A stretch of DNA of 64,000 nt from Oceanobacillus damuensis. Lineage in GTDB: Bacteria; Bacillota; Bacilli; Bacillales; Amphibacillaceae. The translations under genes and the position numbers were made by a program. The stretch is taken from assembly GCF_001618145.1 (NCBI RefSeq), contig NZ_LQNF01000013.1, positions 1 to 64,000 of the forward strand. The letters run 5' to 3'. The notes beneath the pieces were generated by a model, which was given only the letters and a program-made list of their open reading frames with translations, did not search any database and had not been told where the DNA came from. Positions 1-64,000 of this stretch are shown here, piece after piece. The first letter of the stretch is position 1, and each line of letters opens with the position of its first letter.

Positions 1-563
1 TCTACTGGATCTTCTTCTACAGGTTCTTCAGCTGGTTCTTCCTCTACCGGCTCTTCTTCTACTGGCGCTTCTGGAACTTCTACCTCAGGTACTTCAGGTA
101 CTATGTTCGTTGTATTGAGCAATACTTGCGCTACAATTATATTGTTAACTGTTACTTCAATATCACTTTCCACTTCCGCTACTTCTGGTGCACTATCGTC
201 TACTTTTTTCGTAACAGCGTTTAGTTGATTGACAGAAGCGTTTAAGCGATTATTTAAAGAATCAAGCTCCCCTTGTAAATATTCATATTGATTCTGCGTT
301 AATTCCTGGGTGTTCATAAGTACGTCGGTTACCATTTGAAGTTCCGAATTTACTGAAGAAACTCGATTATCAACCGGATTTAAGCGTTCCACACTTGCCG
401 CTCCATTTACCTTGACTTTCCCGTTTGCAACCCCATTGACCTGACTGTTGATTTGTCCGTTTAATGAAGCATTTGGACTTGCTGCACTCACTGTAGACTG
501 TGCCGATAAAGCGATTCCGAGTGCGACTGCTGGTGCCGTAACCTTAATCAGTTTTTTGTTCAT
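1..563 (-). CDS. Secreted Glu/Pro-rich protein, 3' part cut off by the window edge
   Basis: Open reading frame running off the left edge, about 187 codons visible. The ATG at 561-563 has an AGGAGGA ribosome site just upstream. The N-terminus is a typical signal peptide (MNKKLIK, hydrophobic stretch, cleavage near TVSAAS). Residues 30-130 are Asn/Gln/Ser/Val-rich with likely coiled-coil character. From about residue 150 the chain becomes a low-complexity VPEVPE / EEEPVEEEP tail, a common wall-spanning or spacer segment in Gram-positive surface proteins. No enzymatic motif is visible. The remainder, lost to the left, may carry an anchor. The protein family is not recognised. Confidence 0.75.
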   Translation of the reverse strand, partial: MNKKLIKVTAPAVALGIALSAQSTVSAASPNASLNGQINSQVNGVANGKVKVNGAASVERLNPVDNRVSSVNSELQMVTDVLMNTQELTQNQYEYLQGELDSLNNRLNASVNQLNAVTKKVDDSAPEVAEVESDIEVTVNNIIVAQVLLNTTNIVPEVPEVEVPEAPVEEEPVEEEPAEEPVEEDPV

Positions 564-828
564 GTTGCAAATTCCTCCTTTTGTTTTTTAAAAGTTGGTA
601 CATACATCTAGTACCACTTATTGGAAAAGATAATCCTCATTTCAGGTATATTTACAAAAGGGAAAGACTAATGTAATATTCACTTGTTTCTGTAATCTTA
701 CCGAAATCTATTTGATAATTTACAGGTTATGAAGCTTTTGTTAAGTATCTGTCCTGTTCAACGGTATAACTCAAATGCAGAACCTCCGAGATTTTTACGT
801 TCTACTGGATTGTTTTTCCAGACGCGCA

Positions 829-864
829 CAAAAGGAACAAAGCTTAAATAGCTTTGTTCCTTTT
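829..864. terminator. Bidirectional stem-loop terminator
   Basis: AAAGGAACAAAGC pairs with GCTTTGTTCCTTT around a 6-7 nt loop and has A/T tracts on both sides. It lies between the secreted-protein gene and the end of the phn transporter operon, both on the minus strand. The rest of 564-946 shows no gene. Confidence 0.8.
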
Positions 865-920
865 CTCAAGTTTACTTGGTCCTTCTAGGGGGAATAGATT
901 CACTGTACTAATCCAAAAAA

Positions 921-948
921 TGGACCAAGGAACCTGTCCCCGTGGGTC
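921..948. repeat. REP-like GGACC/GGGGACAGGT element
   Basis: Sequence TGGACCAAGGAACCTGTCCC followed by CGTGGGTC. Members of the same family lie at 12941-13013, 13380-13412, 15698-15769, 15975-16005 and 21811-21896. This copy overlaps the stop codon of the adjacent permease gene (stop at 947-949). Confidence 0.7.
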
Positions 949-1807
949 ACCTGGCAGTTGCTGGGAAATAGCGGTTTTTTAGGCGGGTTGATATTAGTTC
1001 TAATACAATCGCAATGATTAAAATTGCATAGGTGATAAAACCTACTTCACGTAAATCGAAATAGAATCCCGATGCCATAAACAGTTCGAAACCGATACCG
1101 CCAGCTCCAGCTGCAGCACCCATTGCAACGGCAACACCGAAGTTAATTTCAAATCGTAAAAAGGTCCACGATAATAGGTAAGTAAATGTTGATGGCAGTA
1201 CACCATGGGTTACAATATGCCACCAGTTAGAGCCAGTTGCACGCATAGCCTCAATTATCCCTTGGTCCACTTCCTCAAAGGACTCGGAGAAAGCTTTCAC
1301 CAAATAGGCAACCGAATGAAACAGCATCCCAAGCACTGCAGCTTCACTGCCCAGACCAGATGCAATAGCAAATATAAGGACCCATAATACGGTTGGGACA
1401 GCGCGTATAAAAGCAACAATAATTCTCACTGTTTTGGATATGGATGGTTTTGACAGATTTTCTGCAGCCATAAAGGACAAAAACAGTGCAATCACCGCTC
1501 CAAATATTGTCGCCAAAAATCCAAGGCCGATCGTAACCCCTACCTGATAGAATGCTTCTCCCCATCCAAAATGACTTAAAGCCGGTTCCAGAAACATGAC
1601 TTTCAGATTATGTGCGGTTTCTGTAATCGCACGGCCCAGCTGCAAACCCGTATAATCAAAAAAGAAAAATGCCATAACTGTCAATAACGTTAGAATCAGT
1701 ATCGTCAACTTGATGACAAGATCGACTTTATTGCCGGATTTTATATTAATCCGACCTTTTTTCGTCCTTTTTATGTACATAGCTTTATTTGTATTTATTA
1801 CTTCCAT
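947..1807 (-). CDS. phnE: Phosphonate ABC transporter permease PhnE (second)
   Basis: 286-aa inner-membrane permease of the phosphonate/phosphate-ester importer. It has a hydrophobic segment near residues 30-52 and a BPD_transp_1 block from about residue 85. The EAA-type loop is visible around ESFEEVDQGIIEAMRATGS. The start ATG overlaps the stop of the upstream permease (TAATG arrangement at 1807), which indicates translational coupling. It is the last gene of phnD-phnC-phnE-phnE. Two consecutive PhnE permeases are common in Firmicutes and would form a heterodimeric channel. The last codons run into a REP-like repeat. Confidence 0.93.
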   Translation of the reverse strand: MEVINTNKAMYIKRTKKGRINIKSGNKVDLVIKLTILILTLLTVMAFFFFDYTGLQLGRAITETAHNLKVMFLEPALSHFGWGEAFYQVGVTIGLGFLATIFGAVIALFLSFMAAENLSKPSISKTVRIIVAFIRAVPTVLWVLIFAIASGLGSEAAVLGMLFHSVAYLVKAFSESFEEVDQGIIEAMRATGSNWWHIVTHGVLPSTFTYLLSWTFLRFEINFGVAVAMGAAAGAGGIGFELFMASGFYFDLREVGFITYAILIIAIVLELISTRLKNRYFPATAR

Positions 1808-2592
1808 TATAATATCACCTTCCGTATACGGTTTGATATCATCTCAATAATGATTACAGCGATGATAATGGTAAGTGTGACAAGTGCTACGGCATTATAG
1901 TTTAGCGTTTTATAATACAGATCAAATGTAAATCCGATACCTGTACCAGTTAAAATACCTACTAATGTTGCACTTCTGATATTTGTTTCAATCATGAAGA
2001 GTATCCAGCTCAGCATTTGCGGCAAGGTCTGAGGAATTACGGCTTTATTTACAATATGGAAATAGGTTGCTCCTGTAGCTCTCAGTGCTTCCACAGCGCT
2101 TTGGCTTGCCTCATCAATTGATTCGATAAACGCTCTGGTTAAAAATCCAAGTGTACCTACAAATAAGGCTAAAAAACCGGTAACAGAATTTTGCCCGAAG
2201 GAAATGAGCAAAATCAATGACCATGCTACGACTGGAATATTTCTGGAAAAAGATGCAACACCGCGGGAAATTACGCTTAATACGCCATTTACCTTCGTCG
2301 TTTTTGAACCCATTAAGCCCAGAAAGATGGAAACAACAGCAGCAAGGGTTGTTGCGGCAATGGACATGAAGATGGTTTCAAATAATTTATCCAGAATCGA
2401 AGGCAATCTTTCCCATGTTTCCGGCGTAATAATAAGATTTGCACCTATCCAGCCTAGCGCTTTTGGTATTGTTGCCAGACCCTCAGCAAGATTAAAATTT
2501 GTTATCACCGCTGACAGGTAGGTCATCATGATAATGACAATGAGAAATATGGTCGCTATTCCCCTGCTTTTTCGTATCGTTTTTTCATTCAC
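1807..2592 (-). CDS. phnE: Phosphonate ABC transporter permease PhnE (first)
   Basis: 261-aa membrane permease with an N-terminal transmembrane helix (residues 12-32) and a binding-protein-dependent transport block. The cytoplasmic coupling loop reads ESIDEASQSAVEALRATGA. It pairs with the downstream 286-aa PhnE and follows phnC by 12 bp. Homology to PhnE is clear from the paired layout and the EALRATGA loop. Which phosphonate or phosphate ester is carried cannot be told from sequence. Confidence 0.93.
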   Translation of the reverse strand: MNEKTIRKSRGIATIFLIVIIMMTYLSAVITNFNLAEGLATIPKALGWIGANLIITPETWERLPSILDKLFETIFMSIAATTLAAVVSIFLGLMGSKTTKVNGVLSVISRGVASFSRNIPVVAWSLILLISFGQNSVTGFLALFVGTLGFLTRAFIESIDEASQSAVEALRATGATYFHIVNKAVIPQTLPQMLSWILFMIETNIRSATLVGILTGTGIGFTFDLYYKTLNYNAVALVTLTIIIAVIIIEMISNRIRKVIL

Positions 2593-2604
2593 TGTAATTG
2601 CTCC

Positions 2605-3369
2605 TTATACCGTTATTAATTCTCTAATTTCGGAACCGTAAATATTGTTAATTTGATCTTCATACAGCGATTTGCTTGGTCCATCAAATACAATCTCACC
2701 TTTTTTCAAGCCAATGATCCGATCTGAGTAATCCTGCGCAACCTCAACTTGATGGAGATTTACTAAACATGTTATTCCAAGTTCATTTGTAATTGATTTT
2801 AAATGGTCCATGATGACTTTAGATGAATTCGGGTCTAGTGAGGCAATAGGCTCGTCACAGAGAACTAATTTAGGCTCCTGAATAAGAGACCTGCAAATTC
2901 CGACACGTTGCTGCTGCCCGCCACTTAGCTGATCACAGCGCTTATATGCGTGTTCTTCTATACCCAGTTTTTCAAGGAGAAAAAATGCATGTTCTTTCTC
3001 TTCTTCTGTAAACCTTCCTAAAATTCCTTGCAGCGTTGTTTTATAGCCGAACCTTCCATGCAGGACATTTTCAATAACTGTTAAACGTGGAACAAGATTA
3101 TAATGTTGAAAAATCATTCCGATATTTGTACGCAATTTACGTAATTCCTTTTTCTTCAAAGACCTAACATCCATGCCATCAAAAATAACATTTCCCTCGT
3201 TAATTTCTACCATTCGATTAATGCAGCGTAATAAAGTAGATTTCCCTGCACCAGATGGACCGATAATGGATACAAATTCTCCAGCGCCAACTTCAAAGTT
3301 AACGTTCTTTAATACCTTCGTTTCCAGGTTATATGATTTACCGAGACCTTCAACTTGTAATAATGACAT
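2605..3369 (-). CDS. phnC: Phosphonate ABC transporter ATP-binding protein PhnC
   Basis: 254-aa ABC ATPase that energises phosphonate uptake. Walker A is GPSGAGKST near residue 40, the Q-loop is MIFQHYNLVPRLTVIENV, the signature is LSGGQQQRVGICRSL, and Walker B is LVLCDEPIASLDP. These are typical of PhnC (about 250 aa). It lies downstream of phnD, separated by a 254-bp intergenic stretch with a repeat-like element and a hairpin, and directly upstream of the two phnE genes. Confidence 0.95.
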   Translation of the reverse strand: MSLLQVEGLGKSYNLETKVLKNVNFEVGAGEFVSIIGPSGAGKSTLLRCINRMVEINEGNVIFDGMDVRSLKKKELRKLRTNIGMIFQHYNLVPRLTVIENVLHGRFGYKTTLQGILGRFTEEEKEHAFFLLEKLGIEEHAYKRCDQLSGGQQQRVGICRSLIQEPKLVLCDEPIASLDPNSSKVIMDHLKSITNELGITCLVNLHQVEVAQDYSDRIIGLKKGEIVFDGPSKSLYEDQINNIYGSEIRELITV

Positions 3370-3389
3370 GGTAATAGGCTCCTTTTAGA

Positions 3390-3530
3390 GGTTGTTCAAA
3401 AAGTTAGATAGAAAAGGATCATCGAATTTTTTCATTGCAACAGATCCTTTCGGTGGGGAAAGTGCACCAGTCCAGGACGTTGCGAGTCTAGCGGAATTCG
3501 GTCCTTTTGATTCACTTTTTTGAACACACC
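3390..3530. repeat. MITE-like element with inverted ends between phnD and phnC
   Basis: A 141-bp segment bounded by imperfect inverted ends, GGTTGTTCAAAAAGT on the left and ACTTTTTTGAACACACC on the right. The centre is more GC-rich than the ends. It carries a short reading frame that does not look like a real gene. It could be a small non-autonomous element or a large stem structure in the phnD-phnC leader. No clear target duplication was seen. Confidence 0.45.
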
Positions 3531-3552
3531 TTTTTAATAACTTATTTAATAG

Positions 3553-3589
3553 ATTAGAGTATGCACTGGACGTACATGCATACTCTAAT
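3553..3589 (-). terminator. Hairpin downstream of phnD (attenuator or processing site)
   Basis: ATTAGAGTATGCA and TGCATACTCTAAT form a perfect 13-bp stem around an 11-nt loop. It lies just after the phnD stop on the minus strand. No strong U tract follows, so it may stabilise the phnD mRNA 3' end or attenuate rather than fully terminate, allowing more binding protein than ATPase and permease. Confidence 0.5.
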
Positions 3590-3623
3590 TCTTGGCACTT
3601 TTGCAATCATCCGCTAAGCTTTA

Positions 3624-4667
3624 TTAATTTGACAGTTCACGGATCGGATCAAACCATGCATCTTCCACTTCAACAAATCTTTCTTTATCTGTTTTGAAAA
3701 ACAAACCAGGCTCACCAGAATCTTCCGGCACGAATATTTTTTCGTTATTTGCAATTTCATCTGATGTGAATAATTCCTTTAACGTATCATAATCCTCTTG
3801 ACCTAAAACATCCATATTTGCCGCAAATGGTGCATTTAATACCGGTGTAACACTCATCAATGTAAATTCACTGCCAGTAACCGTGTTGAATGGTTCTGCT
3901 GCATCGTCTTTAACCTTATAAACAGCACCCACCGTATTTTCTTCACCTTCCGCAACCTCTACATAGTTATCAACGCATGTATCACAAAATGCTGCAACAT
4001 CTGCACTGCCATTTAATAAATTAACAGCTGAACCTTGATGGGATCCTCCAAATAGTACTTGAGAGAACAAAGGTCCGCCCTCCATTAAATCTTCTTCCGT
4101 CAGATCAGCATAGTCATCCTGTTGTGTGAAATAATCCAGAATACTTGATGATGGAACTTTAAATCCTGATGTGGAACTGTTTGATACAAATGAAAATTTC
4201 TTATCGGCAATCGTATCAAGTGAAAATTCACCATCCACTTTATAATTTTCCTGCTCGTCAACATTTACTGCCAGCCAACTATGATATACCGCATCATCCA
4301 ATGTACCTGATGCACCAGAACGCACTGCTAAAGGTACGATTGCATCATTGCCGTTTTTCGCTTCAATATATCCTTGTGCACCCATGAATGCCAAATCAGC
4401 ATTATTGTTGACCAACGTTTCAATTGCAATGGAATAATCAGTTGTCAAGTGATGCTCAACTTCTTTTCCTGTAGCTTCTGCAATCACATTCCCAATTTCA
4501 TCCCTTGATGATTTCATATCTGATCCGGATTCATTTGGATACCAGACAATATCTATAACCTCGTCCACTTCCGTTTCTCCAGCTCCAGCACTTCCCTCTG
4601 AACATGCTGCCAATACCAAACTAAATAAAAGCATCATTGTAAATAAAGACCATTTTTTACTCATCAT
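3624..4667 (-). CDS. phnD: Phosphonate-binding lipoprotein PhnD
   Basis: Substrate-binding lipoprotein of the phosphonate importer, about 347 aa. I chose the start MMSKKWSLF because AAAAGGAGAG lies 5-8 nt upstream; an upstream ATG at 4709 has no ribosome site. The signal peptide ends in the lipobox LAAC with Cys at residue 22, then a Gly/Ser/Ala/Glu linker. The mature part has the periplasmic-binding fold of the PhnD family (IDIVWYPNESG near the start, then MGAQGYIEA and GSHQGSAVNLL). It is the first gene of phnD-phnC-phnE-phnE and is preceded by a PhoP-like box. Confidence 0.94.
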   Translation of the reverse strand: MMSKKWSLFTMMLLFSLVLAACSEGSAGAGETEVDEVIDIVWYPNESGSDMKSSRDEIGNVIAEATGKEVEHHLTTDYSIAIETLVNNNADLAFMGAQGYIEAKNGNDAIVPLAVRSGASGTLDDAVYHSWLAVNVDEQENYKVDGEFSLDTIADKKFSFVSNSSTSGFKVPSSSILDYFTQQDDYADLTEEDLMEGGPLFSQVLFGGSHQGSAVNLLNGSADVAAFCDTCVDNYVEVAEGEENTVGAVYKVKDDAAEPFNTVTGSEFTLMSVTPVLNAPFAANMDVLGQEDYDTLKELFTSDEIANNEKIFVPEDSGEPGLFFKTDKERFVEVEDAWFDPIRELSN

Positions 4668-4741
4668 TGACTCTCCTTTTTGAATACTTATTTGTAAGTG
4701 ATTTTTCAAATTACTAATCTTATTGAAGCATATAATCTGTT

Positions 4742-4780
4742 TACAAAAAGCATAATTACAGTCTTTTAACGATTTTTTAA
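4742..4780 (-). promoter_or_regulatory. Putative PhoP (PHO) box upstream of phnD
   Basis: Read on the minus strand, four hexamers TTAAAA, TTAAAA, TAATTA and TTTGTA follow each other at an exact 11-bp period (at 4775-4780, 4764-4769, 4753-4758, 4742-4747). The Bacillus PhoP consensus is a set of TTAACA-like hexamers with this spacing. The site lies between the PHP gene and phnD, which suggests a separate phosphate-starvation promoter for the transporter genes. Confidence 0.55.
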
Positions 4781-4791
4781 AGTGATTTACA

Positions 4792-5598
4792 TTACCTACA
4801 CAAATGATTTAAAGGACTTTCAATTTCTCCGATATCTGCTGGTGGCCCAAATTCTCCATGGTAATCCGTACCACCTGTCATGATGAGATTATACCGCCGA
4901 GCTAGAGCTTCCACCCTATGGTGATCTTCTGCTGTATGATCCATGTGATTTCGCTCAATCCCCCCTAAACCAGCCTCGACTAGCTCTGGAATAAGATCAT
5001 AGGAATCGAGTTGACCTGGATGGGCAACTACAGCAACTCCACCATCCTTGACAATTGCCTGTACAGCATCAAAGGCATTCAAGTATTCTATATCACCGGA
5101 TGCAACACCACCCCCCTTGAACAGCTTTCTGTAAAGCTGCTTGTATTCGATTGATGAAAAGGGTTCATCAGTCAAATGGGCCATAATATGTTGCTTATAC
5201 ACTGTTTGACCAGGTTTTGCCGTTTCTAGAACAGCTTCCATATTGAGTGAATATCCCGCTGATTCAATCTGTTTCATTTGCCAGAGGGAATGCAAGTGAC
5301 GTCTTTCAAGTAAGGGCTGGCAAATTGACTTAATGTGCACGGGGTTTGAATTATAGTTATATCCAAGCACATGGACTTTGAGCTTTCTTTTGAAGTCATA
5401 CGCTGAAATCTCAATTCCGGGAATAACCTTTATTCCGAATTCCTCTCCCAATTGGAGCATTTCCGGTAATCCTTCCACCGTGTCATGATCGACAATGCTC
5501 AGATATTTCACCCCATTGTTACGAGCTGATTGCATAATCTCATTGACTGAGCTTGAGCCATCTGAATAATTGCTGTGAACATGGAAATCAGCTTTCAC
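4792..5598 (-). CDS. PHP-domain phosphoesterase (PhnPP-like), likely replaces PhnP
   Basis: About 268-aa PHP-superfamily metallophosphoesterase. Metal-binding motifs are visible: DFHVHSNYSDG at the N-terminus, SIVDHDTVEG, PGIEISA, VVAHPGQ and GTDYHGEFG near the C-terminus. The start is uncertain: GTG at 5598 is favoured by an upstream AGG, while GTG at 5607 is also open. It overlaps the end of phnL, so it is part of the C-P lyase operon. No phnP or phnN is present nearby. PHP proteins of some phn operons hydrolyse the cyclic ribose phosphate product of C-P lyase, so the same role is inferred here. Confidence 0.85.
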   Translation of the reverse strand: MKADFHVHSNYSDGSSSVNEIMQSARNNGVKYLSIVDHDTVEGLPEMLQLGEEFGIKVIPGIEISAYDFKRKLKVHVLGYNYNSNPVHIKSICQPLLERRHLHSLWQMKQIESAGYSLNMEAVLETAKPGQTVYKQHIMAHLTDEPFSSIEYKQLYRKLFKGGGVASGDIEYLNAFDAVQAIVKDGGVAVVAHPGQLDSYDLIPELVEAGLGGIERNHMDHTAEDHHRVEALARRYNLIMTGGTDYHGEFGPPADIGEIESPLNHLCR

Positions 5599-6307
5599 TG
5601 ACAACACCTGCTTGCATGACTAACTGTCTCGTTTTCATATCGTAAACCTTGTCGCACAGTCCTTCCATAAACTCGATATCATGGAAAACCCCCACTAAGG
5701 TCGTTCCATTTGCCTTCAATTTCTCAATAATCTCACGTACCTTTATTTTTGACTGGTGATCCAGACTTGCTGTCGGTTCATCCAGCAATAGTAATCGGGG
5801 TTTTTTAACTGTTGCGATTGCAATATTCAAACGCAGCTTTTCTCCACCGGAAAATGTATTCGGATAGGTATCCCATAACTTAGGATCAAGCTCAAAATGG
5901 ATTAATGCTTTTTCAGCTTCTGCTTTTGCAACCTCTTCCGATTCACCCATTTCCAATAATGCCTGTTCAACAAGTTGTCTTGATGTCGTTCTCGGCATCA
6001 CATTCAGAAACTGAGATACATAGCCAATTTCATATTTACGCAAATAGATGATTTGTCTTTCGGCAGCTGTGGACAAATCAATATCCCCAAAGCGCTCCGA
6101 ATTATAAATGATTTTACCTTCATCAGGTAAGTATGTGCGATAGATGCTTTTTAATATGGTAGATTTTCCGCTACCGCTTTTACCTACAATGCCAATGAAT
6201 TCCCCTTTATCCAGTGAGAAATCGATATGTTCCACTGCATGCATTGTTTGACCTAGATGGTGAATCGTAAATCGCTTGCCGAAGTCACCTATTTCCAACA
6301 TCCTCAT
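5588..6307 (-). CDS. phnL: C-P lyase complex ATP-binding protein PhnL
   Basis: 239-aa ABC-type ATPase. Walker A is GKSGSGKST, the signature is FSGGEKLRLNIA, and Walker B is LLLLDEPTASLD. The MILRKYEIGYVSQFLNVMPR-like segment (YLRKYEIGYVSQ) is characteristic of PhnL. PhnL works with PhnG, H, I, J and K in forming the ribose 1-phosphonate from ATP and phosphonate. The start ATG has an AGGAGGTAAC site. Unusually for the order, it follows phnM rather than phnK, and it overlaps the PHP gene downstream. Confidence 0.94.
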   Translation of the reverse strand: MRMLEIGDFGKRFTIHHLGQTMHAVEHIDFSLDKGEFIGIVGKSGSGKSTILKSIYRTYLPDEGKIIYNSERFGDIDLSTAAERQIIYLRKYEIGYVSQFLNVMPRTTSRQLVEQALLEMGESEEVAKAEAEKALIHFELDPKLWDTYPNTFSGGEKLRLNIAIATVKKPRLLLLDEPTASLDHQSKIKVREIIEKLKANGTTLVGVFHDIEFMEGLCDKVYDMKTRQLVMQAGVVSES

Positions 6308-6323
6308 TGGGTTACCTCCTTTT

Positions 6324-7505
6324 TTACCTCATTCGGTAATTCGTCCTCGTAATGACGGCGCCATTTACCATGGTTGTTGTCAGCATGGGATACCCATCAT
6401 CCATTCTTTCTATCACGATGATGTCTGCTTTTTTACCTGGTTTTATGGAACCTATTTCTTCATCCATTCTTACTGCTTTGGCTGGATTGAGGGTGACCAT
6501 CATAAACATTTGGTGCAAGTCATTGCCGTATTTTTCATTTAACTCAAATATTGCGTGTAACAATGCTGCCGGATAATAATCACTGCAAAGAATGTCAATG
6601 GAATTCTGCTCAATCGCTTCAGCTGCGGACAAATTTCCAGAGTGGGAACCGCCTAAAAGGACATTTGGAGCCCCGGCAATCGTGAGCAATCCCATTTCCT
6701 TGGCTTTCTTGGCAACTTCCAATGTGATTGGAAACTCGCTAATCGTTGTTCCGTAAGCTTTTACTAAATCTAACTTTTTAATATCATCATCATCATGGGA
6801 CGCTATCGCGATTCCTTTTGACAAGGCGATGTCTGCTACTTCTTTAATTTTCTCTATTGTCATGGATGTGCTGCTTTGGCGCTCCGCTATGATTGTTTGG
6901 ACATCCGATTCCGTCAAATCACGATAACCCTGTAACGTTTGACGATATACTTCAAGATCACGGTACTGGCCTTGACCCGGTGTGTGATCCATAAAGGATA
7001 ACAAATGCACTTTGTGGCTTTGGATATTATCAACGAGACGATCGATTTCATCGATGTTGTCAATTTCAAACCTTGCGTGTAAACGGTGACGGATAAGATG
7101 CAGTTCATGATGCGTCTGATCAATCGCATCCACCAATCTCTGAACGTTTTTGGGATAGCGCATAGGCTTATGTGTGAAAACATCTTCACGATAAAAAGAA
7201 AGTGAATGGAACATTGTTGTAATTCCATGACTGATTAATATTTTCTCGGCTTCTCTTAAGCTTATATGGACATCCATCATACTTGTCGGTCTGGGTGACA
7301 CGATTCCTTCTATATAATCAGAATGAATATCTATAAATCCCGGCGAAATATAGCCACCTCTTGCATCAATTTTCTGTGCATCAGGATAGTCTGAAATCGC
7401 ATCCTCCTGTATGATTTCCTGGATCACTTCCCCTTCTACGATCACTGCGCTTCCTTCCAGAATCTTTTCTTCTGTTATAATTTTTCCATTATGAATGATA
7501 TACAC
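6324..7505 (-). CDS. phnM: PhnM, ribose 1-phosphonate 5-triphosphate diphosphatase
   Basis: 393-aa amidohydrolase-fold enzyme that removes pyrophosphate from alpha-D-ribose 1-phosphonate 5-triphosphate, giving the substrate of PhnJ. Visible features are GFIDIHSDYIEG near residue 58 (metal-binding HxD), FMDHTPGQGQ, ASHDDDD and GSHSGNLSA, all typical of PhnM. The C-terminal beta-sandwich reads GSIKPGKKADIIV. The length matches the family. It lies between phnK and phnL, each with gaps under 20 bp. Confidence 0.95.
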   Translation of the reverse strand: MYIIHNGKIITEEKILEGSAVIVEGEVIQEIIQEDAISDYPDAQKIDARGGYISPGFIDIHSDYIEGIVSPRPTSMMDVHISLREAEKILISHGITTMFHSLSFYREDVFTHKPMRYPKNVQRLVDAIDQTHHELHLIRHRLHARFEIDNIDEIDRLVDNIQSHKVHLLSFMDHTPGQGQYRDLEVYRQTLQGYRDLTESDVQTIIAERQSSTSMTIEKIKEVADIALSKGIAIASHDDDDIKKLDLVKAYGTTISEFPITLEVAKKAKEMGLLTIAGAPNVLLGGSHSGNLSAAEAIEQNSIDILCSDYYPAALLHAIFELNEKYGNDLHQMFMMVTLNPAKAVRMDEEIGSIKPGKKADIIVIERMDDGYPMLTTTMVNGAVITRTNYRMR

Positions 7506-7519
7506 CGCGTGAGTTCCTC

Positions 7520-8362
7520 CTATAACAATGAATAAACCAATTGTTGCGTGTACGCATGTTGCGGGTCTTCCAATATTTGATCTGTCAACCCTTCTTCAAT
7601 TATCCTGCCATTCAGCATGACGATTGTTCGATCGGCAAGCATTCGGATAACTGCTAGGTCATGTGAAACGACAATCATACTGATCCCCAATTCCCGTTGA
7701 ATCTTCTTAATCAGGTCCAGAACATTTGCCTGTACGGACAAATCAAGACCTGTTGTCACTTCGTCAAGAAACAGAATTGGCGGGTTATTCGATAATGCTT
7801 TAGCAATTTGAACCCGCTGCTGCATTCCCCCGGAAAAATTCTTTGGTGCCTCTTTCATACGAAATAACGGGATATGCACGCTTTCCAGCAATGTTTTGCT
7901 AGTTGATTCCATGTCAGCAACATTCCGGTTACCAGCTGCTATCAGCTTCTCGGCGATATTACCGACTGAGGAAAAATTCATCTTCAGTCCATGGACTGGA
8001 TTTTGATACACCATTCCATATTTATGATTGCGAATAAAGCGTTGCTGTTGGGAGGATAATTCAAAAACATTCTCGTATGCTGTTTCATGGCCGTCAGCGA
8101 TATATGCTTCACCAGAGGTTACCTCGGCGTCAAAGTATAAGCATTGCATCATGGTTGATTTCCCACTGCCGCTTTCCCCTACGATTCCGAGGATTTCTCC
8201 AGGATATAAATCAAATGATAGATTCTGACAGGCGTAGACAGTGCCACAATTTGGGCAATAGTTTTTTTCTAAATGCCTGTCTGAACTGCTGCTGCATTGT
8301 ACGCATCCCGGTCCAAATTGCTTATGTAAATTTCTCACCTGTAATATTGGTTCCTCATACAT
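7520..8362 (-). CDS. phnK: C-P lyase ATP-binding protein PhnK with zinc-knuckle insertion
   Basis: 280-aa ABC ATPase of the C-P lyase complex. Walker A is GESGSGKST (about residues 62-70), the signature is FSGGMQQRVQIA, and Walker B is ILFLDEVTTGLDLS. It is longer than E. coli PhnK (about 250 aa) because of an insertion before Walker A carrying two CxxC pairs (Cys20/Cys23 and Cys36/Cys39), which look like a zinc site. It overlaps the end of phnJ by 8 bp, consistent with coupled translation and with direct contact of PhnK and PhnJ in the complex. Confidence 0.94.
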   Translation of the reverse strand: MYEEPILQVRNLHKQFGPGCVQCSSSSDRHLEKNYCPNCGTVYACQNLSFDLYPGEILGIVGESGSGKSTMMQCLYFDAEVTSGEAYIADGHETAYENVFELSSQQQRFIRNHKYGMVYQNPVHGLKMNFSSVGNIAEKLIAAGNRNVADMESTSKTLLESVHIPLFRMKEAPKNFSGGMQQRVQIAKALSNNPPILFLDEVTTGLDLSVQANVLDLIKKIQRELGISMIVVSHDLAVIRMLADRTIVMLNGRIIEEGLTDQILEDPQHAYTQQLVYSLL

Positions 8363-9221
8363 AGTTGCCTTTCACCTCAGCTTCCTCATTCTCGTTTAAT
8401 CGATCCATGCAATAACTTGTATCATTACATTGGTAAATTGTTTCACTTGTTTCCGTATCGATCAATTCGTCCATAAAGACTTCCGTTGCTCCGCATAAAT
8501 GACAATGCTTACCTGCAAACGATTCGACCGAAAATGGATAGTCATCAAATGCCAATGACTTCACATCTGTATATGGTGGTACCGCATATATTTTCTTTTC
8601 TCTTCCGGCTCCAAGCAATATCAACGCATCCGATTGGTGCATTTTGGGATTGTCGAATCTTGGAATTGGACTTGGTGCCATAACATAGCGATTATTCACA
8701 TATACAGGGTGATCCGCACCAGTAGATGTTTTGCCATATTTCATAATCTGTTCAAACAGCATCAGCCATGCACCACTATAATCATCCTCAGAATGAAGTA
8801 TCTTCGTTATATATTCCCTGGCCTCCACCTTTCGAAGAGGTTCCGGCTGAGGCACCTGTAATACCAGAATTTGATCTTCCGTCAATGGAACTTCCGGAAT
8901 ACGGTGTCTTGACTGGATAATCGACGCATCCTGGGTACGCTCGACAAGCTTTACACCTGTAGTAGAGTTCACTAATTTTTTGATGCTTACTGCGTTTACT
9001 GATTCATCCGCTCCCTGGTCAATCACCTTCAATACATCGGTCTTCCCGATAATGGAGAGTGTAATTTGCAGTCCGCCTGTTCCCCAGCCGCGTGCTATCG
9101 GCATTTCCCTCGAAGCGAATGGCACTTGGTAACCTGGGATAGCCACAGCCTTCAAGATTGCACGGCGAATTTCCTTTTTGGAGCCTTCGTCAAAAAATGC
9201 AAAGTGGGATTCAGTTTTCAT
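8355..9221 (-). CDS. phnJ: C-P lyase PhnJ (radical SAM, cleaves the C-P bond)
   Basis: 288-aa catalytic subunit of carbon-phosphorus lyase. The four C-terminal cysteines Cys240, Cys243, Cys265 and Cys271 match, with a one-residue offset, the Fe-S/thiyl cysteines of E. coli PhnJ. The N-terminal AIPGYQVPFASREMP segment carries the glycine (Gly30 here) corresponding to the proposed glycyl-radical site. The enzyme converts ribose 1-phosphonate 5-phosphate to the 1,2-cyclic phosphate and the alkane (methane from methylphosphonate). Starts overlap: phnI ends inside phnJ and phnJ ends inside phnK. Confidence 0.97.
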   Translation of the reverse strand: MKTESHFAFFDEGSKKEIRRAILKAVAIPGYQVPFASREMPIARGWGTGGLQITLSIIGKTDVLKVIDQGADESVNAVSIKKLVNSTTGVKLVERTQDASIIQSRHRIPEVPLTEDQILVLQVPQPEPLRKVEAREYITKILHSEDDYSGAWLMLFEQIMKYGKTSTGADHPVYVNNRYVMAPSPIPRFDNPKMHQSDALILLGAGREKKIYAVPPYTDVKSLAFDDYPFSVESFAGKHCHLCGATEVFMDELIDTETSETIYQCNDTSYCMDRLNENEEAEVKGNYV

Positions 9222-10326
9222 CTTGCTGGACCTCCTTCTTTACTTGGCGAATACTGTCCAAGATCGATTGAAATGTCACATAATGCGGTAATTTCAAATG
9301 AGAGATGAATCCAGTTGATTCAACCGAGTCAACATGTAGTAAAACGAACTCCTCATCATGTGTCGGGAAATTCGAATCGGGATGCTCTAGACATTGATCC
9401 AAAATGCTCATGGCAATTGCCTTCGTCTCATTTTGGCCATAGCAAACACCATAACCGATCTCAAATTCCAGTTCGTCTTCATTGCTTTCATTCTTTACTG
9501 TGACAGGAACAAAAGATTCAACTTCAGTTATTTTTATTTCACCAATATAAAAATTGTCTGCTTCATCTTTTTCCACTTCATTCGGATGCTCTACATAAAT
9601 TGGAATAGATCCCACGCGCAATTCTCCGACTGTTGGGTGTACTTGTCCATAACCCCTTAAGGAAGCATATCCCAGCGATGTGACGGTGCCTGTCTGACCC
9701 CGTGTCAACACTTGCAATCTGGCACTGCGGGAAGACGGGAACTGCAAACTCTTCTTTGTTACATCTGCCGGTGGTGTGTTATCCGGCTCGTATTTTTTGA
9801 ATAGCCCTTCGTCACGCAAATAATCCACTACCTTTGGAAAATAAGCCAGATCATCTGCCGTTTCGATACGTTCGAAATCTTTTTTATATTCCTCTATCCA
9901 CCGCTGATTCTCTACTACACTTTCAAAAAGCAAATCAAAATCAAGCAGCCGATGTGTATAATCACGTGAAGCACCTAATAGCTGTCCACCAGGAATATCT
10001 TTAAAACTTGCCGAAATACGTCGTTCGACAAGCATCGATTCCGATTCTGCTATTTGACTGTAATAAAGACGGGGCAATGTGGAGCGATGCGCACGCATTA
10101 GGAATACTGCTTCTTCCATATTCCCTTCTGCTTGCTTAATGGCAAGGGCCGCCAAAAAAGGGGAATATAGGCTGCTTTCTGACATTACTCGGTCGACCAT
10201 CCCCCTCATACTGGAAAGGATGGTACGGACTTCCAGCATCTCGTTATCCTTTAAACGTTCATATTTCAAACGTTTGATGGAAGCATCAATAGCCTTCGTC
10301 CCGCCCTTAACTGCAACATAACCCAT
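9211..10326 (-). CDS. phnI: C-P lyase complex subunit PhnI
   Basis: 371-aa subunit of the C-P lyase core. The start MGYVAVKGGTKAI at 10326 is chosen because GGAGGTGAAATA immediately precedes it and it matches the conserved PhnI N-terminus; a longer frame to 10371 lies inside phnH and is unlikely. PhnI with G, H and L transfers the phosphonate to the ribose of ATP, displacing adenine. It shares one base with the phnH stop and overlaps phnJ by 11 bp. Confidence 0.95.
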   Translation of the reverse strand: MGYVAVKGGTKAIDASIKRLKYERLKDNEMLEVRTILSSMRGMVDRVMSESSLYSPFLAALAIKQAEGNMEEAVFLMRAHRSTLPRLYYSQIAESESMLVERRISASFKDIPGGQLLGASRDYTHRLLDFDLLFESVVENQRWIEEYKKDFERIETADDLAYFPKVVDYLRDEGLFKKYEPDNTPPADVTKKSLQFPSSRSARLQVLTRGQTGTVTSLGYASLRGYGQVHPTVGELRVGSIPIYVEHPNEVEKDEADNFYIGEIKITEVESFVPVTVKNESNEDELEFEIGYGVCYGQNETKAIAMSILDQCLEHPDSNFPTHDEEFVLLHVDSVESTGFISHLKLPHYVTFQSILDSIRQVKKEVQQDEN

Positions 10327-10922
10327 TATTTCACCTCCGTAATTTCTACTGTAGTTGTACGAGGCACACAAACTAATTGTCCATCATTATCCGTAAAAAT
10401 CAGATCTATCCCCAATGGATATTCCTTCGTACGCTCATTTCTTGAATACCAGAGCACTGACGGAAAGCCAGTTTCCAGATGTGCATGACTTTTAATACCG
10501 GGACCTGTTAATTTAAGTACCCCGTCATTTGATAACCGTGTATTCTCTATAATCCATGTCGAGGATTGCTGAGGATTAATCAGGTTGCCAATCTTACATT
10601 GATCCATGGCATTTAAAATGTCTGATTCCTTATCATCCTGCAAAACAATAACGAAGTCCGCCTCCTGGATTGGGGCATATTTTGCCAATGTATATTCTGC
10701 TATTTTTCCAATCAGATTTTGATTATCCTTTGAAAGAATGTGAAATGTAACCTCTGCATCCAGTAATGCCATTGCACAGAGTAAGGTTGTATCCGAACAA
10801 GAAAGGTCAAAATCTACTCGATCTGCCATTTCTGGAAAGGATGAAATTGACCCTGGATGTGACATACTGTGCAGTAACTTACGAAATACCAGTTGCAGAT
10901 CATGTACTTGATCAATAGCCAT
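10326..10922 (-). CDS. phnH: C-P lyase complex subunit PhnH
   Basis: 198-aa protein with the PhnH pattern: VFRKLLHSMSHPGSI at the N-terminus, central TLLCAMALLDAEVTF, and C-terminal SHAHLETGFPSVLW followed by YPLGIDLIFTD. It is a structural subunit of the PhnGHIJ core needed for the nucleosidase step. The gap to phnG is 23 bp. Length and order fit a standard phnGHIJ cluster. Confidence 0.94.
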   Translation of the reverse strand: MAIDQVHDLQLVFRKLLHSMSHPGSISSFPEMADRVDFDLSCSDTTLLCAMALLDAEVTFHILSKDNQNLIGKIAEYTLAKYAPIQEADFVIVLQDDKESDILNAMDQCKIGNLINPQQSSTWIIENTRLSNDGVLKLTGPGIKSHAHLETGFPSVLWYSRNERTKEYPLGIDLIFTDNDGQLVCVPRTTTVEITEVK

Positions 10923-10945
10923 AATACCTCTCCTTAAAAATCTGT

Positions 10946-11368
10946 TTATGTATCCATCGTTTCGAAGTTTACCTTCGTTTCAAACAGTTCCCCTTGTTCT
11001 TTTGCTTTAGCTTTCCTAATCTGTTGTTCGGCTTCTATTAACCGGGGATACCATTCCGATGTTTCCGGCAGATTGGCTTTATAGGCTGCGTCAATGATTG
11101 CTAAATATTTGGCTAGCTGTTCCTGCATTCCAGTTACAATACCAATACCGACACAACCATTTATTTCGACTTTTGCTTCTGTTATCAGGACTTCTCCTAG
11201 ATAGAATAGTGAATTTTTAGCGGACTCACGCATTTTAATCATTGTCAGTCCATATTGAGGTGCAATAATTTCCTTACATTCATATCTGTCTATTATCATT
11301 TCCGCAAAATGTTTGGCTAACTCTGGGTCTCCTTGAACAAGGATTTCTGTTCTTCTACGTCTTTTCAT
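10946..11368 (-). CDS. phnG: C-P lyase complex subunit PhnG
   Basis: 140-aa first gene of the C-P lyase operon. I start it at MKRRRRTEIL (ATG 11366-11368) because GGGGGCAT lies upstream. A frame extending to 11641 runs through a GC-rich non-coding region and the PhoP-like box. Family signs are ELAKHFAEMI near the N-terminus and QYGLTMIKMRESAKNSLFYLGEVLITEAKV, ending in the GxGIVTG and RLIEAEQ segments. The product belongs to the PhnGHIJ core complex. Confidence 0.92.
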   Translation of the reverse strand: MKRRRRTEILVQGDPELAKHFAEMIIDRYECKEIIAPQYGLTMIKMRESAKNSLFYLGEVLITEAKVEINGCVGIGIVTGMQEQLAKYLAIIDAAYKANLPETSEWYPRLIEAEQQIRKAKAKEQGELFETKVNFETMDT

Positions 11369-11400
11369 TTTCGATGCCCCCTTTCTCACAAACCCATCGT

Positions 11401-11416
11401 AACTTGTCGCCAAGTT
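11401..11416. promoter_or_regulatory. Palindrome upstream of phnG (candidate PhnF operator)
   Basis: AACTTG-TCGC-CAAGTT is a perfect 6+6 bp dyad, 33 bp before the phnG start and just downstream of the PhoP-like box. GntR/HutC regulators such as the adjacent PhnF bind short dyads at this position. No second copy was found at the phnF promoter, so the assignment is tentative. Confidence 0.35.
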
Positions 11417-11422
11417 TACGTG

Positions 11423-11450
11423 TTTTAAGTTATGGTAAATTATTTGTAAA
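11423..11450 (-). promoter_or_regulatory. Putative PhoP (PHO) box upstream of phnG
   Basis: On the minus strand TTTACA (11445-11450), TTTACC (11434-11439) and TTAAAA (11423-11428) are spaced exactly 11 bp apart, as in Bacillus PHO boxes. It lies 55 bp before the phnG start and would place the C-P lyase operon under phosphate-starvation control. A TAAACT a few bases downstream could be the -10. Confidence 0.6.
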
Positions 11451-11459
11451 TTTAAATAA

Positions 11460-11690
11460 CAAAAGAAGAAGCGACGGGGGCGGTTGGGGAACGCGTGCTC
11501 CAGAAAGGGACTGGAAAGCATGGGGGTTTCACATGTGGATGGTTCAATGCTTACATTGGGAGTTCCAAGGCACCAGAGCTGGACGCAGCCTATTATCTGG
11601 AGTGAATGAGTTGTCGGGAGAGGTTTATGCTCGGTTCCCATAAAGCTTTTCGGTGACAGCCTAAGTTACACCTATAATGGTAGTCTTTAT
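11460..11690. other. GC-rich structured intergenic region between phnF and phnG
   Basis: This 230-bp stretch is clearly more GC-rich than its surroundings and full of short stems: CCAG/CTGG pairs, CAATG-CTTA-CATTG, TTTATG/CATAAA around a GC loop, and GGTG/CACC at 11652-11672. Open frames exist on both strands but none has a ribosome site or recognisable product. It may be a structured RNA, a leader, or a remnant of a mobile element. I do not recognise a known riboswitch class. Confidence 0.4.
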
Positions 11691-11705
11691 AGTTTCCTTC
11701 CAGCA

Positions 11706-11746
11706 AAAAAAGATAAGAAACCTTGGTTCGGTTCCTTACCTTTTTT
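11706..11746 (-). terminator. Terminator of phnF
   Basis: A-rich left arm ending in AAACC (11706-11722) pairs with GGTTCCTTACCTTTTTT (11730-11746). It lies directly after the phnF stop at 11749, so phnF is probably a separate transcription unit from phnG. Confidence 0.8.
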
Positions 11747-11748
11747 AG

Positions 11749-12474
11749 TCAGTCCATCGTGATATCATACTTAAACTTATCACTCCGATATAGTATTTTT
11801 GTGTGTTCCAATACATTTTTTGTTTTCAGATCCATACAATCGCTCTCTACAACAATAAGGGGTACCATACTTTTACACGAAAGTAGATTCTGCTCAGCTG
11901 CCGTGGGAAAAGAGATGCTTAATAATGTTTTATTGCTGGAAAATTCCTGAAATCCGTGCTTACGGTAATAGGCAAACATCGATTTGATTGATGGACCATC
12001 TTCTTTGATCCTTGGAAAGCTTGCTTCTTTTATAAAAGAATTATGAATTGCGATCGGCTCTTCATTTATGTAGCGCATCCTCCCAATTTTATAGACTGCA
12101 TCACTTGGTTCCGCTTCTAATATCCGATATACTTTTTTATCATAGCTAATCTTTTCACAACAGATATTCCGTGTTTCCAAATTATAGCCCAGCTGTTCCA
12201 TCTTTTCTGTAAAGCTGACTTTTCCCGTCAGATGCAATTGAATTGGAATGGATTCCTCTTTTAAATAACGACCTTTACCCTGCTTAGAGTAGATATATCC
12301 TCGTTCATCCAATTTATTCAGCGCATTCCTGACTGTCATTCTGGGTACTTGATACCGTTCAGCAAGTTCATTTTCTGAAGGAAGCTTCGTACCAGATTTT
12401 AACGTCCCTTCAACAAAACTACGCATGAGATCATCAATGATAATAGTTTCTTTTTCTGCCAAAATAAGAATCAA
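11749..12474 (-). CDS. phnF: GntR-family regulator PhnF
   Basis: About 237-241-aa transcription factor. Residues 10-75 form a GntR winged helix (TKLPSENELAERYQVPRMTVRNALNKLDERGYI), followed by a UTRA effector domain of the HutC type (about residues 90-235). Its position upstream of phnG and its family fit PhnF, a regulator of phosphonate genes. The start is unclear: a TTG at 12474 directly abuts GGAG, while a TTG at 12462 has 12-nt spacing. The ligand is not predictable. Confidence 0.85.
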   Translation of the reverse strand: MILILAEKETIIIDDLMRSFVEGTLKSGTKLPSENELAERYQVPRMTVRNALNKLDERGYIYSKQGKGRYLKEESIPIQLHLTGKVSFTEKMEQLGYNLETRNICCEKISYDKKVYRILEAEPSDAVYKIGRMRYINEEPIAIHNSFIKEASFPRIKEDGPSIKSMFAYYRKHGFQEFSSNKTLLSISFPTAAEQNLLSCKSMVPLIVVESDCMDLKTKNVLEHTKILYRSDKFKYDITMD

Positions 12475-12754
12475 CTCCCATACTTAATCTTACCAACTTC
12501 TCCATCATGTTTATTATACCACCTCATCTTATTACCTTTTGTTTTAATTACGTGAACAAACTAAATTTACCCCCAATACATTTTACCTAGCCAGATAGAT
12601 CAAACTACTTGTTTTATCTCTACATTACATTTAAATTAGTTCCTTAGTATCACGAATAATTAGATTCTTTTCAATATTGTAACATTAAATTTATATTAAC
12701 TTAAAAAAACTATTTTATAATGAGGGAGTACCAAATTTGTTAGAAGAGGTGATT

Positions 12755-12931
12755 ATGTTGAACATGAAAAAATTAACATTATCCATGATGATCGCTATCC
12801 TTTCTGCTGGATTATTGGTCGGATGTGGAGCTGAGGGAGAAGAAAGCCCAGAGGAACCAACAACTGGAGATTCAACAGAACAACCTGCAGAGCCAGATTT
12901 AGAGGAAGAGGAAGAAGAAGAGCAAGAATAA
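12755..12931 (+). CDS. Small acidic lipoprotein
   Basis: 58-aa secreted lipoprotein. GAGGTGATT precedes ATG 12755; a longer TTG start at 12737 would lack a ribosome site. The signal peptide MLNMKKLTLSMM ends in lipobox LLVGC with Cys24. The mature part is only about 35 residues, Glu/Pro/Thr-rich, ending in an all-acidic DLEEEEEEEQE tail. No homologous family is recognised. It is transcribed alone and followed by a REP hairpin. Confidence 0.7.
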   Translation: MLNMKKLTLSMMIAILSAGLLVGCGAEGEESPEEPTTGDSTEQPAEPDLEEEEEEEQE

Positions 12932-12940
12932 ACATAGTGA

Positions 12941-13412
12941 GTGGACCAAGGGGACAGGTTTACTGGACCAAACCAGGGGTTACACAGCTCCTTTCCCTGG
13001 TCCCCTCTCCACTAAGCACCCTGCATGACACTAGTTGATATTCCCGATATTCTTGATCACTGTCTTTGTGATACATCGTTTGACTTTTAAAGATTTCGGC
13101 AGCGAGAATTCACCACAAAAACCCTCTGCTAACCAACAGTGGCACCTCTACGTTTTTAAAAACCTATTTGCCATCAAAAACAGAAAATTGCTCTATAATA
13201 AAGAAAATCCACCAAGTATCCGTATAAACTACTTATACGCTAACTTGGTATTTTTTTATTTGATAACATGTTCACTCCACTGATCCCTTTCATTAACCTC
13301 TAATCCCCTTAATACACTCATCTGATAAGGCGGAGAAACGATAGCATATTCGGAATTAATCAGGGAACAGTTAATAAAAGTGGACCAAGGAACCTGTCCC
13401 CGTGGGCCGGGG
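12941..13412 (+). repeat. Composite intergenic repeat block A, upstream of ahpC
   Basis: The block opens with a REP hairpin (GTGGACCAAGGGGACAGG to CCCCTCTCCACT, 12941-13013). It continues with a terminator-like stem at 13211-13258 and a conserved GATCCCTTTCATTAACC stretch, and ends with a second REP (13380-13412). The same order recurs in block B at 15698-16005. A short frame at 13035-13283 lies inside and is not supported as a gene. Confidence 0.65.
13211..13258 (+). terminator. Stem-loop terminator inside repeat block A
   Basis: ACCAAGT pairs with ACTTGGT and, inside it, CGTATAA with TTATACG, followed by ATTTTTTTATTT. A sequence-related stem lies at 15791-15842 after ahpF. Confidence 0.7.
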
Positions 13413-13441
13413 CTGCGTGTACCCCACTTGGGTCGTTAAAA

Positions 13442-13495
13442 TTGACAAAGGGGATAATCTATATAATAATAAGTGTTGGATTAGAATTATTATAG
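13442..13495 (+). promoter_or_regulatory. ahpC promoter with PerR-like box
   Basis: TTGACA at 13442-13447 is followed after 17 bp by AATAAT (13465-13470); a TATAAT at 13462 overlaps. TTAGAATTATTATAG at 13481-13495 matches 13 of 15 positions of the Bacillus PerR box TTATAATTATTATAA. It sits over the expected transcription start, consistent with peroxide-inducible repression. Confidence 0.75.
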
Positions 13496-13580
13496 TTAAC
13501 CGACAAAATAAATAATCGTCGCTATATATGGTTACTATATAGTTCTAAAGAATAAATTATAACAGCAGGAGGAAGATTAT

Positions 13581-14150
13581 ATGTCTTTGATCGGAAAAGA
13601 AATACAACCATTTACAGCATCAGCTTACAACAGCGGAAACGGTGATTTCATCGATATTACCGATGAGAATCTAAAAGGTCAGTGGAGTGTTGTTTGCTTC
13701 TATCCAGCAGACTTTACATTCGTTTGCCCAACAGAGCTGGAAGACCTTCAAAACCATTACGCAGAATTAAAAAAATTAGGTGTTGAAGTATATTCTGTAT
13801 CAACAGACACACATTTCACACATAAAGCATGGCACGATCATTCAGATGCGATCAGCAAACTTGAATACATTATGATCGGTGATCCTTCTCAAAAAATCTC
13901 TCGCAGTTTTGATGTATTAGATGAAGAAGCAGGTCTCGCACAACGTGGTACGTTTATCATCGATCCAGATGGCATTGTACAAGCAGCTGAAATTAACGCA
14001 GACGGTATTGGCCGTGACGCAAGCACGCTTGTTGGCAAAATCAAAGCAGCACAATACGTTCGTAACAACCCTGGTGAAGTTTGCCCAGCTAAATGGGAAG
14101 AAGGCTCTGAAACACTTAAACCAAGCCTTGATCTTGTAGGGAAAATATAA
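13581..14150 (+). CDS. ahpC: Alkyl hydroperoxide reductase AhpC (peroxiredoxin)
   Basis: 189-aa typical 2-Cys peroxiredoxin. The peroxidatic cysteine is in [13 protein letters not shown] (about residue 48) and the resolving cysteine in [11 protein letters not shown] near the C-terminus. It reduces H2O2 and organic peroxides and is recycled by AhpF, encoded 12 bp downstream. AGGAGGAAG precedes the ATG. The PerR-like box upstream predicts induction by peroxide. In this genome it would also cope with H2O2 from the copper amine oxidase encoded further right (inference). Confidence 0.97.
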
Positions 14151-14162
14151 GGAGTAGAGCCA

Positions 14163-15692
14163 ATGTTATTAGATGCCGATATTAAAGCACAATTAGCACA
14201 ATATCTCCAAATGATGGAGGGCGACGTACTGCTTAAGGTCAGCACAGGTTCCGATGATATCTCTCGTGACATGCTGGCATTGGCAGAAGAGTTAGCCGCG
14301 ATGTCATCAAAAATTAAAATCGAGCACACGGTGTTAGAAAGAACGCCGAGCTTTAGTATCAACCGTATTGATGAAGATACGGGTATCACATTTGCTGGCA
14401 TTCCGCTCGGACATGAGTTCACTTCCCTAGTTTTGGCATTACTTCAAGTAAGTGGAAGAGCTCCAAAAATCGACGAAAAAGCAATTGAACAAATCAAAAA
14501 CATCAAAGAAGAATATCACTTTGAATCATACATCAGCCTTAGCTGTCAAAACTGTCCAGATGTCGTCCAAGCCTTGAACGTGATGAGCGTTCTCAACCCC
14601 GGTATATCGCACACAATGATTGATGGTGCAGCATATAAAGAGGAAGCAGAAGCGAAAAACATCATGGCAGTACCGACTGTTTTCCTAAATGGTGAATCCT
14701 TTGGAAACGGCCGTATGACATTAGAAGAAATTCTTGCAAAATTAGGCAATACTCCAGATGCATCTGAGTTTGCTGATAAAGACCCATATGATGTACTTGT
14801 TGTCGGTGGCGGACCAGGTGGCGCAAGTGCGGCTATTTATGCAGCACGTAAAGGAATTCGCACAGGTATTGTTGCAGAACGCTTCGGTGGACAAATTTTG
14901 GACACGGCAAGCATCGAAAACTTTATCAGTGTGAACCATACAGAAGGTCCAAAGCTTGCAGCAAATCTGGAAGAGCATGTTAAAGATTATAATATTGATA
15001 TTATGAACTTGCAGCGTGCGACTCGTTTAGAAAAGAAAGACATGATTGAAATCGAGCTGGAAAACGGTGCTGTTCTAAAGAGTAAATCCGTTATCCTCGC
15101 AACAGGAGCCCGCTGGCGTAATATTGGCGTTCCTGGCGAAGCTGAATTCAAGAACAAAGGGGTAGCATACTGCCCGCATTGTGATGGTCCATTATTTGAA
15201 GGAAAAGATGTAGCTGTTATCGGTGGCGGTAACTCCGGTGTGGAAGCAGCCATTGACCTTGCCGGGATTGTTAATCACGTAACAGTACTTGAATATGCGT
15301 CAGAACTGAAGGCTGATTCTGTGCTGCAGGATCGTCTCAACAGCCTGCCGAATGTCACTGTGATTAAAAACGCTCAAACAAAAGAAATTACCGGAACAGA
15401 TAACGTAAACGGTATTTCCTATGTTGAACGTGAGACAGGTGAAGAAAAGCATATAAAACTATCCGGTGTATTCATTCAAATCGGTCTTGTACCAAACACA
15501 GACTGGCTAGGCGATACCATTGAACGTAATAAGTTCGGTGAAATCATCATCGACGATCGAGGTTCTACAAACGTCCCAGGTGTATTTGCTGCCGGAGACT
15601 GTACAACAGAACCATTTAAGCAAATCATCATTTCAATGGGATCAGCTGCAACAGCTTCTTTAAGTGCTTTTGATTATCTTGTGAGAAACTAA
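14163..15692 (+). CDS. ahpF: Alkyl hydroperoxide reductase flavoprotein AhpF
   Basis: 509-aa NADH-dependent disulfide reductase that recycles AhpC. The N-terminal tandem thioredoxin-fold domain carries SCQNCPD (about residues 128-133). The FAD domain starts at VLVVGGGPGGASAA, the redox pair is CPHCDGPLF, the NADH site is VIGGGNSGVEAA, and the C-terminal FAD motif is GVFAAGDCT. Length is normal. It is operonic with ahpC and followed by repeat block B, which includes its terminator. Confidence 0.97.
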   Translation: MLLDADIKAQLAQYLQMMEGDVLLKVSTGSDDISRDMLALAEELAAMSSKIKIEHTVLERTPSFSINRIDEDTGITFAGIPLGHEFTSLVLALLQVSGRAPKIDEKAIEQIKNIKEEYHFESYISLSCQNCPDVVQALNVMSVLNPGISHTMIDGAAYKEEAEAKNIMAVPTVFLNGESFGNGRMTLEEILAKLGNTPDASEFADKDPYDVLVVGGGPGGASAAIYAARKGIRTGIVAERFGGQILDTASIENFISVNHTEGPKLAANLEEHVKDYNIDIMNLQRATRLEKKDMIEIELENGAVLKSKSVILATGARWRNIGVPGEAEFKNKGVAYCPHCDGPLFEGKDVAVIGGGNSGVEAAIDLAGIVNHVTVLEYASELKADSVLQDRLNSLPNVTVIKNAQTKEITGTDNVNGISYVERETGEEKHIKLSGVFIQIGLVPNTDWLGDTIERNKFGEIIIDDRGSTNVPGVFAAGDCTTEPFKQIIISMGSAATASLSAFDYLVRN

Positions 15693-15697
15693 TCTGG

Positions 15698-16005
15698 GTG
15701 GACCGTGGGGACAGGTTTACTGGACCAAACCAGGGGGACACAGCTTCTTTCCCTGGTTCCCTCTCCACTTAGCACACTCTAATAATAATGAAAACCCACC
15801 AAATATCCGTATAGATACTTATACGATAACCTGGTGGGTTTTCTCTATTAATAGGGTAACCTGTTCATCTCTACTAATCCCTTTCACTAGCTCCAATCCC
15901 CTTTAACACACCACTCAATCAGACGCAGAAACTTAAATCAGGATCCCAAGGGAAAGTTAATAAATCTAAGGGAATGGACCAGGGAACCTGTCCCTCTGGG
16001 TCTGG
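15698..16005 (+). repeat. Composite intergenic repeat block B, downstream of ahpF
   Basis: Collinear with block A: REP hairpin (15698-15769), terminator stem (15791-15842), a conserved AATCCCTTTCACTAGC stretch, and a closing REP (15975-16005). Blocks A and B lie in the same orientation on either side of ahpCF. Confidence 0.65.
15791..15842 (+). terminator. Terminator of ahpCF
   Basis: AAAACCCACCA and TGGTGGGTTTT close a long stem with inner CGTAT/ATACG pairing, then TCTCTATT. It lies 100 bp after ahpF within repeat block B. Confidence 0.8.
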
Positions 16006-16146
16006 TTAAAATTTACCATTCATTCCCAAATAAATGTTATGATTTAATTGAAACGAAATAGAAAGGTGGGTAGTGAATATTTAGCTTTACAGAAGATATT
16101 GAAGAAGCATTTATACACATATTCATATTTAAGGGAGGAAACGTGC

Positions 16147-16410
16147 ATGTTTAAAGAATTTGTCAGCTTTGATAAAATGTTAACACCGACACTCATTAAA
16201 GTCTTATTTTGGATAGGTGTTGCATTTTCTGTTTTAACAGGATTAATTATGATGTTTGACGGTGGATTTGCGGTAATATTAGGACTCATTACGATTATTG
16301 TTGGACCGATCATTGCACGTGTTTATTGTGAATTATTAATTATCTTCTTTAAAATTCATGAATCATTGACCGATTTAAATAAAAAAGTGGATCACTTGAA
16401 ACAAGATTAA
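16147..16410 (+). CDS. DUF4282-type small membrane protein
   Basis: 87-aa membrane protein. The start MFKEFVSFDKMLTP at 16147 is preceded by GGGAGGAAAC; a longer frame from 16048 lacks a site. Two hydrophobic segments (about residues 18-38 and 42-68) flank a short FDGG turn, followed by an amphipathic tail LTDLNKKVDHLKQD. The FxSFDKMLTPxLIKxLFW opening is the pattern of DUF4282 proteins, whose function is unknown. It is a single-gene unit ended by a strong terminator. Confidence 0.75.
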   Translation: MFKEFVSFDKMLTPTLIKVLFWIGVAFSVLTGLIMMFDGGFAVILGLITIIVGPIIARVYCELLIIFFKIHESLTDLNKKVDHLKQD

Positions 16411-16451
16411 ACAATAGGACCAGCGTAAAATGTGCCCGCTGGTCCTATTGT
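16411..16451 (+). terminator. Terminator after the DUF4282 gene
   Basis: ACAATAGGACCAGCG and CGCTGGTCCTATTGT form a perfect 15-bp stem immediately after the stop codon. The following 16452-16576 shows no gene. Confidence 0.85.
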
Positions 16452-16576
16452 TCTCTGGAGGAGCTGCCTTTTGACAACTCCTTGTTGTGCTCTATGTTCG
16501 CTTTGAGTCAGGATGATATGGCATCGCTTTATTGCTTGTCCAAAGAAGGATCAGACTCAGGCTAATTTCAATACAT

Positions 16577-17131
16577 TCTGATCTTCATCGACTTGTTGAA
16601 AATCATTTCTATAGCTTTTCCTGCTCGTTTTGATCTTCATAACCTTAATGAAGTTCATTTCTACAGTTTTCCCTGCTCTCTTTGATCTTCATCGCCTTGA
16701 TGAAGTTCATTTCTATAGATTTTCCAGCTCGTTTTGATCTTCATAACCTTGATGAAATTCATTTCTACAGTTTTCCCTGCTCTCTTTGATCTTCATCACC
16801 TTGATGAAGTTCATTTCTACAGTTTTTCCTGCCCACTTTGATCTTCATCACCTTGATGAAGTTCATTTCTACAGATTTTCCTGCCCACTTTGATCTTCAT
16901 CGACTTGATGAAGTTCATTTCTACAGCTTTTCCTTCTCACTTTGATCTTCATCGCCTTGATGAAGTTCATTTCTATAGCTTTTCCAGCTCGTTTTGATCT
17001 TCATAACCTTGATGAAATTCATTTCTACTGCTTTTCCTTCTCACTTTGATCTTCATAACCTTAATGAAGATCACTTCTACAGTTTTTCCTTCACACTTTG
17101 AATTTCATCACCTTGATAAACGTCTTTTCTA
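16577..17131. repeat. Tandem repeat array 1, 52-bp unit, about 10.5 copies
   Basis: The anchor TTTGATCTTCAT (or a one-base variant) recurs at 16577, 16629, 16681, 16733, 16785, 16837, 16889, 16941, 16993, 17045 and 17097, exactly 52 bp apart. Each unit carries a dyad GATCTTCATC / GATGAAGTTC around a CACCTT-like loop, then a T/C-rich linker TTTCTACAG and TTTTCCTGCTC. A period of 52 is not a multiple of 3, so the array does not encode a repeat protein. It lies between convergent genes. Confidence 0.95.
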
Positions 17132-17158
17132 TTGTAACCGGGTGCCTTTCCTTCTGCC

Positions 17159-18817
17159 TCACCTCTTTTTCAATTCTCTCCTCAATATCTTCCCGCTTAT
17201 TTTCGTTTTCGGCAGTTCATCGAGTATTTCAATTTCCCTTGGTGCTACATGGGCTGCCAGGTTATTTTTTACGAATACACGAAGCTCTTCCAATAATTCT
17301 TCAGACTCCACATACCCGCTGCGGAGAGTAATATATGCTTTTACAATTTCTCCCCGAATAGGGTCTGGTTTGCCGATGACACCCGCCTCACCAACAGCCG
17401 GATGTTCAATTAACTTACTCTCCACTTCAAATGGGCTGATTCTTTCTCCAGAGGAATTAATGATATCATCACTCCTGCTTTGAAAAAATACATAATCATC
17501 CTCATCTTGTATCGCTAAATCACCTGATAGATACCAGCCTTCATATTTAAAATAATCGGCAAACTTTTCTTTGTTGCCCCATATCTCCTTCATCAATCCC
17601 GGCCATGGGGTTCGAACAGCAAGCTGACCGACGGAGCCGCGTGGTAATTCGTTTCCTTCCTCATCTAAAATACCGACCTGGATTCCCGGAAATGGTCTGC
17701 CCATCGAACCAGGCTTGATGTCCTCGGATGGAAAATTCACAACTAAATGTCCTCCGGTCTCTGTCATCCACCACGTATCATGAATCCGAACACCTAATTT
17801 TTCCCATGCCCAATAAATAACTTCAGGATTCAATGGTTCCCCGACACTTAATACATGCCTGACAGAAGATAAATCATATTTTTCCACTAAATGCTTTTGA
17901 GATAAAAGCATACGAAAAGCAGTTGGAGCACTGTACCATATCGTTATTTTCAAATCCTCTATTAATTGATACCAACTTTCTGCGTTAAAACGTCCTCCTT
18001 GGATCACAATGGTAGCTCTATTTAACCATGGTGCAAATAATCCATAGATGCTGCCGGTTATCCATCCTGGATGAGAGGTACACCAATACACATCATTATC
18101 CTTTATATCCAGCACCCATTTCCCTGAAATATAATGATGAACGACAGCCCGATGTGCATGTAACACTCCTTTTGGTGTACCTGTAGAACCGCTTGTATAA
18201 TGAATAATCAGACCATCTTCTGGATCGACCCATTCCACGACATTCTCAGTCTTAGTGTCAACTGACAGATTTTCAATTTCTTCCACGAATAATATCGTTT
18301 TCAGAGAGGGAATTTCGTCTTGCGGCACTCTTTTCACCATCTCTTTATCTGTAATAAGTACCGTGCCCCCACAGTCGTTGATCCGATCTTTCACCGCTTC
18401 ACGCATAAATGCCTCAAACAATGGACCGGCAATTGCCCCGATTTTAATGATGGCTAATATGGAAATATAGCACTCCGGCGTTTTTGGCAAGAAGACAAAC
18501 ACTCTATCTCCTTTTTTGACACCAGATTTCTTTAGCAGCCTTGCATAATGATCCGTTTTTTCTTTTACCTCTTTAAATGTACAGGTTTGCTTTTCATCCC
18601 CATTTACATAGTGAAGCGCTATTTTATCGCCATATCCTTCCTCAACATGGCGGTCAATCGTTTCGTATGCGGCATTGACTTTTCCGTTTTCCCTGATAAA
18701 ATTCCTCCCGATTTCCTCCCACGAAAATTCACCTTTTATCTGATTATAGTCCGGTAAATTGTATATATGATTTTTTAAGGGGGAAATCCGTTTAGTTGCT
18801 TGTAGAATTTCTGACAT
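17159..18817 (-). CDS. AcsA-like acyl/acetyl-CoA synthetase in an S-box operon
   Basis: 552-aa AMP-forming acyl-CoA ligase. The P-loop YTSGSTGTPKG is near residue 212, followed by HDTWWMTETG (A5 motif), GWYLSGD, and SGERISPFEVE. The catalytic lysine region PKTKISGKILRR has one extra residue compared with the usual PKTRSGKIMRR. Segments such as SVGEPLNPEVI and APWLN are close to Bacillus AcsA. It is the last gene of an operon with an SsuABC-type importer under a SAM riboswitch. That context argues against a plain acetate scavenger and for a sulfur-containing carboxylate such as methylthiopropionate or sulfoacetate (inference). Confidence 0.85.
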   Translation of the reverse strand: MSEILQATKRISPLKNHIYNLPDYNQIKGEFSWEEIGRNFIRENGKVNAAYETIDRHVEEGYGDKIALHYVNGDEKQTCTFKEVKEKTDHYARLLKKSGVKKGDRVFVFLPKTPECYISILAIIKIGAIAGPLFEAFMREAVKDRINDCGGTVLITDKEMVKRVPQDEIPSLKTILFVEEIENLSVDTKTENVVEWVDPEDGLIIHYTSGSTGTPKGVLHAHRAVVHHYISGKWVLDIKDNDVYWCTSHPGWITGSIYGLFAPWLNRATIVIQGGRFNAESWYQLIEDLKITIWYSAPTAFRMLLSQKHLVEKYDLSSVRHVLSVGEPLNPEVIYWAWEKLGVRIHDTWWMTETGGHLVVNFPSEDIKPGSMGRPFPGIQVGILDEEGNELPRGSVGQLAVRTPWPGLMKEIWGNKEKFADYFKYEGWYLSGDLAIQDEDDYVFFQSRSDDIINSSGERISPFEVESKLIEHPAVGEAGVIGKPDPIRGEIVKAYITLRSGYVESEELLEELRVFVKNNLAAHVAPREIEILDELPKTKISGKILRRELKKR

Positions 18818-18829
18818 TCGTATCTCTCC

Positions 18830-19564
18830 TTAAGAAGTTTTTAAATTCAAATCAAGACTTTCTAAAATCTCTGCTTTATGAGCTGCCAGCTGCTTGCTCG
18901 CCCGGTCACGCGGACGGGGTTCCTCAATCTTAATTTCTTTATGCAATTCCCCGGGCTGCCCGCGTAAAATAATGATCCTATCACATAAATACAATGCTTC
19001 ATCAATGTCATGCGTCACTAAAATTATTGTTGATTGATAAGCTCTCCAAACATCTAACAGCAAGTCCTGTAGCTGCATTTTCGTAAAGGCATCCAGGGCA
19101 CTGAATGGTTCATCCAATAAGAGGATTTCCGGAGAAGTAACCAATGCTCTTGCAATCGCTACACGCTGAGCCATCCCACCGGATAATTGCCTTGGATAAA
19201 GCCCCCCGCTTTCTTCTAGGCCAACATTCTTTAAATACGCTTTGGCACTGGTGATTTTGTCGTCTTTATCCCCCTTCAACCCAAAGGTGACATTATCCAG
19301 TACTGTTAACCACGGAAATAGTCGAGGTTCTTGAAATATAAATCCGGTTGTATCCTGTATTTCTTTTTCCACATTTCCGTTAATGGCGATGTCGCCGTCA
19401 TAGCCACTATCTAGCCCGGAAATCGCTCGCAATATGGTACTTTTCCCACAACCGCTCGTTCCAAGGATTCCAATAATTTCACCAGGCTCTGCAAAAAAAG
19501 AGATGTTGTTCACTGCTTTCTTGCCATCGAATGACCGACTGACATTTCTTACTTCCAAACTCAT
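18830..19564 (-). CDS. SsuB/TauB-type ABC transporter ATP-binding protein
   Basis: 244-aa ABC ATPase of the nitrate/sulfonate/taurine class. Walker A is GTSGCGKST, the Q-loop is GFIFQEPRLFPWLTVLDNV, the signature is LSGGMAQRVAIARAL, and Walker B is ILLLDEPFSALDAFT. It is coupled to the permease 18 bp upstream and the CoA ligase 12 bp downstream. The S-box leader points to a sulfur substrate. SsuB is a fair label for the class, but the substrate is unproven. Confidence 0.9.
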   Translation of the reverse strand: MSLEVRNVSRSFDGKKAVNNISFFAEPGEIIGILGTSGCGKSTILRAISGLDSGYDGDIAINGNVEKEIQDTTGFIFQEPRLFPWLTVLDNVTFGLKGDKDDKITSAKAYLKNVGLEESGGLYPRQLSGGMAQRVAIARALVTSPEILLLDEPFSALDAFTKMQLQDLLLDVWRAYQSTIILVTHDIDEALYLCDRIIILRGQPGELHKEIKIEEPRPRDRASKQLAAHKAEILESLDLNLKTS

Positions 19565-19582
19565 CTAATCTGCCTCCTATCC

Positions 19583-20434
19583 CTATGATTGAACAAGATT
19601 GTCCTGCCATCTCAATGCTCGTTTTTCAATTAATTTCAAAATCCAATCCGATAGCTTTCCGATAATCGCAAACAAAATAATACTCGCAATGATGGTTTCA
19701 GGTGAAAGTGTATTTTGACCAAGCACAAGCAAGTAGCCTAATCCTTTACTCGCACCCATCAGTTCAGCTGCAACAACAAACATCCATCCTAAGCCAAGTC
19801 CGCTGCGCAAACCAACGAGAAAAGAAGGTAAAGCAGCTGGAAGGATAACTCTTTTAATTAACTGAAATGTATTTAAGCCATACATTTTACCAACTTCAAT
19901 TAATTTACGATCCACCCCAGTAATCCCGCTCACCAGATTCAAATAAACCGGGAAAAATACACCGACTGCAATCATCGTTACTTTTGACGGCTCACCAATC
20001 CCCATCCACAGAATAAATAATGGTACCCAGGCAAGAGACGGGATCGACCGGAACGCCTGGATCATCGGGTCAAATAGCTGTTCGGCCTTTTTGTAAAATC
20101 CAACAAGGGAACCTAAAATAACTGCAGCTATGGTACCAAACACAAACCCTACAAACACCCGATATGTCGTTATCCCAATATGATTCCACAAGCTTCCGTC
20201 CTGTGCCATTTGCCGGATCGTTTCCAAAATCGTCGACGGTGCCGGGAGCTGGTAGGCAGGAAACACTCCAATCCTGCTTAAAATCTCCCATACCAGGACA
20301 AGTGCAATCGGAATGATACTTCCTAAAAGCAGCGCCTCTCCCCCTCTAAAATTCCGGTTTGTTCGACCACCCTTCTTTTCACTGATTCGGTTGGAAACCA
20401 CAACAGTTGATGTCAGTTCTCCTTTATGTTTCAT
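19583..20434 (-). CDS. SsuC/TauC-type ABC transporter permease
   Basis: 283-aa membrane permease of the sulfonate/nitrate/taurine importer class, with about six hydrophobic segments from residue 30 onward. The ATPase-coupling loop reads SGITGVDRKLIEVGKMYG. The N-terminus is a longer, charged extension (MKHKGEL to NRNFRGG) before the first helix. It lies between the binding protein (23 bp upstream) and the ATPase. Confidence 0.9.
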   Translation of the reverse strand: MKHKGELTSTVVVSNRISEKKGGRTNRNFRGGEALLLGSIIPIALVLVWEILSRIGVFPAYQLPAPSTILETIRQMAQDGSLWNHIGITTYRVFVGFVFGTIAAVILGSLVGFYKKAEQLFDPMIQAFRSIPSLAWVPLFILWMGIGEPSKVTMIAVGVFFPVYLNLVSGITGVDRKLIEVGKMYGLNTFQLIKRVILPAALPSFLVGLRSGLGLGWMFVVAAELMGASKGLGYLLVLGQNTLSPETIIASIILFAIIGKLSDWILKLIEKRALRWQDNLVQS

Positions 20435-20457
20435 GAATTTCTCTCCTCCAACATGTA

Positions 20458-21438
20458 TTATTCACTCCCAATTACCTCTTCTGCAAAGGACGGCTCAATG
20501 AGTTCACCAGTAAGTGTTTCAATATCCAGCGCCCCATCAATCACGTCCGTTTCCTGCAGAATCCGGCCCGCTTCCACTAATGCTTCATGATGAATGTCAC
20601 CAGGTACAGGTTCAGAAAAATCATTCCGTTCCAATTGTTTCTTGGCTACATCAATCTCAATACTTGCCTCTTCCGCCAAAATTTCTGCCGCTTCCTCAGG
20701 GTTTTCCACTATCCATTTTCTGGCACGCTCGTAAACTCCAATTACCCGATTGACATAGTCGGGATATTGCTTTGAAAAATCCTCTCTTACATTCAAAAAC
20801 CCGTATGTATTAAAATCCGGATTACGGTAAAATAATCGAGAATCAGATTCTAGTTCCAGCCTTGCCATATGCGGATCAAGCCCTGCCCATGCATCAACAG
20901 ATCCAGTTGTTAATGCAGATGCCCCGTCTCCATGCTGAAGGTTCACAATCTCTACTTCATCGGCTGATATCCCTTCTTCATTTAAGGAACGAAGCAAAAA
21001 GATATAAGGATCTGTTCCTAGCGTGGCAGCCACCTGTTTACCTTTCAAGTCCTGAACGGAATTTACGTCAGAATCCGGGTTCGTTACCAATGCAGTCCAT
21101 TCCGGCTTTGAAAAAATATACACATTTTTGATTGGCGCACCATTTCCTTTTGACATTAATGAAGCAGCACCAGCAGCTGACCCAAAGTCAACACTATTGC
21201 TATTTAAAAATTCCAAAGCCTTATTACTTCCCTGGCTTAAAACCCACTCAATCCCGATACCTTCCTCACTAAACTCCTCTTCCAGCCAACCGAATTCCTT
21301 TAAAACTAAACTCGTTGGAGAATAATACGCATAATCCAGCCTAATTGTCTCCGGCTTCCCTCCCGAGCTCGCCTCCGTACATCCTGTAAGCAGTACAAAT
21401 GCTATAATTCCAGTAACCAAATACATAAAGTTTTTCAC
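20458..21438 (-). CDS. SsuA-type substrate-binding lipoprotein
   Basis: 326-aa solute-binding lipoprotein of the NMT1/SsuA class. It starts with GTG 21438, nine bases after AGGAGG. The lipobox LLTGC places Cys at residue 20. The mature part begins IRLDYAYYSPTSLVLKEFGWLEE and contains LSQGSNKALEFL and GSVDAWAGLDPH, typical of aliphatic sulfonate binding proteins. It is the first gene after the SAM riboswitch. Substrate candidates are sulfonates or other organosulfur acids. Confidence 0.9.
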   Translation of the reverse strand: MKNFMYLVTGIIAFVLLTGCTEASSGGKPETIRLDYAYYSPTSLVLKEFGWLEEEFSEEGIGIEWVLSQGSNKALEFLNSNSVDFGSAAGAASLMSKGNGAPIKNVYIFSKPEWTALVTNPDSDVNSVQDLKGKQVAATLGTDPYIFLLRSLNEEGISADEVEIVNLQHGDGASALTTGSVDAWAGLDPHMARLELESDSRLFYRNPDFNTYGFLNVREDFSKQYPDYVNRVIGVYERARKWIVENPEEAAEILAEEASIEIDVAKKQLERNDFSEPVPGDIHHEALVEAGRILQETDVIDGALDIETLTGELIEPSFAEEVIGSE

Positions 21439-21582
21439 TTTCCATAACCTCCTTTAGTTTTTAAACAGGGAACAGATCGTTCCCATCCCAATACAATAAC
21501 ACTTTAGATATGCGGACGAACCCTGGTAAATCAAGGATTCCAACTCTTCCCACACACCAGATCTTCGCTTTTTTATACCAAT

Positions 21583-21740
21583 AAAAAACCCCCTTCCAAT
21601 AAGAAGAGGGTTACCATCTATGTATCACTCCTCTTATCTGCCAGGATCTTCTCCTGCAGGAATTAGCACCTTACTTGGCATATAAGCCTAGTAGGTTGCC
21701 GGGCATCGTCGGGCCAGTCCCTCCGCCACTCTTGATAAGA
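21583..21740 (-). promoter_or_regulatory. SAM-I (S-box) riboswitch with terminator
   Basis: On the minus strand the aptamer begins CTTATCAAGAG at 21739 and shows GGAGGGACTGGCCC, GATGCCCGGCAACC, AAGGTGCTAATTCC and a closing GATAAG, all S-box hallmarks. An intrinsic terminator follows (AACCCTCTTC / GGAAGGGGGTT then TTTTTT, 21583-21613). It controls the importer and CoA-ligase operon: high S-adenosylmethionine should stop transcription before the binding-protein gene. Confidence 0.95.
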
Positions 21741-21810
21741 AACAACTAAATAATCTATTAATTTTTAATCTTGAGATACACAATAACATGAAGATTTTCC
21801 AATGTCAAGA

Positions 21811-21896
21811 GTGGACCGAGGGGATGGACCGAGGGGACAGGTTTACTGGTCCAAATCAGCAGGGAAACAGTGCCTTTCCTCGTCCTCTATCCACTT
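21811..21896 (+). repeat. REP-like hairpin element with an internal duplication
   Basis: GTGGACCGAGGGGA is followed by a second GGACCGAGGGGACAGG, then TTTACTGGTCC and a complementary CCTCTATCCACTT end. It belongs to the same family as the elements around ahpCF and lies between the S-box leader and the amidase gene. Confidence 0.65.
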
Positions 21897-22051
21897 TAGT
21901 ATGCTAAATGAGACCGACAGCTCGCTAGTGCCCGAGCTTTTCCCCATTTTCCTCAATTTATTACATATTGAACAATTTATCCAATTATTATTCTTTATCT
22001 TTCATACCATAGTAATGAATAATCACTTTTAAAAAAAAGGATGGTATTCAA

Positions 22052-23389
22052 ATGAAATTATATTTAGATCCAGGTCATGGTGGTTCAGATCCAGGTGGAA
22101 CAGGCAATGGGATATATGAAAAGGATATCGTTTTAGATATTGCTCTAAGGATTCGGAACATTTTATTAAATGATTATGAAAACGTTGAAGTGCAAATGAG
22201 CCGTACAAGTGATAGCAGCAAAAGCCTGGATCAGCGAACAGATGAGGCGAATTCTTGGGGAGCGGATTATTACTTGTCCATTCATTGTAATGCCTTTAAT
22301 GGTTCTGCTCAGGGATATGAGGATTATATTCACAGTAGCTTATCCGACTCTTCACAGACTGCAGCATATCGGGATATTTTGCATGCTGAGATAAGTAGAG
22401 TAAACGAACTGACGAATCGTGGAAAGAAAAAAGCAAATTTCCATGTTCTCCGCGAAACATCAATGCCAGCACTTTTAACTGAAAACGGTTTTATCGATAA
22501 CACACACGATGCAAATCTAATAAAACAATCTTCATGGCGTGAAAAAGTTGCACAAGGTCATGTAAATGGTTTAGAAAAAGCATTTGATCTCGATAGAAAG
22601 GAACACGATTCTGAAACGATTTATAAGGTAATAGCTGGTTCCTTCCAATCACAGGAAAATGCAGATGAAAGAGTAGCTTACTTGGATTCACAAGGTATCG
22701 ATTCATTTGTTACCACGATTACAATTTCTGGTGAGCAATGGTACCGTGTTCAAGCTGGTGCTTTTTTAAACCGGGAAAACGCGGAGAGACGGTTAAACGA
22801 GGTCAAAAATATAGGAATTGAAGATGCTTTCATTGTTACTGAAAACGGAAACCAAGAAGATACTGCTGGGTATTCCATTTTAGGTCAGACTTTTCTATCA
22901 CCAGAACTGATGAATCAGTATGTTAAAGGGATAAATCCGGATGCTATCGAAATAGGAAACTATTATTTAACCTTTGGAAACTATTATGGAATTAGGGGAG
23001 ATATCGCATTTGCACAGGCAATGCATGAAACAGACTTTTTACGATTTACTGGTGTTGTACAGCCTGAACAAAACAATTTTTGCGGCTTAGGTGCTACCGG
23101 ACCAGATAATCCTGGTGCAAGTTTCGATACACCTGAAGAAGGAGTGCTCGCTCATATGCAGCATTTATTTGCTTACGCATCTACGGATTCATTACCTGAT
23201 AAATATCCACTCGTTGACCCCCGCTTTGACATGGTAACCAGAGGATCCGCGGAGAGCTGGGTTGCGTTAAACGGAAAATGGGCGGTGCCCGGGGATAATT
23301 ATGGTCAAAACATTTTAAATATATATGAAAGAATGATTCAATCTACAATTCAAAAATTAGAAGAAATACTGCAAGCTATACAAGAATAA
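22052..23389 (+). CDS. N-acetylmuramoyl-L-alanine amidase with SPOR and glucosaminidase domains
   Basis: 445-aa cell-wall hydrolase. Residues 1-175 are an Amidase_3 domain (YLDPGHGGSDPGG, zinc ligand region SIHCNAF, LTENGFID). Residues 190-270 hold two SPOR-like units (YKVIAGSFQSQENA and YRVQAGAFLNRENA). Residues 290-440 are a glucosaminidase-like domain (FAQAMHETDFLRF, ENFCGLG-like NNFCGLGATG). There is no signal peptide, as in Bacillus CwlC-type mother-cell or phage lysins, so release probably needs lysis. AAAAGGATGG precedes the ATG. It may cleave both peptide and glycan bonds. Confidence 0.9.
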   Translation: MKLYLDPGHGGSDPGGTGNGIYEKDIVLDIALRIRNILLNDYENVEVQMSRTSDSSKSLDQRTDEANSWGADYYLSIHCNAFNGSAQGYEDYIHSSLSDSSQTAAYRDILHAEISRVNELTNRGKKKANFHVLRETSMPALLTENGFIDNTHDANLIKQSSWREKVAQGHVNGLEKAFDLDRKEHDSETIYKVIAGSFQSQENADERVAYLDSQGIDSFVTTITISGEQWYRVQAGAFLNRENAERRLNEVKNIGIEDAFIVTENGNQEDTAGYSILGQTFLSPELMNQYVKGINPDAIEIGNYYLTFGNYYGIRGDIAFAQAMHETDFLRFTGVVQPEQNNFCGLGATGPDNPGASFDTPEEGVLAHMQHLFAYASTDSLPDKYPLVDPRFDMVTRGSAESWVALNGKWAVPGDNYGQNILNIYERMIQSTIQKLEEILQAIQE

Positions 23390-23489
23390 CATAGTTATCT
23401 ACCTCTTTTTATATTTACTATACTATTTAACTACTCTCCTTTCCGACAATTTACGTACTATAACGTAAATCTAAGAAAGGTGGAGTTTT

Positions 23490-24791
23490 ATGTTAAATTT
23501 TTCAATGATTGGATTGGTCCGACGTAACGGAAAGAAAATGGACAAAAAAATAAGGCAAGAAATGATTCACTTTTATCGGCCATTTCGTAATATCCCTTGT
23601 TTTCTGCAAAGTCCAATCGAGCGAGTCAGGAAGAAGACGAAGAAGCTTCCTGTCGTAATAAAGTTTGAGCCAGGTTCCTTTGTATCTGGTTTAAATGATG
23701 TAAAGAAAACAAAATGCAAATCCCTTCACGAATATCCTTCCATTTCATGTTGTTCAGCCAAACTATCCGTAGAAAATATTGAGCATCTAGTCAAAAACTG
23801 CAGCCACATCAAAAAGGTCTACTATGACAGAAAGATGACAACCCTACTTGATACTGCATCTCCAGCAATAAACTCAGGTCTATTAAAAGATAATGGATTA
23901 ACAGGAGAAGGTGTCACGATCGCTGTTATCGATACAGGAATACACCCACACGAGGATCTAAAAGGTCGTATCATTGGGTTTGCAGATTTCATTAACGGGA
24001 GAAATAATCCATATGATGATAATGGACATGGTACCCATTGTGCCGGGGATGCAGCTGGTAATGGCTCATTATCTGACGGAAAATACCAAGGACCGGCACC
24101 AGATGCCAACTTAGTTGGAGTTAAGGTTCTGGATAAGATGGGGACCGGTTCATTATCAACTGTTATTGAAGGTATCGATTGGTGTATCCAAAATCAGGCC
24201 GAATATAATATTAATATCCTTTCCCTCTCACTTGGTTCCGATGCTATGGAGTCTGCAGAAGATGATCCTGTAGTAAATGCTGTTGAAACAGCGTGGGATA
24301 ACGGGATGGTTGTTTGTGTAGCTGCCGGTAACTCAGGCCCCGCCGAACAAACCATTGCAAGTCCAGGCATAAGTCCAAAAGTGATTACAGTTGGTGCAGC
24401 TGACGATACCAATACTGTCGAGCGTTCTGATGATTCAGTTGCTGATTTTTCAAGCAGGGGACCGACCATTGATGGCCTGACCAAGCCAGATCTGTTAACG
24501 CCAGGTGTCGAGATTATTTCCTTACGCGCACCCAACTCTTTCCTCGACAAAACAAACAAAAAGGCACGCGTAGATGGAAACTATATGTCCTTATCCGGAA
24601 CTTCAATGGCTACACCGATATGTGCAGGAGTAGTTGCACAGCTACTTCAAAGCGCTTCTGATTTTACTCCGGATCAAGTAAAAGAACAGCTTATGAACGC
24701 GTGCGAAGATTTGGGACAATCCCCCAATGTACAGGGAGCAGGCTATTTAAATGCCGCTATTTTGATTAGAGATGAAGCAACAAAAGTATAA
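23490..24791 (+). CDS. aprX: AprX-like intracellular subtilisin protease
   Basis: 433-aa S8 serine peptidase. The triad is visible: Asp in IAVIDTGIHPH, His in NGHGTHCAG, and Ser in LSGTSMATPICAG, with the oxyanion Asn in VAAGNSGP. A basic N-terminal region of about 125 residues resembles an inhibitor-like propeptide, but no signal peptide is present, which matches Bacillus AprX (about 440 aa). An AGAAAGGTGG site precedes the ATG. It stands alone, convergent with the mmsA-like gene across array 2. Confidence 0.9.
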   Translation: MLNFSMIGLVRRNGKKMDKKIRQEMIHFYRPFRNIPCFLQSPIERVRKKTKKLPVVIKFEPGSFVSGLNDVKKTKCKSLHEYPSISCCSAKLSVENIEHLVKNCSHIKKVYYDRKMTTLLDTASPAINSGLLKDNGLTGEGVTIAVIDTGIHPHEDLKGRIIGFADFINGRNNPYDDNGHGTHCAGDAAGNGSLSDGKYQGPAPDANLVGVKVLDKMGTGSLSTVIEGIDWCIQNQAEYNINILSLSLGSDAMESAEDDPVVNAVETAWDNGMVVCVAAGNSGPAEQTIASPGISPKVITVGAADDTNTVERSDDSVADFSSRGPTIDGLTKPDLLTPGVEIISLRAPNSFLDKTNKKARVDGNYMSLSGTSMATPICAGVVAQLLQSASDFTPDQVKEQLMNACEDLGQSPNVQGAGYLNAAILIRDEATKV

Positions 24792-25290
24792 AGCTAGTTT
24801 AAGAGCATGTATTAGGCTGATTTATAGAGTTTCATCACTATGTCAAAATCCACTTAGAATTTCACCTTTATTGGTGATAAGCCATGTTTAGCTAGAGGGG
24901 AAAGATAGGAAGTTTGGAGAGTGCTTAATTTTTAAACACAAAGATGTATCAGCCTGCCCACTTGCCTTGGGGTTTGGCGGATGGGCTGATTATAATACTT
25001 TGGCCATACTTTAGAACAGACCGTTTTGAATCTGCATTGCAAATTGTCGTGAAGTTTAAGACTAAGGCCGCAAATAGCGGAGGACAACCACCCTTTTAAC
25101 GGCATCTGCCCTCTCACCCTTATTTAAATATACCAAATGGTTTTCCCACTTGCATGCTGAATCCAACATTTTGATATTCCTGTTATGCTCGGTAACTGTC
25201 TTTATGATGCTCCGTGTGTCGCTTTGATCCTAGCAAATATAGCGTCCCTTTTTTGTATGTCCGGTAAAAGCTTTTTCTCCGGATTTCCCT
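24792..25290. other. Intergenic stretch with no supported gene
   Basis: About 500 bp between aprX and array 2. A 61-codon frame on the minus strand (24932-25117) has no ribosome site. The region is mixed in composition and could hold a decayed element, but nothing recognisable was found. Confidence 0.5.
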
Positions 25291-25845
25291 TCGCTTTTAA
25301 AGTTTATCCCATGATGAAGGTCTTTTCTGGATTTCTCTGCTCGTTTTGTTCATCACCTTAATGAAGGTCTTTTCTGCTGATTCTCCTGCTCACTCTGATC
25401 TTCATCACCTTGATGAAGATCATTTCTTCTGCTTTTCTTACTCATTTTGATCTTCATTACCTTGATGAATGTCATTTCTTCTGCTTTTCCTGCTCATTTT
25501 GATCTTCATCGCCTTGATGAAGATCATTTCTTCCGCTTTTCCTGCTCATTTTGATCTTCATAGCCTTGATGAAGATCATTTCTTCCGCTTTTCCTGCTCA
25601 TTTTGAGCTTCATCGCCTTGATGATGATCATTTCTTCCGCTTTTCCTGCTCATTTTGAGCTTCATCGCCTTGATGATGATCATTTCTTCCGCTTTTCCTG
25701 CTCATTTTGAGCTTCATCGCCTTGATGAAGATCATTTCTTCTGCTTTTCTTGCTCTCTTTGAGCTTCATCACCTTGATGAAGATCATTTCTTCCGCTTTT
25801 CCTGCTCATTTTGAGCTTCATCTACTTGATGAGAGTCATTTTAAC
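25290..25845. repeat. Tandem repeat array 2, 52-bp unit, 9 good copies plus degenerate ones
   Basis: The anchor TTTGATCTTC or TTTGAGCTTC recurs at 25394, 25446, 25498, 25550, 25602, 25654, 25706, 25758 and 25810, exactly 52 bp apart. Two degenerate units precede it (about 25290-25390). The unit is homologous to array 1, in the same orientation, with right arm GATGAAGATC and linker ATTTCTTCCGCTTTTCC. It lies between convergent genes. Confidence 0.95.
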
Positions 25846-25955
25846 CTTAAGGTATTAATACCATAAATCTTTTAAACTACCAATAAACATTATAAATAAA
25901 AACGAAGCCTACCATTACTAGATAATAGTATACTCCGCTATATCTTATAAGAATA

Positions 25956-27416
25956 TTACACCCACTTCGTCGTAATAACCTTCTTACGCGTATAGAAGTG
26001 CAATCCATCTTTTCCATTTGCATGAAGGTCACCATAGAAGGAATCTTTCCATCCAGAAAATGGGAAGAATGCCATTGGTGCAGGTACTCCGATATTGACA
26101 CCAAGCATCCCTGCATCAATGGTTTCCCGGAATCGGCGAACACTACCACCATCCTTGGTGAAAATACAAGCTCCATTAGCAAAGCGAGATTGGTTGGATA
26201 AATCAATGGCGTCATCCAAATTCTTTACACGTGCAATCGATAGCACTGGCGCAAAGATTTCATCTTGCCAGATTTTCATTTCGGATGTGACGTTATCGAA
26301 AATCGTCGGTCCAACAAAATATCCCTTTTGTTTAACTGCTTCATCTGTTCTGCCATCACGAACGAGTTTTGCCCCTTCTGCTTCTCCAGTTGCAATATAG
26401 TTCAGTGTTTTCTCTTTATGCTGATCGCGAATAACTGGTCCCAGGAAAATTCCTTCATCCAAGCCATTTCCGATTTGTATTTCATTGGCTTTTTCGGTTA
26501 GCAAGGAAATAAACTCATCAGCAACCGATTCCTCCACCGCTACGACCGATGCTGCCATACAGCGTTCCCCTGCGGAACCGAATGCAGCATTCATGATTTG
26601 GGTAGTCGCATTATCCAGATTTGCATCACTTAATACAATCGAATGGTTTTTGGCACCTGCTAGTGCTTGCACACGTTTCAAGTTGTCTGTTCCACGTTTA
26701 TATACATATTCCGCAACTGGCTGTGAACCGACAAACGAAATCGCAGCGACTTTTTTATGATCCAATAAGCCGTTTACGACGTCATGTGCCCCATGGACGA
26801 TATTAAACACACCTTCTGGTAAGCCTGCTTCCTCCAGCAATTCTGCTAAACGATTTGCTAGAAGTGGTGTACGTTCGGATGGTTTTAATACAAATGTATT
26901 TCCTGTTGCGATTGCCATCGGGAACATCCAGCAAGGCACCATCATTGGAAAGTTAAATGGAGTTATACCACCAATGACACCGATTGGATAACGGTAAACA
27001 CCTGATTCAAGATCTGTTGCAATCGATGGAAGCTGTTCTCCCATCATTAAGGATGGTGCTCCTGCAGCAAATTCTACATTTTCAATTCCACGTTGCACTT
27101 CACCATATGCTTCCGCAAAGTTTTTCCCATTTTCAATCGTAATTATTTTCGCCAGTTCTTCCCAATGATCTACCAATAATTGCTGGTATTTAAATAGAAT
27201 GCGGGCACGTCTTGGGACAGCTACTTCCTTCCACGATTCGAACACCTCTGCAGCAACCTGTACGGCATGGTCAACATCCTCTTGGGTTGAGACAGGTACT
27301 TGTGCAATGACCTCACCTGTTGCCGGATTATATACTGGTTTCGTTTTATCTGTCTTCGCTTCTATCCATTTACCACCTACATAGTTTTTTACATCTTTTA
27401 CTGCTGTTTGTGTCAA
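25956..27416 (-). CDS. mmsA: CoA-acylating methylmalonate-semialdehyde dehydrogenase
   Basis: 486-aa aldehyde dehydrogenase of the MmsA/IolA type, which oxidises methylmalonate or malonate semialdehyde to propionyl- or acetyl-CoA in valine, beta-alanine or inositol breakdown. Signs are [43 protein letters not shown], and the catalytic Cys in SAGERCMA (near residue 285). The C-terminus [22 protein letters not shown] is typical. An AGGAGG site precedes the ATG. No iol genes are adjacent. An aminotransferase pseudogene lies just upstream. Confidence 0.93.
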
Positions 27417-27531
27417 TTGAAATCCTCCTTGTATTTATGTTATCTATTAATAAACCTATTCTTTTGCATAAAATAGTTAACTAGCTTCCAGATACTGCCT
27501 CGCAGTTAACTTAACCGGATTGGCTATTCAT

Positions 27532-27866
27532 CTACATGTTCTCATTAAAAACTTTCTTCAGGACAGCAATCATAAAATCAACATCATCATCCGTACTGGA
27601 CAGCGGCGGGCTAAGTGTCAAAATATTATTATAACCTGCAACGGTATCTCCGTTTTGCCAATAATGAGTCCCCGATCTTTACAATCCGCAATCAGCTTGC
27701 CAACGCGTTCCTTTGACCCTGGCTGCTTGGTCTGTTTTATCCTCCACAATCTCGATTCCGACGATTAAGCCAATGCGCGTAAATCACCAACGTAGGCATA
27801 ACTTTTCAGTTCATCTAATTCTTTTAGAAGACGATCACCTAATTCAACAAAAGATTTATTCCCCAT
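27532..27866 (-). pseudogene. Class III aminotransferase remnant, truncated and frameshifted
   Basis: Translating the minus strand in three frames gives consecutive pieces of the C-terminus of a class III (omega-amino acid) aminotransferase: VELGDRLLKELDELK..YVGDLR, then IGLIVGIEIVEDKTDQ, then LIADCKDRGLIIGK, then YNNILTLSPPLSSTDDDVDF up to a TAG at 27532-27534. At least three frameshifts separate them. The N-terminal two thirds are missing and repeat array 3 begins about 27 bp beyond. An intact enzyme would have supplied the semialdehyde for the neighbouring MmsA. Confidence 0.85.
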
Positions 27867-27892
27867 TGTGACTGAGTTGTTTCCGGAGGTTT

Positions 27893-28275
27893 GACGGGAA
27901 TGAAGGTCTTTTCTATGGATTTTAATCTTCATCTCCTGGATGAAAATCATTTCTATAACTTTTTCATCTCACTTTGATCTTCATCGCTTTGATGAAAATC
28001 ATTTCTATAGCTTTTTCTGCTCACTTTGATCTTCATCACCTGGATGAAGATCATTTCTATAGCTTTTTCTGCTCACTTTGATCTTCATCACCTGGATGAA
28101 AATCATTTCTATAGCTTTTTCTTCTCACTTTGATCTTCATCACCTGGATGAAAATCATTTCTATAGCTTTTTCTGCTCACTTTGATCTTCATCTCCTGGA
28201 TGAAAATCATTTCTATAGCTTTTTCTGCTCACTGTGATCTTCATCGTCTGGATGATCGTCTTTTCTACTGATTTT
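27893..28275. repeat. Tandem repeat array 3, 52-bp unit, about 7 copies
   Basis: Units are anchored at 27921, 27973, 28025, 28077, 28129, 28181 and 28233, exactly 52 bp apart and in the same orientation as arrays 1 and 2. The array-specific version has right arm GATGAAAATC and linker ATTTCTATAGC. It abuts the truncated aminotransferase gene. Confidence 0.95.
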
Positions 28276-28415
28276 TCATCAGTGGCGTGGATAGGAACAA
28301 GTTATTCAAAACCTAAAGCTATTATAAAACCCCAATATCTAAAAATAGAATGAATTTATGTCAGCACTTTTCAGTTTTATACAGATGAAAGTTGTTTTAA
28401 AGAGACGGTATATTA

Positions 28416-28447
28416 AAAATCAAAAAAGACCAAGTGGCTCTACCACT
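28416..28447 (-). terminator. Terminator downstream of the PH-domain gene
   Basis: On the minus strand AGTGG-TAGAG-CCACT is followed by TGGTCTTTTTTGATTTTT. It lies about 80 bp after the gene ending at 28525. Confidence 0.7.
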
Positions 28448-28524
28448 CAGCCTCAGCTATGGAAATTATTTTGTGCCGCTGCACCTGTTCCACTGGCTCC
28501 TCCGTCTAAAGCCTTCCACATCCA

Positions 28525-28908
28525 CTATTCAATAATAAATTCATTAATTAAATCATACGTTTTCAATAACAGTTCATTCATATTCTTATCCTTCATAAAC
28601 TTTAATTCGATAGTTAAGCCTCCAGACAGCGTAAGTTTGATTTCTGAATCTAAATCCAGTCTACCTGCCGTCTCGATTGAGTAGGTAACAATACTTTTAA
28701 AAGGTATGGAATAATATTCTACCTTTTTGCCTGTAATCCCTTGTTTATCTGCAATCAAAATTCTTTTATCCGTGAAAACCGCTATGTCCCGCATTGTTTT
28801 TACACAAAATTCTACAGTTTCTTTTTCAGATATAAATTTTTTCACCGAATCTGATAAGGGGACTTCATTATAAAAAGTAAATACCTTGTTCGGACTCACA
28901 TTTGCCAT
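28525..28908 (-). CDS. Bacterial PH-domain protein
   Basis: 127-aa soluble protein. The pattern VEFCVKTMRDIAVFTDKRILIADKQG followed by alternating beta strands (YSIPFKSIVTYSIETAG, SEIKLTLSGGLTIELKF) and a C-terminal helix is that of bacterial pleckstrin-homology (bPH_1) proteins, which are common in Bacillus and of unknown role. AAAGGAGTGATTG precedes the ATG. It is a single-gene unit. Confidence 0.8.
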   Translation of the reverse strand: MANVSPNKVFTFYNEVPLSDSVKKFISEKETVEFCVKTMRDIAVFTDKRILIADKQGITGKKVEYYSIPFKSIVTYSIETAGRLDLDSEIKLTLSGGLTIELKFMKDKNMNELLLKTYDLINEFIIE

Positions 28909-29383
28909 TCAATCACTCCTTTTGTAATGTAAAAGAATTGCTCAGCTTAGCATGAAGAATAACTCTAGTTTTGTTTTTCCACACTTCTATTATACCAAAT
29001 TTTGGTATGTCTTTTAATTTATTTCATATAACCTATCAGTTAATAGATTAAAACTGCGCACCATAACTTCTATGTCACATTTCCTTCATCATATGAATAA
29101 CATTTTTTCGACACCCCTGTTATACCAGCTTTTATCGGATATAATGAATATATAGGAGATCTTCTTTCATATGAGTTAGAAATGTTGCGTTTCTTATGTG
29201 TTGTTATTCTAATATTTTATATCTATCACTGTTAAAAAAGGAACTACCAGAAATGGTCCTCATCAACTGAATACCTTCTCATAACCAGGGAGAGGGAGGT
29301 CTGACCTATCTCAAAATAGTGAGAATGCTGAAAAGAAGCCCGGTAAGTGGCGGATAGAAGTCCCATCAACTCTTATAGTTCTA
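28909..29383. other. Intergenic region with a perfect palindrome
   Basis: No gene is supported in these 475 bp. ATACCAAA-T-TTTGGTAT at 28992-29008 is a perfect 8+8 dyad about 84 bp upstream of the PH-domain gene and could be an operator. The remainder shows nothing recognisable. Confidence 0.4.
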
Positions 29384-30475
29384 TCAAGGAACCACAATAC
29401 TCATCATCAACATAAAATATATACTAAACACAAACAAACAACTAAATAGAAGAGAAAGAGCAATCGATGCTTTTTTGAAAAACGATAACACAATTAATCC
29501 ACCAAATAAAATGGAAAAAAGAAAGAAGTATACCGTGTTTATGTTTACAACAAAGTCAATTGTGCTAAGAGAATCGATGATATTAGGATAAAACAGATGG
29601 AATAAAGGAGATACTGCATTACTTGCTAGATAATCCCCATGAGGAGGCTGTTGTTTTGAAAAAAAAGCTGTAATAGTAAAAATCGCAAATAAAATAAAGC
29701 CTTCTGCACGAACCAAGGGAATGGGATTAAATGTGGGGTCTTTTGATATTTTACTTTTCACAATTAGTCCATTCATCGACGCATAAAATAAAAGTGGCAG
29801 GATGAGTATATGTTTTATTAATAACCCTTGTCCATAGGAAACCTGCCACGAAGCAATATATCCATCCACCATCACATCCATTAAGAACATACCACTAACA
29901 GCTGCAGCAACAAAACAGACCATTGCAACCTTTGAAAACCAGCTTAAAAATTCAAGCCAATTTTTATGATTAAGCGAACACCAGCCAATGATAAGCAAGA
30001 TCCCGACCCAAATGCTGACAGCGGTCAAATGCAGAAAGTCGCTGATAATTCCTTTCATTGGATCCATAGCACTCGCATGGCTTGTCCAAGCCTCCGTCAA
30101 TATCAACCCAAACGTAAGCAATATTCCTATCTTAGCAAACATACTCATTTCATTCGACTTCATCGAAGCAAATAACAGCATTAACATACTAGAACCAAAA
30201 AGGGTAAGAATCCATGCAGTTCCAATTGTGTAGGTTGTTAAAACAACCTGTAATGATTCAAACAAACCTATACGTGGGGCAATATAAAATGTTATATCTA
30301 ATACAGGAATAAATGCAAAAACAGGTACCAGGACGGTGATAATAGATAATAGATGCATTGGAATTTTTATATCTGGACGGTAGTTATTTGGGACAAGCAG
30401 GAGAATGAAGATTCCTGCTAAAAACGAAAAGCATAAATATAAAAGCGATTGACTGGAAATTATCAATATATCCAT
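29384..30475 (-). CDS. CopD-family copper membrane protein
   Basis: 363-aa polytopic membrane protein with about nine hydrophobic segments. The block DFLHLTAVSIWVGILLIIGW with its conserved His/Trp, and LLIKHILILPLLFYASMNG, identify the CopD domain. CopD works with CopC in copper uptake or handling in Gram-positives (YcnJ-like). It is separated from copC by three bases and lies near a copper-dependent amine oxidase, so copper supply to that enzyme is a reasonable inference. Confidence 0.85.
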   Translation of the reverse strand: MDILIISSQSLLYLCFSFLAGIFILLLVPNNYRPDIKIPMHLLSIITVLVPVFAFIPVLDITFYIAPRIGLFESLQVVLTTYTIGTAWILTLFGSSMLMLLFASMKSNEMSMFAKIGILLTFGLILTEAWTSHASAMDPMKGIISDFLHLTAVSIWVGILLIIGWCSLNHKNWLEFLSWFSKVAMVCFVAAAVSGMFLMDVMVDGYIASWQVSYGQGLLIKHILILPLLFYASMNGLIVKSKISKDPTFNPIPLVRAEGFILFAIFTITAFFSKQQPPHGDYLASNAVSPLFHLFYPNIIDSLSTIDFVVNINTVYFFLFSILFGGLIVLSFFKKASIALSLLFSCLFVFSIYFMLMMSIVVP

Positions 30476-30478
30476 TTT

Positions 30479-31048
30479 TTATTTCTTTCTTTTAGTAAGT
30501 ATGAAGGAACCACCTGCTCCAAGAACAACTAGAAGAACAATTAAAATCGTCTCCATCGAAGACGATTCTGTTTCCAATTCCTCCGCTGGTCCTGCTTCCT
30601 CCTGGTCTACCGCCGTCGTCTCCACCTCTGATACTGCTTCCTCATCTGTTTCTGACGGTGCCTCTGTTATTTCTTCCTCAAACTCAGAAACCGGGGCATT
30701 GACAATAAACGAGAATCCCCCTTCTAATGGATGACCGTCTGCACTAACAATGCTCCAATTTACTTGATATTCATCATTTACGAGTGGCTCATCAATAACT
30801 CCTGTTAATGTAGACCCACTAATCATAACTTCTTGCAGTTCGATAGATTTCCCATCTATTGTTTTTACATCTATAAAGCTACCCTGTTCAATTTCCCCCT
30901 CAAATTCAAGAACAATTTCATTCAATGTCTCCGTTAAAATGTCACCATCTGCCGGGTTTGATTCTTCAAAACGTGAGTGAGAATAAGCACTCGTAGAAAT
31001 AGATAATGTTAGTAAAAATACTGACATTGCTATATAAAAACGTTTCAA
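30479..31048 (-). CDS. CopC-domain membrane-anchored copper-binding protein
   Basis: About 189 aa. The start is TTG 31048 (KRFYIAMSVF), preceded by AGGAGGGATTAT; an ATG at 31081 lacks a site. A signal peptide ends near STSAYS, and the mature protein begins HSRFEESNPADGD, where the N-terminal His is a typical CopC copper ligand. The CopC fold follows (VSADGHPLEGGFSF). A long acidic Ser/Thr/Glu stretch links it to a C-terminal transmembrane helix and KRKK anchor. It is cotranscribed with the CopD gene. Confidence 0.88.
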   Translation of the reverse strand: MKRFYIAMSVFLLTLSISTSAYSHSRFEESNPADGDILTETLNEIVLEFEGEIEQGSFIDVKTIDGKSIELQEVMISGSTLTGVIDEPLVNDEYQVNWSIVSADGHPLEGGFSFIVNAPVSEFEEEITEAPSETDEEAVSEVETTAVDQEEAGPAEELETESSSMETILIVLLVVLGAGGSFILTKRKK

Positions 31049-31167
31049 ATAATCCCTCCTCACTTGTACTGGGAAATGCACTTTGCCTTTTCCCTGTCAG
31101 GTAATGTAAATCCTCGGTATCTATGCAAGTTAATATTATGGGAAAATAACCCTCACTTCACTAACTA

Positions 31168-31215
31168 TTAGAAAACTTGGCATGACCCAAGCCTTTTCAG
31201 TGAATACCTTACTTG
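31168..31215. repeat. Partial copy of the TTAGAAAACTTGGCATG intergenic repeat
   Basis: TTAGAAAACTTGGCATGACC with CAAGCCTTTTC and TGAATACCTTACTTGC resembles the longer copies at 43733-43823 and 53238-53328. It is degenerate and lacks the second hairpin. Confidence 0.6.
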
Positions 31216-31225
31216 CTTAAAAAGA

Positions 31226-31262
31226 AAGGGCTGCTACATTTTACTTAGCAGCCAGCCCTTCC
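31226..31262 (-). terminator. Terminator of the amine oxidase gene
   Basis: AAGGGCTGCTA and TAGCAGCCAGCCCTT form a stem with T-rich flanks, ending 6 bp before the oxidase stop codon. Confidence 0.8.
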
Positions 31263-31267
31263 TATTT

Positions 31268-33217
31268 TTACTTATGATTATGATGACAACTTGCATCTGT
31301 CTGTGCTGATGGACGCGGTAAATCTAATGCTGGGTTGCCGTCAAAGAAACCATGTGGTTTTAATGTGAACCCGATATATTCAGTCGGCATTACTGGCCAA
31401 TCTTCCGGACGTGTAATATGATGAACCCCCATATTATACCAAACAACAATATCCTCGTTTTCAATATTGCGGTTCGCTTTAACCCAATGATCCAGGGTAC
31501 CTCCACCTTTATTTTGGTTAGGATATTTCCCGGAAGCGTACTTTTGATCACGGTCAAACTTTGTAACATGCAAATGGTTTTTAATAAATCCTGCACGTTT
31601 CATTACACTTGATTCCTCGTGAAGAAATGGAACAGAGTTGTGACCAGGTACAAGAGCATAGCCTACTGGTTCACCAACATAGTTTTTAGAGTTAGGATTA
31701 ATAATCTTCCAACCCCGTGCTGTTTCAAGATTCATTCTTCGCTGTGCTTCCAATTCTGTTTGTAACGTTGTTGTTTCATGATAGAAAGCATTTAATTTTG
31801 GATTGTTTTTTGAATCAGGCTTTGATGCCACTGTGTTCCACTCTACAACGGAATTCTTTTGACCATCGATATGTGTATCGATACGATAGTTAAAAATGTG
31901 TTGGTGAATTGGTGCACTAATTTGTGGCGCAACCTCTGATCCATACCTTGGGTTTTGACCTTCTTCAATTGCACCAACGTTCAATATACCTGTTAATTTG
32001 GCTTCATGTTCGATTTTGCCATCTGTATAGAAGTACCAGAAGAATCCATAATCATAGTTTGCGACTGTAGTGAAGAATGAAATTACTAAACGACGGGAGC
32101 GACGTACTTCTACTTCTTCTGTTCTCCAGTCTGTATGTTTCCAGGCAATTCCATAATCTTCTTCATGAATACAGATCGCATTTGGAATTTTGTGAATCTC
32201 ACCTTTACTAGTTGCCATAACCGCATCTAAATAGCGAATTTCCCCTAGACAGTCACATCCTAGTGTTAGAGAGTTTGCTAACTGTCCAATTCCATATTCA
32301 CCTGCATCAAAAGCACATTGCCAATCATGAGCTGGATTTGTATCCCCATAAGGAACAACCATTTCCGATAAAGAAGCACGATATAGTACAGGTCTCTTTT
32401 TACCTTTATCATAATAATCGACTGTATTAAGCACTAGCCCTTCTCTAGCTGTATAACCAACCCGGATGTCCCACTTTTGCCATTTAATATTGTGCCCGTC
32501 AATCTCAAAGCTTGGCCCTTCTGGTTGCGTAATATTCAATGGTTTTAAGTCTGTACGAACTTCCATTTCCTCATTTTGCTCTGGGACATATGGTGCAGCT
32601 GTAGGCGCAATTGGCTTGACACCGTGATCTTCAATTCGTACAATTTCCATCTTTGCTAGATCAACTACAGGTAATAGTCCTGTAAGTGGATATGCATACG
32701 CATTATCACCGGGGAATTTTCTTACAAAACATAGTGCCTTAGCTAGTCTTTTTCCATCATCCTCTGGAAAACCAGTGTCACCAACAGACCATGGATCAAC
32801 CATAACTAGATCCGGGTTATCGATACCGCGTCTTTTTAAAGCGGCAATAAATTGAGGATCTTTTTTTACCGTTTCTTCAAGTTCTGAATATTCTTCAAAA
32901 AGAAATGACGGTTGAACACCTGGGATATGTTGATAAGATAATACCTCTTCATTTGTAATAGAGACTACTGCTTCGTACGTCGCACTATTAGAAGTGTCTA
33001 CGACAATAGCAAAGGCTTCGCGTTGAATCGGATCGCCTTCTTTAAAGTTTAATACAACTTCTTTAGGAGGTTCGTGTAAGCCAACTTGTTCAAATCTTGA
33101 AGCTGCCGTTAAATTCTTTTTATCTTTCAAAATAGCAACCGCTTGCAAAATTTCTTCTTCTGTTAATGGCTCAAGTGGGTGGTTTACCTTCGTAACTACT
33201 GATTCCTGAACTGACAT
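31268..33217 (-). CDS. Copper/TPQ primary amine oxidase (candidate methylamine oxidase)
   Basis: 649-aa copper-containing amine oxidase. The cofactor tyrosine lies in TVANYDYGF (Tyr388 becomes topaquinone), the catalytic Asp in AFDAGEYGIG (Asp304), and the copper ligands in HQHIFNYRID plus a downstream His. Length and lack of a signal peptide match the Arthrobacter enzymes, including methylamine oxidase, which feeds a RuMP pathway in Arthrobacter P1. It produces aldehyde, NH3 and H2O2. The location next to CopC/CopD and just before the RuMP genes supports methylamine as substrate, but tyramine or phenylethylamine remain possible. AAAGGGGAG precedes the ATG. Confidence 0.93.
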   Translation of the reverse strand: MSVQESVVTKVNHPLEPLTEEEILQAVAILKDKKNLTAASRFEQVGLHEPPKEVVLNFKEGDPIQREAFAIVVDTSNSATYEAVVSITNEEVLSYQHIPGVQPSFLFEEYSELEETVKKDPQFIAALKRRGIDNPDLVMVDPWSVGDTGFPEDDGKRLAKALCFVRKFPGDNAYAYPLTGLLPVVDLAKMEIVRIEDHGVKPIAPTAAPYVPEQNEEMEVRTDLKPLNITQPEGPSFEIDGHNIKWQKWDIRVGYTAREGLVLNTVDYYDKGKKRPVLYRASLSEMVVPYGDTNPAHDWQCAFDAGEYGIGQLANSLTLGCDCLGEIRYLDAVMATSKGEIHKIPNAICIHEEDYGIAWKHTDWRTEEVEVRRSRRLVISFFTTVANYDYGFFWYFYTDGKIEHEAKLTGILNVGAIEEGQNPRYGSEVAPQISAPIHQHIFNYRIDTHIDGQKNSVVEWNTVASKPDSKNNPKLNAFYHETTTLQTELEAQRRMNLETARGWKIINPNSKNYVGEPVGYALVPGHNSVPFLHEESSVMKRAGFIKNHLHVTKFDRDQKYASGKYPNQNKGGGTLDHWVKANRNIENEDIVVWYNMGVHHITRPEDWPVMPTEYIGFTLKPHGFFDGNPALDLPRPSAQTDASCHHNHK

Positions 33218-33734
33218 TAATCAAACTCCCCTTTACTAATAATTTTGTTAAGAACAATACTTGTACCAGTTTAAAGGTATCTTCAAATAACCTTTATCAG
33301 CTTGTTCTGGCTTAACAATACGTTGCTATGGCCTGCGATGAGTTATGAAGTATTGTCAATCGTTGTTTGGTGTCAAACTAACATTTTCCATCTTGTCCAG
33401 TACGGTAATAGAAATTGTTGTGTTGAAATATCCTTTTTACCCCTATTCAATAAGCCATTAATCACGCTCCTTTTAGTTATGCGCCTACATTGTGAAAGTA
33501 AATGCAGGATTATAGCGCTGATCGTTGGGTTTAATCATTTTAGAAAATACACCCAATTAAAACTTTACTCAATATTACGTCAATTAAACCTTAAATTTAT
33601 ATTAACTTAATACTTTTTCATATTATTGTAAAAAACGGAACTATCCCGTAAAAATAACTTTGGAAGGAATGTATAATAATTTCCCCCTCAATTATCGCAT
33701 TATATCAACCTTCTTACTTTAACAGTATATTTTT

Positions 33735-33764
33735 ATACACTATCTGAATTTAAAGTGCATACTT
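33735..33764 (+). promoter_or_regulatory. HxlR-like regulatory motif, site 1
   Basis: ATACACTATCTG, then AATTTA and AAGTGCATACTT. It lies about 55 bp upstream of the truncated PPDK-regulator gene. The same two-part motif precedes hxlA and other RuMP genes. The rest of 33218-33818 holds no supported gene. Confidence 0.65.
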
Positions 33765-33818
33765 ACAAATTAGAGAATTACACAGTATACTGATGTGTAA
33801 ATTAAAGGAGGGATAAAT

Positions 33819-34304
33819 ATGGATGTTTCAAACTTCGAAGAGAATACTCTCCGTAAAATGAAAGCAATTAACTTCACGATACATTATGATGATGGAAAAG
33901 ATTCAAAAGGTATTTTTGAAGCAGATATTGTTCTTATAGGCATTTCAAGAACATCAAAAACTCCTTTATCACAATATCTGGCTTATCGGGGACTCAAGGT
34001 GGTAAATGTGCCTGTTTTACCAGAAGTAGACCCGCCTAAAGAACTTTTTTTAGTGCCAGCAGAGAAGTGCTTTGGTTTAGCCTCTACGCGTGAAACACTG
34101 ATTAAGTTTCGAAGAGAAAGACTGAAGTCAATGGGTCTTAGCCCGGATGGAACTTATGCAAGTGTGGATAGGATTGAAAAGGAATTACGGCATTTCCAAA
34201 GAATTATAAAACGTATAGGATGTCGTGTAGTAGATGTTTCCAATCAAGCAATTGAAGAATCAGGGGATCTGATTTTTGATATATATCATGGGAAGACACG
34301 ATAA
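33819..34304 (+). CDS. C-terminal half of a PPDK regulatory protein (DUF299 kinase/pyrophosphorylase)
   Basis: 161 aa, against about 270 aa for normal pyruvate,phosphate dikinase regulatory proteins. It begins where the family's C-terminal part starts (AINFTIHYDDGKDSKGIFEADIVLIG) and retains the P-loop GISRTSKTPLSQYLA and the RIEKELRHFQRIIKRIG segment. The N-terminal ~100 residues are absent and no remnant is visible upstream. It has its own strong AAAGGAGGG site and an HxlR-like motif, so it looks expressed rather than dead. It might modulate PPDK or PEP synthesis during growth on C1 substrates (inference). Confidence 0.8.
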   Translation: MDVSNFEENTLRKMKAINFTIHYDDGKDSKGIFEADIVLIGISRTSKTPLSQYLAYRGLKVVNVPVLPEVDPPKELFLVPAEKCFGLASTRETLIKFRRERLKSMGLSPDGTYASVDRIEKELRHFQRIIKRIGCRVVDVSNQAIEESGDLIFDIYHGKTR

Positions 34305-34419
34305 ATAAATAGAGGAATTAGTTAACAATCAGATTCAGTTTTTAAATCCTTTCAGTTAAAAGCATCCGCAATAAATGGCAGTAATAATTCCCTGATTTCC
34401 CCTTTTAGTATACTTTTAT

Positions 34420-34447
34420 ATACTATGTAATATTAAAGTCCGTACTT
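34420..34447 (+). promoter_or_regulatory. HxlR-like regulatory motif, site 2
   Basis: ATACTATGTAATATT and AAAGTCCGTACTT, about 90 bp upstream of the GAPDH gene. It diverges from the others by one or two bases in each half. Confidence 0.6.
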
Positions 34448-34539
34448 GTCATTAACTTATATATTGATAATAATATGATTATCGGAAGCCCAAACTTGGG
34501 TATGATAAGTAATTTTAAAGTTGGAGGAGGATGGTACAG

Positions 34540-35577
34540 GTGAAAAAACATAATGAGGAGGCAAAGGGCTTAGGTTTAAGTGGTACAGGAAGAATCGGTC
34601 GGCTGTTAATCCGAAAATTATTAGCCAATGACAGCAATCAACTGAACCTGAAAGCTATCAACTCTACTTCTACCCCAGAAACAGTCGCTCATTTATTAAA
34701 ATATGATACTGTTCATGGGAAGTGGGACGCAGATATTTCCATACAGGATGAAGGACTTTTGATAAATGGAAGTTACATCCATATGGTAAATGAACGTGAC
34801 CCAGAGCATATTCCTTGGGAGCGAATGAATGTAGGTACTGTGATTGATGCTACTGGAAAGTTTAACAATCGTGAAGGTGCAGAAAAACATAAAGCCGCTG
34901 GAGCGTCCCATGTTATTATTACAGCTCCCGGGAAAGAGATGGATTTAACAGTGGTAATGGGGGTCAATGATCATCTTTTGGATACTTCCAAACACACTAT
35001 TTTATCAGCAGCTTCGTGCACTACTAACTGTGTTGCTCCTGTATTAAGTGTTTTGGATCAGGCTTTTAAAGTTCACAGAGGTTGGATGACAACGGTTCAC
35101 GCTTATACTTCAGACCAAAGACATTTAGATAATCCACATAAAGATTTACGGAGAGCCCGTTCTTGCACCCAATCCATTGTCCCGACCACAACTGGAGTGG
35201 GAAAAGCACTTATTGATGTACTTCCACACCTTTCTTCTTCTATTGAAGGGATATCAATTCGTGTTCCTACACAGGACGTTTCATTAATCGATCTCACTGT
35301 TCAAGTACAGCAAGAGGTCACGGCCGAAGAAGTTAAATCGACATTTAGAGCAATACAATCGGGTACATTATCGCAATATATCGGTTATACGGAGGAGCCA
35401 TTAGTATCAGCGGATTATATAGGATCTGAAAAATCAGCAGTTGTAGATGGACTTTCGGTAATGGCAGCAGAAAATCAGATTAAAATATTAGCTTGGTATG
35501 ATAACGAATGGGCCTATGCATGCAGGGTTGCAGAATTGGCAAAAGCAGTAAATGATAAGATGATCTCTTACGTTTAA
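34540..35577 (+). CDS. Glyceraldehyde-3-phosphate dehydrogenase, GapB-like
   Basis: About 345-aa GAPDH. I prefer GTG 34540, nine bases after GGAGGAGG, over ATG 34531, which abuts the site. The catalytic Cys is in SAASCTTNCVAPVL, followed by HAYTSDQRHLDNPHKDLRRAR and the C-terminal WYDNEWAYACR. The nucleotide-binding loop KAINSTSTPETVAHLLKYDTVHG lacks the Asp of NAD-specific GapA and resembles GapB, suggesting NADP use. The N-terminal glycine motif is LSGTGRIGR instead of the usual INGFGRIGR. It leads a run of RuMP genes. Confidence 0.92.
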   Translation: MKKHNEEAKGLGLSGTGRIGRLLIRKLLANDSNQLNLKAINSTSTPETVAHLLKYDTVHGKWDADISIQDEGLLINGSYIHMVNERDPEHIPWERMNVGTVIDATGKFNNREGAEKHKAAGASHVIITAPGKEMDLTVVMGVNDHLLDTSKHTILSAASCTTNCVAPVLSVLDQAFKVHRGWMTTVHAYTSDQRHLDNPHKDLRRARSCTQSIVPTTTGVGKALIDVLPHLSSSIEGISIRVPTQDVSLIDLTVQVQQEVTAEEVKSTFRAIQSGTLSQYIGYTEEPLVSADYIGSEKSAVVDGLSVMAAENQIKILAWYDNEWAYACRVAELAKAVNDKMISYV

Positions 35578-35774
35578 CTCTAAATGACATGCTCGTAAAT
35601 CTTTATTTTAGCTGTCATTAAAGTTTTATACCCATCGTATGACTAGAGAAGAATTATTCTACCTTCATATTTCTGAATCTTTCAATTAGGAACTATATTT
35701 TCAATTATATATAAACAGGAATAAAGACGAAATGTCTTTAAAATAAAAAATAAAACGAATAAGGAGAGATAATC

Positions 35775-36665
35775 ATGGCATTAGTTTCAATGAAAGAAAT
35801 GTTAATTCACGCAAAGGATAACGGGTATGCAGTAGGTCAATTCAACATTAACAATCTCGAGTTTACGCAGGCGATTCTGCAAGCTGCCCAAGAAGAAAAA
35901 TCCCCTGTCATTCTCGGTGTATCTGCTGGAGCTGGCAAGTATATGAGTGGTTTTAAATTTATCGGTAAGATGGTTCGGGCTTTGATCGAAGAACTGGACA
36001 TAACTGTACCAGTTGCTATTCATCTTGACCATGGCGCTAGCCTAGAAGAATGTGTACAAGCGATTCATGCTGGATTTACATCTGTAATGATCGATGGCTC
36101 CCATCTGCCACTTGAAGAAAATATCGCACTGACAAAACGTGTGGTTGAAGTAGCGCATGCTGTAGGTATTTCAGTTGAAGCAGAGCTTGGCCGCGTCGGA
36201 GCACAAGACAGTGGTGTCATTACAAATCCAGAAGAAGCCTATGCAATCCCAGCTGAATGTGAACAGCTTGTAAGAGAAACAGGTGTAGATTGTTTTGCTC
36301 CTGCACTAGGGTCTGTTCATGGACCATATAAAGGAAAACCAAATCTTGACTTTGATCGGATGTCCGAAGTACTGGAATTAACTGGTGTACCTCTTGTCCT
36401 TCACGGTGGTACAGGAATACCGACTGATGATATACAAAAAGCCATTTCATTTGGTTCCGCAAAAATTAATGTCAATACGGAAAATCAGATAGCTACGACA
36501 AATGCCGTTCGAGAGGTATTGGAAAGCAAACCTAACTTGTACGACCCTCGCAAATATCTTGGACCAGCTCGTGAGGCAATTAAAGAAACGGTCAGAAGTA
36601 AAATGCGTGAGTTCGGATCTTCCAATAAAGCTACAGAAAGTAGAGAAAAGGTGAGCGTATTATGA
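35775..36665 (+). CDS. fba: Class II fructose-bisphosphate aldolase
   Basis: 296-aa zinc-dependent aldolase. Zinc ligands are visible in [22 protein letters not shown] and VLHGGTGIP, and the C-terminal [18 protein letters not shown] is typical. It cleaves fructose 1,6-bisphosphate and can make sedoheptulose 1,7-bisphosphate in the RuMP rearrangement. It overlaps the transketolase start by 4 bp (translational coupling). An extra aldolase of this kind accompanies tkt, glpX, pfk and rpe on the methylotrophy plasmid of Bacillus methanolicus. Confidence 0.95.
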
Positions 36666-38665
36666 TTGAACAAAAAGTAAACGTTGAACAGCTTTCCATC
36701 AATACAATCAGAACATTGTCAATTGATGCTATTGAAAATGTGGGGTCTGGTCATCCAGGCCTTCCAATGGGTGCAGCGCCAATGGCCTATACCCTCTGGA
36801 CAAAATTAATGAATCACAACCCTAGTAATCCAAATTGGTTTAACCGTGATCGATTTACCTTGTCTGCAGGTCATGGCTCAATGTTATTATACAGCCTGCT
36901 GCATTTGACTGGTTATGATCTATCATTAGAAGACCTAAAAAACTTCCGCCAATGGGGCAGCAAAACTCCTGGGCATCCGGAATATGGTCATACACCTGGT
37001 GTTGAGGCTACAACAGGTCCATTAGGACAAGGAATTGGTATGGCAGTTGGAATGGCTATGGCTGAAAGGCACTTAGCTGCTACTTATAATCGAGATGATT
37101 TTAATATCATTGACCACTACACATATAGTCTTTGTGGTGATGGTGATCTTATGGAAGGTGTGTCGGCAGAAGCTGCTTCACTTGCGGGACACCTCAAACT
37201 GGGACGTTTAATTGTACTGTATGATTCGAACGATATTTCACTTGACGGGGATCTTGATAAGTCATTCAGTGACCGAACTGCTAGTCGATTTGAATCGTAT
37301 GGTTGGCAGGTTTTGCGTGTCGAGGATGGTAATGACATCGGTGCAGTTGAACAGGCCCTGTCAGAAGCAAGGGAAAACAAAAACCAGCCAACATTGATTG
37401 AAGTGAAGACAGTAATAGGCTACGGTTCTCCAAACAAAGGTGGTAAATCCGCTTCACATGGTGCACCTCTTGGGAAAGATGAAATAAAACTGGTAAAACA
37501 AAACTATGGATGGGAATATGATGAAGCATTTTATATTCCTGATGAAGTAAAAGCACATTTCTCAGTACTGAAGGAAGCGGGAGAACAAAAAGAACGACTC
37601 TGGAATGAATTGTTTGAACAATATCAAAAAGCATATCCAACGTCGGCTAAAGAATTAACCCAATCCATCAATGGTGACCTTCCAGAAGGATGGGATGCAG
37701 ATATCCCACATTATGAAATTGGGAAAGACAACTTAGCTACTCGTGCTTCCAGTGGAAAGGTATTGAATGCTTTTGCAAAAAACATACCAGAGTTATTCGG
37801 TGGTTCTGCTGATTTATCCTCTTCTAATAAAACATTCTTAGAAGGAGAAAGCGACTTCACCCCTGAAGATTATGCAGGCCGAAATATTTGGTTTGGAGTA
37901 CGTGAATTCGGAATGGGAACTGCACTTAACGGGATGGCTCTTCATGGGGGCTTAAGAGTATTTGGAGCAACATTCTTTGTTTTCTCAGACTATTTACGTC
38001 CTGCAATTCGTTTATCAGCACTAATGAAAGTACCTGTAACTTATGTTTTCACACATGATAGCATCGCTGTTGGTGAAGATGGTCCAACACATGAACCAGT
38101 TGAGCATTTAGCATCGTTGCGTGCAATGCCAGGATTGTCTACAATCCGACCGGCTGATGGGAACGAGACTGCAGCTGCCTGGAAATTGGCATTAGAAAGT
38201 AAAGATGAACCAACTGCACTTGTTCTGACACGTCAAAACTTGCCAACACTTATTGATCCAAAAACAGCATATGATGGTGTCAGCAAAGGTGCGTACGTGA
38301 TTTCTGAGGCAAAAGGTGACATTAGTGGGTTGTTATTAGCTTCCGGATCTGAGGTCGCTTTAGCTGTAGAAGCACAGAAGCAACTTGAAGAAGAGGGTAT
38401 TTTTGTCTCTGTTGTCAGTATGCCAAGCTGGGATCGATTTGAAAAACAATCCGATGCATATAAAGAAAGTGTACTGCCAAGCAATGTGAAAGTACGTCTT
38501 GGGATTGAAATGGGATCTTCATTTGGTTGGGGGAAATACCTTCATGAAAAAGGCCATGTACTGAGCGTCGATCAATTTGGAGCTTCTGCACCTGCGAATA
38601 AAATACTTGAAGAATATGGGTTTACCGTTGAAAATGTAGTTTCCCAGTTCAAAAAGCTTATTTAA
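36662..38665 (+). CDS. tkt: Transketolase
   Basis: 667-aa ThDP-dependent transketolase. The ThDP/Mg motif starts at [20 protein letters not shown], with [13 protein letters not shown] at the N-terminus and [22 protein letters not shown] in the pyrimidine domain. It moves two-carbon units to regenerate ribulose 5-phosphate for formaldehyde fixation. It overlaps fba by 4 bp and is followed by two hairpins before rpiB. Confidence 0.96.
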
Positions 38666-38686
38666 GATTACTTTTAAATTAAAATA

Positions 38687-38765
38687 AATCTGTGTATCTA
38701 ACACACAGATTGCTTGGATCAGGAATGTAGGTAGGTTTCATCCATTGATGAAACTGCCTACATTT
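38687..38765 (+). terminator. Two successive stem-loops between tkt and rpiB
   Basis: AATCTGTGT/ACACAGATT (38687-38711) is followed by a longer stem from AATGTAGG with TTTCATC paired to GATGAAA and CCTACATTTAT (38723-38765). The second lies 26 bp before the rpiB start and could terminate or attenuate read-through from tkt. Confidence 0.7.
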
Positions 38766-38791
38766 ATATTGATTTAGAAGGAGGATATAAT

Positions 38792-39235
38792 ATGAAAGTT
38801 GCAATCGCGTCTGATCATGGAGGTATAAACATTCGTAAAGAAATAACCTCATTGTTGGAAGAAATGAATATTGAATTCATAGATTTAGGGTGTGAATGTA
38901 CCAATTCTGTTGACTATCCAGATTATGCTTTTCCGGTAGCTAATAAAGTTTCAAGCGGTGAGGTAGATCGCGGCATTCTAATTTGCGGTACAGGTATCGG
39001 TATGAGTATTGCGGCAAACAAGGTAAAAGGGGTTCGTTGTGCACTCGTTCATGATACATTTAGCGCTCGGGTAACCAGAGAGCATAATGATACCAATATA
39101 TTAGCAATGGGAGAAAGAGTGATTGGCCCGGGACTTGCCCGCGATATTGTAAAAGTATGGCTGGACACGAACTTTGAGTACGGAAGGCATGAAAATCGTG
39201 TGAATAAAATAAAAGCATATGAAGTTAGCTCTTGA
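38792..39235 (+). CDS. rpiB: Ribose-5-phosphate isomerase B
   Basis: 147-aa RpiB/LacAB-family isomerase. SDHGG at residues 7-11, VDYPDYAF, the active-site loop ICGTGIGMSIAANKVKGVRCA and the TREHNDTNILAMG segment are all present. It interconverts ribose 5-phosphate and ribulose 5-phosphate, the formaldehyde acceptor precursor. AGAAGGAGG precedes the ATG. It ends the first plus-strand RuMP run. Confidence 0.95.
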   Translation: MKVAIASDHGGINIRKEITSLLEEMNIEFIDLGCECTNSVDYPDYAFPVANKVSSGEVDRGILICGTGIGMSIAANKVKGVRCALVHDTFSARVTREHNDTNILAMGERVIGPGLARDIVKVWLDTNFEYGRHENRVNKIKAYEVSS

Positions 39236-39325
39236 CTAATATTTTTAAGATGGCTGCTGCGAAAATTAAAAGGTGATATTTCTTTACCGCAGTTACATTT
39301 GTCGAAAATTACAATAGATAGAACA

Positions 39326-39386
39326 AAAGGATATAAACAGTCTCACTTCCTTTTCTATAGGAATGAGACTATTTATATCCTTCTTT
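39326..39386. terminator. Bidirectional terminator between rpiB and the oxidoreductase gene
   Basis: AAAGGATATAAA and TTTATATCCTT with inner AGTCTCA/TGAGACT and TTCC/GGAA form a long stem flanked by A and T runs, between convergent genes. Confidence 0.85.
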
Positions 39387-39402
39387 TGATTCCCGAAGCA
39401 CG

Positions 39403-40383
39403 CTATTTTTCACCAGGAAAAAATATCCCTTCCTTCTTCCTGACAATTTCTAGGTATTTTACTACTAGGCGGCTTCTTTCCATCAGCTCATCATGGTAAG
39501 TCTTATCATTTTCCTCAATCATTCTTACAAATGCCTCAACCTCATATACCATATCCAATTCAGGACTTGTTTGTGTAAGTACCTCTGTTTTTTTGGTTTT
39601 CCGGTCATAAAAGCTGATCGTATTGATGGGAGCAAGATGGTCTATCGTTAATGTACCATCTTCTCCATGGATTTCTGATGGGATGGTACCCTGTGCTATT
39701 TTTGAGCACATAATGGTAACATGAAAACCATTATACATAACTACCAAAGTTCCACTTCCATCTATCCCATTCGATAGCTTTACTGGAAAGTAGTGAATAT
39801 CTTGCGGTTCTCCGAATAGATCAATTGCCATGCTCAACGGGTATACACCTAAATCCATTAACGCCCCGCCGGCAAATTCTTTAGAAAAAATATTTGGAAC
39901 CTCACCTTTTTTATATGCGTCGTAACGTGAGGAGTATTGTATATATTGCAACAATGCACCGCTGACCTGGCCCGTGTTTGGTAATGCCTCTTTTAGAAGG
40001 TCATAGTTGGGGGTAAATAAATGACGATGTCCTTCAAAAATAAACACTTCTTGCCTGCTTGCTTCTCTTTCCAATTTTTCCCACTGGTCTTCCGTATACA
40101 CCAATGGTTTTTCACAAAATACATGCTTTCCCTGAATAACGCTTTTCAGTACATGATCATAGTGTAATGTATTCGGAGAAGCTATATAGATAAAATCAGT
40201 TGGTTCCTGCAGCATTTCATCGATATCCGTATACCATTTCGCGCCACCGTTTTCTTCTGCAAACTGTTTTGCCTTTTCTGACGATCTGGAATAGACTGAA
40301 TGAAGCTTTGCTTTACCTGAAGCATTCGTTGCTTCAATGAATTTCTCTGTAATCCAGCTAGTTCCGATTGTAGAAAAAATCAT
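39403..40383 (-). CDS. Gfo/Idh/MocA-family oxidoreductase
   Basis: 326-aa NAD(P)-dependent sugar-type oxidoreductase. The start MIFSTIGTSWITEKFIEA (ATG 40383) is nine bases after AAAAGG; upstream in-frame ATGs lack spacing. The Rossmann part shows FIYIASPNTLHYDHVLKSVIQGKHVFCEKPL, with the conserved EKP, and the C-terminal domain contains GGALMDLGVYPLSMAIDLFG. The substrate is not predictable. It has no HxlR-like motif, so its role in the island is uncertain. Confidence 0.85.
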   Translation of the reverse strand: MIFSTIGTSWITEKFIEATNASGKAKLHSVYSRSSEKAKQFAEENGGAKWYTDIDEMLQEPTDFIYIASPNTLHYDHVLKSVIQGKHVFCEKPLVYTEDQWEKLEREASRQEVFIFEGHRHLFTPNYDLLKEALPNTGQVSGALLQYIQYSSRYDAYKKGEVPNIFSKEFAGGALMDLGVYPLSMAIDLFGEPQDIHYFPVKLSNGIDGSGTLVVMYNGFHVTIMCSKIAQGTIPSEIHGEDGTLTIDHLAPINTISFYDRKTKKTEVLTQTSPELDMVYEVEAFVRMIEENDKTYHDELMERSRLVVKYLEIVRKKEGIFFPGEK

Positions 40384-40562
40384 TTTTATCATCCTTTTCT
40401 TTCTACATTTTAAAAGCCAATTATACAACAGAGAAGCGTTAACCGCTATTTTAATTTTTCGACAATAAAAGTCAAAACCTCTCTCTTGTAAACTAAAGAT
40501 TCCGAATTATGAGGGTAGTACTAAAGTAAATGCAAGAACCAAACGCTGGAAAATTATCTTGA

Positions 40563-41543
40563 TTACCCTTCATGGTAGGATTCAATGAATTGTAGTTTGC
40601 TATTATTTCCCCCAATTGCAAGGAAGGATTGTGTTACTATTAAACCATTTTCCTGCTTCCGAACGCCTTTCATAATATGTTCATCGGAAATTGCTGCTGC
40701 AGCAAAAAGACATTCATCTGATCTGACAATATCATCTAATGTTAAAACTTTATCAGGATTTGGAATTCCCATCTTTATACAACGATCAATTTCTGCTTTA
40801 TTTTGAGGAGCTAATTTCCCTTGAAAATCTCCACCTAAACATTTCAAGGCGGTTGCCGCAATTACTCCTTCTGGTGCACCACCAGTACCTACTAATATAT
40901 CTACGTCTATTCCATCAATTGCTGTAGTTAATGAACTTGTAATATCTCCATCTGTAAACAATCGAACGCTAGCGCCTAACTCAAGAACTTCTTTGACAAA
41001 ATGATCATGACGGGGTCTATCCTGGATCATGACCGTTAATTCCTTTACATCTTTTCCAAGTGCTTCAGCAACGGAGTACATGTTTTCCGTTAAGGACAGG
41101 TTTATATCGATAGCCCCTTTTGCTTTAGGACCAACGGCTAATTTTTTCATATACATGTCTGGAGCATGCAGCAAACTCCCACCGACAGCAGCAGCAATTA
41201 CAGCAATTGAGTTATTCTTCCCTTTTGATAACGCAGTCGTTCCATCGACAGGATCAACCGCAATATCTATTTCAGGCCCAAAACCTGTTCCAACTCTTTC
41301 ACCAATATAAAGCATTGGGGCTTCGTCCATCTCCCCTTCTCCAATAACAATCGAAGCTTTCATATCAATACGGTTCAGTCGATTACGCATTGCTTCTGTT
41401 CCAGCGTCATCAGCTTGAATTTTATTCCCCTTACCTTTCCATGGATAGGCAGCAATAGCAGCTTGCTGTACCACATCGAGGAAATCCATGGATAACATTC
41501 TAACACCCTGTTTACTGATTACATTCGTTTTTAATTCACTCAT
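40563..41543 (-). CDS. glpX: Class II fructose-1,6-bisphosphatase GlpX
   Basis: 326-aa GlpX-type phosphatase. Metal and substrate motifs are ASIVIGEGEMDEAPMLYIGE, DIAVDPVDGTTALSKG, and VGTGGAPEGVIAA. It dephosphorylates fructose 1,6-bisphosphate and, in methylotrophic Bacillus, also sedoheptulose 1,7-bisphosphate, which is a key step of the SBPase variant of the RuMP cycle. It has its own HxlR-like motif upstream (41608-41634), so it is probably formaldehyde-responsive. Confidence 0.95.
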   Translation of the reverse strand: MSELKTNVISKQGVRMLSMDFLDVVQQAAIAAYPWKGKGNKIQADDAGTEAMRNRLNRIDMKASIVIGEGEMDEAPMLYIGERVGTGFGPEIDIAVDPVDGTTALSKGKNNSIAVIAAAVGGSLLHAPDMYMKKLAVGPKAKGAIDINLSLTENMYSVAEALGKDVKELTVMIQDRPRHDHFVKEVLELGASVRLFTDGDITSSLTTAIDGIDVDILVGTGGAPEGVIAATALKCLGGDFQGKLAPQNKAEIDRCIKMGIPNPDKVLTLDDIVRSDECLFAAAAISDEHIMKGVRKQENGLIVTQSFLAIGGNNSKLQFIESYHEG

Positions 41544-41607
41544 TCGAATCCTCCTTTTAAGTTAAAATCTTTGTTAATTAATTATAACTCGTACAGTACT
41601 GACTTAT

Positions 41608-41634
41608 AAGTATGCACTTTAATAACATATAGTA
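41608..41634 (-). promoter_or_regulatory. HxlR-like regulatory motif, site 3
   Basis: AAGTATGCACTTTA followed by ACATATAGTA on the plus strand, i.e. the motif pointing at glpX, about 65 bp upstream of its start. Confidence 0.65.
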
Positions 41635-41719
41635 AGAAGATTGATACCATTAACACTAATCGGAATACTCCTCAGATACCAACTTGTACGGATGTTTGCC
41701 AGAAGTTCTTTGCATGTTG

Positions 41720-42706
<987 letters not shown>

Positions 42707-42829
42707 TTATTTATTTCCACCCCTATCATCCTGCATATCCGGACGTTAAAATGAGAGGTTTCTTCGTGTGTACTTCTAGTAGACCTATTAGAACTCTATG
42801 TTTTGCATTACCTTTTGTACATATAATTG

Positions 42830-43666
42830 TTATAGCAGGTTGGGAATATAGTTATTCTTGTTATTTTTTAGTTGTAAAAGATTTTCCACTGCGTAGGCAA
42901 ACCCATCTTCATCATTTTTTTTCGTTACTATATCCGCTATATCCTGAATATGTGAGGAGGCATTTCCCATTGCAATTGAAGTGGTAGCTACTTCTAATTG
43001 GGAAAGATCGTTATCTCCATCTCCGATCGCATAAATCTCATCAAATGGCCGGTTCATTATTTGTTGATAGCGCAATATCGCCTTCCCCTTTTGTGCTTCA
43101 TTTGAAGTGATTTCCAAATTATTTGGAAAAGAAGAGGCTACCGAAATATCCAGCTGGGAAGCCAATGCTTTTCTTACTTCTTTAATCTTGTTTAATTGAC
43201 TATAGTCTACCAAAGCAATGAGTTTGTATATTTTCAGATTATCCATTTGCAAAATAGCATCGTAATTGCATTGTCGGAATATGGCATCTAATTCTTCTTT
43301 GCTTTTCTGATGCAAAGGAGGTAAAGATGACGGAAAGTTCCCGTGATTAGTGTATACAAGGATTCCTACTCCCATATTTTTTAATATGGTAAATATGTTT
43401 TTATAACTGGAAATAGCAATAGTAGCTTCATAGAGAACCTCATTAGATTTTGAATAAAGAATAGAACCATTGATACAGAATATTGGTACATTCAGATTTT
43501 TTATTTCTTCAAATTTTATTACATCCTTATATGCCCTTCCTGTGTTGATGATGACTTCATATCCCTTTTCTTGTAATTCATTTAATGCTGCAATACTTCG
43601 CTCGGATATTTCATGTTGCGAATTCAATAAGGTGCCATCTAAATCGATTGAAAAACACTTCATCAT
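42830..43666 (-). CDS. Cof-type HAD-IIB phosphatase
   Basis: 278-aa haloacid-dehalogenase phosphatase. The nucleophile motif is SIDLDGTLLNSQHEIS at the N-terminus, motif II is INTGRAY, and motifs III/IV are KGKAILRYQ and YAIGDGDNDLSQLE. The C2B cap places it with the Cof/YwpJ sugar-phosphate phosphatases. The substrate is unknown; a sugar phosphate of the RuMP cycle is possible from location only. Confidence 0.88.
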   Translation of the reverse strand: MMKCFSIDLDGTLLNSQHEISERSIAALNELQEKGYEVIINTGRAYKDVIKFEEIKNLNVPIFCINGSILYSKSNEVLYEATIAISSYKNIFTILKNMGVGILVYTNHGNFPSSLPPLHQKSKEELDAIFRQCNYDAILQMDNLKIYKLIALVDYSQLNKIKEVRKALASQLDISVASSFPNNLEITSNEAQKGKAILRYQQIMNRPFDEIYAIGDGDNDLSQLEVATTSIAMGNASSHIQDIADIVTKKNDEDGFAYAVENLLQLKNNKNNYIPNLL

Positions 43667-43732
43667 TTCACCCCTGATTTTTATTCTTACTGCGATGGGT
43701 ATCGTATATTTCTTATTCGTATCGCATTCTCT

Positions 43733-43823
43733 TTAGAAAACTTGGCATGCGCCAAGCCCTTTCGGCGAATGCCTTAGTTGCACTTATGCAAGTAAGAAAG
43801 TATAAACTTTCTTACTTGCCAAA
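43733..43823 (-). repeat. TTAGAAAACTTGGCATG intergenic repeat doubling as gnd terminator
   Basis: The repeat begins TTAGAAAACTTGGCATGCGC, with CTTGGC/GCCAAG hairpin, and ends with GCAAGTAAGAAAGT paired to ACTTTCTTACTTGC. A near-identical element is at 53238-53328 after hxlA copy 2. It lies 54 bp after gnd and would act as its terminator. Confidence 0.8.
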
Positions 43824-43876
43824 AAATTTGGCTTGCATAAATTTATATGACCAATGTCTCCACTTTATAGAAATGA

Positions 43877-45292
43877 TCACTTTTGCATCCAATTTGTATG
43901 AAACGTACCTTCCTTGTCCTTGCGCTCGTACGTATGCGCACCAAAATAGTCACGTTGTGCTTGAATTAGGTTTGCTGGAAGGTCAGCTGTACGATAGCTA
44001 TCATAGTAAGCAATCGCGCTGGAGAATGTCGGCGCAGGGATCCCGTATTGAACTGCTAATGCAACAACCTCTCGTAATGCAGACTGGTAGTTCTCCACAA
44101 TCTCTTTGAAATAAGGATCCAGCATCAAGTTCGCTAATTGGGCTTCACGATCATAAGCATCTTTTATTTTTTGCAGGAAGTTTGCACGGATAATACAGCC
44201 ACCACGCCAGATCATCGCAATATCTCCATATTGAAGATCCCAGCCGTTCTCCTCAGAAGCTGCACGCAATTGGGCAAATCCTTGGGCATAGGATACGATC
44301 TTACTCATATACAATGCTTTACGGACAGCTTCGATCAGTTCCTCGCGATGGGCTTCCTGTTTTTGTGTCGCTGGACCAGATAATATACTGCTTGCTTTCA
44401 CACGCTCGTCTTTCAACGAGGAAACGAATCGCGCAAATACAGACTCGGTAATCAACGGGAGTGGCACACCTAGATCCAAAGCGTTTTTGCTGGTCCACTT
44501 TCCAGTTCCTTTCTGTCCTGCCTTATCCATGATCACATCTACTAAGGGCTTTCCTGTTTCCTCATCTGTTTTTGTAAAGATTTCTGCACTAATTTCAATT
44601 AGGTAACTGTCAAGCTCACCTTTGTTCCACTCTGTGAATACTTCATGCAACTCATTCGCATCCATGCCAAGTACATTTTTCAGAATATCGTAAGCTTCTG
44701 CAATCAGCTGCATATCGCCATATTCGATTCCGTTATGCACCATCTTCACGAAATGACCTGCACCATTTGGTCCAATGTATGTCACACATGGTTCACCATC
44801 TACTTTCGCAGATATAGCTTCAAAGATTGGTGCTACCAGCTCATAAGCTTCCTTCTGACCACCAGGCATCATGGATGGACCTTTTAATGCACCCTCTTCA
44901 CCACCGGAAACCCCTGTTCCAATGAAGTGGATACCCGTTTCATCAAGCATTTTGTTACGACGCATCGTATCTTCAAACAACGTGTTTCCGCCATCGATCA
45001 GAATATCGCCTTTTTCAAGGTAAGGCTGTAACGATTCGATTGTTGCATCCGTTGCCGCTCCCGCTTTTACCATTAAAAGGATTTTACGGGGCTTTTCAAG
45101 TGAATTCACAAATTCCTCAATGGTCTTTGCTCCAGTAAAGTTCTTCCCTTCTGCTTCATTTGCTAGAAAGTCGTCTGTTTTTTCATAGGAGCGGTTAAAT
45201 ACTGCTACAGAATATCCTCTGCTTTCTATATTTAAAGCTAAGTTTTTTCCCATTACCGCCAAACCGATAACACCAATTTCCTGTTTTTTCAT
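43877..45292 (-). CDS. gnd: NADP-dependent 6-phosphogluconate dehydrogenase (decarboxylating)
   Basis: 471-aa enzyme. The Rossmann motif [24 protein letters not shown] (NADP-type), the substrate loop [11 protein letters not shown], and the [20 protein letters not shown] helix are present. It converts 6-phosphogluconate to ribulose 5-phosphate and CO2. With zwf it makes the dissimilatory (cyclic) RuMP pathway that oxidises formaldehyde to CO2 with NADPH gain. It follows zwf by 81 bp on the same strand. Confidence 0.96.
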
Positions 45293-45373
45293 ATTTGAGT
45301 CATCCCTTCTATTTTTTAAAAATGTTAAATCGCTTTTTTACTTTTTCGGTCCAGTTTTAATGAAGAACTTAAT

Positions 45374-46903
45374 CTACCACCATTTAAATCCATCGTCTTT
45401 CAATAATTGATTAGCAGCCTCTGGACCCATGGAGCCTGATGGATACATGTGCAATGGCAGATTATCTTCCTTAAACGCTTCCAAAATCGGTTGAATCCAT
45501 TCCCAGGATAATTCGAGTTCTCTCCAATGAGCAAAGAAAGTCTGATCTCCCTGCAAGGCATCAAATAATAATAGCTCATAGGCCTCCGGAATATCTTTTT
45601 GACTTTTGGAAAATTCTACTGTAATCGGCTCAATCTCACCATCTTTTAATGGATTCCTGCTATTCAGTCGAAAGAAAACCCCTTCATTCGGACTTATTTC
45701 AATGATCAGGATATTCGGTGGTAAATTCTTATTTTGGGTATTGCAGACATCTTCAAATGGGTTTTTGAATTCAATTACAATACGGGTAGACTTCTCTTTC
45801 ATTCTTTTGCCTGTACGGATATAGAATGGAACGCCACTCCAGAAAGGATCTTCTAACCGAATACGTGCAGCGATAAATGTATCTGTTTTTGAGGTTTCAC
45901 TGACTCCTTGTTCTTCCGTATATCCCACAACAGGTTTTCCCAGTACTTCTCCTGCACGATACTGGCCTCGTATGACATCCGAGTGTAATCCTTCTTTCTG
46001 TATTGGCTGAAGAGACTCCATAATCTTGCTTTTCTGTTTGCGGATATTTTTTATACTATCGTTTTTGGGCAAATATACAGCTGTCATCATCAACATTTGC
46101 AGCATATGATTTTGAACCATATCGCGAATTGCACCAGACTTTTCATAAAAATCCGCCCTGTTTTCTATGCCAACTGTTTCACTTGCAGTAATTTGTACAT
46201 TGGCAATATGTTCATTCGTCCATAATGTTTTGATAACAGGATTAGCAAATTTAAGAGCTTCGAGGTTTTGTACCATAGATTTGCCGAGGTAGTGGTCTAT
46301 ACGGTAAATTTCGTCTTCATCAAAGGCTATACTTAGTTTCTTGTTTAGCTGCTGGGCTGTTTTCAAGTCTTCCCCAAACGGTTTTTCGATAATTAGACGC
46401 TTCCAGCCTTTTGTAGAGCTTAGCCCGCTTTTTTTGATGTTCATAGTAATGGCATCGAAAAGTTGTGGTGCAACAGATAAATAAAACAAACGATTTTCCG
46501 GGATATTTAATTCCTCTTCATTTCGTTGAATAAGCTCTAATAATTTAATATATTCCTTATCATTGTTTACATCTAAAGTACTGTATTGAAATGCTTGAAT
46601 GAATTCTTCCATCCTTGAATGATCCGCTGGCAGACGTCTGGAAAAGGTAGTTAGTGATTCCTTTATATGGGTTTGGAAGGATTCATTCGACCAATCTCTT
46701 CTGCCCAGACCTATAACAGAAAATGAATCAGGGATTTTTCCATCTAGGAATAGATTATAAAGTGCTGGGAATACTTTCCTTTTAGCTAAATCACCTGTTG
46801 CCCCAAATAAGACCATCGTTGCAGAATCTAATTCTAATGACTTCACGTTACTTATGCTGTTATCTTCCAGGTCAATATTACGTTTGACAGCTATACCGTC
46901 CAT
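45374..46903 (-). CDS. zwf: Glucose-6-phosphate 1-dehydrogenase
   Basis: 509-aa Zwf. The nucleotide motif is GATGDLAKRKVFPALYNL, the active site is RIDHYLGKSMVQNL, and the IIEKPFGEDLKTA and FYIRTGKRMKEK segments are present. It oxidises glucose 6-phosphate, giving NADPH. It is divergently transcribed from hxlR, and the 190-bp gap holds an HxlR-like motif. In cyclic RuMP metabolism this is the entry to formaldehyde oxidation. Confidence 0.96.
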   Translation of the reverse strand: MDGIAVKRNIDLEDNSISNVKSLELDSATMVLFGATGDLAKRKVFPALYNLFLDGKIPDSFSVIGLGRRDWSNESFQTHIKESLTTFSRRLPADHSRMEEFIQAFQYSTLDVNNDKEYIKLLELIQRNEEELNIPENRLFYLSVAPQLFDAITMNIKKSGLSSTKGWKRLIIEKPFGEDLKTAQQLNKKLSIAFDEDEIYRIDHYLGKSMVQNLEALKFANPVIKTLWTNEHIANVQITASETVGIENRADFYEKSGAIRDMVQNHMLQMLMMTAVYLPKNDSIKNIRKQKSKIMESLQPIQKEGLHSDVIRGQYRAGEVLGKPVVGYTEEQGVSETSKTDTFIAARIRLEDPFWSGVPFYIRTGKRMKEKSTRIVIEFKNPFEDVCNTQNKNLPPNILIIEISPNEGVFFRLNSRNPLKDGEIEPITVEFSKSQKDIPEAYELLLFDALQGDQTFFAHWRELELSWEWIQPILEAFKEDNLPLHMYPSGSMGPEAANQLLKDDGFKWW

Positions 46904-46994
46904 CTAAACTCCTCCTTTTTATAGTTATGGGTTTAATTGTGTGACTTGTTAAATTATTCTTTCTCTAATTATAATCTTAAGAACTCATACTTGT

Positions 46995-47022
46995 AAGTAC
47001 GCACTTTTTTGTTATATAGTAT
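46995..47022. promoter_or_regulatory. HxlR-like regulatory motif, site 4 (zwf/hxlR divergent region)
   Basis: AAGTACGCACTT then TTTTGTT and ATATAGTAT. It lies 92 bp upstream of zwf and 70 bp upstream of hxlR, so it could act on both. A hairpin AATAACACCGTTTTTAAAAT with GTGTTATT lies next to it at 47028-47056. Confidence 0.7.
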
Positions 47023-47092
47023 AAAAAATAACACCGTTTTTAAAATAGTGTTATTTTTACCACTATTAAAATAACGAAAAGGGGAGATTACA

Positions 47093-47449
47093 TTGAGAGA
47101 ACTAAGCAATAAGACGTTTAATTGTGGAAAAGAACTTACACTTGCCATTATCGGTGGCAAATGGAAAATGCTTATTATGTGGCACCTTGGAAAAGAAGGA
47201 ACGAAGCGATTTGGTGAACTCAAAGCTTTAATCCCCGGAATTACGCAACGAATGCTCGTTAGTCAGTTAAGGGAACTGGAGGAAGATCTTATTATTCACC
47301 GTGAAGTCTACCCGGTTGTTCCGCCAAAGGTAGAGTATTCATTGACTGAAAAGGGAGAAAGCCTGATGCCGATTCTCGAAGCTATGTATGAATGGGGTAA
47401 TGATTATATAGAAAATGTAATGAATGCAGATTCTGTTTTAATTGACTAA
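47093..47449 (+). CDS. hxlR: HxlR, formaldehyde-responsive activator of RuMP genes
   Basis: 118-aa winged-helix regulator of the HxlR family, starting with TTG after GGGGAG. The helix-turn-helix region is [27 protein letters not shown]. Cys11 and Lys13 (TFNCGKELT) are conserved at the positions reported in B. subtilis HxlR to be cross-linked by formaldehyde, triggering activation. It lies just upstream of hxlA copy 1, as in B. subtilis, and is the best candidate for binding the eight repeated motifs. Confidence 0.93.
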
Positions 47450-47507
47450 TCTAATATATGTAAAAATCTATTCATCTATCATGAGTTTTACGTAACAGTA
47501 TATTTTT

Positions 47508-47537
47508 ATACACTATATGAATTTAAAGTGCGTACTT
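47508..47537 (+). promoter_or_regulatory. HxlR-like regulatory motif, site 5 (hxlA copy 1)
   Basis: ATACACTATATG, AATTTA, AAGTGCGTACTT, about 80 bp upstream of hxlA copy 1. An AGTATATTTTTATACACT dyad overlaps its 5' side and could be a second half-site. Confidence 0.75.
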
Positions 47538-47617
47538 TTATTCCAGAATGTTCTATCATATAATCTGAATAAGCACCAAAACAAATCTATTAAATTTACT
47601 AAAGGAGTGGAGCGTTC

Positions 47618-48259
47618 ATGGAATTACAATTAGCTTTGGATTTAGTTAATATTCCAGAAGCAAAAAAAATAGTAGAGGAGGTACAGGATCATATTGACAT
47701 CGTGGAAATTGGTACACCGGTTGTCAAAATCGAAGGATTAAAAGCAGTAAAAGAAATCAAAGATGCCTTTCCTCATTTACAAGTATTGGCAGATTTAAAA
47801 ACAATGGATGCTGCAGGTTATGAAGTTTTGAAGGCATCTGAAGCTGGCGCCGATATCATCACTATTCTTGGGGTAGCCGAAGATGCATCTATCAAAGGTG
47901 CTGTAGAAGAAGCGAAAAAACAAGGGAAAAAAATCCTGGTTGATCTGATTGCAGTAAAAGACATTAAGAAAAGAGCTAAAGAACTGGATGCACTTGGTGT
48001 AGATTATATCTGTGTCCACACTGGTTATGACTTGCAGGCAGAGGGTAAAAACTCATTTAAAGACCTTGAAGCGATTAAAGGTGTCGTGAAAAACGCAAAA
48101 ACTGCTATCGCTGGCGGGATTAAGTTAGAAACGTTGCCAGAAGTATTGAAGTCACAGCCTGATCTTGTCATCGTTGGCGGCGGTATTGCCAATCAAGAAG
48201 ACAAAAAGGATGCAGCTTCCAAAATACAGAACTTAATGAAACAAGCTGCACTAGCTTAA
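47618..48259 (+). CDS. hxlA: 3-Hexulose-6-phosphate synthase, copy 1
   Basis: 213-aa TIM-barrel enzyme that condenses formaldehyde with ribulose 5-phosphate. Family motifs: MELQLALDLVNIPEA, EIGTPVVKIEG, the metal-binding DLKTMDAAGYE (DxKxxD), GVDYICVHTGYDLQA, and VIVGGGIAN. It has an AAAGGAGTGG site and sits downstream of hxlR and a regulatory motif. Two near-identical paralogues are in the window (copy 2 at 53357, copy 3 at 54724). No isomerase follows this copy. Confidence 0.96.
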   Translation: MELQLALDLVNIPEAKKIVEEVQDHIDIVEIGTPVVKIEGLKAVKEIKDAFPHLQVLADLKTMDAAGYEVLKASEAGADIITILGVAEDASIKGAVEEAKKQGKKILVDLIAVKDIKKRAKELDALGVDYICVHTGYDLQAEGKNSFKDLEAIKGVVKNAKTAIAGGIKLETLPEVLKSQPDLVIVGGGIANQEDKKDAASKIQNLMKQAALA

Positions 48260-48400
48260 TTTCCTGCAATTTATTTAAAAAGAGCAATTTGCACAAAAAA
48301 TTATCTGAATATTACTATAAGAAATATTAGTTAAAATGTTTTGCATGTAAGCGTTGTATAAAATAAACGATGTATAAATTAAACTATAGGAGTGAAGAAA

Positions 48401-48793
48401 ATGAGTGAAAATACAGCAGCAACAAAAAAATATAATTATTTAAGCACAAAGCCAGGTGTACAACTAATAAAAAATGGTACGTATCAGCCAAAACCATTAA
48501 CAAATAAGAGTCAGATTATTGATGTTCCTGTCAGTTCAAATGAGAATCAAATCCAACTTGGTTATTTTAATATGCAACCGGGTGAAGAATTTGAATTCAC
48601 TTATGAGTTTTTGGAAATTAAAACAGTTATCGAAGGAAAAATTGTTGTGCGTGACGATCAAGGGGAAAAATATGTAGCTGAAGTAGGAGACGTATTTATT
48701 TTCACACCAACTACAAATGTTGTTTTTGATGCAGAAAGTGATGGTAAAGCCATCTATTCTGCACACCGTGTACCAGAAGATTCTATGTTGTAA
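48401..48793 (+). CDS. Small cupin-domain protein, paralogue 1
   Basis: 130-aa single-domain cupin, starting at ATG 48401 after AGGAG. The conserved barrel is seen in QLGYFNMQPGEEFEFTYEFLEIKTVIEGKIVVRD and VGDVFIFTPTTNVVFDAESDGKAIYSAHR. It lacks the usual HxH metal motif in the first half, so catalysis is doubtful. It is reminiscent of the EutQ/EutQ-like cupins. A paralogue lies at 63403-63765 next to the HODM operon, suggesting a shared role in C1-amine metabolism. Function unknown. Confidence 0.8.
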   Translation: MSENTAATKKYNYLSTKPGVQLIKNGTYQPKPLTNKSQIIDVPVSSNENQIQLGYFNMQPGEEFEFTYEFLEIKTVIEGKIVVRDDQGEKYVAEVGDVFIFTPTTNVVFDAESDGKAIYSAHRVPEDSML

Positions 48794-48825
48794 AGATAAG
48801 CTGTTGAGAACAAATTGAATTACAT

Positions 48826-48872
48826 GGGTAAACATTTTATAAAGGGCTTATATCCCTTAAAAATGTTTACCC
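48826..48872 (+). terminator. Terminator after cupin paralogue 1
   Basis: GGGTAAACATTTT and AAAATGTTTACCC form a 13-bp stem. A sister copy with the same arms follows the cupin remnant at 49001-49050. Confidence 0.85.
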
Positions 48873-48910
48873 ACACTTTTCACAACATTCGTAGACTAAA
48901 ACAGCAGCAT

Positions 48911-48970
48911 TTCAGTAAAGGACAAGTCATGTACACAGCACATCGCACACCTGATGTTTCTGTATTGTAA
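48911..48970 (+). pseudogene. C-terminal remnant of a second cupin gene
   Basis: The last ~19 codons, ending at the TAA 48968-48970, encode KGQVMYTAHRTPDVSVL, aligning with the end of the intact cupin (GKAIYSAHRVPEDSML). The 3' flank ACAGAACAAATTGACTTAC also matches that of the intact copy. This shows a tandem duplication of the cupin and its terminator, with loss of most of the second gene. Confidence 0.8.
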
Positions 48971-49000
48971 AAAATTACAGTACAGAACAAATTGACTTAC

Positions 49001-49050
49001 GGGTAAACATTTTATAGGGAGGGCTTATATATTCTATAAAATGTTTACTC
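49001..49050 (+). terminator. Duplicated terminator after the cupin remnant
   Basis: GGGTAAACATTTTATA and TATAAAATGTTTACTC form a stem, homologous to the terminator at 48826-48872. The following 49051-49590 has no supported gene. Confidence 0.8.
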
Positions 49051-49611
49051 GCAACTCATATATTCTAAATATAATTTGAGGATCTTCTTATGTAAGCGAA
49101 CACAAAGGATAATAAAGTGGAGGACAACCAAGTCAAATAGTAAACATCTATTGATGTAATATACACCCATAGATGTCTATTTACACCTGCTATATTCTGA
49201 ATATTGTGATTTAATGAGTGGATAGTCTGGTATGCAATTGATCTGTACAGGCCATGTAGACCATAAAACTAACAATAACAGTCAGTTTATTAATTCCTCT
49301 TACTTCAAGATAACAGAGGAAATTAGATTGCAGGGTTAATTACGGTCATAAATTTTTGAATATTTTAAAGTTAGATAAAACTTAAATTTCTTGGTTTACA
49401 ACCAAATTTGAACCTTTGTCAGTTTATCAGCTACTTGCTAGATTCCACTTATTATATCAAAGGGTTAGGTAAGAATTCTGTAAATATCTGATTGTTTATT
49501 CGGATTGTTTGAAAGGGATTACATTCTCTTAAATAACATATTAGTGTTGGAGCCGATTCATCTGGTCACAACCATTGCACTAAAAATTAAATGAAAAGGG
49601 AGTTTTTGTAT

Positions 49612-50379
49612 ATGCATACAGTACATTCTATGAGCTATAAGGATTATGAATTCGAAGTGGATGGTCAAAAGGCAGACATAGAGGATATTTTTCCTGGTTT
49701 TAAACCCAGCGATCGTATCGGTGTCGTTACACGTACACCTGGAGGCAGCATGGGTGCAGGAAACTTAATTATGTCAGCATTGACCCGCTTCTATGATTTT
49801 TATCGTCCAGAACTGGGAGACGAACCAGGGAAATTACGGATATATCCTGAGTACTTCGTCTTTCATGTCGGAAAACGCCATATGAATCATACAATGATGG
49901 ATGTTTGGCCACCACACAAGGATGTCATTGTTGAAGAAGATGATCCAGAAGAAATATTGGCGAGTATTAATGACCGTGGAATCACACGCTTAGTCGTTGA
50001 AGATATTGAACCAACCGTACCGGTATTTTTAAGAGAAACAATCAGCAGTGCCAAAAGCCGAATTGTCAGCGCTTTAGCGTATGACCCTTCTGGAAGAGTA
50101 GATCAGGGAGACATTACAATCAAGGGTTGTGCATCTTCAGAGGAAAACATAATTGCAACAATGAATATGTCCGATGAGATAAATGAAGAATTAAGAGAGC
50201 AATTAAAAATTAACCGTGAGAAAATCACTGTCGATAACCGTGTCGTCGAGACCTATCGCAGAATTGCACCAAGTGAAGCTATTCATAAGCTGACCAAGTT
50301 TACCAAAATTGGAAGCAAAACAGCTAGCTATTTGGAAGTATTGCAAAATGATAAAAAGTTTTTAGTTGAACATTGGTAG
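49612..50379 (+). CDS. Protein of unknown function within the C1 island
   Basis: 255 aa. I start at ATG 49612 because AAAGGGAG lies nine bases upstream; the ATG at 49591 has no site. There is no signal peptide or membrane segment. The N-terminal half contains GFKPSDRIGVVTRTPGGSMGAG and YPEYFVFHVGKRHMNHTMMDVWP, which look like conserved functional loops with several His residues. The C-terminal half contains GITRLVVEDIEPTVP and a charged helical tail. I do not recognise the family. It is transcribed alone and ends at a strong terminator. The position between hxlA and hxlB loci makes a link to C1 metabolism possible. Confidence 0.7.
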   Translation: MHTVHSMSYKDYEFEVDGQKADIEDIFPGFKPSDRIGVVTRTPGGSMGAGNLIMSALTRFYDFYRPELGDEPGKLRIYPEYFVFHVGKRHMNHTMMDVWPPHKDVIVEEDDPEEILASINDRGITRLVVEDIEPTVPVFLRETISSAKSRIVSALAYDPSGRVDQGDITIKGCASSEENIIATMNMSDEINEELREQLKINREKITVDNRVVETYRRIAPSEAIHKLTKFTKIGSKTASYLEVLQNDKKFLVEHW

Positions 50380-50481
50380 GATAAAGTCTTTAGAGTTCTG
50401 CTGGGTAAATCCTGGCATCTTATTTCCAGAATCATTACCAACGTTTAATTTTTATAACAACAATCTACAAAACTCTAAATA

Positions 50482-50540
50482 AATGAAGGCAACGCTACTG
50501 CTTTTTAGGTAAGCAAACCTAAAATAGCGGTGCCTTCATT
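50482..50540 (+). terminator. Terminator of the unknown gene at 49612
   Basis: AATGAAGGCA and TGCCTTCATT with inner TTTTAGG/CCTAAAA form a long stem-loop about 100 bp after the stop codon. Confidence 0.8.
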
Positions 50541-50614
50541 ATACCAATACTAGTTCAATCAGATAGTAGACGATAACTGATGCAGCAATTGTCTATAGAA
50601 ACGGAGGGTTTTTT

Positions 50615-51787
50615 ATGATGAAATCGAACACACTTATCTTTATTGGTCTTCCTATGATTGCCGTAACATACGGTTTGGCCAGGTTTAGTTATGGTTTAGT
50701 GCTTCCTTATTTGCGTGAGTCTTTGGATATCAGTCAGGCTATGGCAGGACTAATCGCGTCGTCTGCTTACTTATCCTACATTTTCGCGATTATCCTGGCG
50801 ATGATCTATATGCAAAAAGTGGGACCACGTATGATAATCTTAATAGCAGGTGGAACTGCTGTTGTGGGAATGGCCATTATATCTATGGCCAATAGTGGTA
50901 TTACCCTTGCCATCGGTTTATTTATTGCCGGCCTAAGTTCGGGATTTGCCTCCCCTCCATATGCAGATGGCGTAAAAAAATGGATCGAAGAGAATAAGCA
51001 ATCTCAAACCAATACATGGGTAAATTCAGGTACAAGTTTGGGAACAGCAATAACAGGGATCGTTGTTATCTTCTTGGTCAGCGATTGGAGAATGACGTAT
51101 ATTTTATTTACAGTCTTAGCTGCTATTGTACTGATGCTTAATTATAAATACATTCCTAAGGAAAAGAATACCAACGTAAATAAAGCTCAAAAAATCCGTG
51201 TGAAGAAAAGTGAGCTCTTGGAAGCAACTCCCTTAATCCTAGCTTCTACACTATTAGGTGTTGCAATGGCTGGTTATTGGACTTTTTCAAGGGATTTGGT
51301 AAGCGGAATGGCAGGAGTTCCCGAAGTTATCGTTCAAGGGTTTTGGGTCATTATTGGATTAGCAGGGATATTTGGGGGCTTCGCTGGGAGGATAAGTACT
51401 AAAATCGGGTTAACTCCCTCCTATTGGTTAGGTGTCATTGTTATAGGAGCAGCCTCTTTATTACTTGGACTATTTTCAAGCGCCATCCCTATTGTCTTAT
51501 CAGCAATGGCCTTTGGAAGCTCGTATATATTTGTATGTGGTATTCTAATCCTTTGGGGAATCCATATTTTTAAAGAAGACCCTTCCATCGGGGTTGGCAT
51601 ATCCTATTTACTATTAACCGTAGGACAATTAATCGGGGCAGCATTAGGTGGAATGATTGCTGAAGCTCAAAGTTATGAAACCATGTTTGTCATATTTGGC
51701 TTACTTACTTTGGCATCGCTAATTTTCAAACCTAAAAAGCTGGTTAAACCGATTGAAGTGACGGAAGACCAACCGGAAGCGCTTTAA
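50615..51787 (+). CDS. YbfB/YjiJ-type MFS transporter
   Basis: 390-aa major facilitator with twelve predicted helices. The opening MIAVTYGLARFSYGLVLPYLRESLDIS is typical of the YbfB/YjiJ group. The middle loop carries KKWIEENKQSQTNTWVNSGTSLGTA. An ACGGAGGG site precedes the ATG. The substrate is unknown. Being in the island it may export or import a C1-related compound, but no direct evidence supports this. Confidence 0.88.
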   Translation: MMKSNTLIFIGLPMIAVTYGLARFSYGLVLPYLRESLDISQAMAGLIASSAYLSYIFAIILAMIYMQKVGPRMIILIAGGTAVVGMAIISMANSGITLAIGLFIAGLSSGFASPPYADGVKKWIEENKQSQTNTWVNSGTSLGTAITGIVVIFLVSDWRMTYILFTVLAAIVLMLNYKYIPKEKNTNVNKAQKIRVKKSELLEATPLILASTLLGVAMAGYWTFSRDLVSGMAGVPEVIVQGFWVIIGLAGIFGGFAGRISTKIGLTPSYWLGVIVIGAASLLLGLFSSAIPIVLSAMAFGSSYIFVCGILILWGIHIFKEDPSIGVGISYLLLTVGQLIGAALGGMIAEAQSYETMFVIFGLLTLASLIFKPKKLVKPIEVTEDQPEAL

Positions 51788-51888
51788 AAATTTATATAGG
51801 AAATCCTGGTGACATTCAGCGATGTACCAGTGGTTTTAATAAGATATTACCCTATATAATACACTAGCAAGAGCTTCAGATTAATTTT

Positions 51889-51934
51889 GTTCGGACATCC
51901 CTTCCCAGATCACCCGGTGGGGGGATGTCTGAAC
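51889..51934 (+). terminator. Terminator-like hairpin after the MFS gene
   Basis: GTTCGGACATCCC pairs with GGGGATGTCTGAAC around a GC-rich loop, 100 bp after the MFS stop. It has only a weak T tract. Confidence 0.65.
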
Positions 51935-52082
51935 CCATATTCAATTTTGTGAACCCATTTAATTCATACAGCATACTTATCAAAATATCATCTAGTTATT
52001 AAAATTCAGTTACACTGAGTAAGTTTTATAATAATCCAGTTTGCTAACACAAAAATCATAAATGTAAGTAGCTTCATCTTCT

Positions 52083-52109
52083 GTGGTTTAGTTAAACCAC
52101 TCTTTTTTT
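52083..52109 (+). terminator. Compact intrinsic terminator
   Basis: GTGGTTTA-GT-TAAACCAC followed by TCTTTTTTT. It lies in the 578-bp gap between the MFS and rpe genes. No gene was found in that gap. Confidence 0.8.
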
Positions 52110-52365
52110 ACCAAAAGAGATATTTTATAATTTAGTTTGATATAATCAAGGTAACCCTCAAATATCCAGAACCTCTAGTTTAAATATCTTATGCTAGTTA
52201 TACCTGCATTATTCATAAAAACTCTATTATATAGTATGAATACTTGTTCAAATTGCGGCTTCACCAGATAAATGAACAAAGAACCCACTTCTGCTAGAGT
52301 TAGATTACCACAAAATACAACAGAAAGGATTCTTATAATGGCTGCTCATAGTTTAGAAGTATAGA

Positions 52366-53016
52366 TTATTGTTTATTTCGAATATCTTGGATTGCTTTGT
52401 TACGATCTTCTTGGTTATATATGGCTGATCCTGCAACAAGAACATTAGCCCCTGCTTCGACACAAAGTACTGCTGTTTCAGGATTTACTCCGCCATCTAC
52501 TTCAATTTCAACCTGCAGATTTCTCTCTTGTACAAGGTCAGCAACTTCTTTTATTTTTGGTAGGACAGAATGAATAAAAGATTGCCCCCCAAAACCTGGA
52601 TTAACTGTCATAAGCAGGACAAGATCAACGTCATCTATTACATGCTTTATCATTGAGATAGGTGTATGAGGATTCAGTACAACTCCAGCTTTCATGCCCT
52701 CAGATTTTATTTGTTGAACGGTCCTATGAAGATGGGTGCAAGCCTCAACATGGACAGATAAGATATCAGCACCTGCTTTCGCAAATGTTTCAATGTATTG
52801 ATCGGGATTCTCTATCATTAAATGTACATCTAATGGTATATTTGTAATAGGTTTAACAGCTTCAACAATTAATGGACCAATTGTTATGTTTGGTACAAAA
52901 TGACCGTCCATAACATCAATATGAATATAGTCAGCTCCACCTTGTTCAACATCTTTTATTTCCTCTTCTAAGCGAGCAAAGTTCGCTGATAGAATTGAGG
53001 GTGCAATTTTAATCAT
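52366..53016 (-). CDS. rpe: Ribulose-phosphate 3-epimerase
   Basis: 216-aa TIM-barrel epimerase. The start [19 protein letters not shown] at 53016 follows AAAGGA by nine bases. Metal/substrate motifs: [46 protein letters not shown], and [10 protein letters not shown]. It interconverts ribulose and xylulose 5-phosphate, needed to regenerate the formaldehyde acceptor. It is a single-gene unit with no clear HxlR-like motif. Confidence 0.95.
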
Positions 53017-53237
53017 GCTATCCATTCCTTTCGCTCTGTTCTAAGCGCAAGACGTTACATGTACTTACGCTAAGCATTTTATCTATCACTAACTAGTTAC
53101 TTCTGAATAATAACTAAGTAGACCTTATAAAGTATAAAATGTACTTTATAAAAGGACTACTTTTAGTTATTTATTCTCTGTTCAGCAGTTATAAAATCGT
53201 ATGTGAATGATTTACAACGTATTTTTATCTTTCATCC

Positions 53238-53328
53238 TTAGAAAACTTGGCATGCACCAAGCCTTTTCGGCGTATGCCTTCGTTGCACTTATGCAAGTAA
53301 GAAAGTATATACTTTTTTACTTGCCAAA
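53238..53328 (-). repeat. TTAGAAAACTTGGCATG repeat doubling as hxlA copy 2 terminator
   Basis: Near-identical to 43733-43823: TTAGAAAACTTGGCATGCAC, CAAGCCTTTTCGGCG, then GCAAGTAAGAAAGT paired with ACTTTTTTACTTGC. It lies 29 bp downstream of the hxlA copy 2 stop. Confidence 0.8.
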
Positions 53329-53356
53329 TCAGCTTGTTAACTAATATAGAGTGTTT

Positions 53357-54001
53357 CTATTTTGCAACTGTTGCTTCTTTAATTAAATTTTGAATTGCAG
53401 CAGCTGCACCTTTTTTATCGTCTTTGTTAGCAATACCGCCGCCAACAATAACAAGATCAGGCTGTGACTTTAATACTTCCGGCAACGTTTCCAGTTTGAT
53501 TCCACCAGCGATAGCGGTTTTGGCATTTTTTACAACACTTTTTATTATTTCCAGATCTTTAAATGAGTTTTTGCCTTCTGCCTGCAAGTCATATCCAGTG
53601 TGTACACAGATATAGTCTACGCCAAAAGCATCTAATTCTTTTGCTCTTGTTTTAATATCCTTTACCGCAATCAGGTCAACAAGAATTTTCTTACCTTGCT
53701 TTTTCGCTTCTTCGACAGCACCCTTAATGGATGCATCTTCAGCAACCCCAAGAATAGTGACGATATCAGCGCCTGCCTCAGATGCCTTCAATACCTCGTA
53801 GCCTGCTGCATCCATTGTCTTTGTGTCTGCTAGTACTTGTAAATGAGGGAAGGCTTCTTTAATTTCTTTTACTGCTCTTAATCCCTCAATCTTGACAACC
53901 GGTGTACCAATTTCGACGATATCGATATGTTCCTGTACCTCTGCAACTATTTCTTTCGCTTCTGGGATATTGACTAAGTCTAATGCTAATTGTAATTCCA
54001 T
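53357..54001 (-). CDS. hxlA: 3-Hexulose-6-phosphate synthase, copy 2
   Basis: 214 aa, starting MELQLALDLVNIPEAKEIV with the AAAGGAGTGG site. Over 90 percent identical by eye to copies 1 and 3. The metal motif reads DTKTMDAAGYE instead of DLKTMD, and the C-terminus differs (LIKEATVAK). It is the only minus-strand copy and is divergent from copy 3 across a 722-bp gap that holds one regulatory motif facing each gene. It has no linked isomerase. Confidence 0.95.
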   Translation of the reverse strand: MELQLALDLVNIPEAKEIVAEVQEHIDIVEIGTPVVKIEGLRAVKEIKEAFPHLQVLADTKTMDAAGYEVLKASEAGADIVTILGVAEDASIKGAVEEAKKQGKKILVDLIAVKDIKTRAKELDAFGVDYICVHTGYDLQAEGKNSFKDLEIIKSVVKNAKTAIAGGIKLETLPEVLKSQPDLVIVGGGIANKDDKKGAAAAIQNLIKEATVAK

Positions 54002-54082
54002 CAACGCTCCACTCCTTTTAGTAAGTTTATTTGATACTGTTTTGTGCCTACGTCAATTATATGTTGGAACATTCAATAATAA

Positions 54083-54112
54083 AAGTACGCACTTTAAATA
54101 CATATAGTGTAT
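54083..54112 (-). promoter_or_regulatory. HxlR-like regulatory motif, site 6 (hxlA copy 2)
   Basis: AAGTACGCACTTTAAAT then ACATATAGTGTAT on the plus strand, the mirror image of site 5, about 82 bp upstream of hxlA copy 2. Confidence 0.75.
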
Positions 54113-54613
54113 AAAAATATACTGTTACAAAGAATGGTTTAGAAAAAAGTAACAGCACATTTAAATATATTTTGTAACAGTCATTGACGTATCTAATGTA
54201 TTTGTGTCCCTTTCTCTCAGACTCCTTATCCAACTCATTGCGGATTTATATAACTGAGTAAGGATATTTTCCTTCTTCTATCATTTGAATAATTCCTTGC
54301 TATACTCTTTTAAATATAGATTAGCACTACTATACCTTTTCTCAACAATACCTGCTGACCCTTTCCTTTATGTCTTTCAACTCCGATTAAGTCAAAGTTT
54401 TAAGTAAATCACATTCTACGATTTGCTAACGGGAGTTGAATAATCCTCACCTTGTTCCCTCTTTGTCAAGATTGCACAAACGCAACTACTCAATGCCACA
54501 TCCTGCTTTTGACTACAGTCTCTGTTCTATTGTAAATATCCCGAGAAATGGATAACTGTATTATTTTATAGAGTACCCGTTCTGATCACTGGTTAATCCT
54601 ACAGTATAATTTG

Positions 54614-54643
54614 ATACACTATATGAATTTAAAGTGCGTACTT
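54614..54643 (+). promoter_or_regulatory. HxlR-like regulatory motif, site 7 (hxlA copy 3)
   Basis: ATACACTATATG, AATTTA, AAGTGCGTACTT, identical to site 5, about 80 bp upstream of hxlA copy 3. The stretch 54113-54613 between sites 6 and 7 shows no gene. Confidence 0.75.
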
Positions 54644-54723
54644 TTAATACTGAATGTTCTAACATATAATCGAAGTAAGCACCAAATCAAATCTATTAAT
54701 TTTACTAAGGGAGTGGCATGTTC

Positions 54724-55365
54724 ATGGAATTACAATTGGCATTGGATTTAGTTAATATCCCGGAAGCAAAGAAAATAGTAGAGGAGGTACAGGATCATAT
54801 CGACATCGTCGAAATTGGTACACCGGTCGTCAAAATTGAGGGGTTAAAAGCGGTAAAAGAAATCAAAGAAGCCTTCCCCCATTTACAAGTGCTTGCAGAT
54901 TTAAAAACAATGGATGCTGCAGGGTACGAAGTCTTAAAAGCATCTGAGGCAGGTGCCGATATCGTCACTATTCTTGGGGTTGCTGAAGATGCATCTATCA
55001 AAGGTGCTGTCGAAGAAGCGAGAAAGCAAGGCAAGAAAATTCTTGTTGATCTGATCGCAGTAAAGGATATTAAGAAAAGAGCTAAAGAACTTGATGCACT
55101 TGGTGTAGACTACATCTGTGTACACACTGGTTATGACTTGCAGGCAGAAGGCAAGAACTCATTTAAAGACCTTGAGACGATTAAAAAGGTTGTAAAGAAC
55201 GCAAAAACTGCTATCGCTGGTGGAATCAAGTTGGAAACGTTGCCAGAAGTGTTGAAGTCACAGCCTGATCTTGTTATTGTTGGTGGCGGTATTGCTAACC
55301 AGGAAGATAAAAAAGCTGCAGCTGCCGAAATTCAAAGTTTAATTAAAGAAGCAGCTCTTGCTTAA
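54724..55365 (+). CDS. hxlA: 3-Hexulose-6-phosphate synthase, copy 3 (operon with hxlB)
   Basis: 213 aa, starting at ATG 54724 (MELQLALDLVNIPEA); the ATG at 54718 is out of register with the other copies. It differs from copy 1 at about a dozen residues, mostly near the C-terminus. The DLKTMD motif is intact. It is followed 17 bp later by hxlB, so this is the complete hxlAB operon, while copies 1 and 2 are extra synthases. Confidence 0.96.
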   Translation: MELQLALDLVNIPEAKKIVEEVQDHIDIVEIGTPVVKIEGLKAVKEIKEAFPHLQVLADLKTMDAAGYEVLKASEAGADIVTILGVAEDASIKGAVEEARKQGKKILVDLIAVKDIKKRAKELDALGVDYICVHTGYDLQAEGKNSFKDLETIKKVVKNAKTAIAGGIKLETLPEVLKSQPDLVIVGGGIANQEDKKAAAAEIQSLIKEAALA

Positions 55366-55382
55366 GGAGGGAACGTTCAATT

Positions 55383-55943
55383 ATGGAAACAAAGGAATTT
55401 TTAAACGAAATTATAAAAGAGTTAAATAACACATCTAGTTTAATATCTGAATCAGAAGCGCAAAACCTGATCAATAATATCCTTGAATCGAAAAAGGTTT
55501 TTGTAGCTGGAGCTGGTCGTTCAGGATTGATGGCTAAGTCTTTTGCAATGCGCATGATGCACATGGGTATAAACGCATATGTAGTAGGTGAAACCGTTAC
55601 ACCGGGATTGGATAAGGATGACATATTAATTATTTCATCTGGATCAGGTGGAACTAAGAGTTTAGTATCAATGGCAGAAAAGGCTAAAAGCATTGGTGCA
55701 AGAGTTGCACTTGTTACAATATCACCTGATTCTCCGATCGGAAATTTAAGCGACCTTTCTGTTAAAATACCGGCCAAACCTAAAGAGGCTGGTAATGATA
55801 GCCAACATAAAACAATACAGCCAATGGGGTCGCTGTTCGAACAAAGTCTCCTTTTATTCTACGATGCTTTAATATTAAGAATGATGGATAGAAACGAACT
55901 GGATTCGGAAACTATGTTTGGAAAACATGCGAATCTGGAGTAG
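55383..55943 (+). CDS. hxlB: 6-Phospho-3-hexuloisomerase
   Basis: 186-aa SIS-domain isomerase that turns hexulose 6-phosphate into fructose 6-phosphate. The sugar-binding stretch VFVAGAGRSGLMAKSFAMRMMHMG and the ISSGSGGTKSLVSMAEKAK segment are diagnostic. The C-terminal PMGSLFEQSLLLFYDALI motif is present. AAGGAGGGAACG precedes the ATG. It is the only isomerase in the window, serving three synthases. Confidence 0.96.
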   Translation: METKEFLNEIIKELNNTSSLISESEAQNLINNILESKKVFVAGAGRSGLMAKSFAMRMMHMGINAYVVGETVTPGLDKDDILIISSGSGGTKSLVSMAEKAKSIGARVALVTISPDSPIGNLSDLSVKIPAKPKEAGNDSQHKTIQPMGSLFEQSLLLFYDALILRMMDRNELDSETMFGKHANLE

Positions 55944-55992
55944 AAACTTTTCAATCCCATTTTTTCTATTATAAGTATTATATAGAAGGTGA

Positions 55993-56136
55993 ATGAAACT
56001 GATGAAAATATGGGCATATTGTCCAAAATGTTGTTCACTGCAAAGTAAAGATAATCAATTATGTTATTGTAAAAAATGTAATTTAGCTTTAAGCGAAATT
56101 TTAATAGATGTGCAGAATAAAACAATTAAAGTATGA
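55993..56136 (+). CDS. Small zinc-ribbon protein downstream of hxlB
   Basis: 47 codons (or 44 from the ATG at 56002). AGAAGGTGA precedes the first ATG. The product MKLMKIWAYCPKCC..LCYCKKCNLALSEI has CPKC and CYCKKC pairs, a four-Cys zinc ribbon, then a short hydrophobic and charged tail. It lies 49 bp after hxlB and probably in the same transcript, ending before a strong terminator. No function is known. It may be an accessory or regulatory protein of formaldehyde metabolism (inference). Confidence 0.65.
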   Translation: MKLMKIWAYCPKCCSLQSKDNQLCYCKKCNLALSEILIDVQNKTIKV

Positions 56137-56191
56137 TTTTCTCCCCCCATGCTTTATAGTTACGTTAAAATAAGACTTGCATACTTGAAAA

Positions 56192-56258
56192 GAAATTTAT
56201 TGAAAAAGCCCAATTTAGCAATATTTGCTAAAAATTGGGCTCATTTCAATAAATTTTT
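56192..56258. terminator. Bidirectional terminator between hxlB unit and permease
   Basis: AAATTTATTGAAA/TTTCAATAAATTT outer arms enclose AGCCCAATTTAGCA/TGCTAAAAATTGGGCT. It separates convergent units. Confidence 0.9.
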
Positions 56259-56259
56259 A

Positions 56260-57867
56260 TTATGACACGTTTGATATTTGACTGGTAATGATGATAATTA
56301 CGATTGCTGCAGCAACCGCAACATATGGTAAAATACCTGCTCTCTTCTTAAATCCTTTTTCATCCTGTTCGTTTTGCGTTTGTTCAGGAAATTGCCCTTT
56401 GTCAGTAATGTAGTGTCTGTACACAAACAAAGGAATAGCGATCAGGGAAACTAACAAGCCCGATAGGAGTGTGCCTTTTCCCCAAACCAGTGCACCCAAA
56501 CCTAAGAAAGCAATATTGACAAAGGCTAATACTATGTTAATTGACAAAAGCCATGTCGGTACTTTAAATGGTCGCGCCCAGTTTGGACGATCGAGCCTGT
56601 GAATCCATCCAGCATTCAAATTGAAAAAGTTAAATATAATATAATTCACATTTGAAATAGCTAGGATAAATGTATAGTCTGACAAAGAAAGCAAAATAAC
56701 ATTAAATCCTAAATTTGTCCACATAGCTCCAGTGGGAGCCCCATTACGATTTACACGGGAGATGAACTTTGGAAACCATCCATCTACAGATCCTTGGTAT
56801 ATTGTACGAGACGACCCGCCCATAGAAGTCATGATGGATAATACGGTAGAGAGAATCAGCAACAGAACAAGAACCGTTTCTATCAGAAGGCCTCCGCCTA
56901 CCATCACGGCCATTGCTGAACCTACACCCATTCCACTTTCAATGCCGGGATCCAGTAAGCCTTCCGGTCCGAAAAAGTTTTGAAAGGAAAATGGAACAAG
57001 TGTGAACACTAGTAAACATAAAAGCCCTGAAAATATGATCGCTTTATAGGTGTCCTTTTTAGGATTTTTAAATTCACTAGTATAACAGATAGCGGTTTCA
57101 AAAGCATACGTAGACCAAGCAGCTAAAAATAATCCACCGAACAGTAACGTCCATCCTGCTGAATCCCAAGAGACTCCAGTTGGAAGACTAGGGGTTATGT
57201 TTTCTATACTAATTCCTTGGGTAATCAGTGGTACGATCCCTACAATAAGCAGTGGGATAAGAGCCACGACAGCAAGTATTCTTTGAATACGCGCAGCATT
57301 TACGGCACCCAAATTTTGGATTAAAAACACCGCTGCAAGAAAAGTAAGTGCAAGCACGAAGCTAAAGTCGAAACGTACGGTAAGACCTGGGCGTATAAAA
57401 CCTAATTCCAGCAGTGTAATACCCCAAGTAGTAATAGCTGCAGTTGGAAAAAATGTCGTCAAGACGAAACCTGAAGCCAGTTTAGTTCCTAATGCCAATA
57501 CTGGAGTCCAAGCTATCCAATTGCTCCATATGGACATTGCAGATAAAAACTTCGAATATTTCACCCATGCCATAGCGCCATATACAGATGCTCCACCAGA
57601 CTTATTAGGATATAAACCAGCAATTTCAGCGTATAAAAAAGACTGAATGAACCCAATTGTGATGGATAGTGTCCAAACCAGCCACGATAGACCTCCCACA
57701 GTGGCTGCAATAGCCCCAATTGAAAATAAAACTAATGCTGGTACCCCGCTCGCAAACCAAAAAGCATCCTTCCATGTCATTTCTTTTTTTAATCCTTGGG
57801 ATGCTTCCTCATCTTTCGGGATTTCTTCTTCCGGCAATGATTCTTTTAATAGTTCACTCACAAGCAT
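56260..57867 (-). CDS. APC-superfamily permease (candidate amine transporter)
   Basis: 535-aa permease. The start MLVSELLKE at 57867 follows AAGGAGG by five bases; the frame to 57915 is longer but unsupported. About twelve hydrophobic segments; GVPALVLFSIGAIAATVGGLSWLVW and AEIAGLYPNKSGGASVYGAMAWV resemble amino acid/polyamine/organocation transporters. Cytosolic ends are charged. It lies between hxlB and the HODM operon. Methylated amines, or choline-derived compounds, are plausible cargo, but the family is broad. Confidence 0.82.
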   Translation of the reverse strand: MLVSELLKESLPEEEIPKDEEASQGLKKEMTWKDAFWFASGVPALVLFSIGAIAATVGGLSWLVWTLSITIGFIQSFLYAEIAGLYPNKSGGASVYGAMAWVKYSKFLSAMSIWSNWIAWTPVLALGTKLASGFVLTTFFPTAAITTWGITLLELGFIRPGLTVRFDFSFVLALTFLAAVFLIQNLGAVNAARIQRILAVVALIPLLIVGIVPLITQGISIENITPSLPTGVSWDSAGWTLLFGGLFLAAWSTYAFETAICYTSEFKNPKKDTYKAIIFSGLLCLLVFTLVPFSFQNFFGPEGLLDPGIESGMGVGSAMAVMVGGGLLIETVLVLLLILSTVLSIMTSMGGSSRTIYQGSVDGWFPKFISRVNRNGAPTGAMWTNLGFNVILLSLSDYTFILAISNVNYIIFNFFNLNAGWIHRLDRPNWARPFKVPTWLLSINIVLAFVNIAFLGLGALVWGKGTLLSGLLVSLIAIPLFVYRHYITDKGQFPEQTQNEQDEKGFKKRAGILPYVAVAAAIVIIIITSQISNVS

Positions 57868-58013
57868 CAAGACCTCCTTGGTATTTAAACAATAAAGAAT
57901 TGATTTACCTTTCACAGATATGAAAGAATATATCTAAGGTGCCAACTAAATCTATTACAACACTTGTTTTGCGAAAGGACTGCATTCCGCAAATGAGCTG
58001 TAAGAAAGCGCAT

Positions 58014-58049
58014 GGATAATTGTCCTTACGCAATTATCCATGCGCTTTC
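58014..58049 (-). terminator. Terminator of the HODM operon
   Basis: GAAAGCGCATGGATAATTG pairs with CAATTATCCATGCGCTTTC around TCCTTACG, a 14 to 19-bp perfect stem about 190 bp after the reductase stop. The rest of 57868-58237 shows no gene. Confidence 0.85.
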
Positions 58050-58237
58050 AGCCTATTTATCAGTTTTTTAAAATAGGAATTCTCTAAGATTTAGTTGCTT
58101 ATCGTTTTGCTTGTATATGCTATACTCCGGTTATTTTCAACGACAGTTTGGGATGGATGCTTATCATTTATTTAGCAATAACTGTTCACAAATTTCCTCA
58201 CTGGAAGGGTGGATTTCAACGTTTTTTACTTTATAAA

Positions 58238-59200
58238 CTACAAGTCTAAGACAATGCTGCCATTCTTTGTTTTTGCTCGTGATATACACGTGCAAATGAC
58301 ACTTTTTTCTTGTTTCTCCTTATCTGTAAGGAAGAAATCCCTGTGATCAACTTCCCCATCCAGTACGTCTACTTGACAACTACCGCATCCTCCGATTTTG
58401 CAAGAATACGGAGCATCGATACCATGATTCAATAAAGTATCGAGCAAGGTTTCTCCTTCTGGCACTTCTAATACTTTATTGCTTCTATTTAATTTAACTT
58501 GGAAAGGTTCCATTGGACCAAAGTCTGGTGGGACAAAAAGTTCAAAATGAATATTTGTATCAGGGTACCCATATGATTTCGCTGACTCTGAATATTCGTT
58601 TATCATTCTTTCAGGGCCACAGAAATATACATGGGTTCCGATCGGCTGATTTTTCATTAAATCGGTCGTCATCCTATTGCCTTCCTCTGAAAAGTAAAAT
58701 TTAGTTTCATCTGGATAAACCGAATTCAGAAAGGAATAAAAAGCACATAATTCCTTTGAACGTGCAGCATAATGCAATTCAAATGATTTTCCTTTCTTTC
58801 TCAAATCTGCTGCCATGGCGATAAAAGGCGTTATTCCGATACCTGCTGCAATTAAGATATGGTGTTTGGCGCTGAAACTAAGTGCAAAGTGATTTTTTGG
58901 ATAACTGATTTTCAGCTGGTCTCCTTCTTTTATACGATCATGCCAGCATATCGAGCCACCTTTTGATTCATCATTTCGGCGGATAGCAATTTGGTAGTAA
59001 TCTGATTGGTCTGGGTCATTTATTAAGGAATAATTATTTTCATAAATATTCTGATCGATTTGTACATATGTTTTAACATGAGATCCTCCGCCACAGCGCA
59101 GCAGCCTTGAAGTATCAATGGGCTTTAGTTTAAAACTTTTAACCTGTGGAGATTCACACCTAATCTCTTCTACAACAACATCGATGGTATTTCCAGACAT
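58238..59200 (-). CDS. Ferredoxin-type oxidoreductase of the N-demethylase system
   Basis: 320-aa reductase, starting at ATG 59200 after AAAGGAGG. The N-terminal flavin/ferredoxin-reductase barrel is followed by an NAD domain (HILIAAGIGITPFIAMAADLRKKG). The C-terminal plant-type 2Fe-2S ferredoxin has CKIGGCGSCQ and ICTC cysteines. This is the phthalate-dioxygenase-reductase/VanB layout. It begins two bases before the preceding gene ends and should deliver electrons from NAD(P)H to the heme N-demethylase two genes upstream. Confidence 0.9.
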   Translation of the reverse strand: MSGNTIDVVVEEIRCESPQVKSFKLKPIDTSRLLRCGGGSHVKTYVQIDQNIYENNYSLINDPDQSDYYQIAIRRNDESKGGSICWHDRIKEGDQLKISYPKNHFALSFSAKHHILIAAGIGITPFIAMAADLRKKGKSFELHYAARSKELCAFYSFLNSVYPDETKFYFSEEGNRMTTDLMKNQPIGTHVYFCGPERMINEYSESAKSYGYPDTNIHFELFVPPDFGPMEPFQVKLNRSNKVLEVPEGETLLDTLLNHGIDAPYSCKIGGCGSCQVDVLDGEVDHRDFFLTDKEKQEKSVICTCISRAKTKNGSIVLDL

Positions 59201-59201
59201 C

Positions 59202-60023
59202 TTATTTTTTCCTCCTTTCCACACCAATTACTGCTTCTTCAGCTTTCACATAACCAAGATATGCGCCAAGCCTTCTTGAATAATGACTAGAAACCTCTAA
59301 CTTCGTATTGCAGTGTTCACAAATCATTTCTTCTATTTCATCGCCTGTTTGATTTGTATTAAAAGCGTAGCACTTTACACACATAATTTTTTCCTTTTTC
59401 TGTCCTAACCCATTATATTGAATTTCATCATCTGTAAAACCTGAATTATAAGCTACGTTTTTAACGAAATTAATCATCGACCAGGATCCAGAAATATAAA
59501 GTCTTGTACCAATTACTTGGTTATTGAAAATAGTTTGCAGCTTAAAATTGTCTAAAGAAGTTATTAAGTTAATGTTATGGTAGTGCTGAAGATAACCCAA
59601 TAATTCTCCTTGTTCCCCTGCTTTGACATAAACATTGGCTTCAACCCCATTGAAAGATAGAAAGTCAATAATCACTAGATTGTCAAACAGGGCCGCTTCT
59701 TCCATTAACAGCAACATTTTCTTGCATCGTTCAGGGATTTTAAAATGTGAATATTCGGAAATATTAATTTCAAAAAAATCACCTTCAGATATTGAAAGGT
59801 ATTCTCCGTTGTTGATTGAAGTGTTGATAAAGAGACGACATATTCCTTCTTCATTTGTTTTAATCAAATAGACAGGAAGTTGAATAGTAGTTTCATTGCA
59901 CACTATTTGATCTGCATAAGCAATCATGTTTGGGATAGAGCCCTTGGTCAATTCGACTTCTGCAATATGACCTTGTTCAAATGTCTTTAATTTGCTGAGA
60001 AGCTTACAATTAATTGGATGCAT
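59202..60023 (-). CDS. Dimethylamine monooxygenase DmmA-like subunit with C-terminal zinc ribbon
   Basis: 273 aa. The C-terminus is diagnostic: CVKCYAFNTN, then CEHCNTKLEVSSHYSRRLGAYLGYVKAEE, a four-Cys ribbon followed by the SRRLGAYxGY motif of DmmA-family small subunits in dimethylamine monooxygenase operons. The first 190 residues have no recognised catalytic motif and may be a degenerate ferredoxin-reductase-like fold. It lies between the heme subunit (18 bp away) and the reductase (overlap of stop and ribosome site). Name is by family resemblance only. Confidence 0.75.
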   Translation of the reverse strand: MHPINCKLLSKLKTFEQGHIAEVELTKGSIPNMIAYADQIVCNETTIQLPVYLIKTNEEGICRLFINTSINNGEYLSISEGDFFEINISEYSHFKIPERCKKMLLLMEEAALFDNLVIIDFLSFNGVEANVYVKAGEQGELLGYLQHYHNINLITSLDNFKLQTIFNNQVIGTRLYISGSWSMINFVKNVAYNSGFTDDEIQYNGLGQKKEKIMCVKCYAFNTNQTGDEIEEMICEHCNTKLEVSSHYSRRLGAYLGYVKAEEAVIGVERRKK

Positions 60024-60041
60024 TTCCTTTCTTCCCTTCTT

Positions 60042-61025
60042 TTATTTTATTGAAGAAGAGCCTTCTATCCTCTGTTTCAAGTATTCCAGTATTTCATCTT
60101 TATATGAAATAAAACCTTTATATTCCGCTATATCATTTGGTATGTCATCCATAATATTATAGAATTGATATTTCCATTGCTTATTCTTAATCAACTCTTC
60201 AAGAGTAATCAGATGTGTGTGAATACTAAACAAAATACCATTACTGCGTGGTAGACGAAATAACCTCTGATCCTCTACTCTTAAATTAACTAATTGACCA
60301 GCGTTATCAGCGGTGACATTTCCTTTTTTCGGTCCCCATTCTCCAAATGTCTCTGGTGCAGTATCAAGAATCGGCTCAATTGTTAACGTCCAATTATATC
60401 TGGTCCAAGGCTGCTCAGCTTCAATTCTTAAAATGAAATCGCGAACCTTCTCAACTAAACCACTGCCAGAAAAGGCATGTGGAACAGGATTGTGTATTTC
60501 TAAAAATTCCATCCCTAAATCAAATGCAATTGACCAATCAGCCGGGAAACATAGCTGTCCAGCGTCCATATATAGCTTTCCGTCTCTTTGTCCCAGATAA
60601 ACTAAATCTTCTTGAACATGCCGGCCAATAAAGTCTAATGGTTCATAAGGCAAGCTGGAAAGATCACCAAAAGTAAAGGTTTCTTCTTCTCCTAGTAGAT
60701 GGTTTCGAAATACCCAGTAGTTTCTTTCTTTCTTTAGACTAAAATAGTTTGGGTGGATGGATACCATCTCGTGCATAATCATTTCCAGTATTTCCCACTG
60801 AGCTTCAATAGAATGTGGGAAAGATTGGAAAGTCTGTTCTTTTCTGCTCTCTAATAGTTCTCGTTTTAGTTTAATTTCCTCGAAATATTCTGGAGTAATG
60901 TCAAGTACATACGGGGGATCAAGTTTCCTGGAATTATTAGAATATCTATAGGAATCTGTAGTAAATGGGAACGGAAAACGTTCTAATAAAGGTTTGCTCA
61001 TAATTTTTGCACTCTGTGTAACCAT
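60042..61025 (-). CDS. Heme-dependent oxidative N-demethylase (DUF3445/HODM) catalytic subunit
   Basis: 327-aa protein of the DUF3445 family. The start MVTQSAKIMSKPLLERFPFPF at 61025 follows AAAAGGAGG; the frame to 61085 has no site. Typical segments: QDQ-like RKLDPPYVLDITPEYFEEIKLKRELL, EMIMHEMVSIHP, DAGQLCFPADWSIAFDLGMEFLEIHNPVP, and LRVEDQRLFRLPRSNGILFSIHTHL. HODM uses heme in a PAS-like fold to oxidise dimethylamine to methylamine and formaldehyde. It is the first gene of a three-gene operon controlled by an HxlR-like motif, linking it directly to formaldehyde assimilation. Confidence 0.88.
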   Translation of the reverse strand: MVTQSAKIMSKPLLERFPFPFTTDSYRYSNNSRKLDPPYVLDITPEYFEEIKLKRELLESRKEQTFQSFPHSIEAQWEILEMIMHEMVSIHPNYFSLKKERNYWVFRNHLLGEEETFTFGDLSSLPYEPLDFIGRHVQEDLVYLGQRDGKLYMDAGQLCFPADWSIAFDLGMEFLEIHNPVPHAFSGSGLVEKVRDFILRIEAEQPWTRYNWTLTIEPILDTAPETFGEWGPKKGNVTADNAGQLVNLRVEDQRLFRLPRSNGILFSIHTHLITLEELIKNKQWKYQFYNIMDDIPNDIAEYKGFISYKDEILEYLKQRIEGSSSIK

Positions 61026-61094
61026 TATGTTATTCCTCCTTTTAAGGTACTGAATATTCAGAAATAAACTCTTACAACTGACCAAGCTTCATAA

Positions 61095-61215
61095 TAAATC
61101 GGAACGTAATTTCTCTTTCCAATTACTTATTGTATTGCATATTCAGATTGATTGGCGGTTACTTAGATAGCGCTTTCATTAACTTTTGCATCATTCATAC
61201 ATTATAGTAGTTATG
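61095..61215 (-). pseudogene. Remnant of a cupin gene's 3' end upstream of the HODM gene
   Basis: CTTAGATAGCGCTTTCATTA and GCATCATTCATAC at 61160-61200 align with the 3' part of the intact cupin gene at 63403 (TAGATAGCGCTTCCATCAC, GCATCAAAAAG). The adjacent flank CTTTCCAATTAC also matches. The reading frame is destroyed. The intact cupin and a HODM remnant lie 2.2 kb further on. Confidence 0.7.
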
Positions 61216-61430
61216 AACTTAGAGGTAATTTTTTCAATAAATCCTTTGATCTTCCTGGCCTGACAAATAGGATTCTCACATGACTACGCTTTCAATATTA
61301 TTCTGACTGCAATTCTGCCTTCGCATTTTATAGTAGTTTTCCAGGGAATCATTAGATCACCTTTCCTCGCTCCTTTCCGTACATCCTTTGAATCGCATAC
61401 TTTATTATAAATCAGATTAGGATGTGAAAA

Positions 61431-61458
61431 AAGTACGCACTTTTAATTCATATAGTAT
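61431..61458 (-). promoter_or_regulatory. HxlR-like regulatory motif, site 8 (HODM operon)
   Basis: AAGTACGCACTT, TTAATTC, ATATAGTAT, closely matching sites 4 and 6, about 405 bp upstream of the HODM start. The long distance suggests either a long leader or that the cupin remnant separates an older promoter from the gene. No other gene lies between. Confidence 0.7.
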
Positions 61459-61568
61459 GTTAAAAAACATTAACATACGCAAATTCACCTCGTTGACACC
61501 ATGAAGTTTCTATTGTTCATGAATGTAATATATCTATAGTTGAATCTATATTTATTTAACTAGAGTTA

Positions 61569-62936
61569 TTATGAAGGAATTCTTTTTACTTCTTCTTCCT
61601 CCTCATTAAGTGCAGCAAATTTTTCTTCTGGAGCATCTTGGTTGATGCGGTACCTTGCCCATGTGAAGTAATAAATACTTGCTACGGCGAAAATACCGAT
61701 GTTAATTACGAAAAAGACAGGATCCTTAAAAATACTGGAGAATAAAGCAATTATGCTAATGATAATACAGACGATAGGCACAACTGGGTAAAATGGTGCT
61801 TTATACGGGCGATTCAGATTTGGTTCTTTTTTCCTTAAAACCATTAGTGATATGTTCATCATAATGTAAGACACTAACGCTCCAAATGTAGCGATTAAAA
61901 TTAATCGATCCGGATTGAACATTAGAACAAACACGAAACCAATTGCTCCCGGAACAAGGATTGCCATATATGGTGTGCGGCGCTTCTCATTTAGCTTAGA
62001 CAGAAATTTAGGGAAATACCCAGCTCTTGACAATGCAAAGGTTTGTCTGGAATATGCCAAGATTGCCCCTGCTAAGCTTGCAAGCATTCCGAATAAACCA
62101 ACTACAGAGAGGACACTGATTAACCATGAATTTTCATTGACACCAGTGGCAATCGCATAGGAAAGTGGGTTTTCTTCTACAGATGCTCCAGCTGCTCCAC
62201 CAAGGCCAACGGTAACTGTAACCACAAGGAACGCAAGGATAACAAGTGTAAAAATCGCTCTCATAATCCCTTTAGGCATGTCCTTAACGGGGTCACGGCA
62301 CTCTTCTGCAAGCATTGGCAGCATTTCCATACAAATATACAACCACATCGCATAAGGAAGTGCAGCCCATATACCGGAGATTCCACCAGGGATGAGTCCA
62401 CCTTCAAATAATTTTTCAGCGGTAATATGTGGCATCCCATAAAAAGAGAAAAGTAATACAACACCTACAGAGATAGTAACAAGAATCATCTCGATTGTTG
62501 CGTATTCATTCACACCTAAGATATGAACAATAAAGAAAAACACATATAAAACTGCAGCAGCTAGAATAGGATCGATTGCAGGAATCAGGAAATTCACGTA
62601 ATAACCTGCCCCAGCTGTGAACACCGCTGTACCTACCGCAAATTCTAATGTAACACCTACACCAGTAAGAAACCCAGCATATGGCCCCATTGCTCTTCTA
62701 GTAAAAGCATATGCCCCTCCAGCATGTGGCATTGCTGTTGTCAGCTCCGATAATGATAGGCACAATGTTACATACATAAGACCTATTATCGCAGTAGCAA
62801 TCAACATTCCAATTAAACCTGATTCAGCCAGACCGTAGTTCCAACCAAAATATGACCCCGAAATAACGATTCCCACACCCAAGCCCCATATTTGTAAAGG
62901 ACCTAAAACCTTTTTTAATTCCATATTATTACTCAA
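61569..62936 (-). CDS. Ethanolamine-permease-like APC transporter (candidate methylamine carrier)
   Basis: 455-aa permease with about twelve helices. The opening LKKVLGPLQIWGLGVGIVISGSYFGWNYGLAESG is characteristic of the ethanolamine transporter (EAT) branch of the APC superfamily. PHAGGAYAFTRRAMGPYAGFLTGVGVTLEF is also typical. It lies between the HODM operon and the second cupin. Since the branch carries short primary amines and the context is amine oxidation, methylamine or dimethylamine uptake is a plausible role; ethanolamine remains the default. Confidence 0.85.
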   Translation of the reverse strand: MSNNMELKKVLGPLQIWGLGVGIVISGSYFGWNYGLAESGLIGMLIATAIIGLMYVTLCLSLSELTTAMPHAGGAYAFTRRAMGPYAGFLTGVGVTLEFAVGTAVFTAGAGYYVNFLIPAIDPILAAAVLYVFFFIVHILGVNEYATIEMILVTISVGVVLLFSFYGMPHITAEKLFEGGLIPGGISGIWAALPYAMWLYICMEMLPMLAEECRDPVKDMPKGIMRAIFTLVILAFLVVTVTVGLGGAAGASVEENPLSYAIATGVNENSWLISVLSVVGLFGMLASLAGAILAYSRQTFALSRAGYFPKFLSKLNEKRRTPYMAILVPGAIGFVFVLMFNPDRLILIATFGALVSYIMMNISLMVLRKKEPNLNRPYKAPFYPVVPIVCIIISIIALFSSIFKDPVFFVINIGIFAVASIYYFTWARYRINQDAPEEKFAALNEEEEEVKRIPS

Positions 62937-63164
62937 AATTTTCCCCCTTATTTATTAAATATTTTAATTTCATAAGTCTTTGTACAGATAAAAGTCTGAC
63001 AACAATACGTAACATCCTCTTAGAAAATTAGTCGTTACTTCATTCTTGGACTTATCAAAAAGGAATATGGATAGTTTCAGTTTCCTATACTCGAAACAAA
63101 CAATGGCAACCATAGGTCCATCAGAAATAAATGTGGAAAGGGTTAGCAGCTCTTTGTTGGGTTT

Positions 63165-63265
63165 TAATTAACAGGAATCTTCATTAAGTGAATATGGAAA
63201 AACGACCTTATAAAGGTTTGCTCACAATTTTGTCATTTATAGAACTACTATGTTATTCCTCCCTT
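63165..63265 (-). pseudogene. Remnant of a second HODM gene (5' end)
   Basis: On the minus strand GGAGGAATAACATA is followed by an eroded start and AGCAAACCTTTATAAGGTCG, then TTTTTCCATATTCACTTAAT and GATTCCTGT. This aligns with the intact HODM start at 61025 (GGAGGAATAACATA, AGCAAACCTTTATTAGAACG, GATTCCTAT). Stop codons interrupt the frame. It lies directly downstream of the intact cupin paralogue 2. Confidence 0.75.
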
Positions 63266-63402
63266 CTAACTAAACTGAAGATCAGATAAATCTTCCGCAG
63301 CTTACCGATTGCACTTCATAATAGCCTTGCTGATAATCATTGAGGTGATTATAATGCAGTTTTCCTTCTCTATTTCTTTCCAATTACGCCTTTTAAATCA
63401 TA

Positions 63403-63765
63403 TTAAGATTTACGATGCCTTGTATAGATAGCGCTTCCATCACTTTCCGCATCAAAAAGGACTGTTGTAGTGGGTGTGAAAATTAAAGCATCGCCTTCTT
63501 CTGCCACAAACTTTCTGCCTTTATCATCTCGTACAGCAATCTTTCCTTTTGCAACAGTTTGTATTTCCAACAACTCATATGTGATCTTAAACTCTTCCTT
63601 ATGCGTATCGAAGTAACCCATTTCAGTTGAACTTACAGGCACATTAAAAAATTGTATTGTATTTGTAAGTTTTTTTGTTTCATAACTGCCTGCTTTTATC
63701 AGCTGTATACCTGGATTCTGATTTAGATACTTGTAATTTATTTTTGACAATGTCTTCTCACTCAT
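63403..63765 (-). CDS. Small cupin-domain protein, paralogue 2
   Basis: 120-aa single-domain cupin, about half identical to the cupin at 48401. Shared blocks: KYLNQNPGIQLIKAGSYETKKLTN, EFKITYELLEIQTVAKGKIAVRDDKG, and EGDALIFTPTTTVLFDAESDGSAIYTRHR. It lacks the paralogue's last residues. AGCGAAGAGGATG precedes the ATG. Its original position appears to have been directly upstream of a HODM gene, so a role in amine or formaldehyde handling is plausible. Function unknown. The final stretch 63766-64000 shows no gene. Confidence 0.8.
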   Translation of the reverse strand: MSEKTLSKINYKYLNQNPGIQLIKAGSYETKKLTNTIQFFNVPVSSTEMGYFDTHKEEFKITYELLEIQTVAKGKIAVRDDKGRKFVAEEGDALIFTPTTTVLFDAESDGSAIYTRHRKS

Positions 63766-64000
63766 CCTCTTCGCTCCAATACAATAGTTTTCATTTTAAC
63801 TGGCGTCCGTGTAAATATCCTTTGTAAATCACAGTTTTTCTCGCCAGTTTCCCTCCTTCCTCTCTTTTTTCCCCCTTATCTAGAAATTCTAGCTAAGCAA
63901 TAACAGGGCCTTCAAAACTTACTTGTCTTACAGCATGCTGTAATCAAGGACTTCAGTAAATTTTTTAGAAGTCTTTATTTAGTCATTACTTCTAGTATGA

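Follow-up and report, generated by a model that had tools for sequence, protein, structure and literature searches.

Our analysis of a 64,000-nucleotide stretch of Oceanobacillus damuensis DNA (the window) points to an island for methylotrophy on methylated amines that is controlled by formaldehyde, a reading that we predict from the genes and hold to be probable. Amines, either dimethylamine itself or TMAO yielding dimethylamine, would enter through APC permeases; HODM, together with DmmA and DmmB, would then use NAD(P)H and O2 to convert dimethylamine into methylamine and formaldehyde, going by what is known of the family, and the copper amine oxidase may in turn convert methylamine into formaldehyde, ammonia and H2O2. 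As expected from their families, HxlA/HxlB would fix the formaldehyde onto ribulose-5-phosphate, with the acceptor regenerated by glpX, fba, tkt, rpe and rpiB, and the carbon could be oxidised to CO2 via zwf-gnd. We surmise that formaldehyde cross-links Cys11 to Lys13 of the island HxlR, where both residues are present, and that the cross-linked regulator would activate up to eleven promoters, that of the HODM operon among them. Since HODM itself produces formaldehyde, this arrangement would constitute a positive feedback loop, restrained by the co-induced formaldehyde sink.

The original prediction had named a set of amine-oxidizing and RuMP-cycle genes, and HMM scans found every member in the window. 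The RuMP-cycle and neighbouring genes, assigned by HMM except for the 262-residue protein, are:
33819..34304, plus strand: ppsR with its N-terminal part deleted (full-length in the related genome G025)
34531..35577, plus strand: gap, glyceraldehyde-3-phosphate dehydrogenase
35775..36665, plus strand: fba, 77% identical to its pBM19 counterpart
36662..38665, plus strand: tkt, 80% to pBM19
38792..39235, plus strand: rpiB
40563..41543, minus strand: glpX, 67% to pBM19
41720..42694, minus strand: pfkA, 76% to pBM19
43877..46903, minus strand: zwf-gnd, the dissimilatory arm (gnd at 43877, zwf at 45374)
47618..48259, plus strand: hxlA copy 1
48392..48793, plus strand: EutQ-like cupin 1
49591..50379, plus strand: 262-residue protein, family not assigned (adjoins dmm genes in G075 and G134; mean pLDDT of 33 in a single-sequence structure prediction)
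50615..51787, plus strand: MFS transporter
52366..53025, minus strand: rpe, 89% to pBM19
53357..54004, minus strand: hxlA copy 2
54718..55943, plus strand: hxlA copy 3 and hxlB (the latter from 55383)
63403..63765, minus strand: EutQ-like cupin 2, with its box just outside the window (contig 64012-64064)

The three hxlA products (47618, 53357 and 54718) scored 289-296 bits against a cut-off of 200 and HxlB 260 bits against 160; curated cut-offs were also exceeded by HODM, DmmA, the amine oxidase, the TMAO permease, gap, zwf, gnd, fba, tkt, rpiB, glpX, pfkA and rpe. All three HxlA over the cut-off, as well as the sole amine oxidase of the genome, lie inside the island, which extends beyond the window to ~67.4 kb on the contig as judged by shared boxes. 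To the genes listed earlier we add a TMAO-permease-like transporter, an HxlR regulator, gap, the EutQ-like cupins and eight operator boxes. The bisphosphatase variant of the RuMP cycle is represented in the island by hxlA, hxlB, fba, glpX, tkt, rpe and rpiB, in which GlpX may serve as sedoheptulose bisphosphatase. The proposed likeness of the accessory set fba-tkt-glpX-pfk-rpe to that of the Bacillus methanolicus plasmid pBM19 was borne out for all five genes (67-89% identity, read from the plasmid), and B. methanolicus provided the top 3 matches to tkt among 718 plasmid records. The gene set is also consistent with HODM standing in place of the methanol dehydrogenase of B. methanolicus.

The demethylase operon and its flanking transporters comprise:
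56260..57915, minus strand: TMAO-permease-like APC transporter of TmoP type (NF053774, 750.8 bits, cut-off 690)
58238..59227, minus strand: DmmB-like reductase with FAD/NAD and 2Fe-2S ferredoxin-type parts (HMM)
59202..60023, minus strand: DmmA-family subunit (77.5 bits, cut-off 60)
60042..61025, minus strand: HODM alpha subunit, DUF3445 (PF11927, 229 bits, cut-off 25; match to PDB 5lte, E 2e-82)
61569..62936, minus strand: ethanolamine-permease-like APC transporter (HMM)

By these matches, HODM and its two partner proteins are a DmmABC-type dimethylamine monooxygenase, with activity on dimethylamine predicted; its start codon is probably the ATG at 61025 and not that at 61085. A DUF1989-type TMAO demethylase was found in none of the six genomes searched, including the organism's own, thus ruling out that route and leaving the TMAO permease without a known partner enzyme. 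A known riboswitch ahead of hodm was ruled out as well, the only Rfam match being a SAM riboswitch at 21631-21741, as was a complete pseudo-eutQ in the hodm leader, for which tblastn gave no significant match. The hodm leader and the eutQ region share short DNA repeats only (82 nt at 71% by blastn, and direct repeats of 30-38 nt).

The original prediction had proposed looking for the same gene set in related genomes, and its blocks, with local rearrangements, were recovered in G016 and G025, so that the whole island occurs in three species of the genus; in G025 it is chromosomal, on a 4.40-Mb contig. With blocks shared with these two genomes and a dN/dS of at most 0.26 for all nine genes compared with both, conservation of the island exceeds chance. 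HODM and the amine oxidase are confined to the same 3 of 28 congeners (Fisher p 0.0003, kinship uncorrected), and their trees agree for five genomes, with the exception of G224. Across the order their co-occurrence is modest (8 of 18 vs. 3.6 expected, p 0.015). The HODM family itself is widespread there (80 of 397 genomes; 26 of 135 genera), with DmmA in 63 of the 80 HODM neighbourhoods by a scripted recount, and in 64 of the 80 no cupin, hxl, amine oxidase, TMAO permease or aldehyde dehydrogenase gene was found within the surrounding 7-60 kb. Because the family is so common and mostly lacks such neighbours, HODM alone is no proof of dimethylamine methylotrophy, and an orphan copy was ruled out as sufficient evidence. 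The same 64 genomes would fit the idea that HODM is an orphan demethylase of another N-methyl compound that landed in an hxl island by accident. We deem this very improbable, given that the island HODM belongs to a separate clade in which all eight members examined have eutQ, amine oxidase or hxl neighbours, and that hodm has a box ahead of it in all three island genomes; one member of this clade, G134, is yet without an amine oxidase. The first HODM tree covered the best 30 of the 80 order loci, with one identical pair (G224 twice), and the larger tree leaves out G130, where the gene is split.

The regulator and the boxes in the window, each given with its -10 hexamer, are:
47093..47449, plus strand: HxlR, a formaldehyde-responsive activator by homology (PF01638, 133.9 bits; PDB 7bzd, 192 bits)
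33739..33791, plus strand: HxlR-type box of ppsR
34422..34474, plus strand: box of gap-fba-tkt-rpiB
41581..41633, minus strand: box of glpX
46968..47020, minus strand: box of zwf-gnd
47512..47564, plus strand: box of hxlA copy 1
54056..54108, minus strand: box of hxlA copy 2
54618..54670, plus strand: box of hxlA copy 3-hxlB
61404..61456, minus strand: box of the HODM operon, likewise present ahead of hodm in G016 and G025

This shared operator-promoter consists of a 28-nt box, exactly 21 nt and then the -10 hexamer. Under leave-one-out matrices all eight sites scored 27.9-45.3, compared with at most 4.1 elsewhere in the 64 kb and a maximum of 8.1 in 30 random copies, and a genome-wide search allowing up to 2 mismatches returned 11 matches, all inside the island (the eight in the window and three just past it). 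The same box, at >24 bits, stands ahead of hxlA in all three plasmid loci and, within the genus, in 8 of the 9 other hxl loci fetched (12 genus loci, fetched from a longer list, were scanned); that of Paenibacillus cellulosilyticus hxlA scored just 8.1 bits. Two boxes of this type are found on pBM19, ahead of glpX and rpe. Since the box is shared with the hxlA and pBM19 promoters, and the island HxlR retains the formaldehyde cross-link pair Cys11/Lys13 within FNCGKEL, we postulate that HODM is most likely part, alongside the RuMP cycle, of an HxlR regulon that formaldehyde activates, with HxlR predicted to bind the boxes. The hodm box is known from this genus only, as none was seen near hodm in Bacillus sp. 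OV166, G368 (whose contig ends just upstream), G075, G224 or G134; an IclR-type gene lies close to hodm in OV166, G075 and G224. Boxes of their own are absent upstream of the amine oxidase, the permeases and rpe, which are therefore probably under some other control.

It is conceivable, if unlikely, that the amines are scavenged for their ammonia and that the dissimilatory loop of the RuMP pathway merely disposes of formaldehyde, with no net growth on carbon. In keeping with this, hxlAB accompany an HxlR-type gene on plasmids of Bacillus subtilis, Priestia and Peribacillus, with zwf in two of the three and boxes upstream of plasmid zwf as well, HxlB exceeds its cut-off in 23 of 28 congeners, and a box-controlled zwf-gnd would be sufficient for disposal; however, box-controlled gap-fba-tkt-rpiB and glpX, along with pfkA and rpe so similar to those of the methanol plasmid, would be superfluous for detoxification.

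For the second amine step, the relevant genes are:
29384..31081, minus strand: copper genes resembling copD and copC (neither reaches its NCBIfam cut-off; CopC passes that of Pfam)
31268..33217, minus strand: copper/TPQ primary-amine oxidase (938.9 bits, cut-off 651)

The oxidase carries the TPQ motif NYDY as well as the copper histidines (HxH and a third His), and we infer that it may act as a methylamine oxidase of the Arthrobacter P1 type. The copD/copC-like genes adjoin it in G016 too (61-67% identity) and were not found in G025. A GmaS (N-methylglutamate) route for methylamine was ruled out because both glutamine-synthetase-type genes are ordinary type I GlnA, leaving that route without its first enzyme. 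The oxidase tree neither sorts by neighbour context nor separates substrates. We give little weight to the alternative that the enzyme acts on other amines (ethylamine, aromatic or longer ones), with the methylamine from HODM excreted or used otherwise and the HODM step alone feeding the RuMP cycle. That alternative draws on several observations: 1) the closest solved structure is a phenylethylamine oxidase; 2) an actinobacterial relative is found with aldehyde dehydrogenase, ethanolamine permease and acs genes; 3) three Bacillales relatives (G346, G305 and G366) lie near an aldehyde dehydrogenase; 4) ~3.9 kb past the oxidase gene there is an aldehyde dehydrogenase gene of MMSDH type (25956-27416); 5) the oxidase has no box. 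These are countered by the OV166 oxidase lying ~420 bp downstream of box-hxlA-hxlB, by relatives in hxlAB neighbourhoods of Paenibacillus and within an Arthrobacter RuMP cluster, and by the lack of a GmaS candidate as a substitute. With regard to the original proposal that dimethylamine and methylamine are used, the tie between the demethylase and the RuMP cycle has gained three lines of evidence, namely recurrence of the island in three species, co-occurrence of HODM with the amine oxidase and a private shared operator-promoter; methylamine as the oxidase substrate, and growth on the amines as carbon vs. nitrogen, are still predictions.

That Bacillus strains can live as methylotrophs on methylamine through the RuMP cycle has been published before, as the available part of PMC5023230 describes; what looks new here is entry through HODM and the wider reach of the HxlR regulon. 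For dimethylamine oxidation by Gram-positive methylotrophs, where the available part of the 2015 genome survey named no separate candidate (PMC5023230), the island supplies a candidate set of genes. We are evenly divided on whether HxlR, beyond controlling hxlAB, serves Gram-positive RuMP methylotrophs as a master switch over fixation, acceptor regeneration and oxidation, one to which this genus has added the substrate-attacking N-demethylase. If it does, formaldehyde would act as an autocatalytic on-switch, and the regulator would account for why methanol induces the plasmid-borne glpX and rpe of B. methanolicus. The scheme predicts a single formaldehyde-sensing switch governing the entire C1 pathway and gives a directly testable answer to how the RuMP genes of the methanol plasmid become induced; as of 2021, the regulator of the plasmid fba-tkt operon was not yet described, according to the available part of PMC8119897. 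A self-contained, formaldehyde-responsive RuMP module may also be of use in building synthetic methylotrophs.

Among known systems, Bacillus sp. 37MA and 72, isolated on methylamine and growing on it but not on methanol, resemble the island in their copper amine oxidases, several Hps, Hpi and EutQ, and in an RuMP cluster of zwf, gnd, pfk, fba, tkt, glpX, rpe and rpi; in contrast to the island, the available part of their description reports no dimethylamine monooxygenase gene and no HxlR box, and it gives three amine oxidase copies, with gene numbers suggesting a differing gene order (PMC5023230). B. methanolicus pBM19 shares the five 67-89% identical genes and the boxes ahead of glpX and rpe, whereas carbon enters there through an alcohol (methanol) dehydrogenase, its set is plasmid-borne and its hps-phi is chromosomal. 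Like the island, DmmABC of Ruegeria and Methylocella, and HODM 5lte, have the genes of the heme subunit, the reductase and DmmA clustered together, with 39-43% identity in the heme subunit; the proteobacterial dmm loci adjoin a GcvT-type aminomethyltransferase in 4 of 4 read, where the island has HxlA/HxlB instead. With B. subtilis HxlR/hxlAB the island shares an HxlR orthologue with the Cys-x-Lys sensor and a box ahead of hxlA, but its predicted regulon adds the regeneration genes and a formaldehyde-producing enzyme.

HMM scans of the window, bases 1-64000 of contig C10 in a draft assembly of 73 contigs totalling 4.12 Mb, confirmed every gene named in the original prediction, which had proposed an island for methylotrophy from methylated amines to the RuMP pathway, and added further ones. 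The island opens with copD/copC-like genes, a copper/TPQ amine oxidase, a shortened ppsR, gap-fba-tkt-rpiB and a Gfo/Idh-type oxidoreductase; it continues with glpX, pfkA, a HAD phosphatase, gnd and zwf, followed by an HxlR regulator, hxlA1 and a EutQ-like cupin, then a 262-aa protein of no known family, an MFS transporter, rpe, hxlA2 and hxlA3-hxlB, and closes with a TMAO-permease-like transporter, HODM-DmmA-DmmB, an ethanolamine-permease-like transporter and a second cupin. Three of these genes need their positions:

33819-34304, ppsR, for the PEP synthase/PPDK regulator, carrying a deletion at its N-terminal end
49591-50379, the 262-aa protein, unassigned in both Pfam and NCBIfam
50615-51787, the MFS transporter

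The heme N-demethylase subunit HODM (PF11927) matched a single PDB sequence, the solved HODM 5lte (E 2e-82). The amine oxidase retains its cofactor and copper residues, and its best matches are AGAO-type enzymes; it further matches peroxisomal ones, one of them deposited as a methylamine oxidase; no second amine oxidase was found elsewhere in the genome, nor any further HxlA over the cut-off beyond the three copies, which are 91-95% identical to one another. The ppsR deletion seems to retain the start, and the gene is full-length, with a box upstream, in the same-genus relative G025. The 262-aa protein has clear homologues in 4 others of the 397 genomes, besides two marginal matches; one homologue lies directly 3' of dmmB (G075) and another among dmm genes (G134). 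The window also carries an apparent C-P lyase (phn) operon with a phosphonate transporter and a GntR regulator (947-12474), and a SAM riboswitch (21631-21741) upstream of a sulfonate-type ABC transporter operon.

Repeat analysis revealed a single element upstream of eight genes or operons in the window, namely ppsR, gap-fba-tkt-rpiB, glpX, zwf-gnd, hxlA1, hxlA2, hxlA3-hxlB and the HODM genes. Its consensus, ACTATATG-N5-AAAGTGCGTACTT, is followed after exactly 21 nt in 8/8 cases by TATAAT, TATACT or AATAAT. For the HODM genes, box and -10 together occupy 61404-61456, with the -10 at 61404-61409, and transcription is predicted to begin some 7 nt past it. With leave-one-out matrices, the sites scored 27.9-45.3, as compared with 4.1 for the highest-scoring position elsewhere in the window and at most 8.1 in 30 first-order random copies of it. 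A whole-genome pattern search allowing two mismatches returned 11 sites, all on this contig between 33.7 and 67.4 kb, and the reversed pattern matched once; a single box with three mismatches lies on another contig (C3 223130-223182) near another HxlR-family gene (59% identity). Beyond the window, the targets are cupin 2 and two genes on the same contig:

65608-66222, a protein under an HxlR-type box, with homologues directly 3' of amine oxidase genes in several Bacillales
66829-67167, a second HxlR gene, 83% identical, with the sensor residues kept and a weaker box upstream

The first of these is about 33 kb from the amine oxidase gene here. Within the island, no box was found directly upstream of the amine oxidase, the permeases or rpe. 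The relatives G025 and G016 carry 11 and 13 boxes, respectively, with hodm included in both.

Several observations tie this box to HxlR. At the same 21-nt spacing, it precedes hxlA on plasmids of Bacillus, Priestia and Peribacillus (3/3) and zwf on two of these three, and a box scoring above 24 bits was present upstream of hxl genes in 8 of 9 other loci fetched from this genus; none was found at the Paenibacillus cellulosilyticus hxl locus (8.1 bits). The B. methanolicus methanol plasmid pBM19 has two, at 37.5 and 35.7 bits, the next best score being -6.6:

5465, HxlR-type box before glpX
14957, HxlR-type box before rpe

On this plasmid, no box was seen directly upstream of fba, pfk or mdh; according to PMC8119897, its fba-tkt operon had no described regulator. 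Among PDB proteins, the closest to the island HxlR is B. subtilis HxlR (192 bits, with the next protein at 123), and its FNCGKEL motif retains Cys11 and Lys13, the residues that formaldehyde joins via a methylene bridge in the B. subtilis protein (PMC7835342). A review names HxlR as the Hps-Phi regulator in both B. methanolicus and B. subtilis (PMC8879981). Judging from these sequence comparisons, we surmise that HxlR would bind the boxes.

When the same gene set was sought in related genomes, the same blocks were found over 32-38 kb in all three genomes, i.e. the window genome, G016 and G025, with common genes 61-96% identical at the protein level (47-50% for extra cupin copies) and dN/dS at or below 0.26 in nine genes compared with both relatives. 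Local rearrangements comprise additional hxlA and cupin copies and an rpe that is moved or turned; assembly gaps in G016 fall inside two hxlA copies, and this genome has one additional gap. The MFS transporter is also in G016; in G025 it is replaced by a different transporter, a cytosine-permease-like gene at about that position, and copC/copD were not found there. A cytosine permease gene is near HODM in B. badius as well. Among 28 genus genomes, HODM and the amine oxidase occur in the same three (Fisher p 0.0003, uncorrected for kinship), and HxlB exceeds the cut-off in 23. Bacillus sp. OV166 has a rearranged set (hxlA-hxlB-amine oxidase, rpe, IclR, HODM-DmmA-DmmB, a TMAO-type permease, pgi and a hemA-type gene), and G368, of another family, has hxlA-eutQ-HODM-DmmA-DmmB on one short contig and the amine oxidase, both permeases, hxlR and hxlA-hxlB on a second. 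The island is a real conserved unit, and the original interpretation holds at the gene level, strengthened by a shared operator that had gone unseen.

Across the order, PF11927 was present in 80 of 397 genomes, and we examined the surroundings of all 80 (mostly about 20 kb, but 60 kb in one and 7-18 kb in nine where the contig ended or a shorter stretch was used). A reductase accompanied HODM in 80/80 and a recognisable DmmA in 63/80. Nearby were hxl genes in 2, aldehyde dehydrogenase in 11 and an amine oxidase in 1 (that of the window, 28 kb away, falls outside the stretch counted); a cupin was beside HODM in five (G000, G075, G134, G224, G368). None of these accompanied HODM at 64 loci, zwf or gnd being nearby in 5 of them. 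HODM identity to that of the window was at least 62.6% in the five cupin genomes and at most 56.3% in the others, and in a tree of 87 rows these five, G016, G025 and OV166 formed one group (SH-aLRT 94; 94/94 without G134 in an earlier tree). Therefore, the HODM family is ordinary in the order, and the island's clade is tied to C1 genes. Seven of the eight genomes in this group have an amine oxidase, absent from G134; order-wide, HODM occurs in 8 of 18 amine-oxidase genomes vs. 3.6 expected (p 0.015). In the amine oxidase tree, the window's enzyme falls with those of G016, G025, G368 and OV166 in one clade (100/100), with those of G075 and G224 outside it and that of G224 grouping with genes near aldehyde dehydrogenases. 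Upstream of hodm, eutQ is found in G075, G368 and G134, and short repeats linking 60975-61193 and 63199-63454 suggest a duplicated eutQ-hodm segment, one copy retaining eutQ and the other hodm. In Bacillus badius pPM400 and in OV166, HODM has a hemA gene (glutamyl-tRNA reductase) nearby that might supply heme; G387 and G406 also have one close to HODM.

Control of hxlAB by HxlR is already known, and the reactions of HODM, HxlA/HxlB and the RuMP enzymes are those of their families. DmmABC has likewise been described (PMC5520151). Bacillus sp. 37MA and 72 are RuMP methylotrophs on methylamine that combine a RuMP cluster with EutQ and amine oxidases; for the dimethylamine step, that study proposed trimethylamine monooxygenase, which it did not detect in its Bacillus strains, and noted no other candidate (PMC5023230). 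In the literature searched, with most subscription papers outside its scope, we found neither HODM joined to RuMP nor an HxlR regulon with regeneration genes or a demethylase.

Building on the genes, their conserved arrangement, the private operator and the sensor residues, we postulate that basal demethylation would yield formaldehyde, which would activate HxlR, with active HxlR raising both the formaldehyde sink and the demethylase in a formaldehyde-triggered loop. The amines would presumably be taken up, methylamine would be the probable substrate of the amine oxidase and the carbon would likely be used. In proteobacterial dmm loci, a GcvT-type, presumably folate-linked, partner sits beside the enzyme (4/4 loci), whereas in the island HxlA/HxlB take its place.
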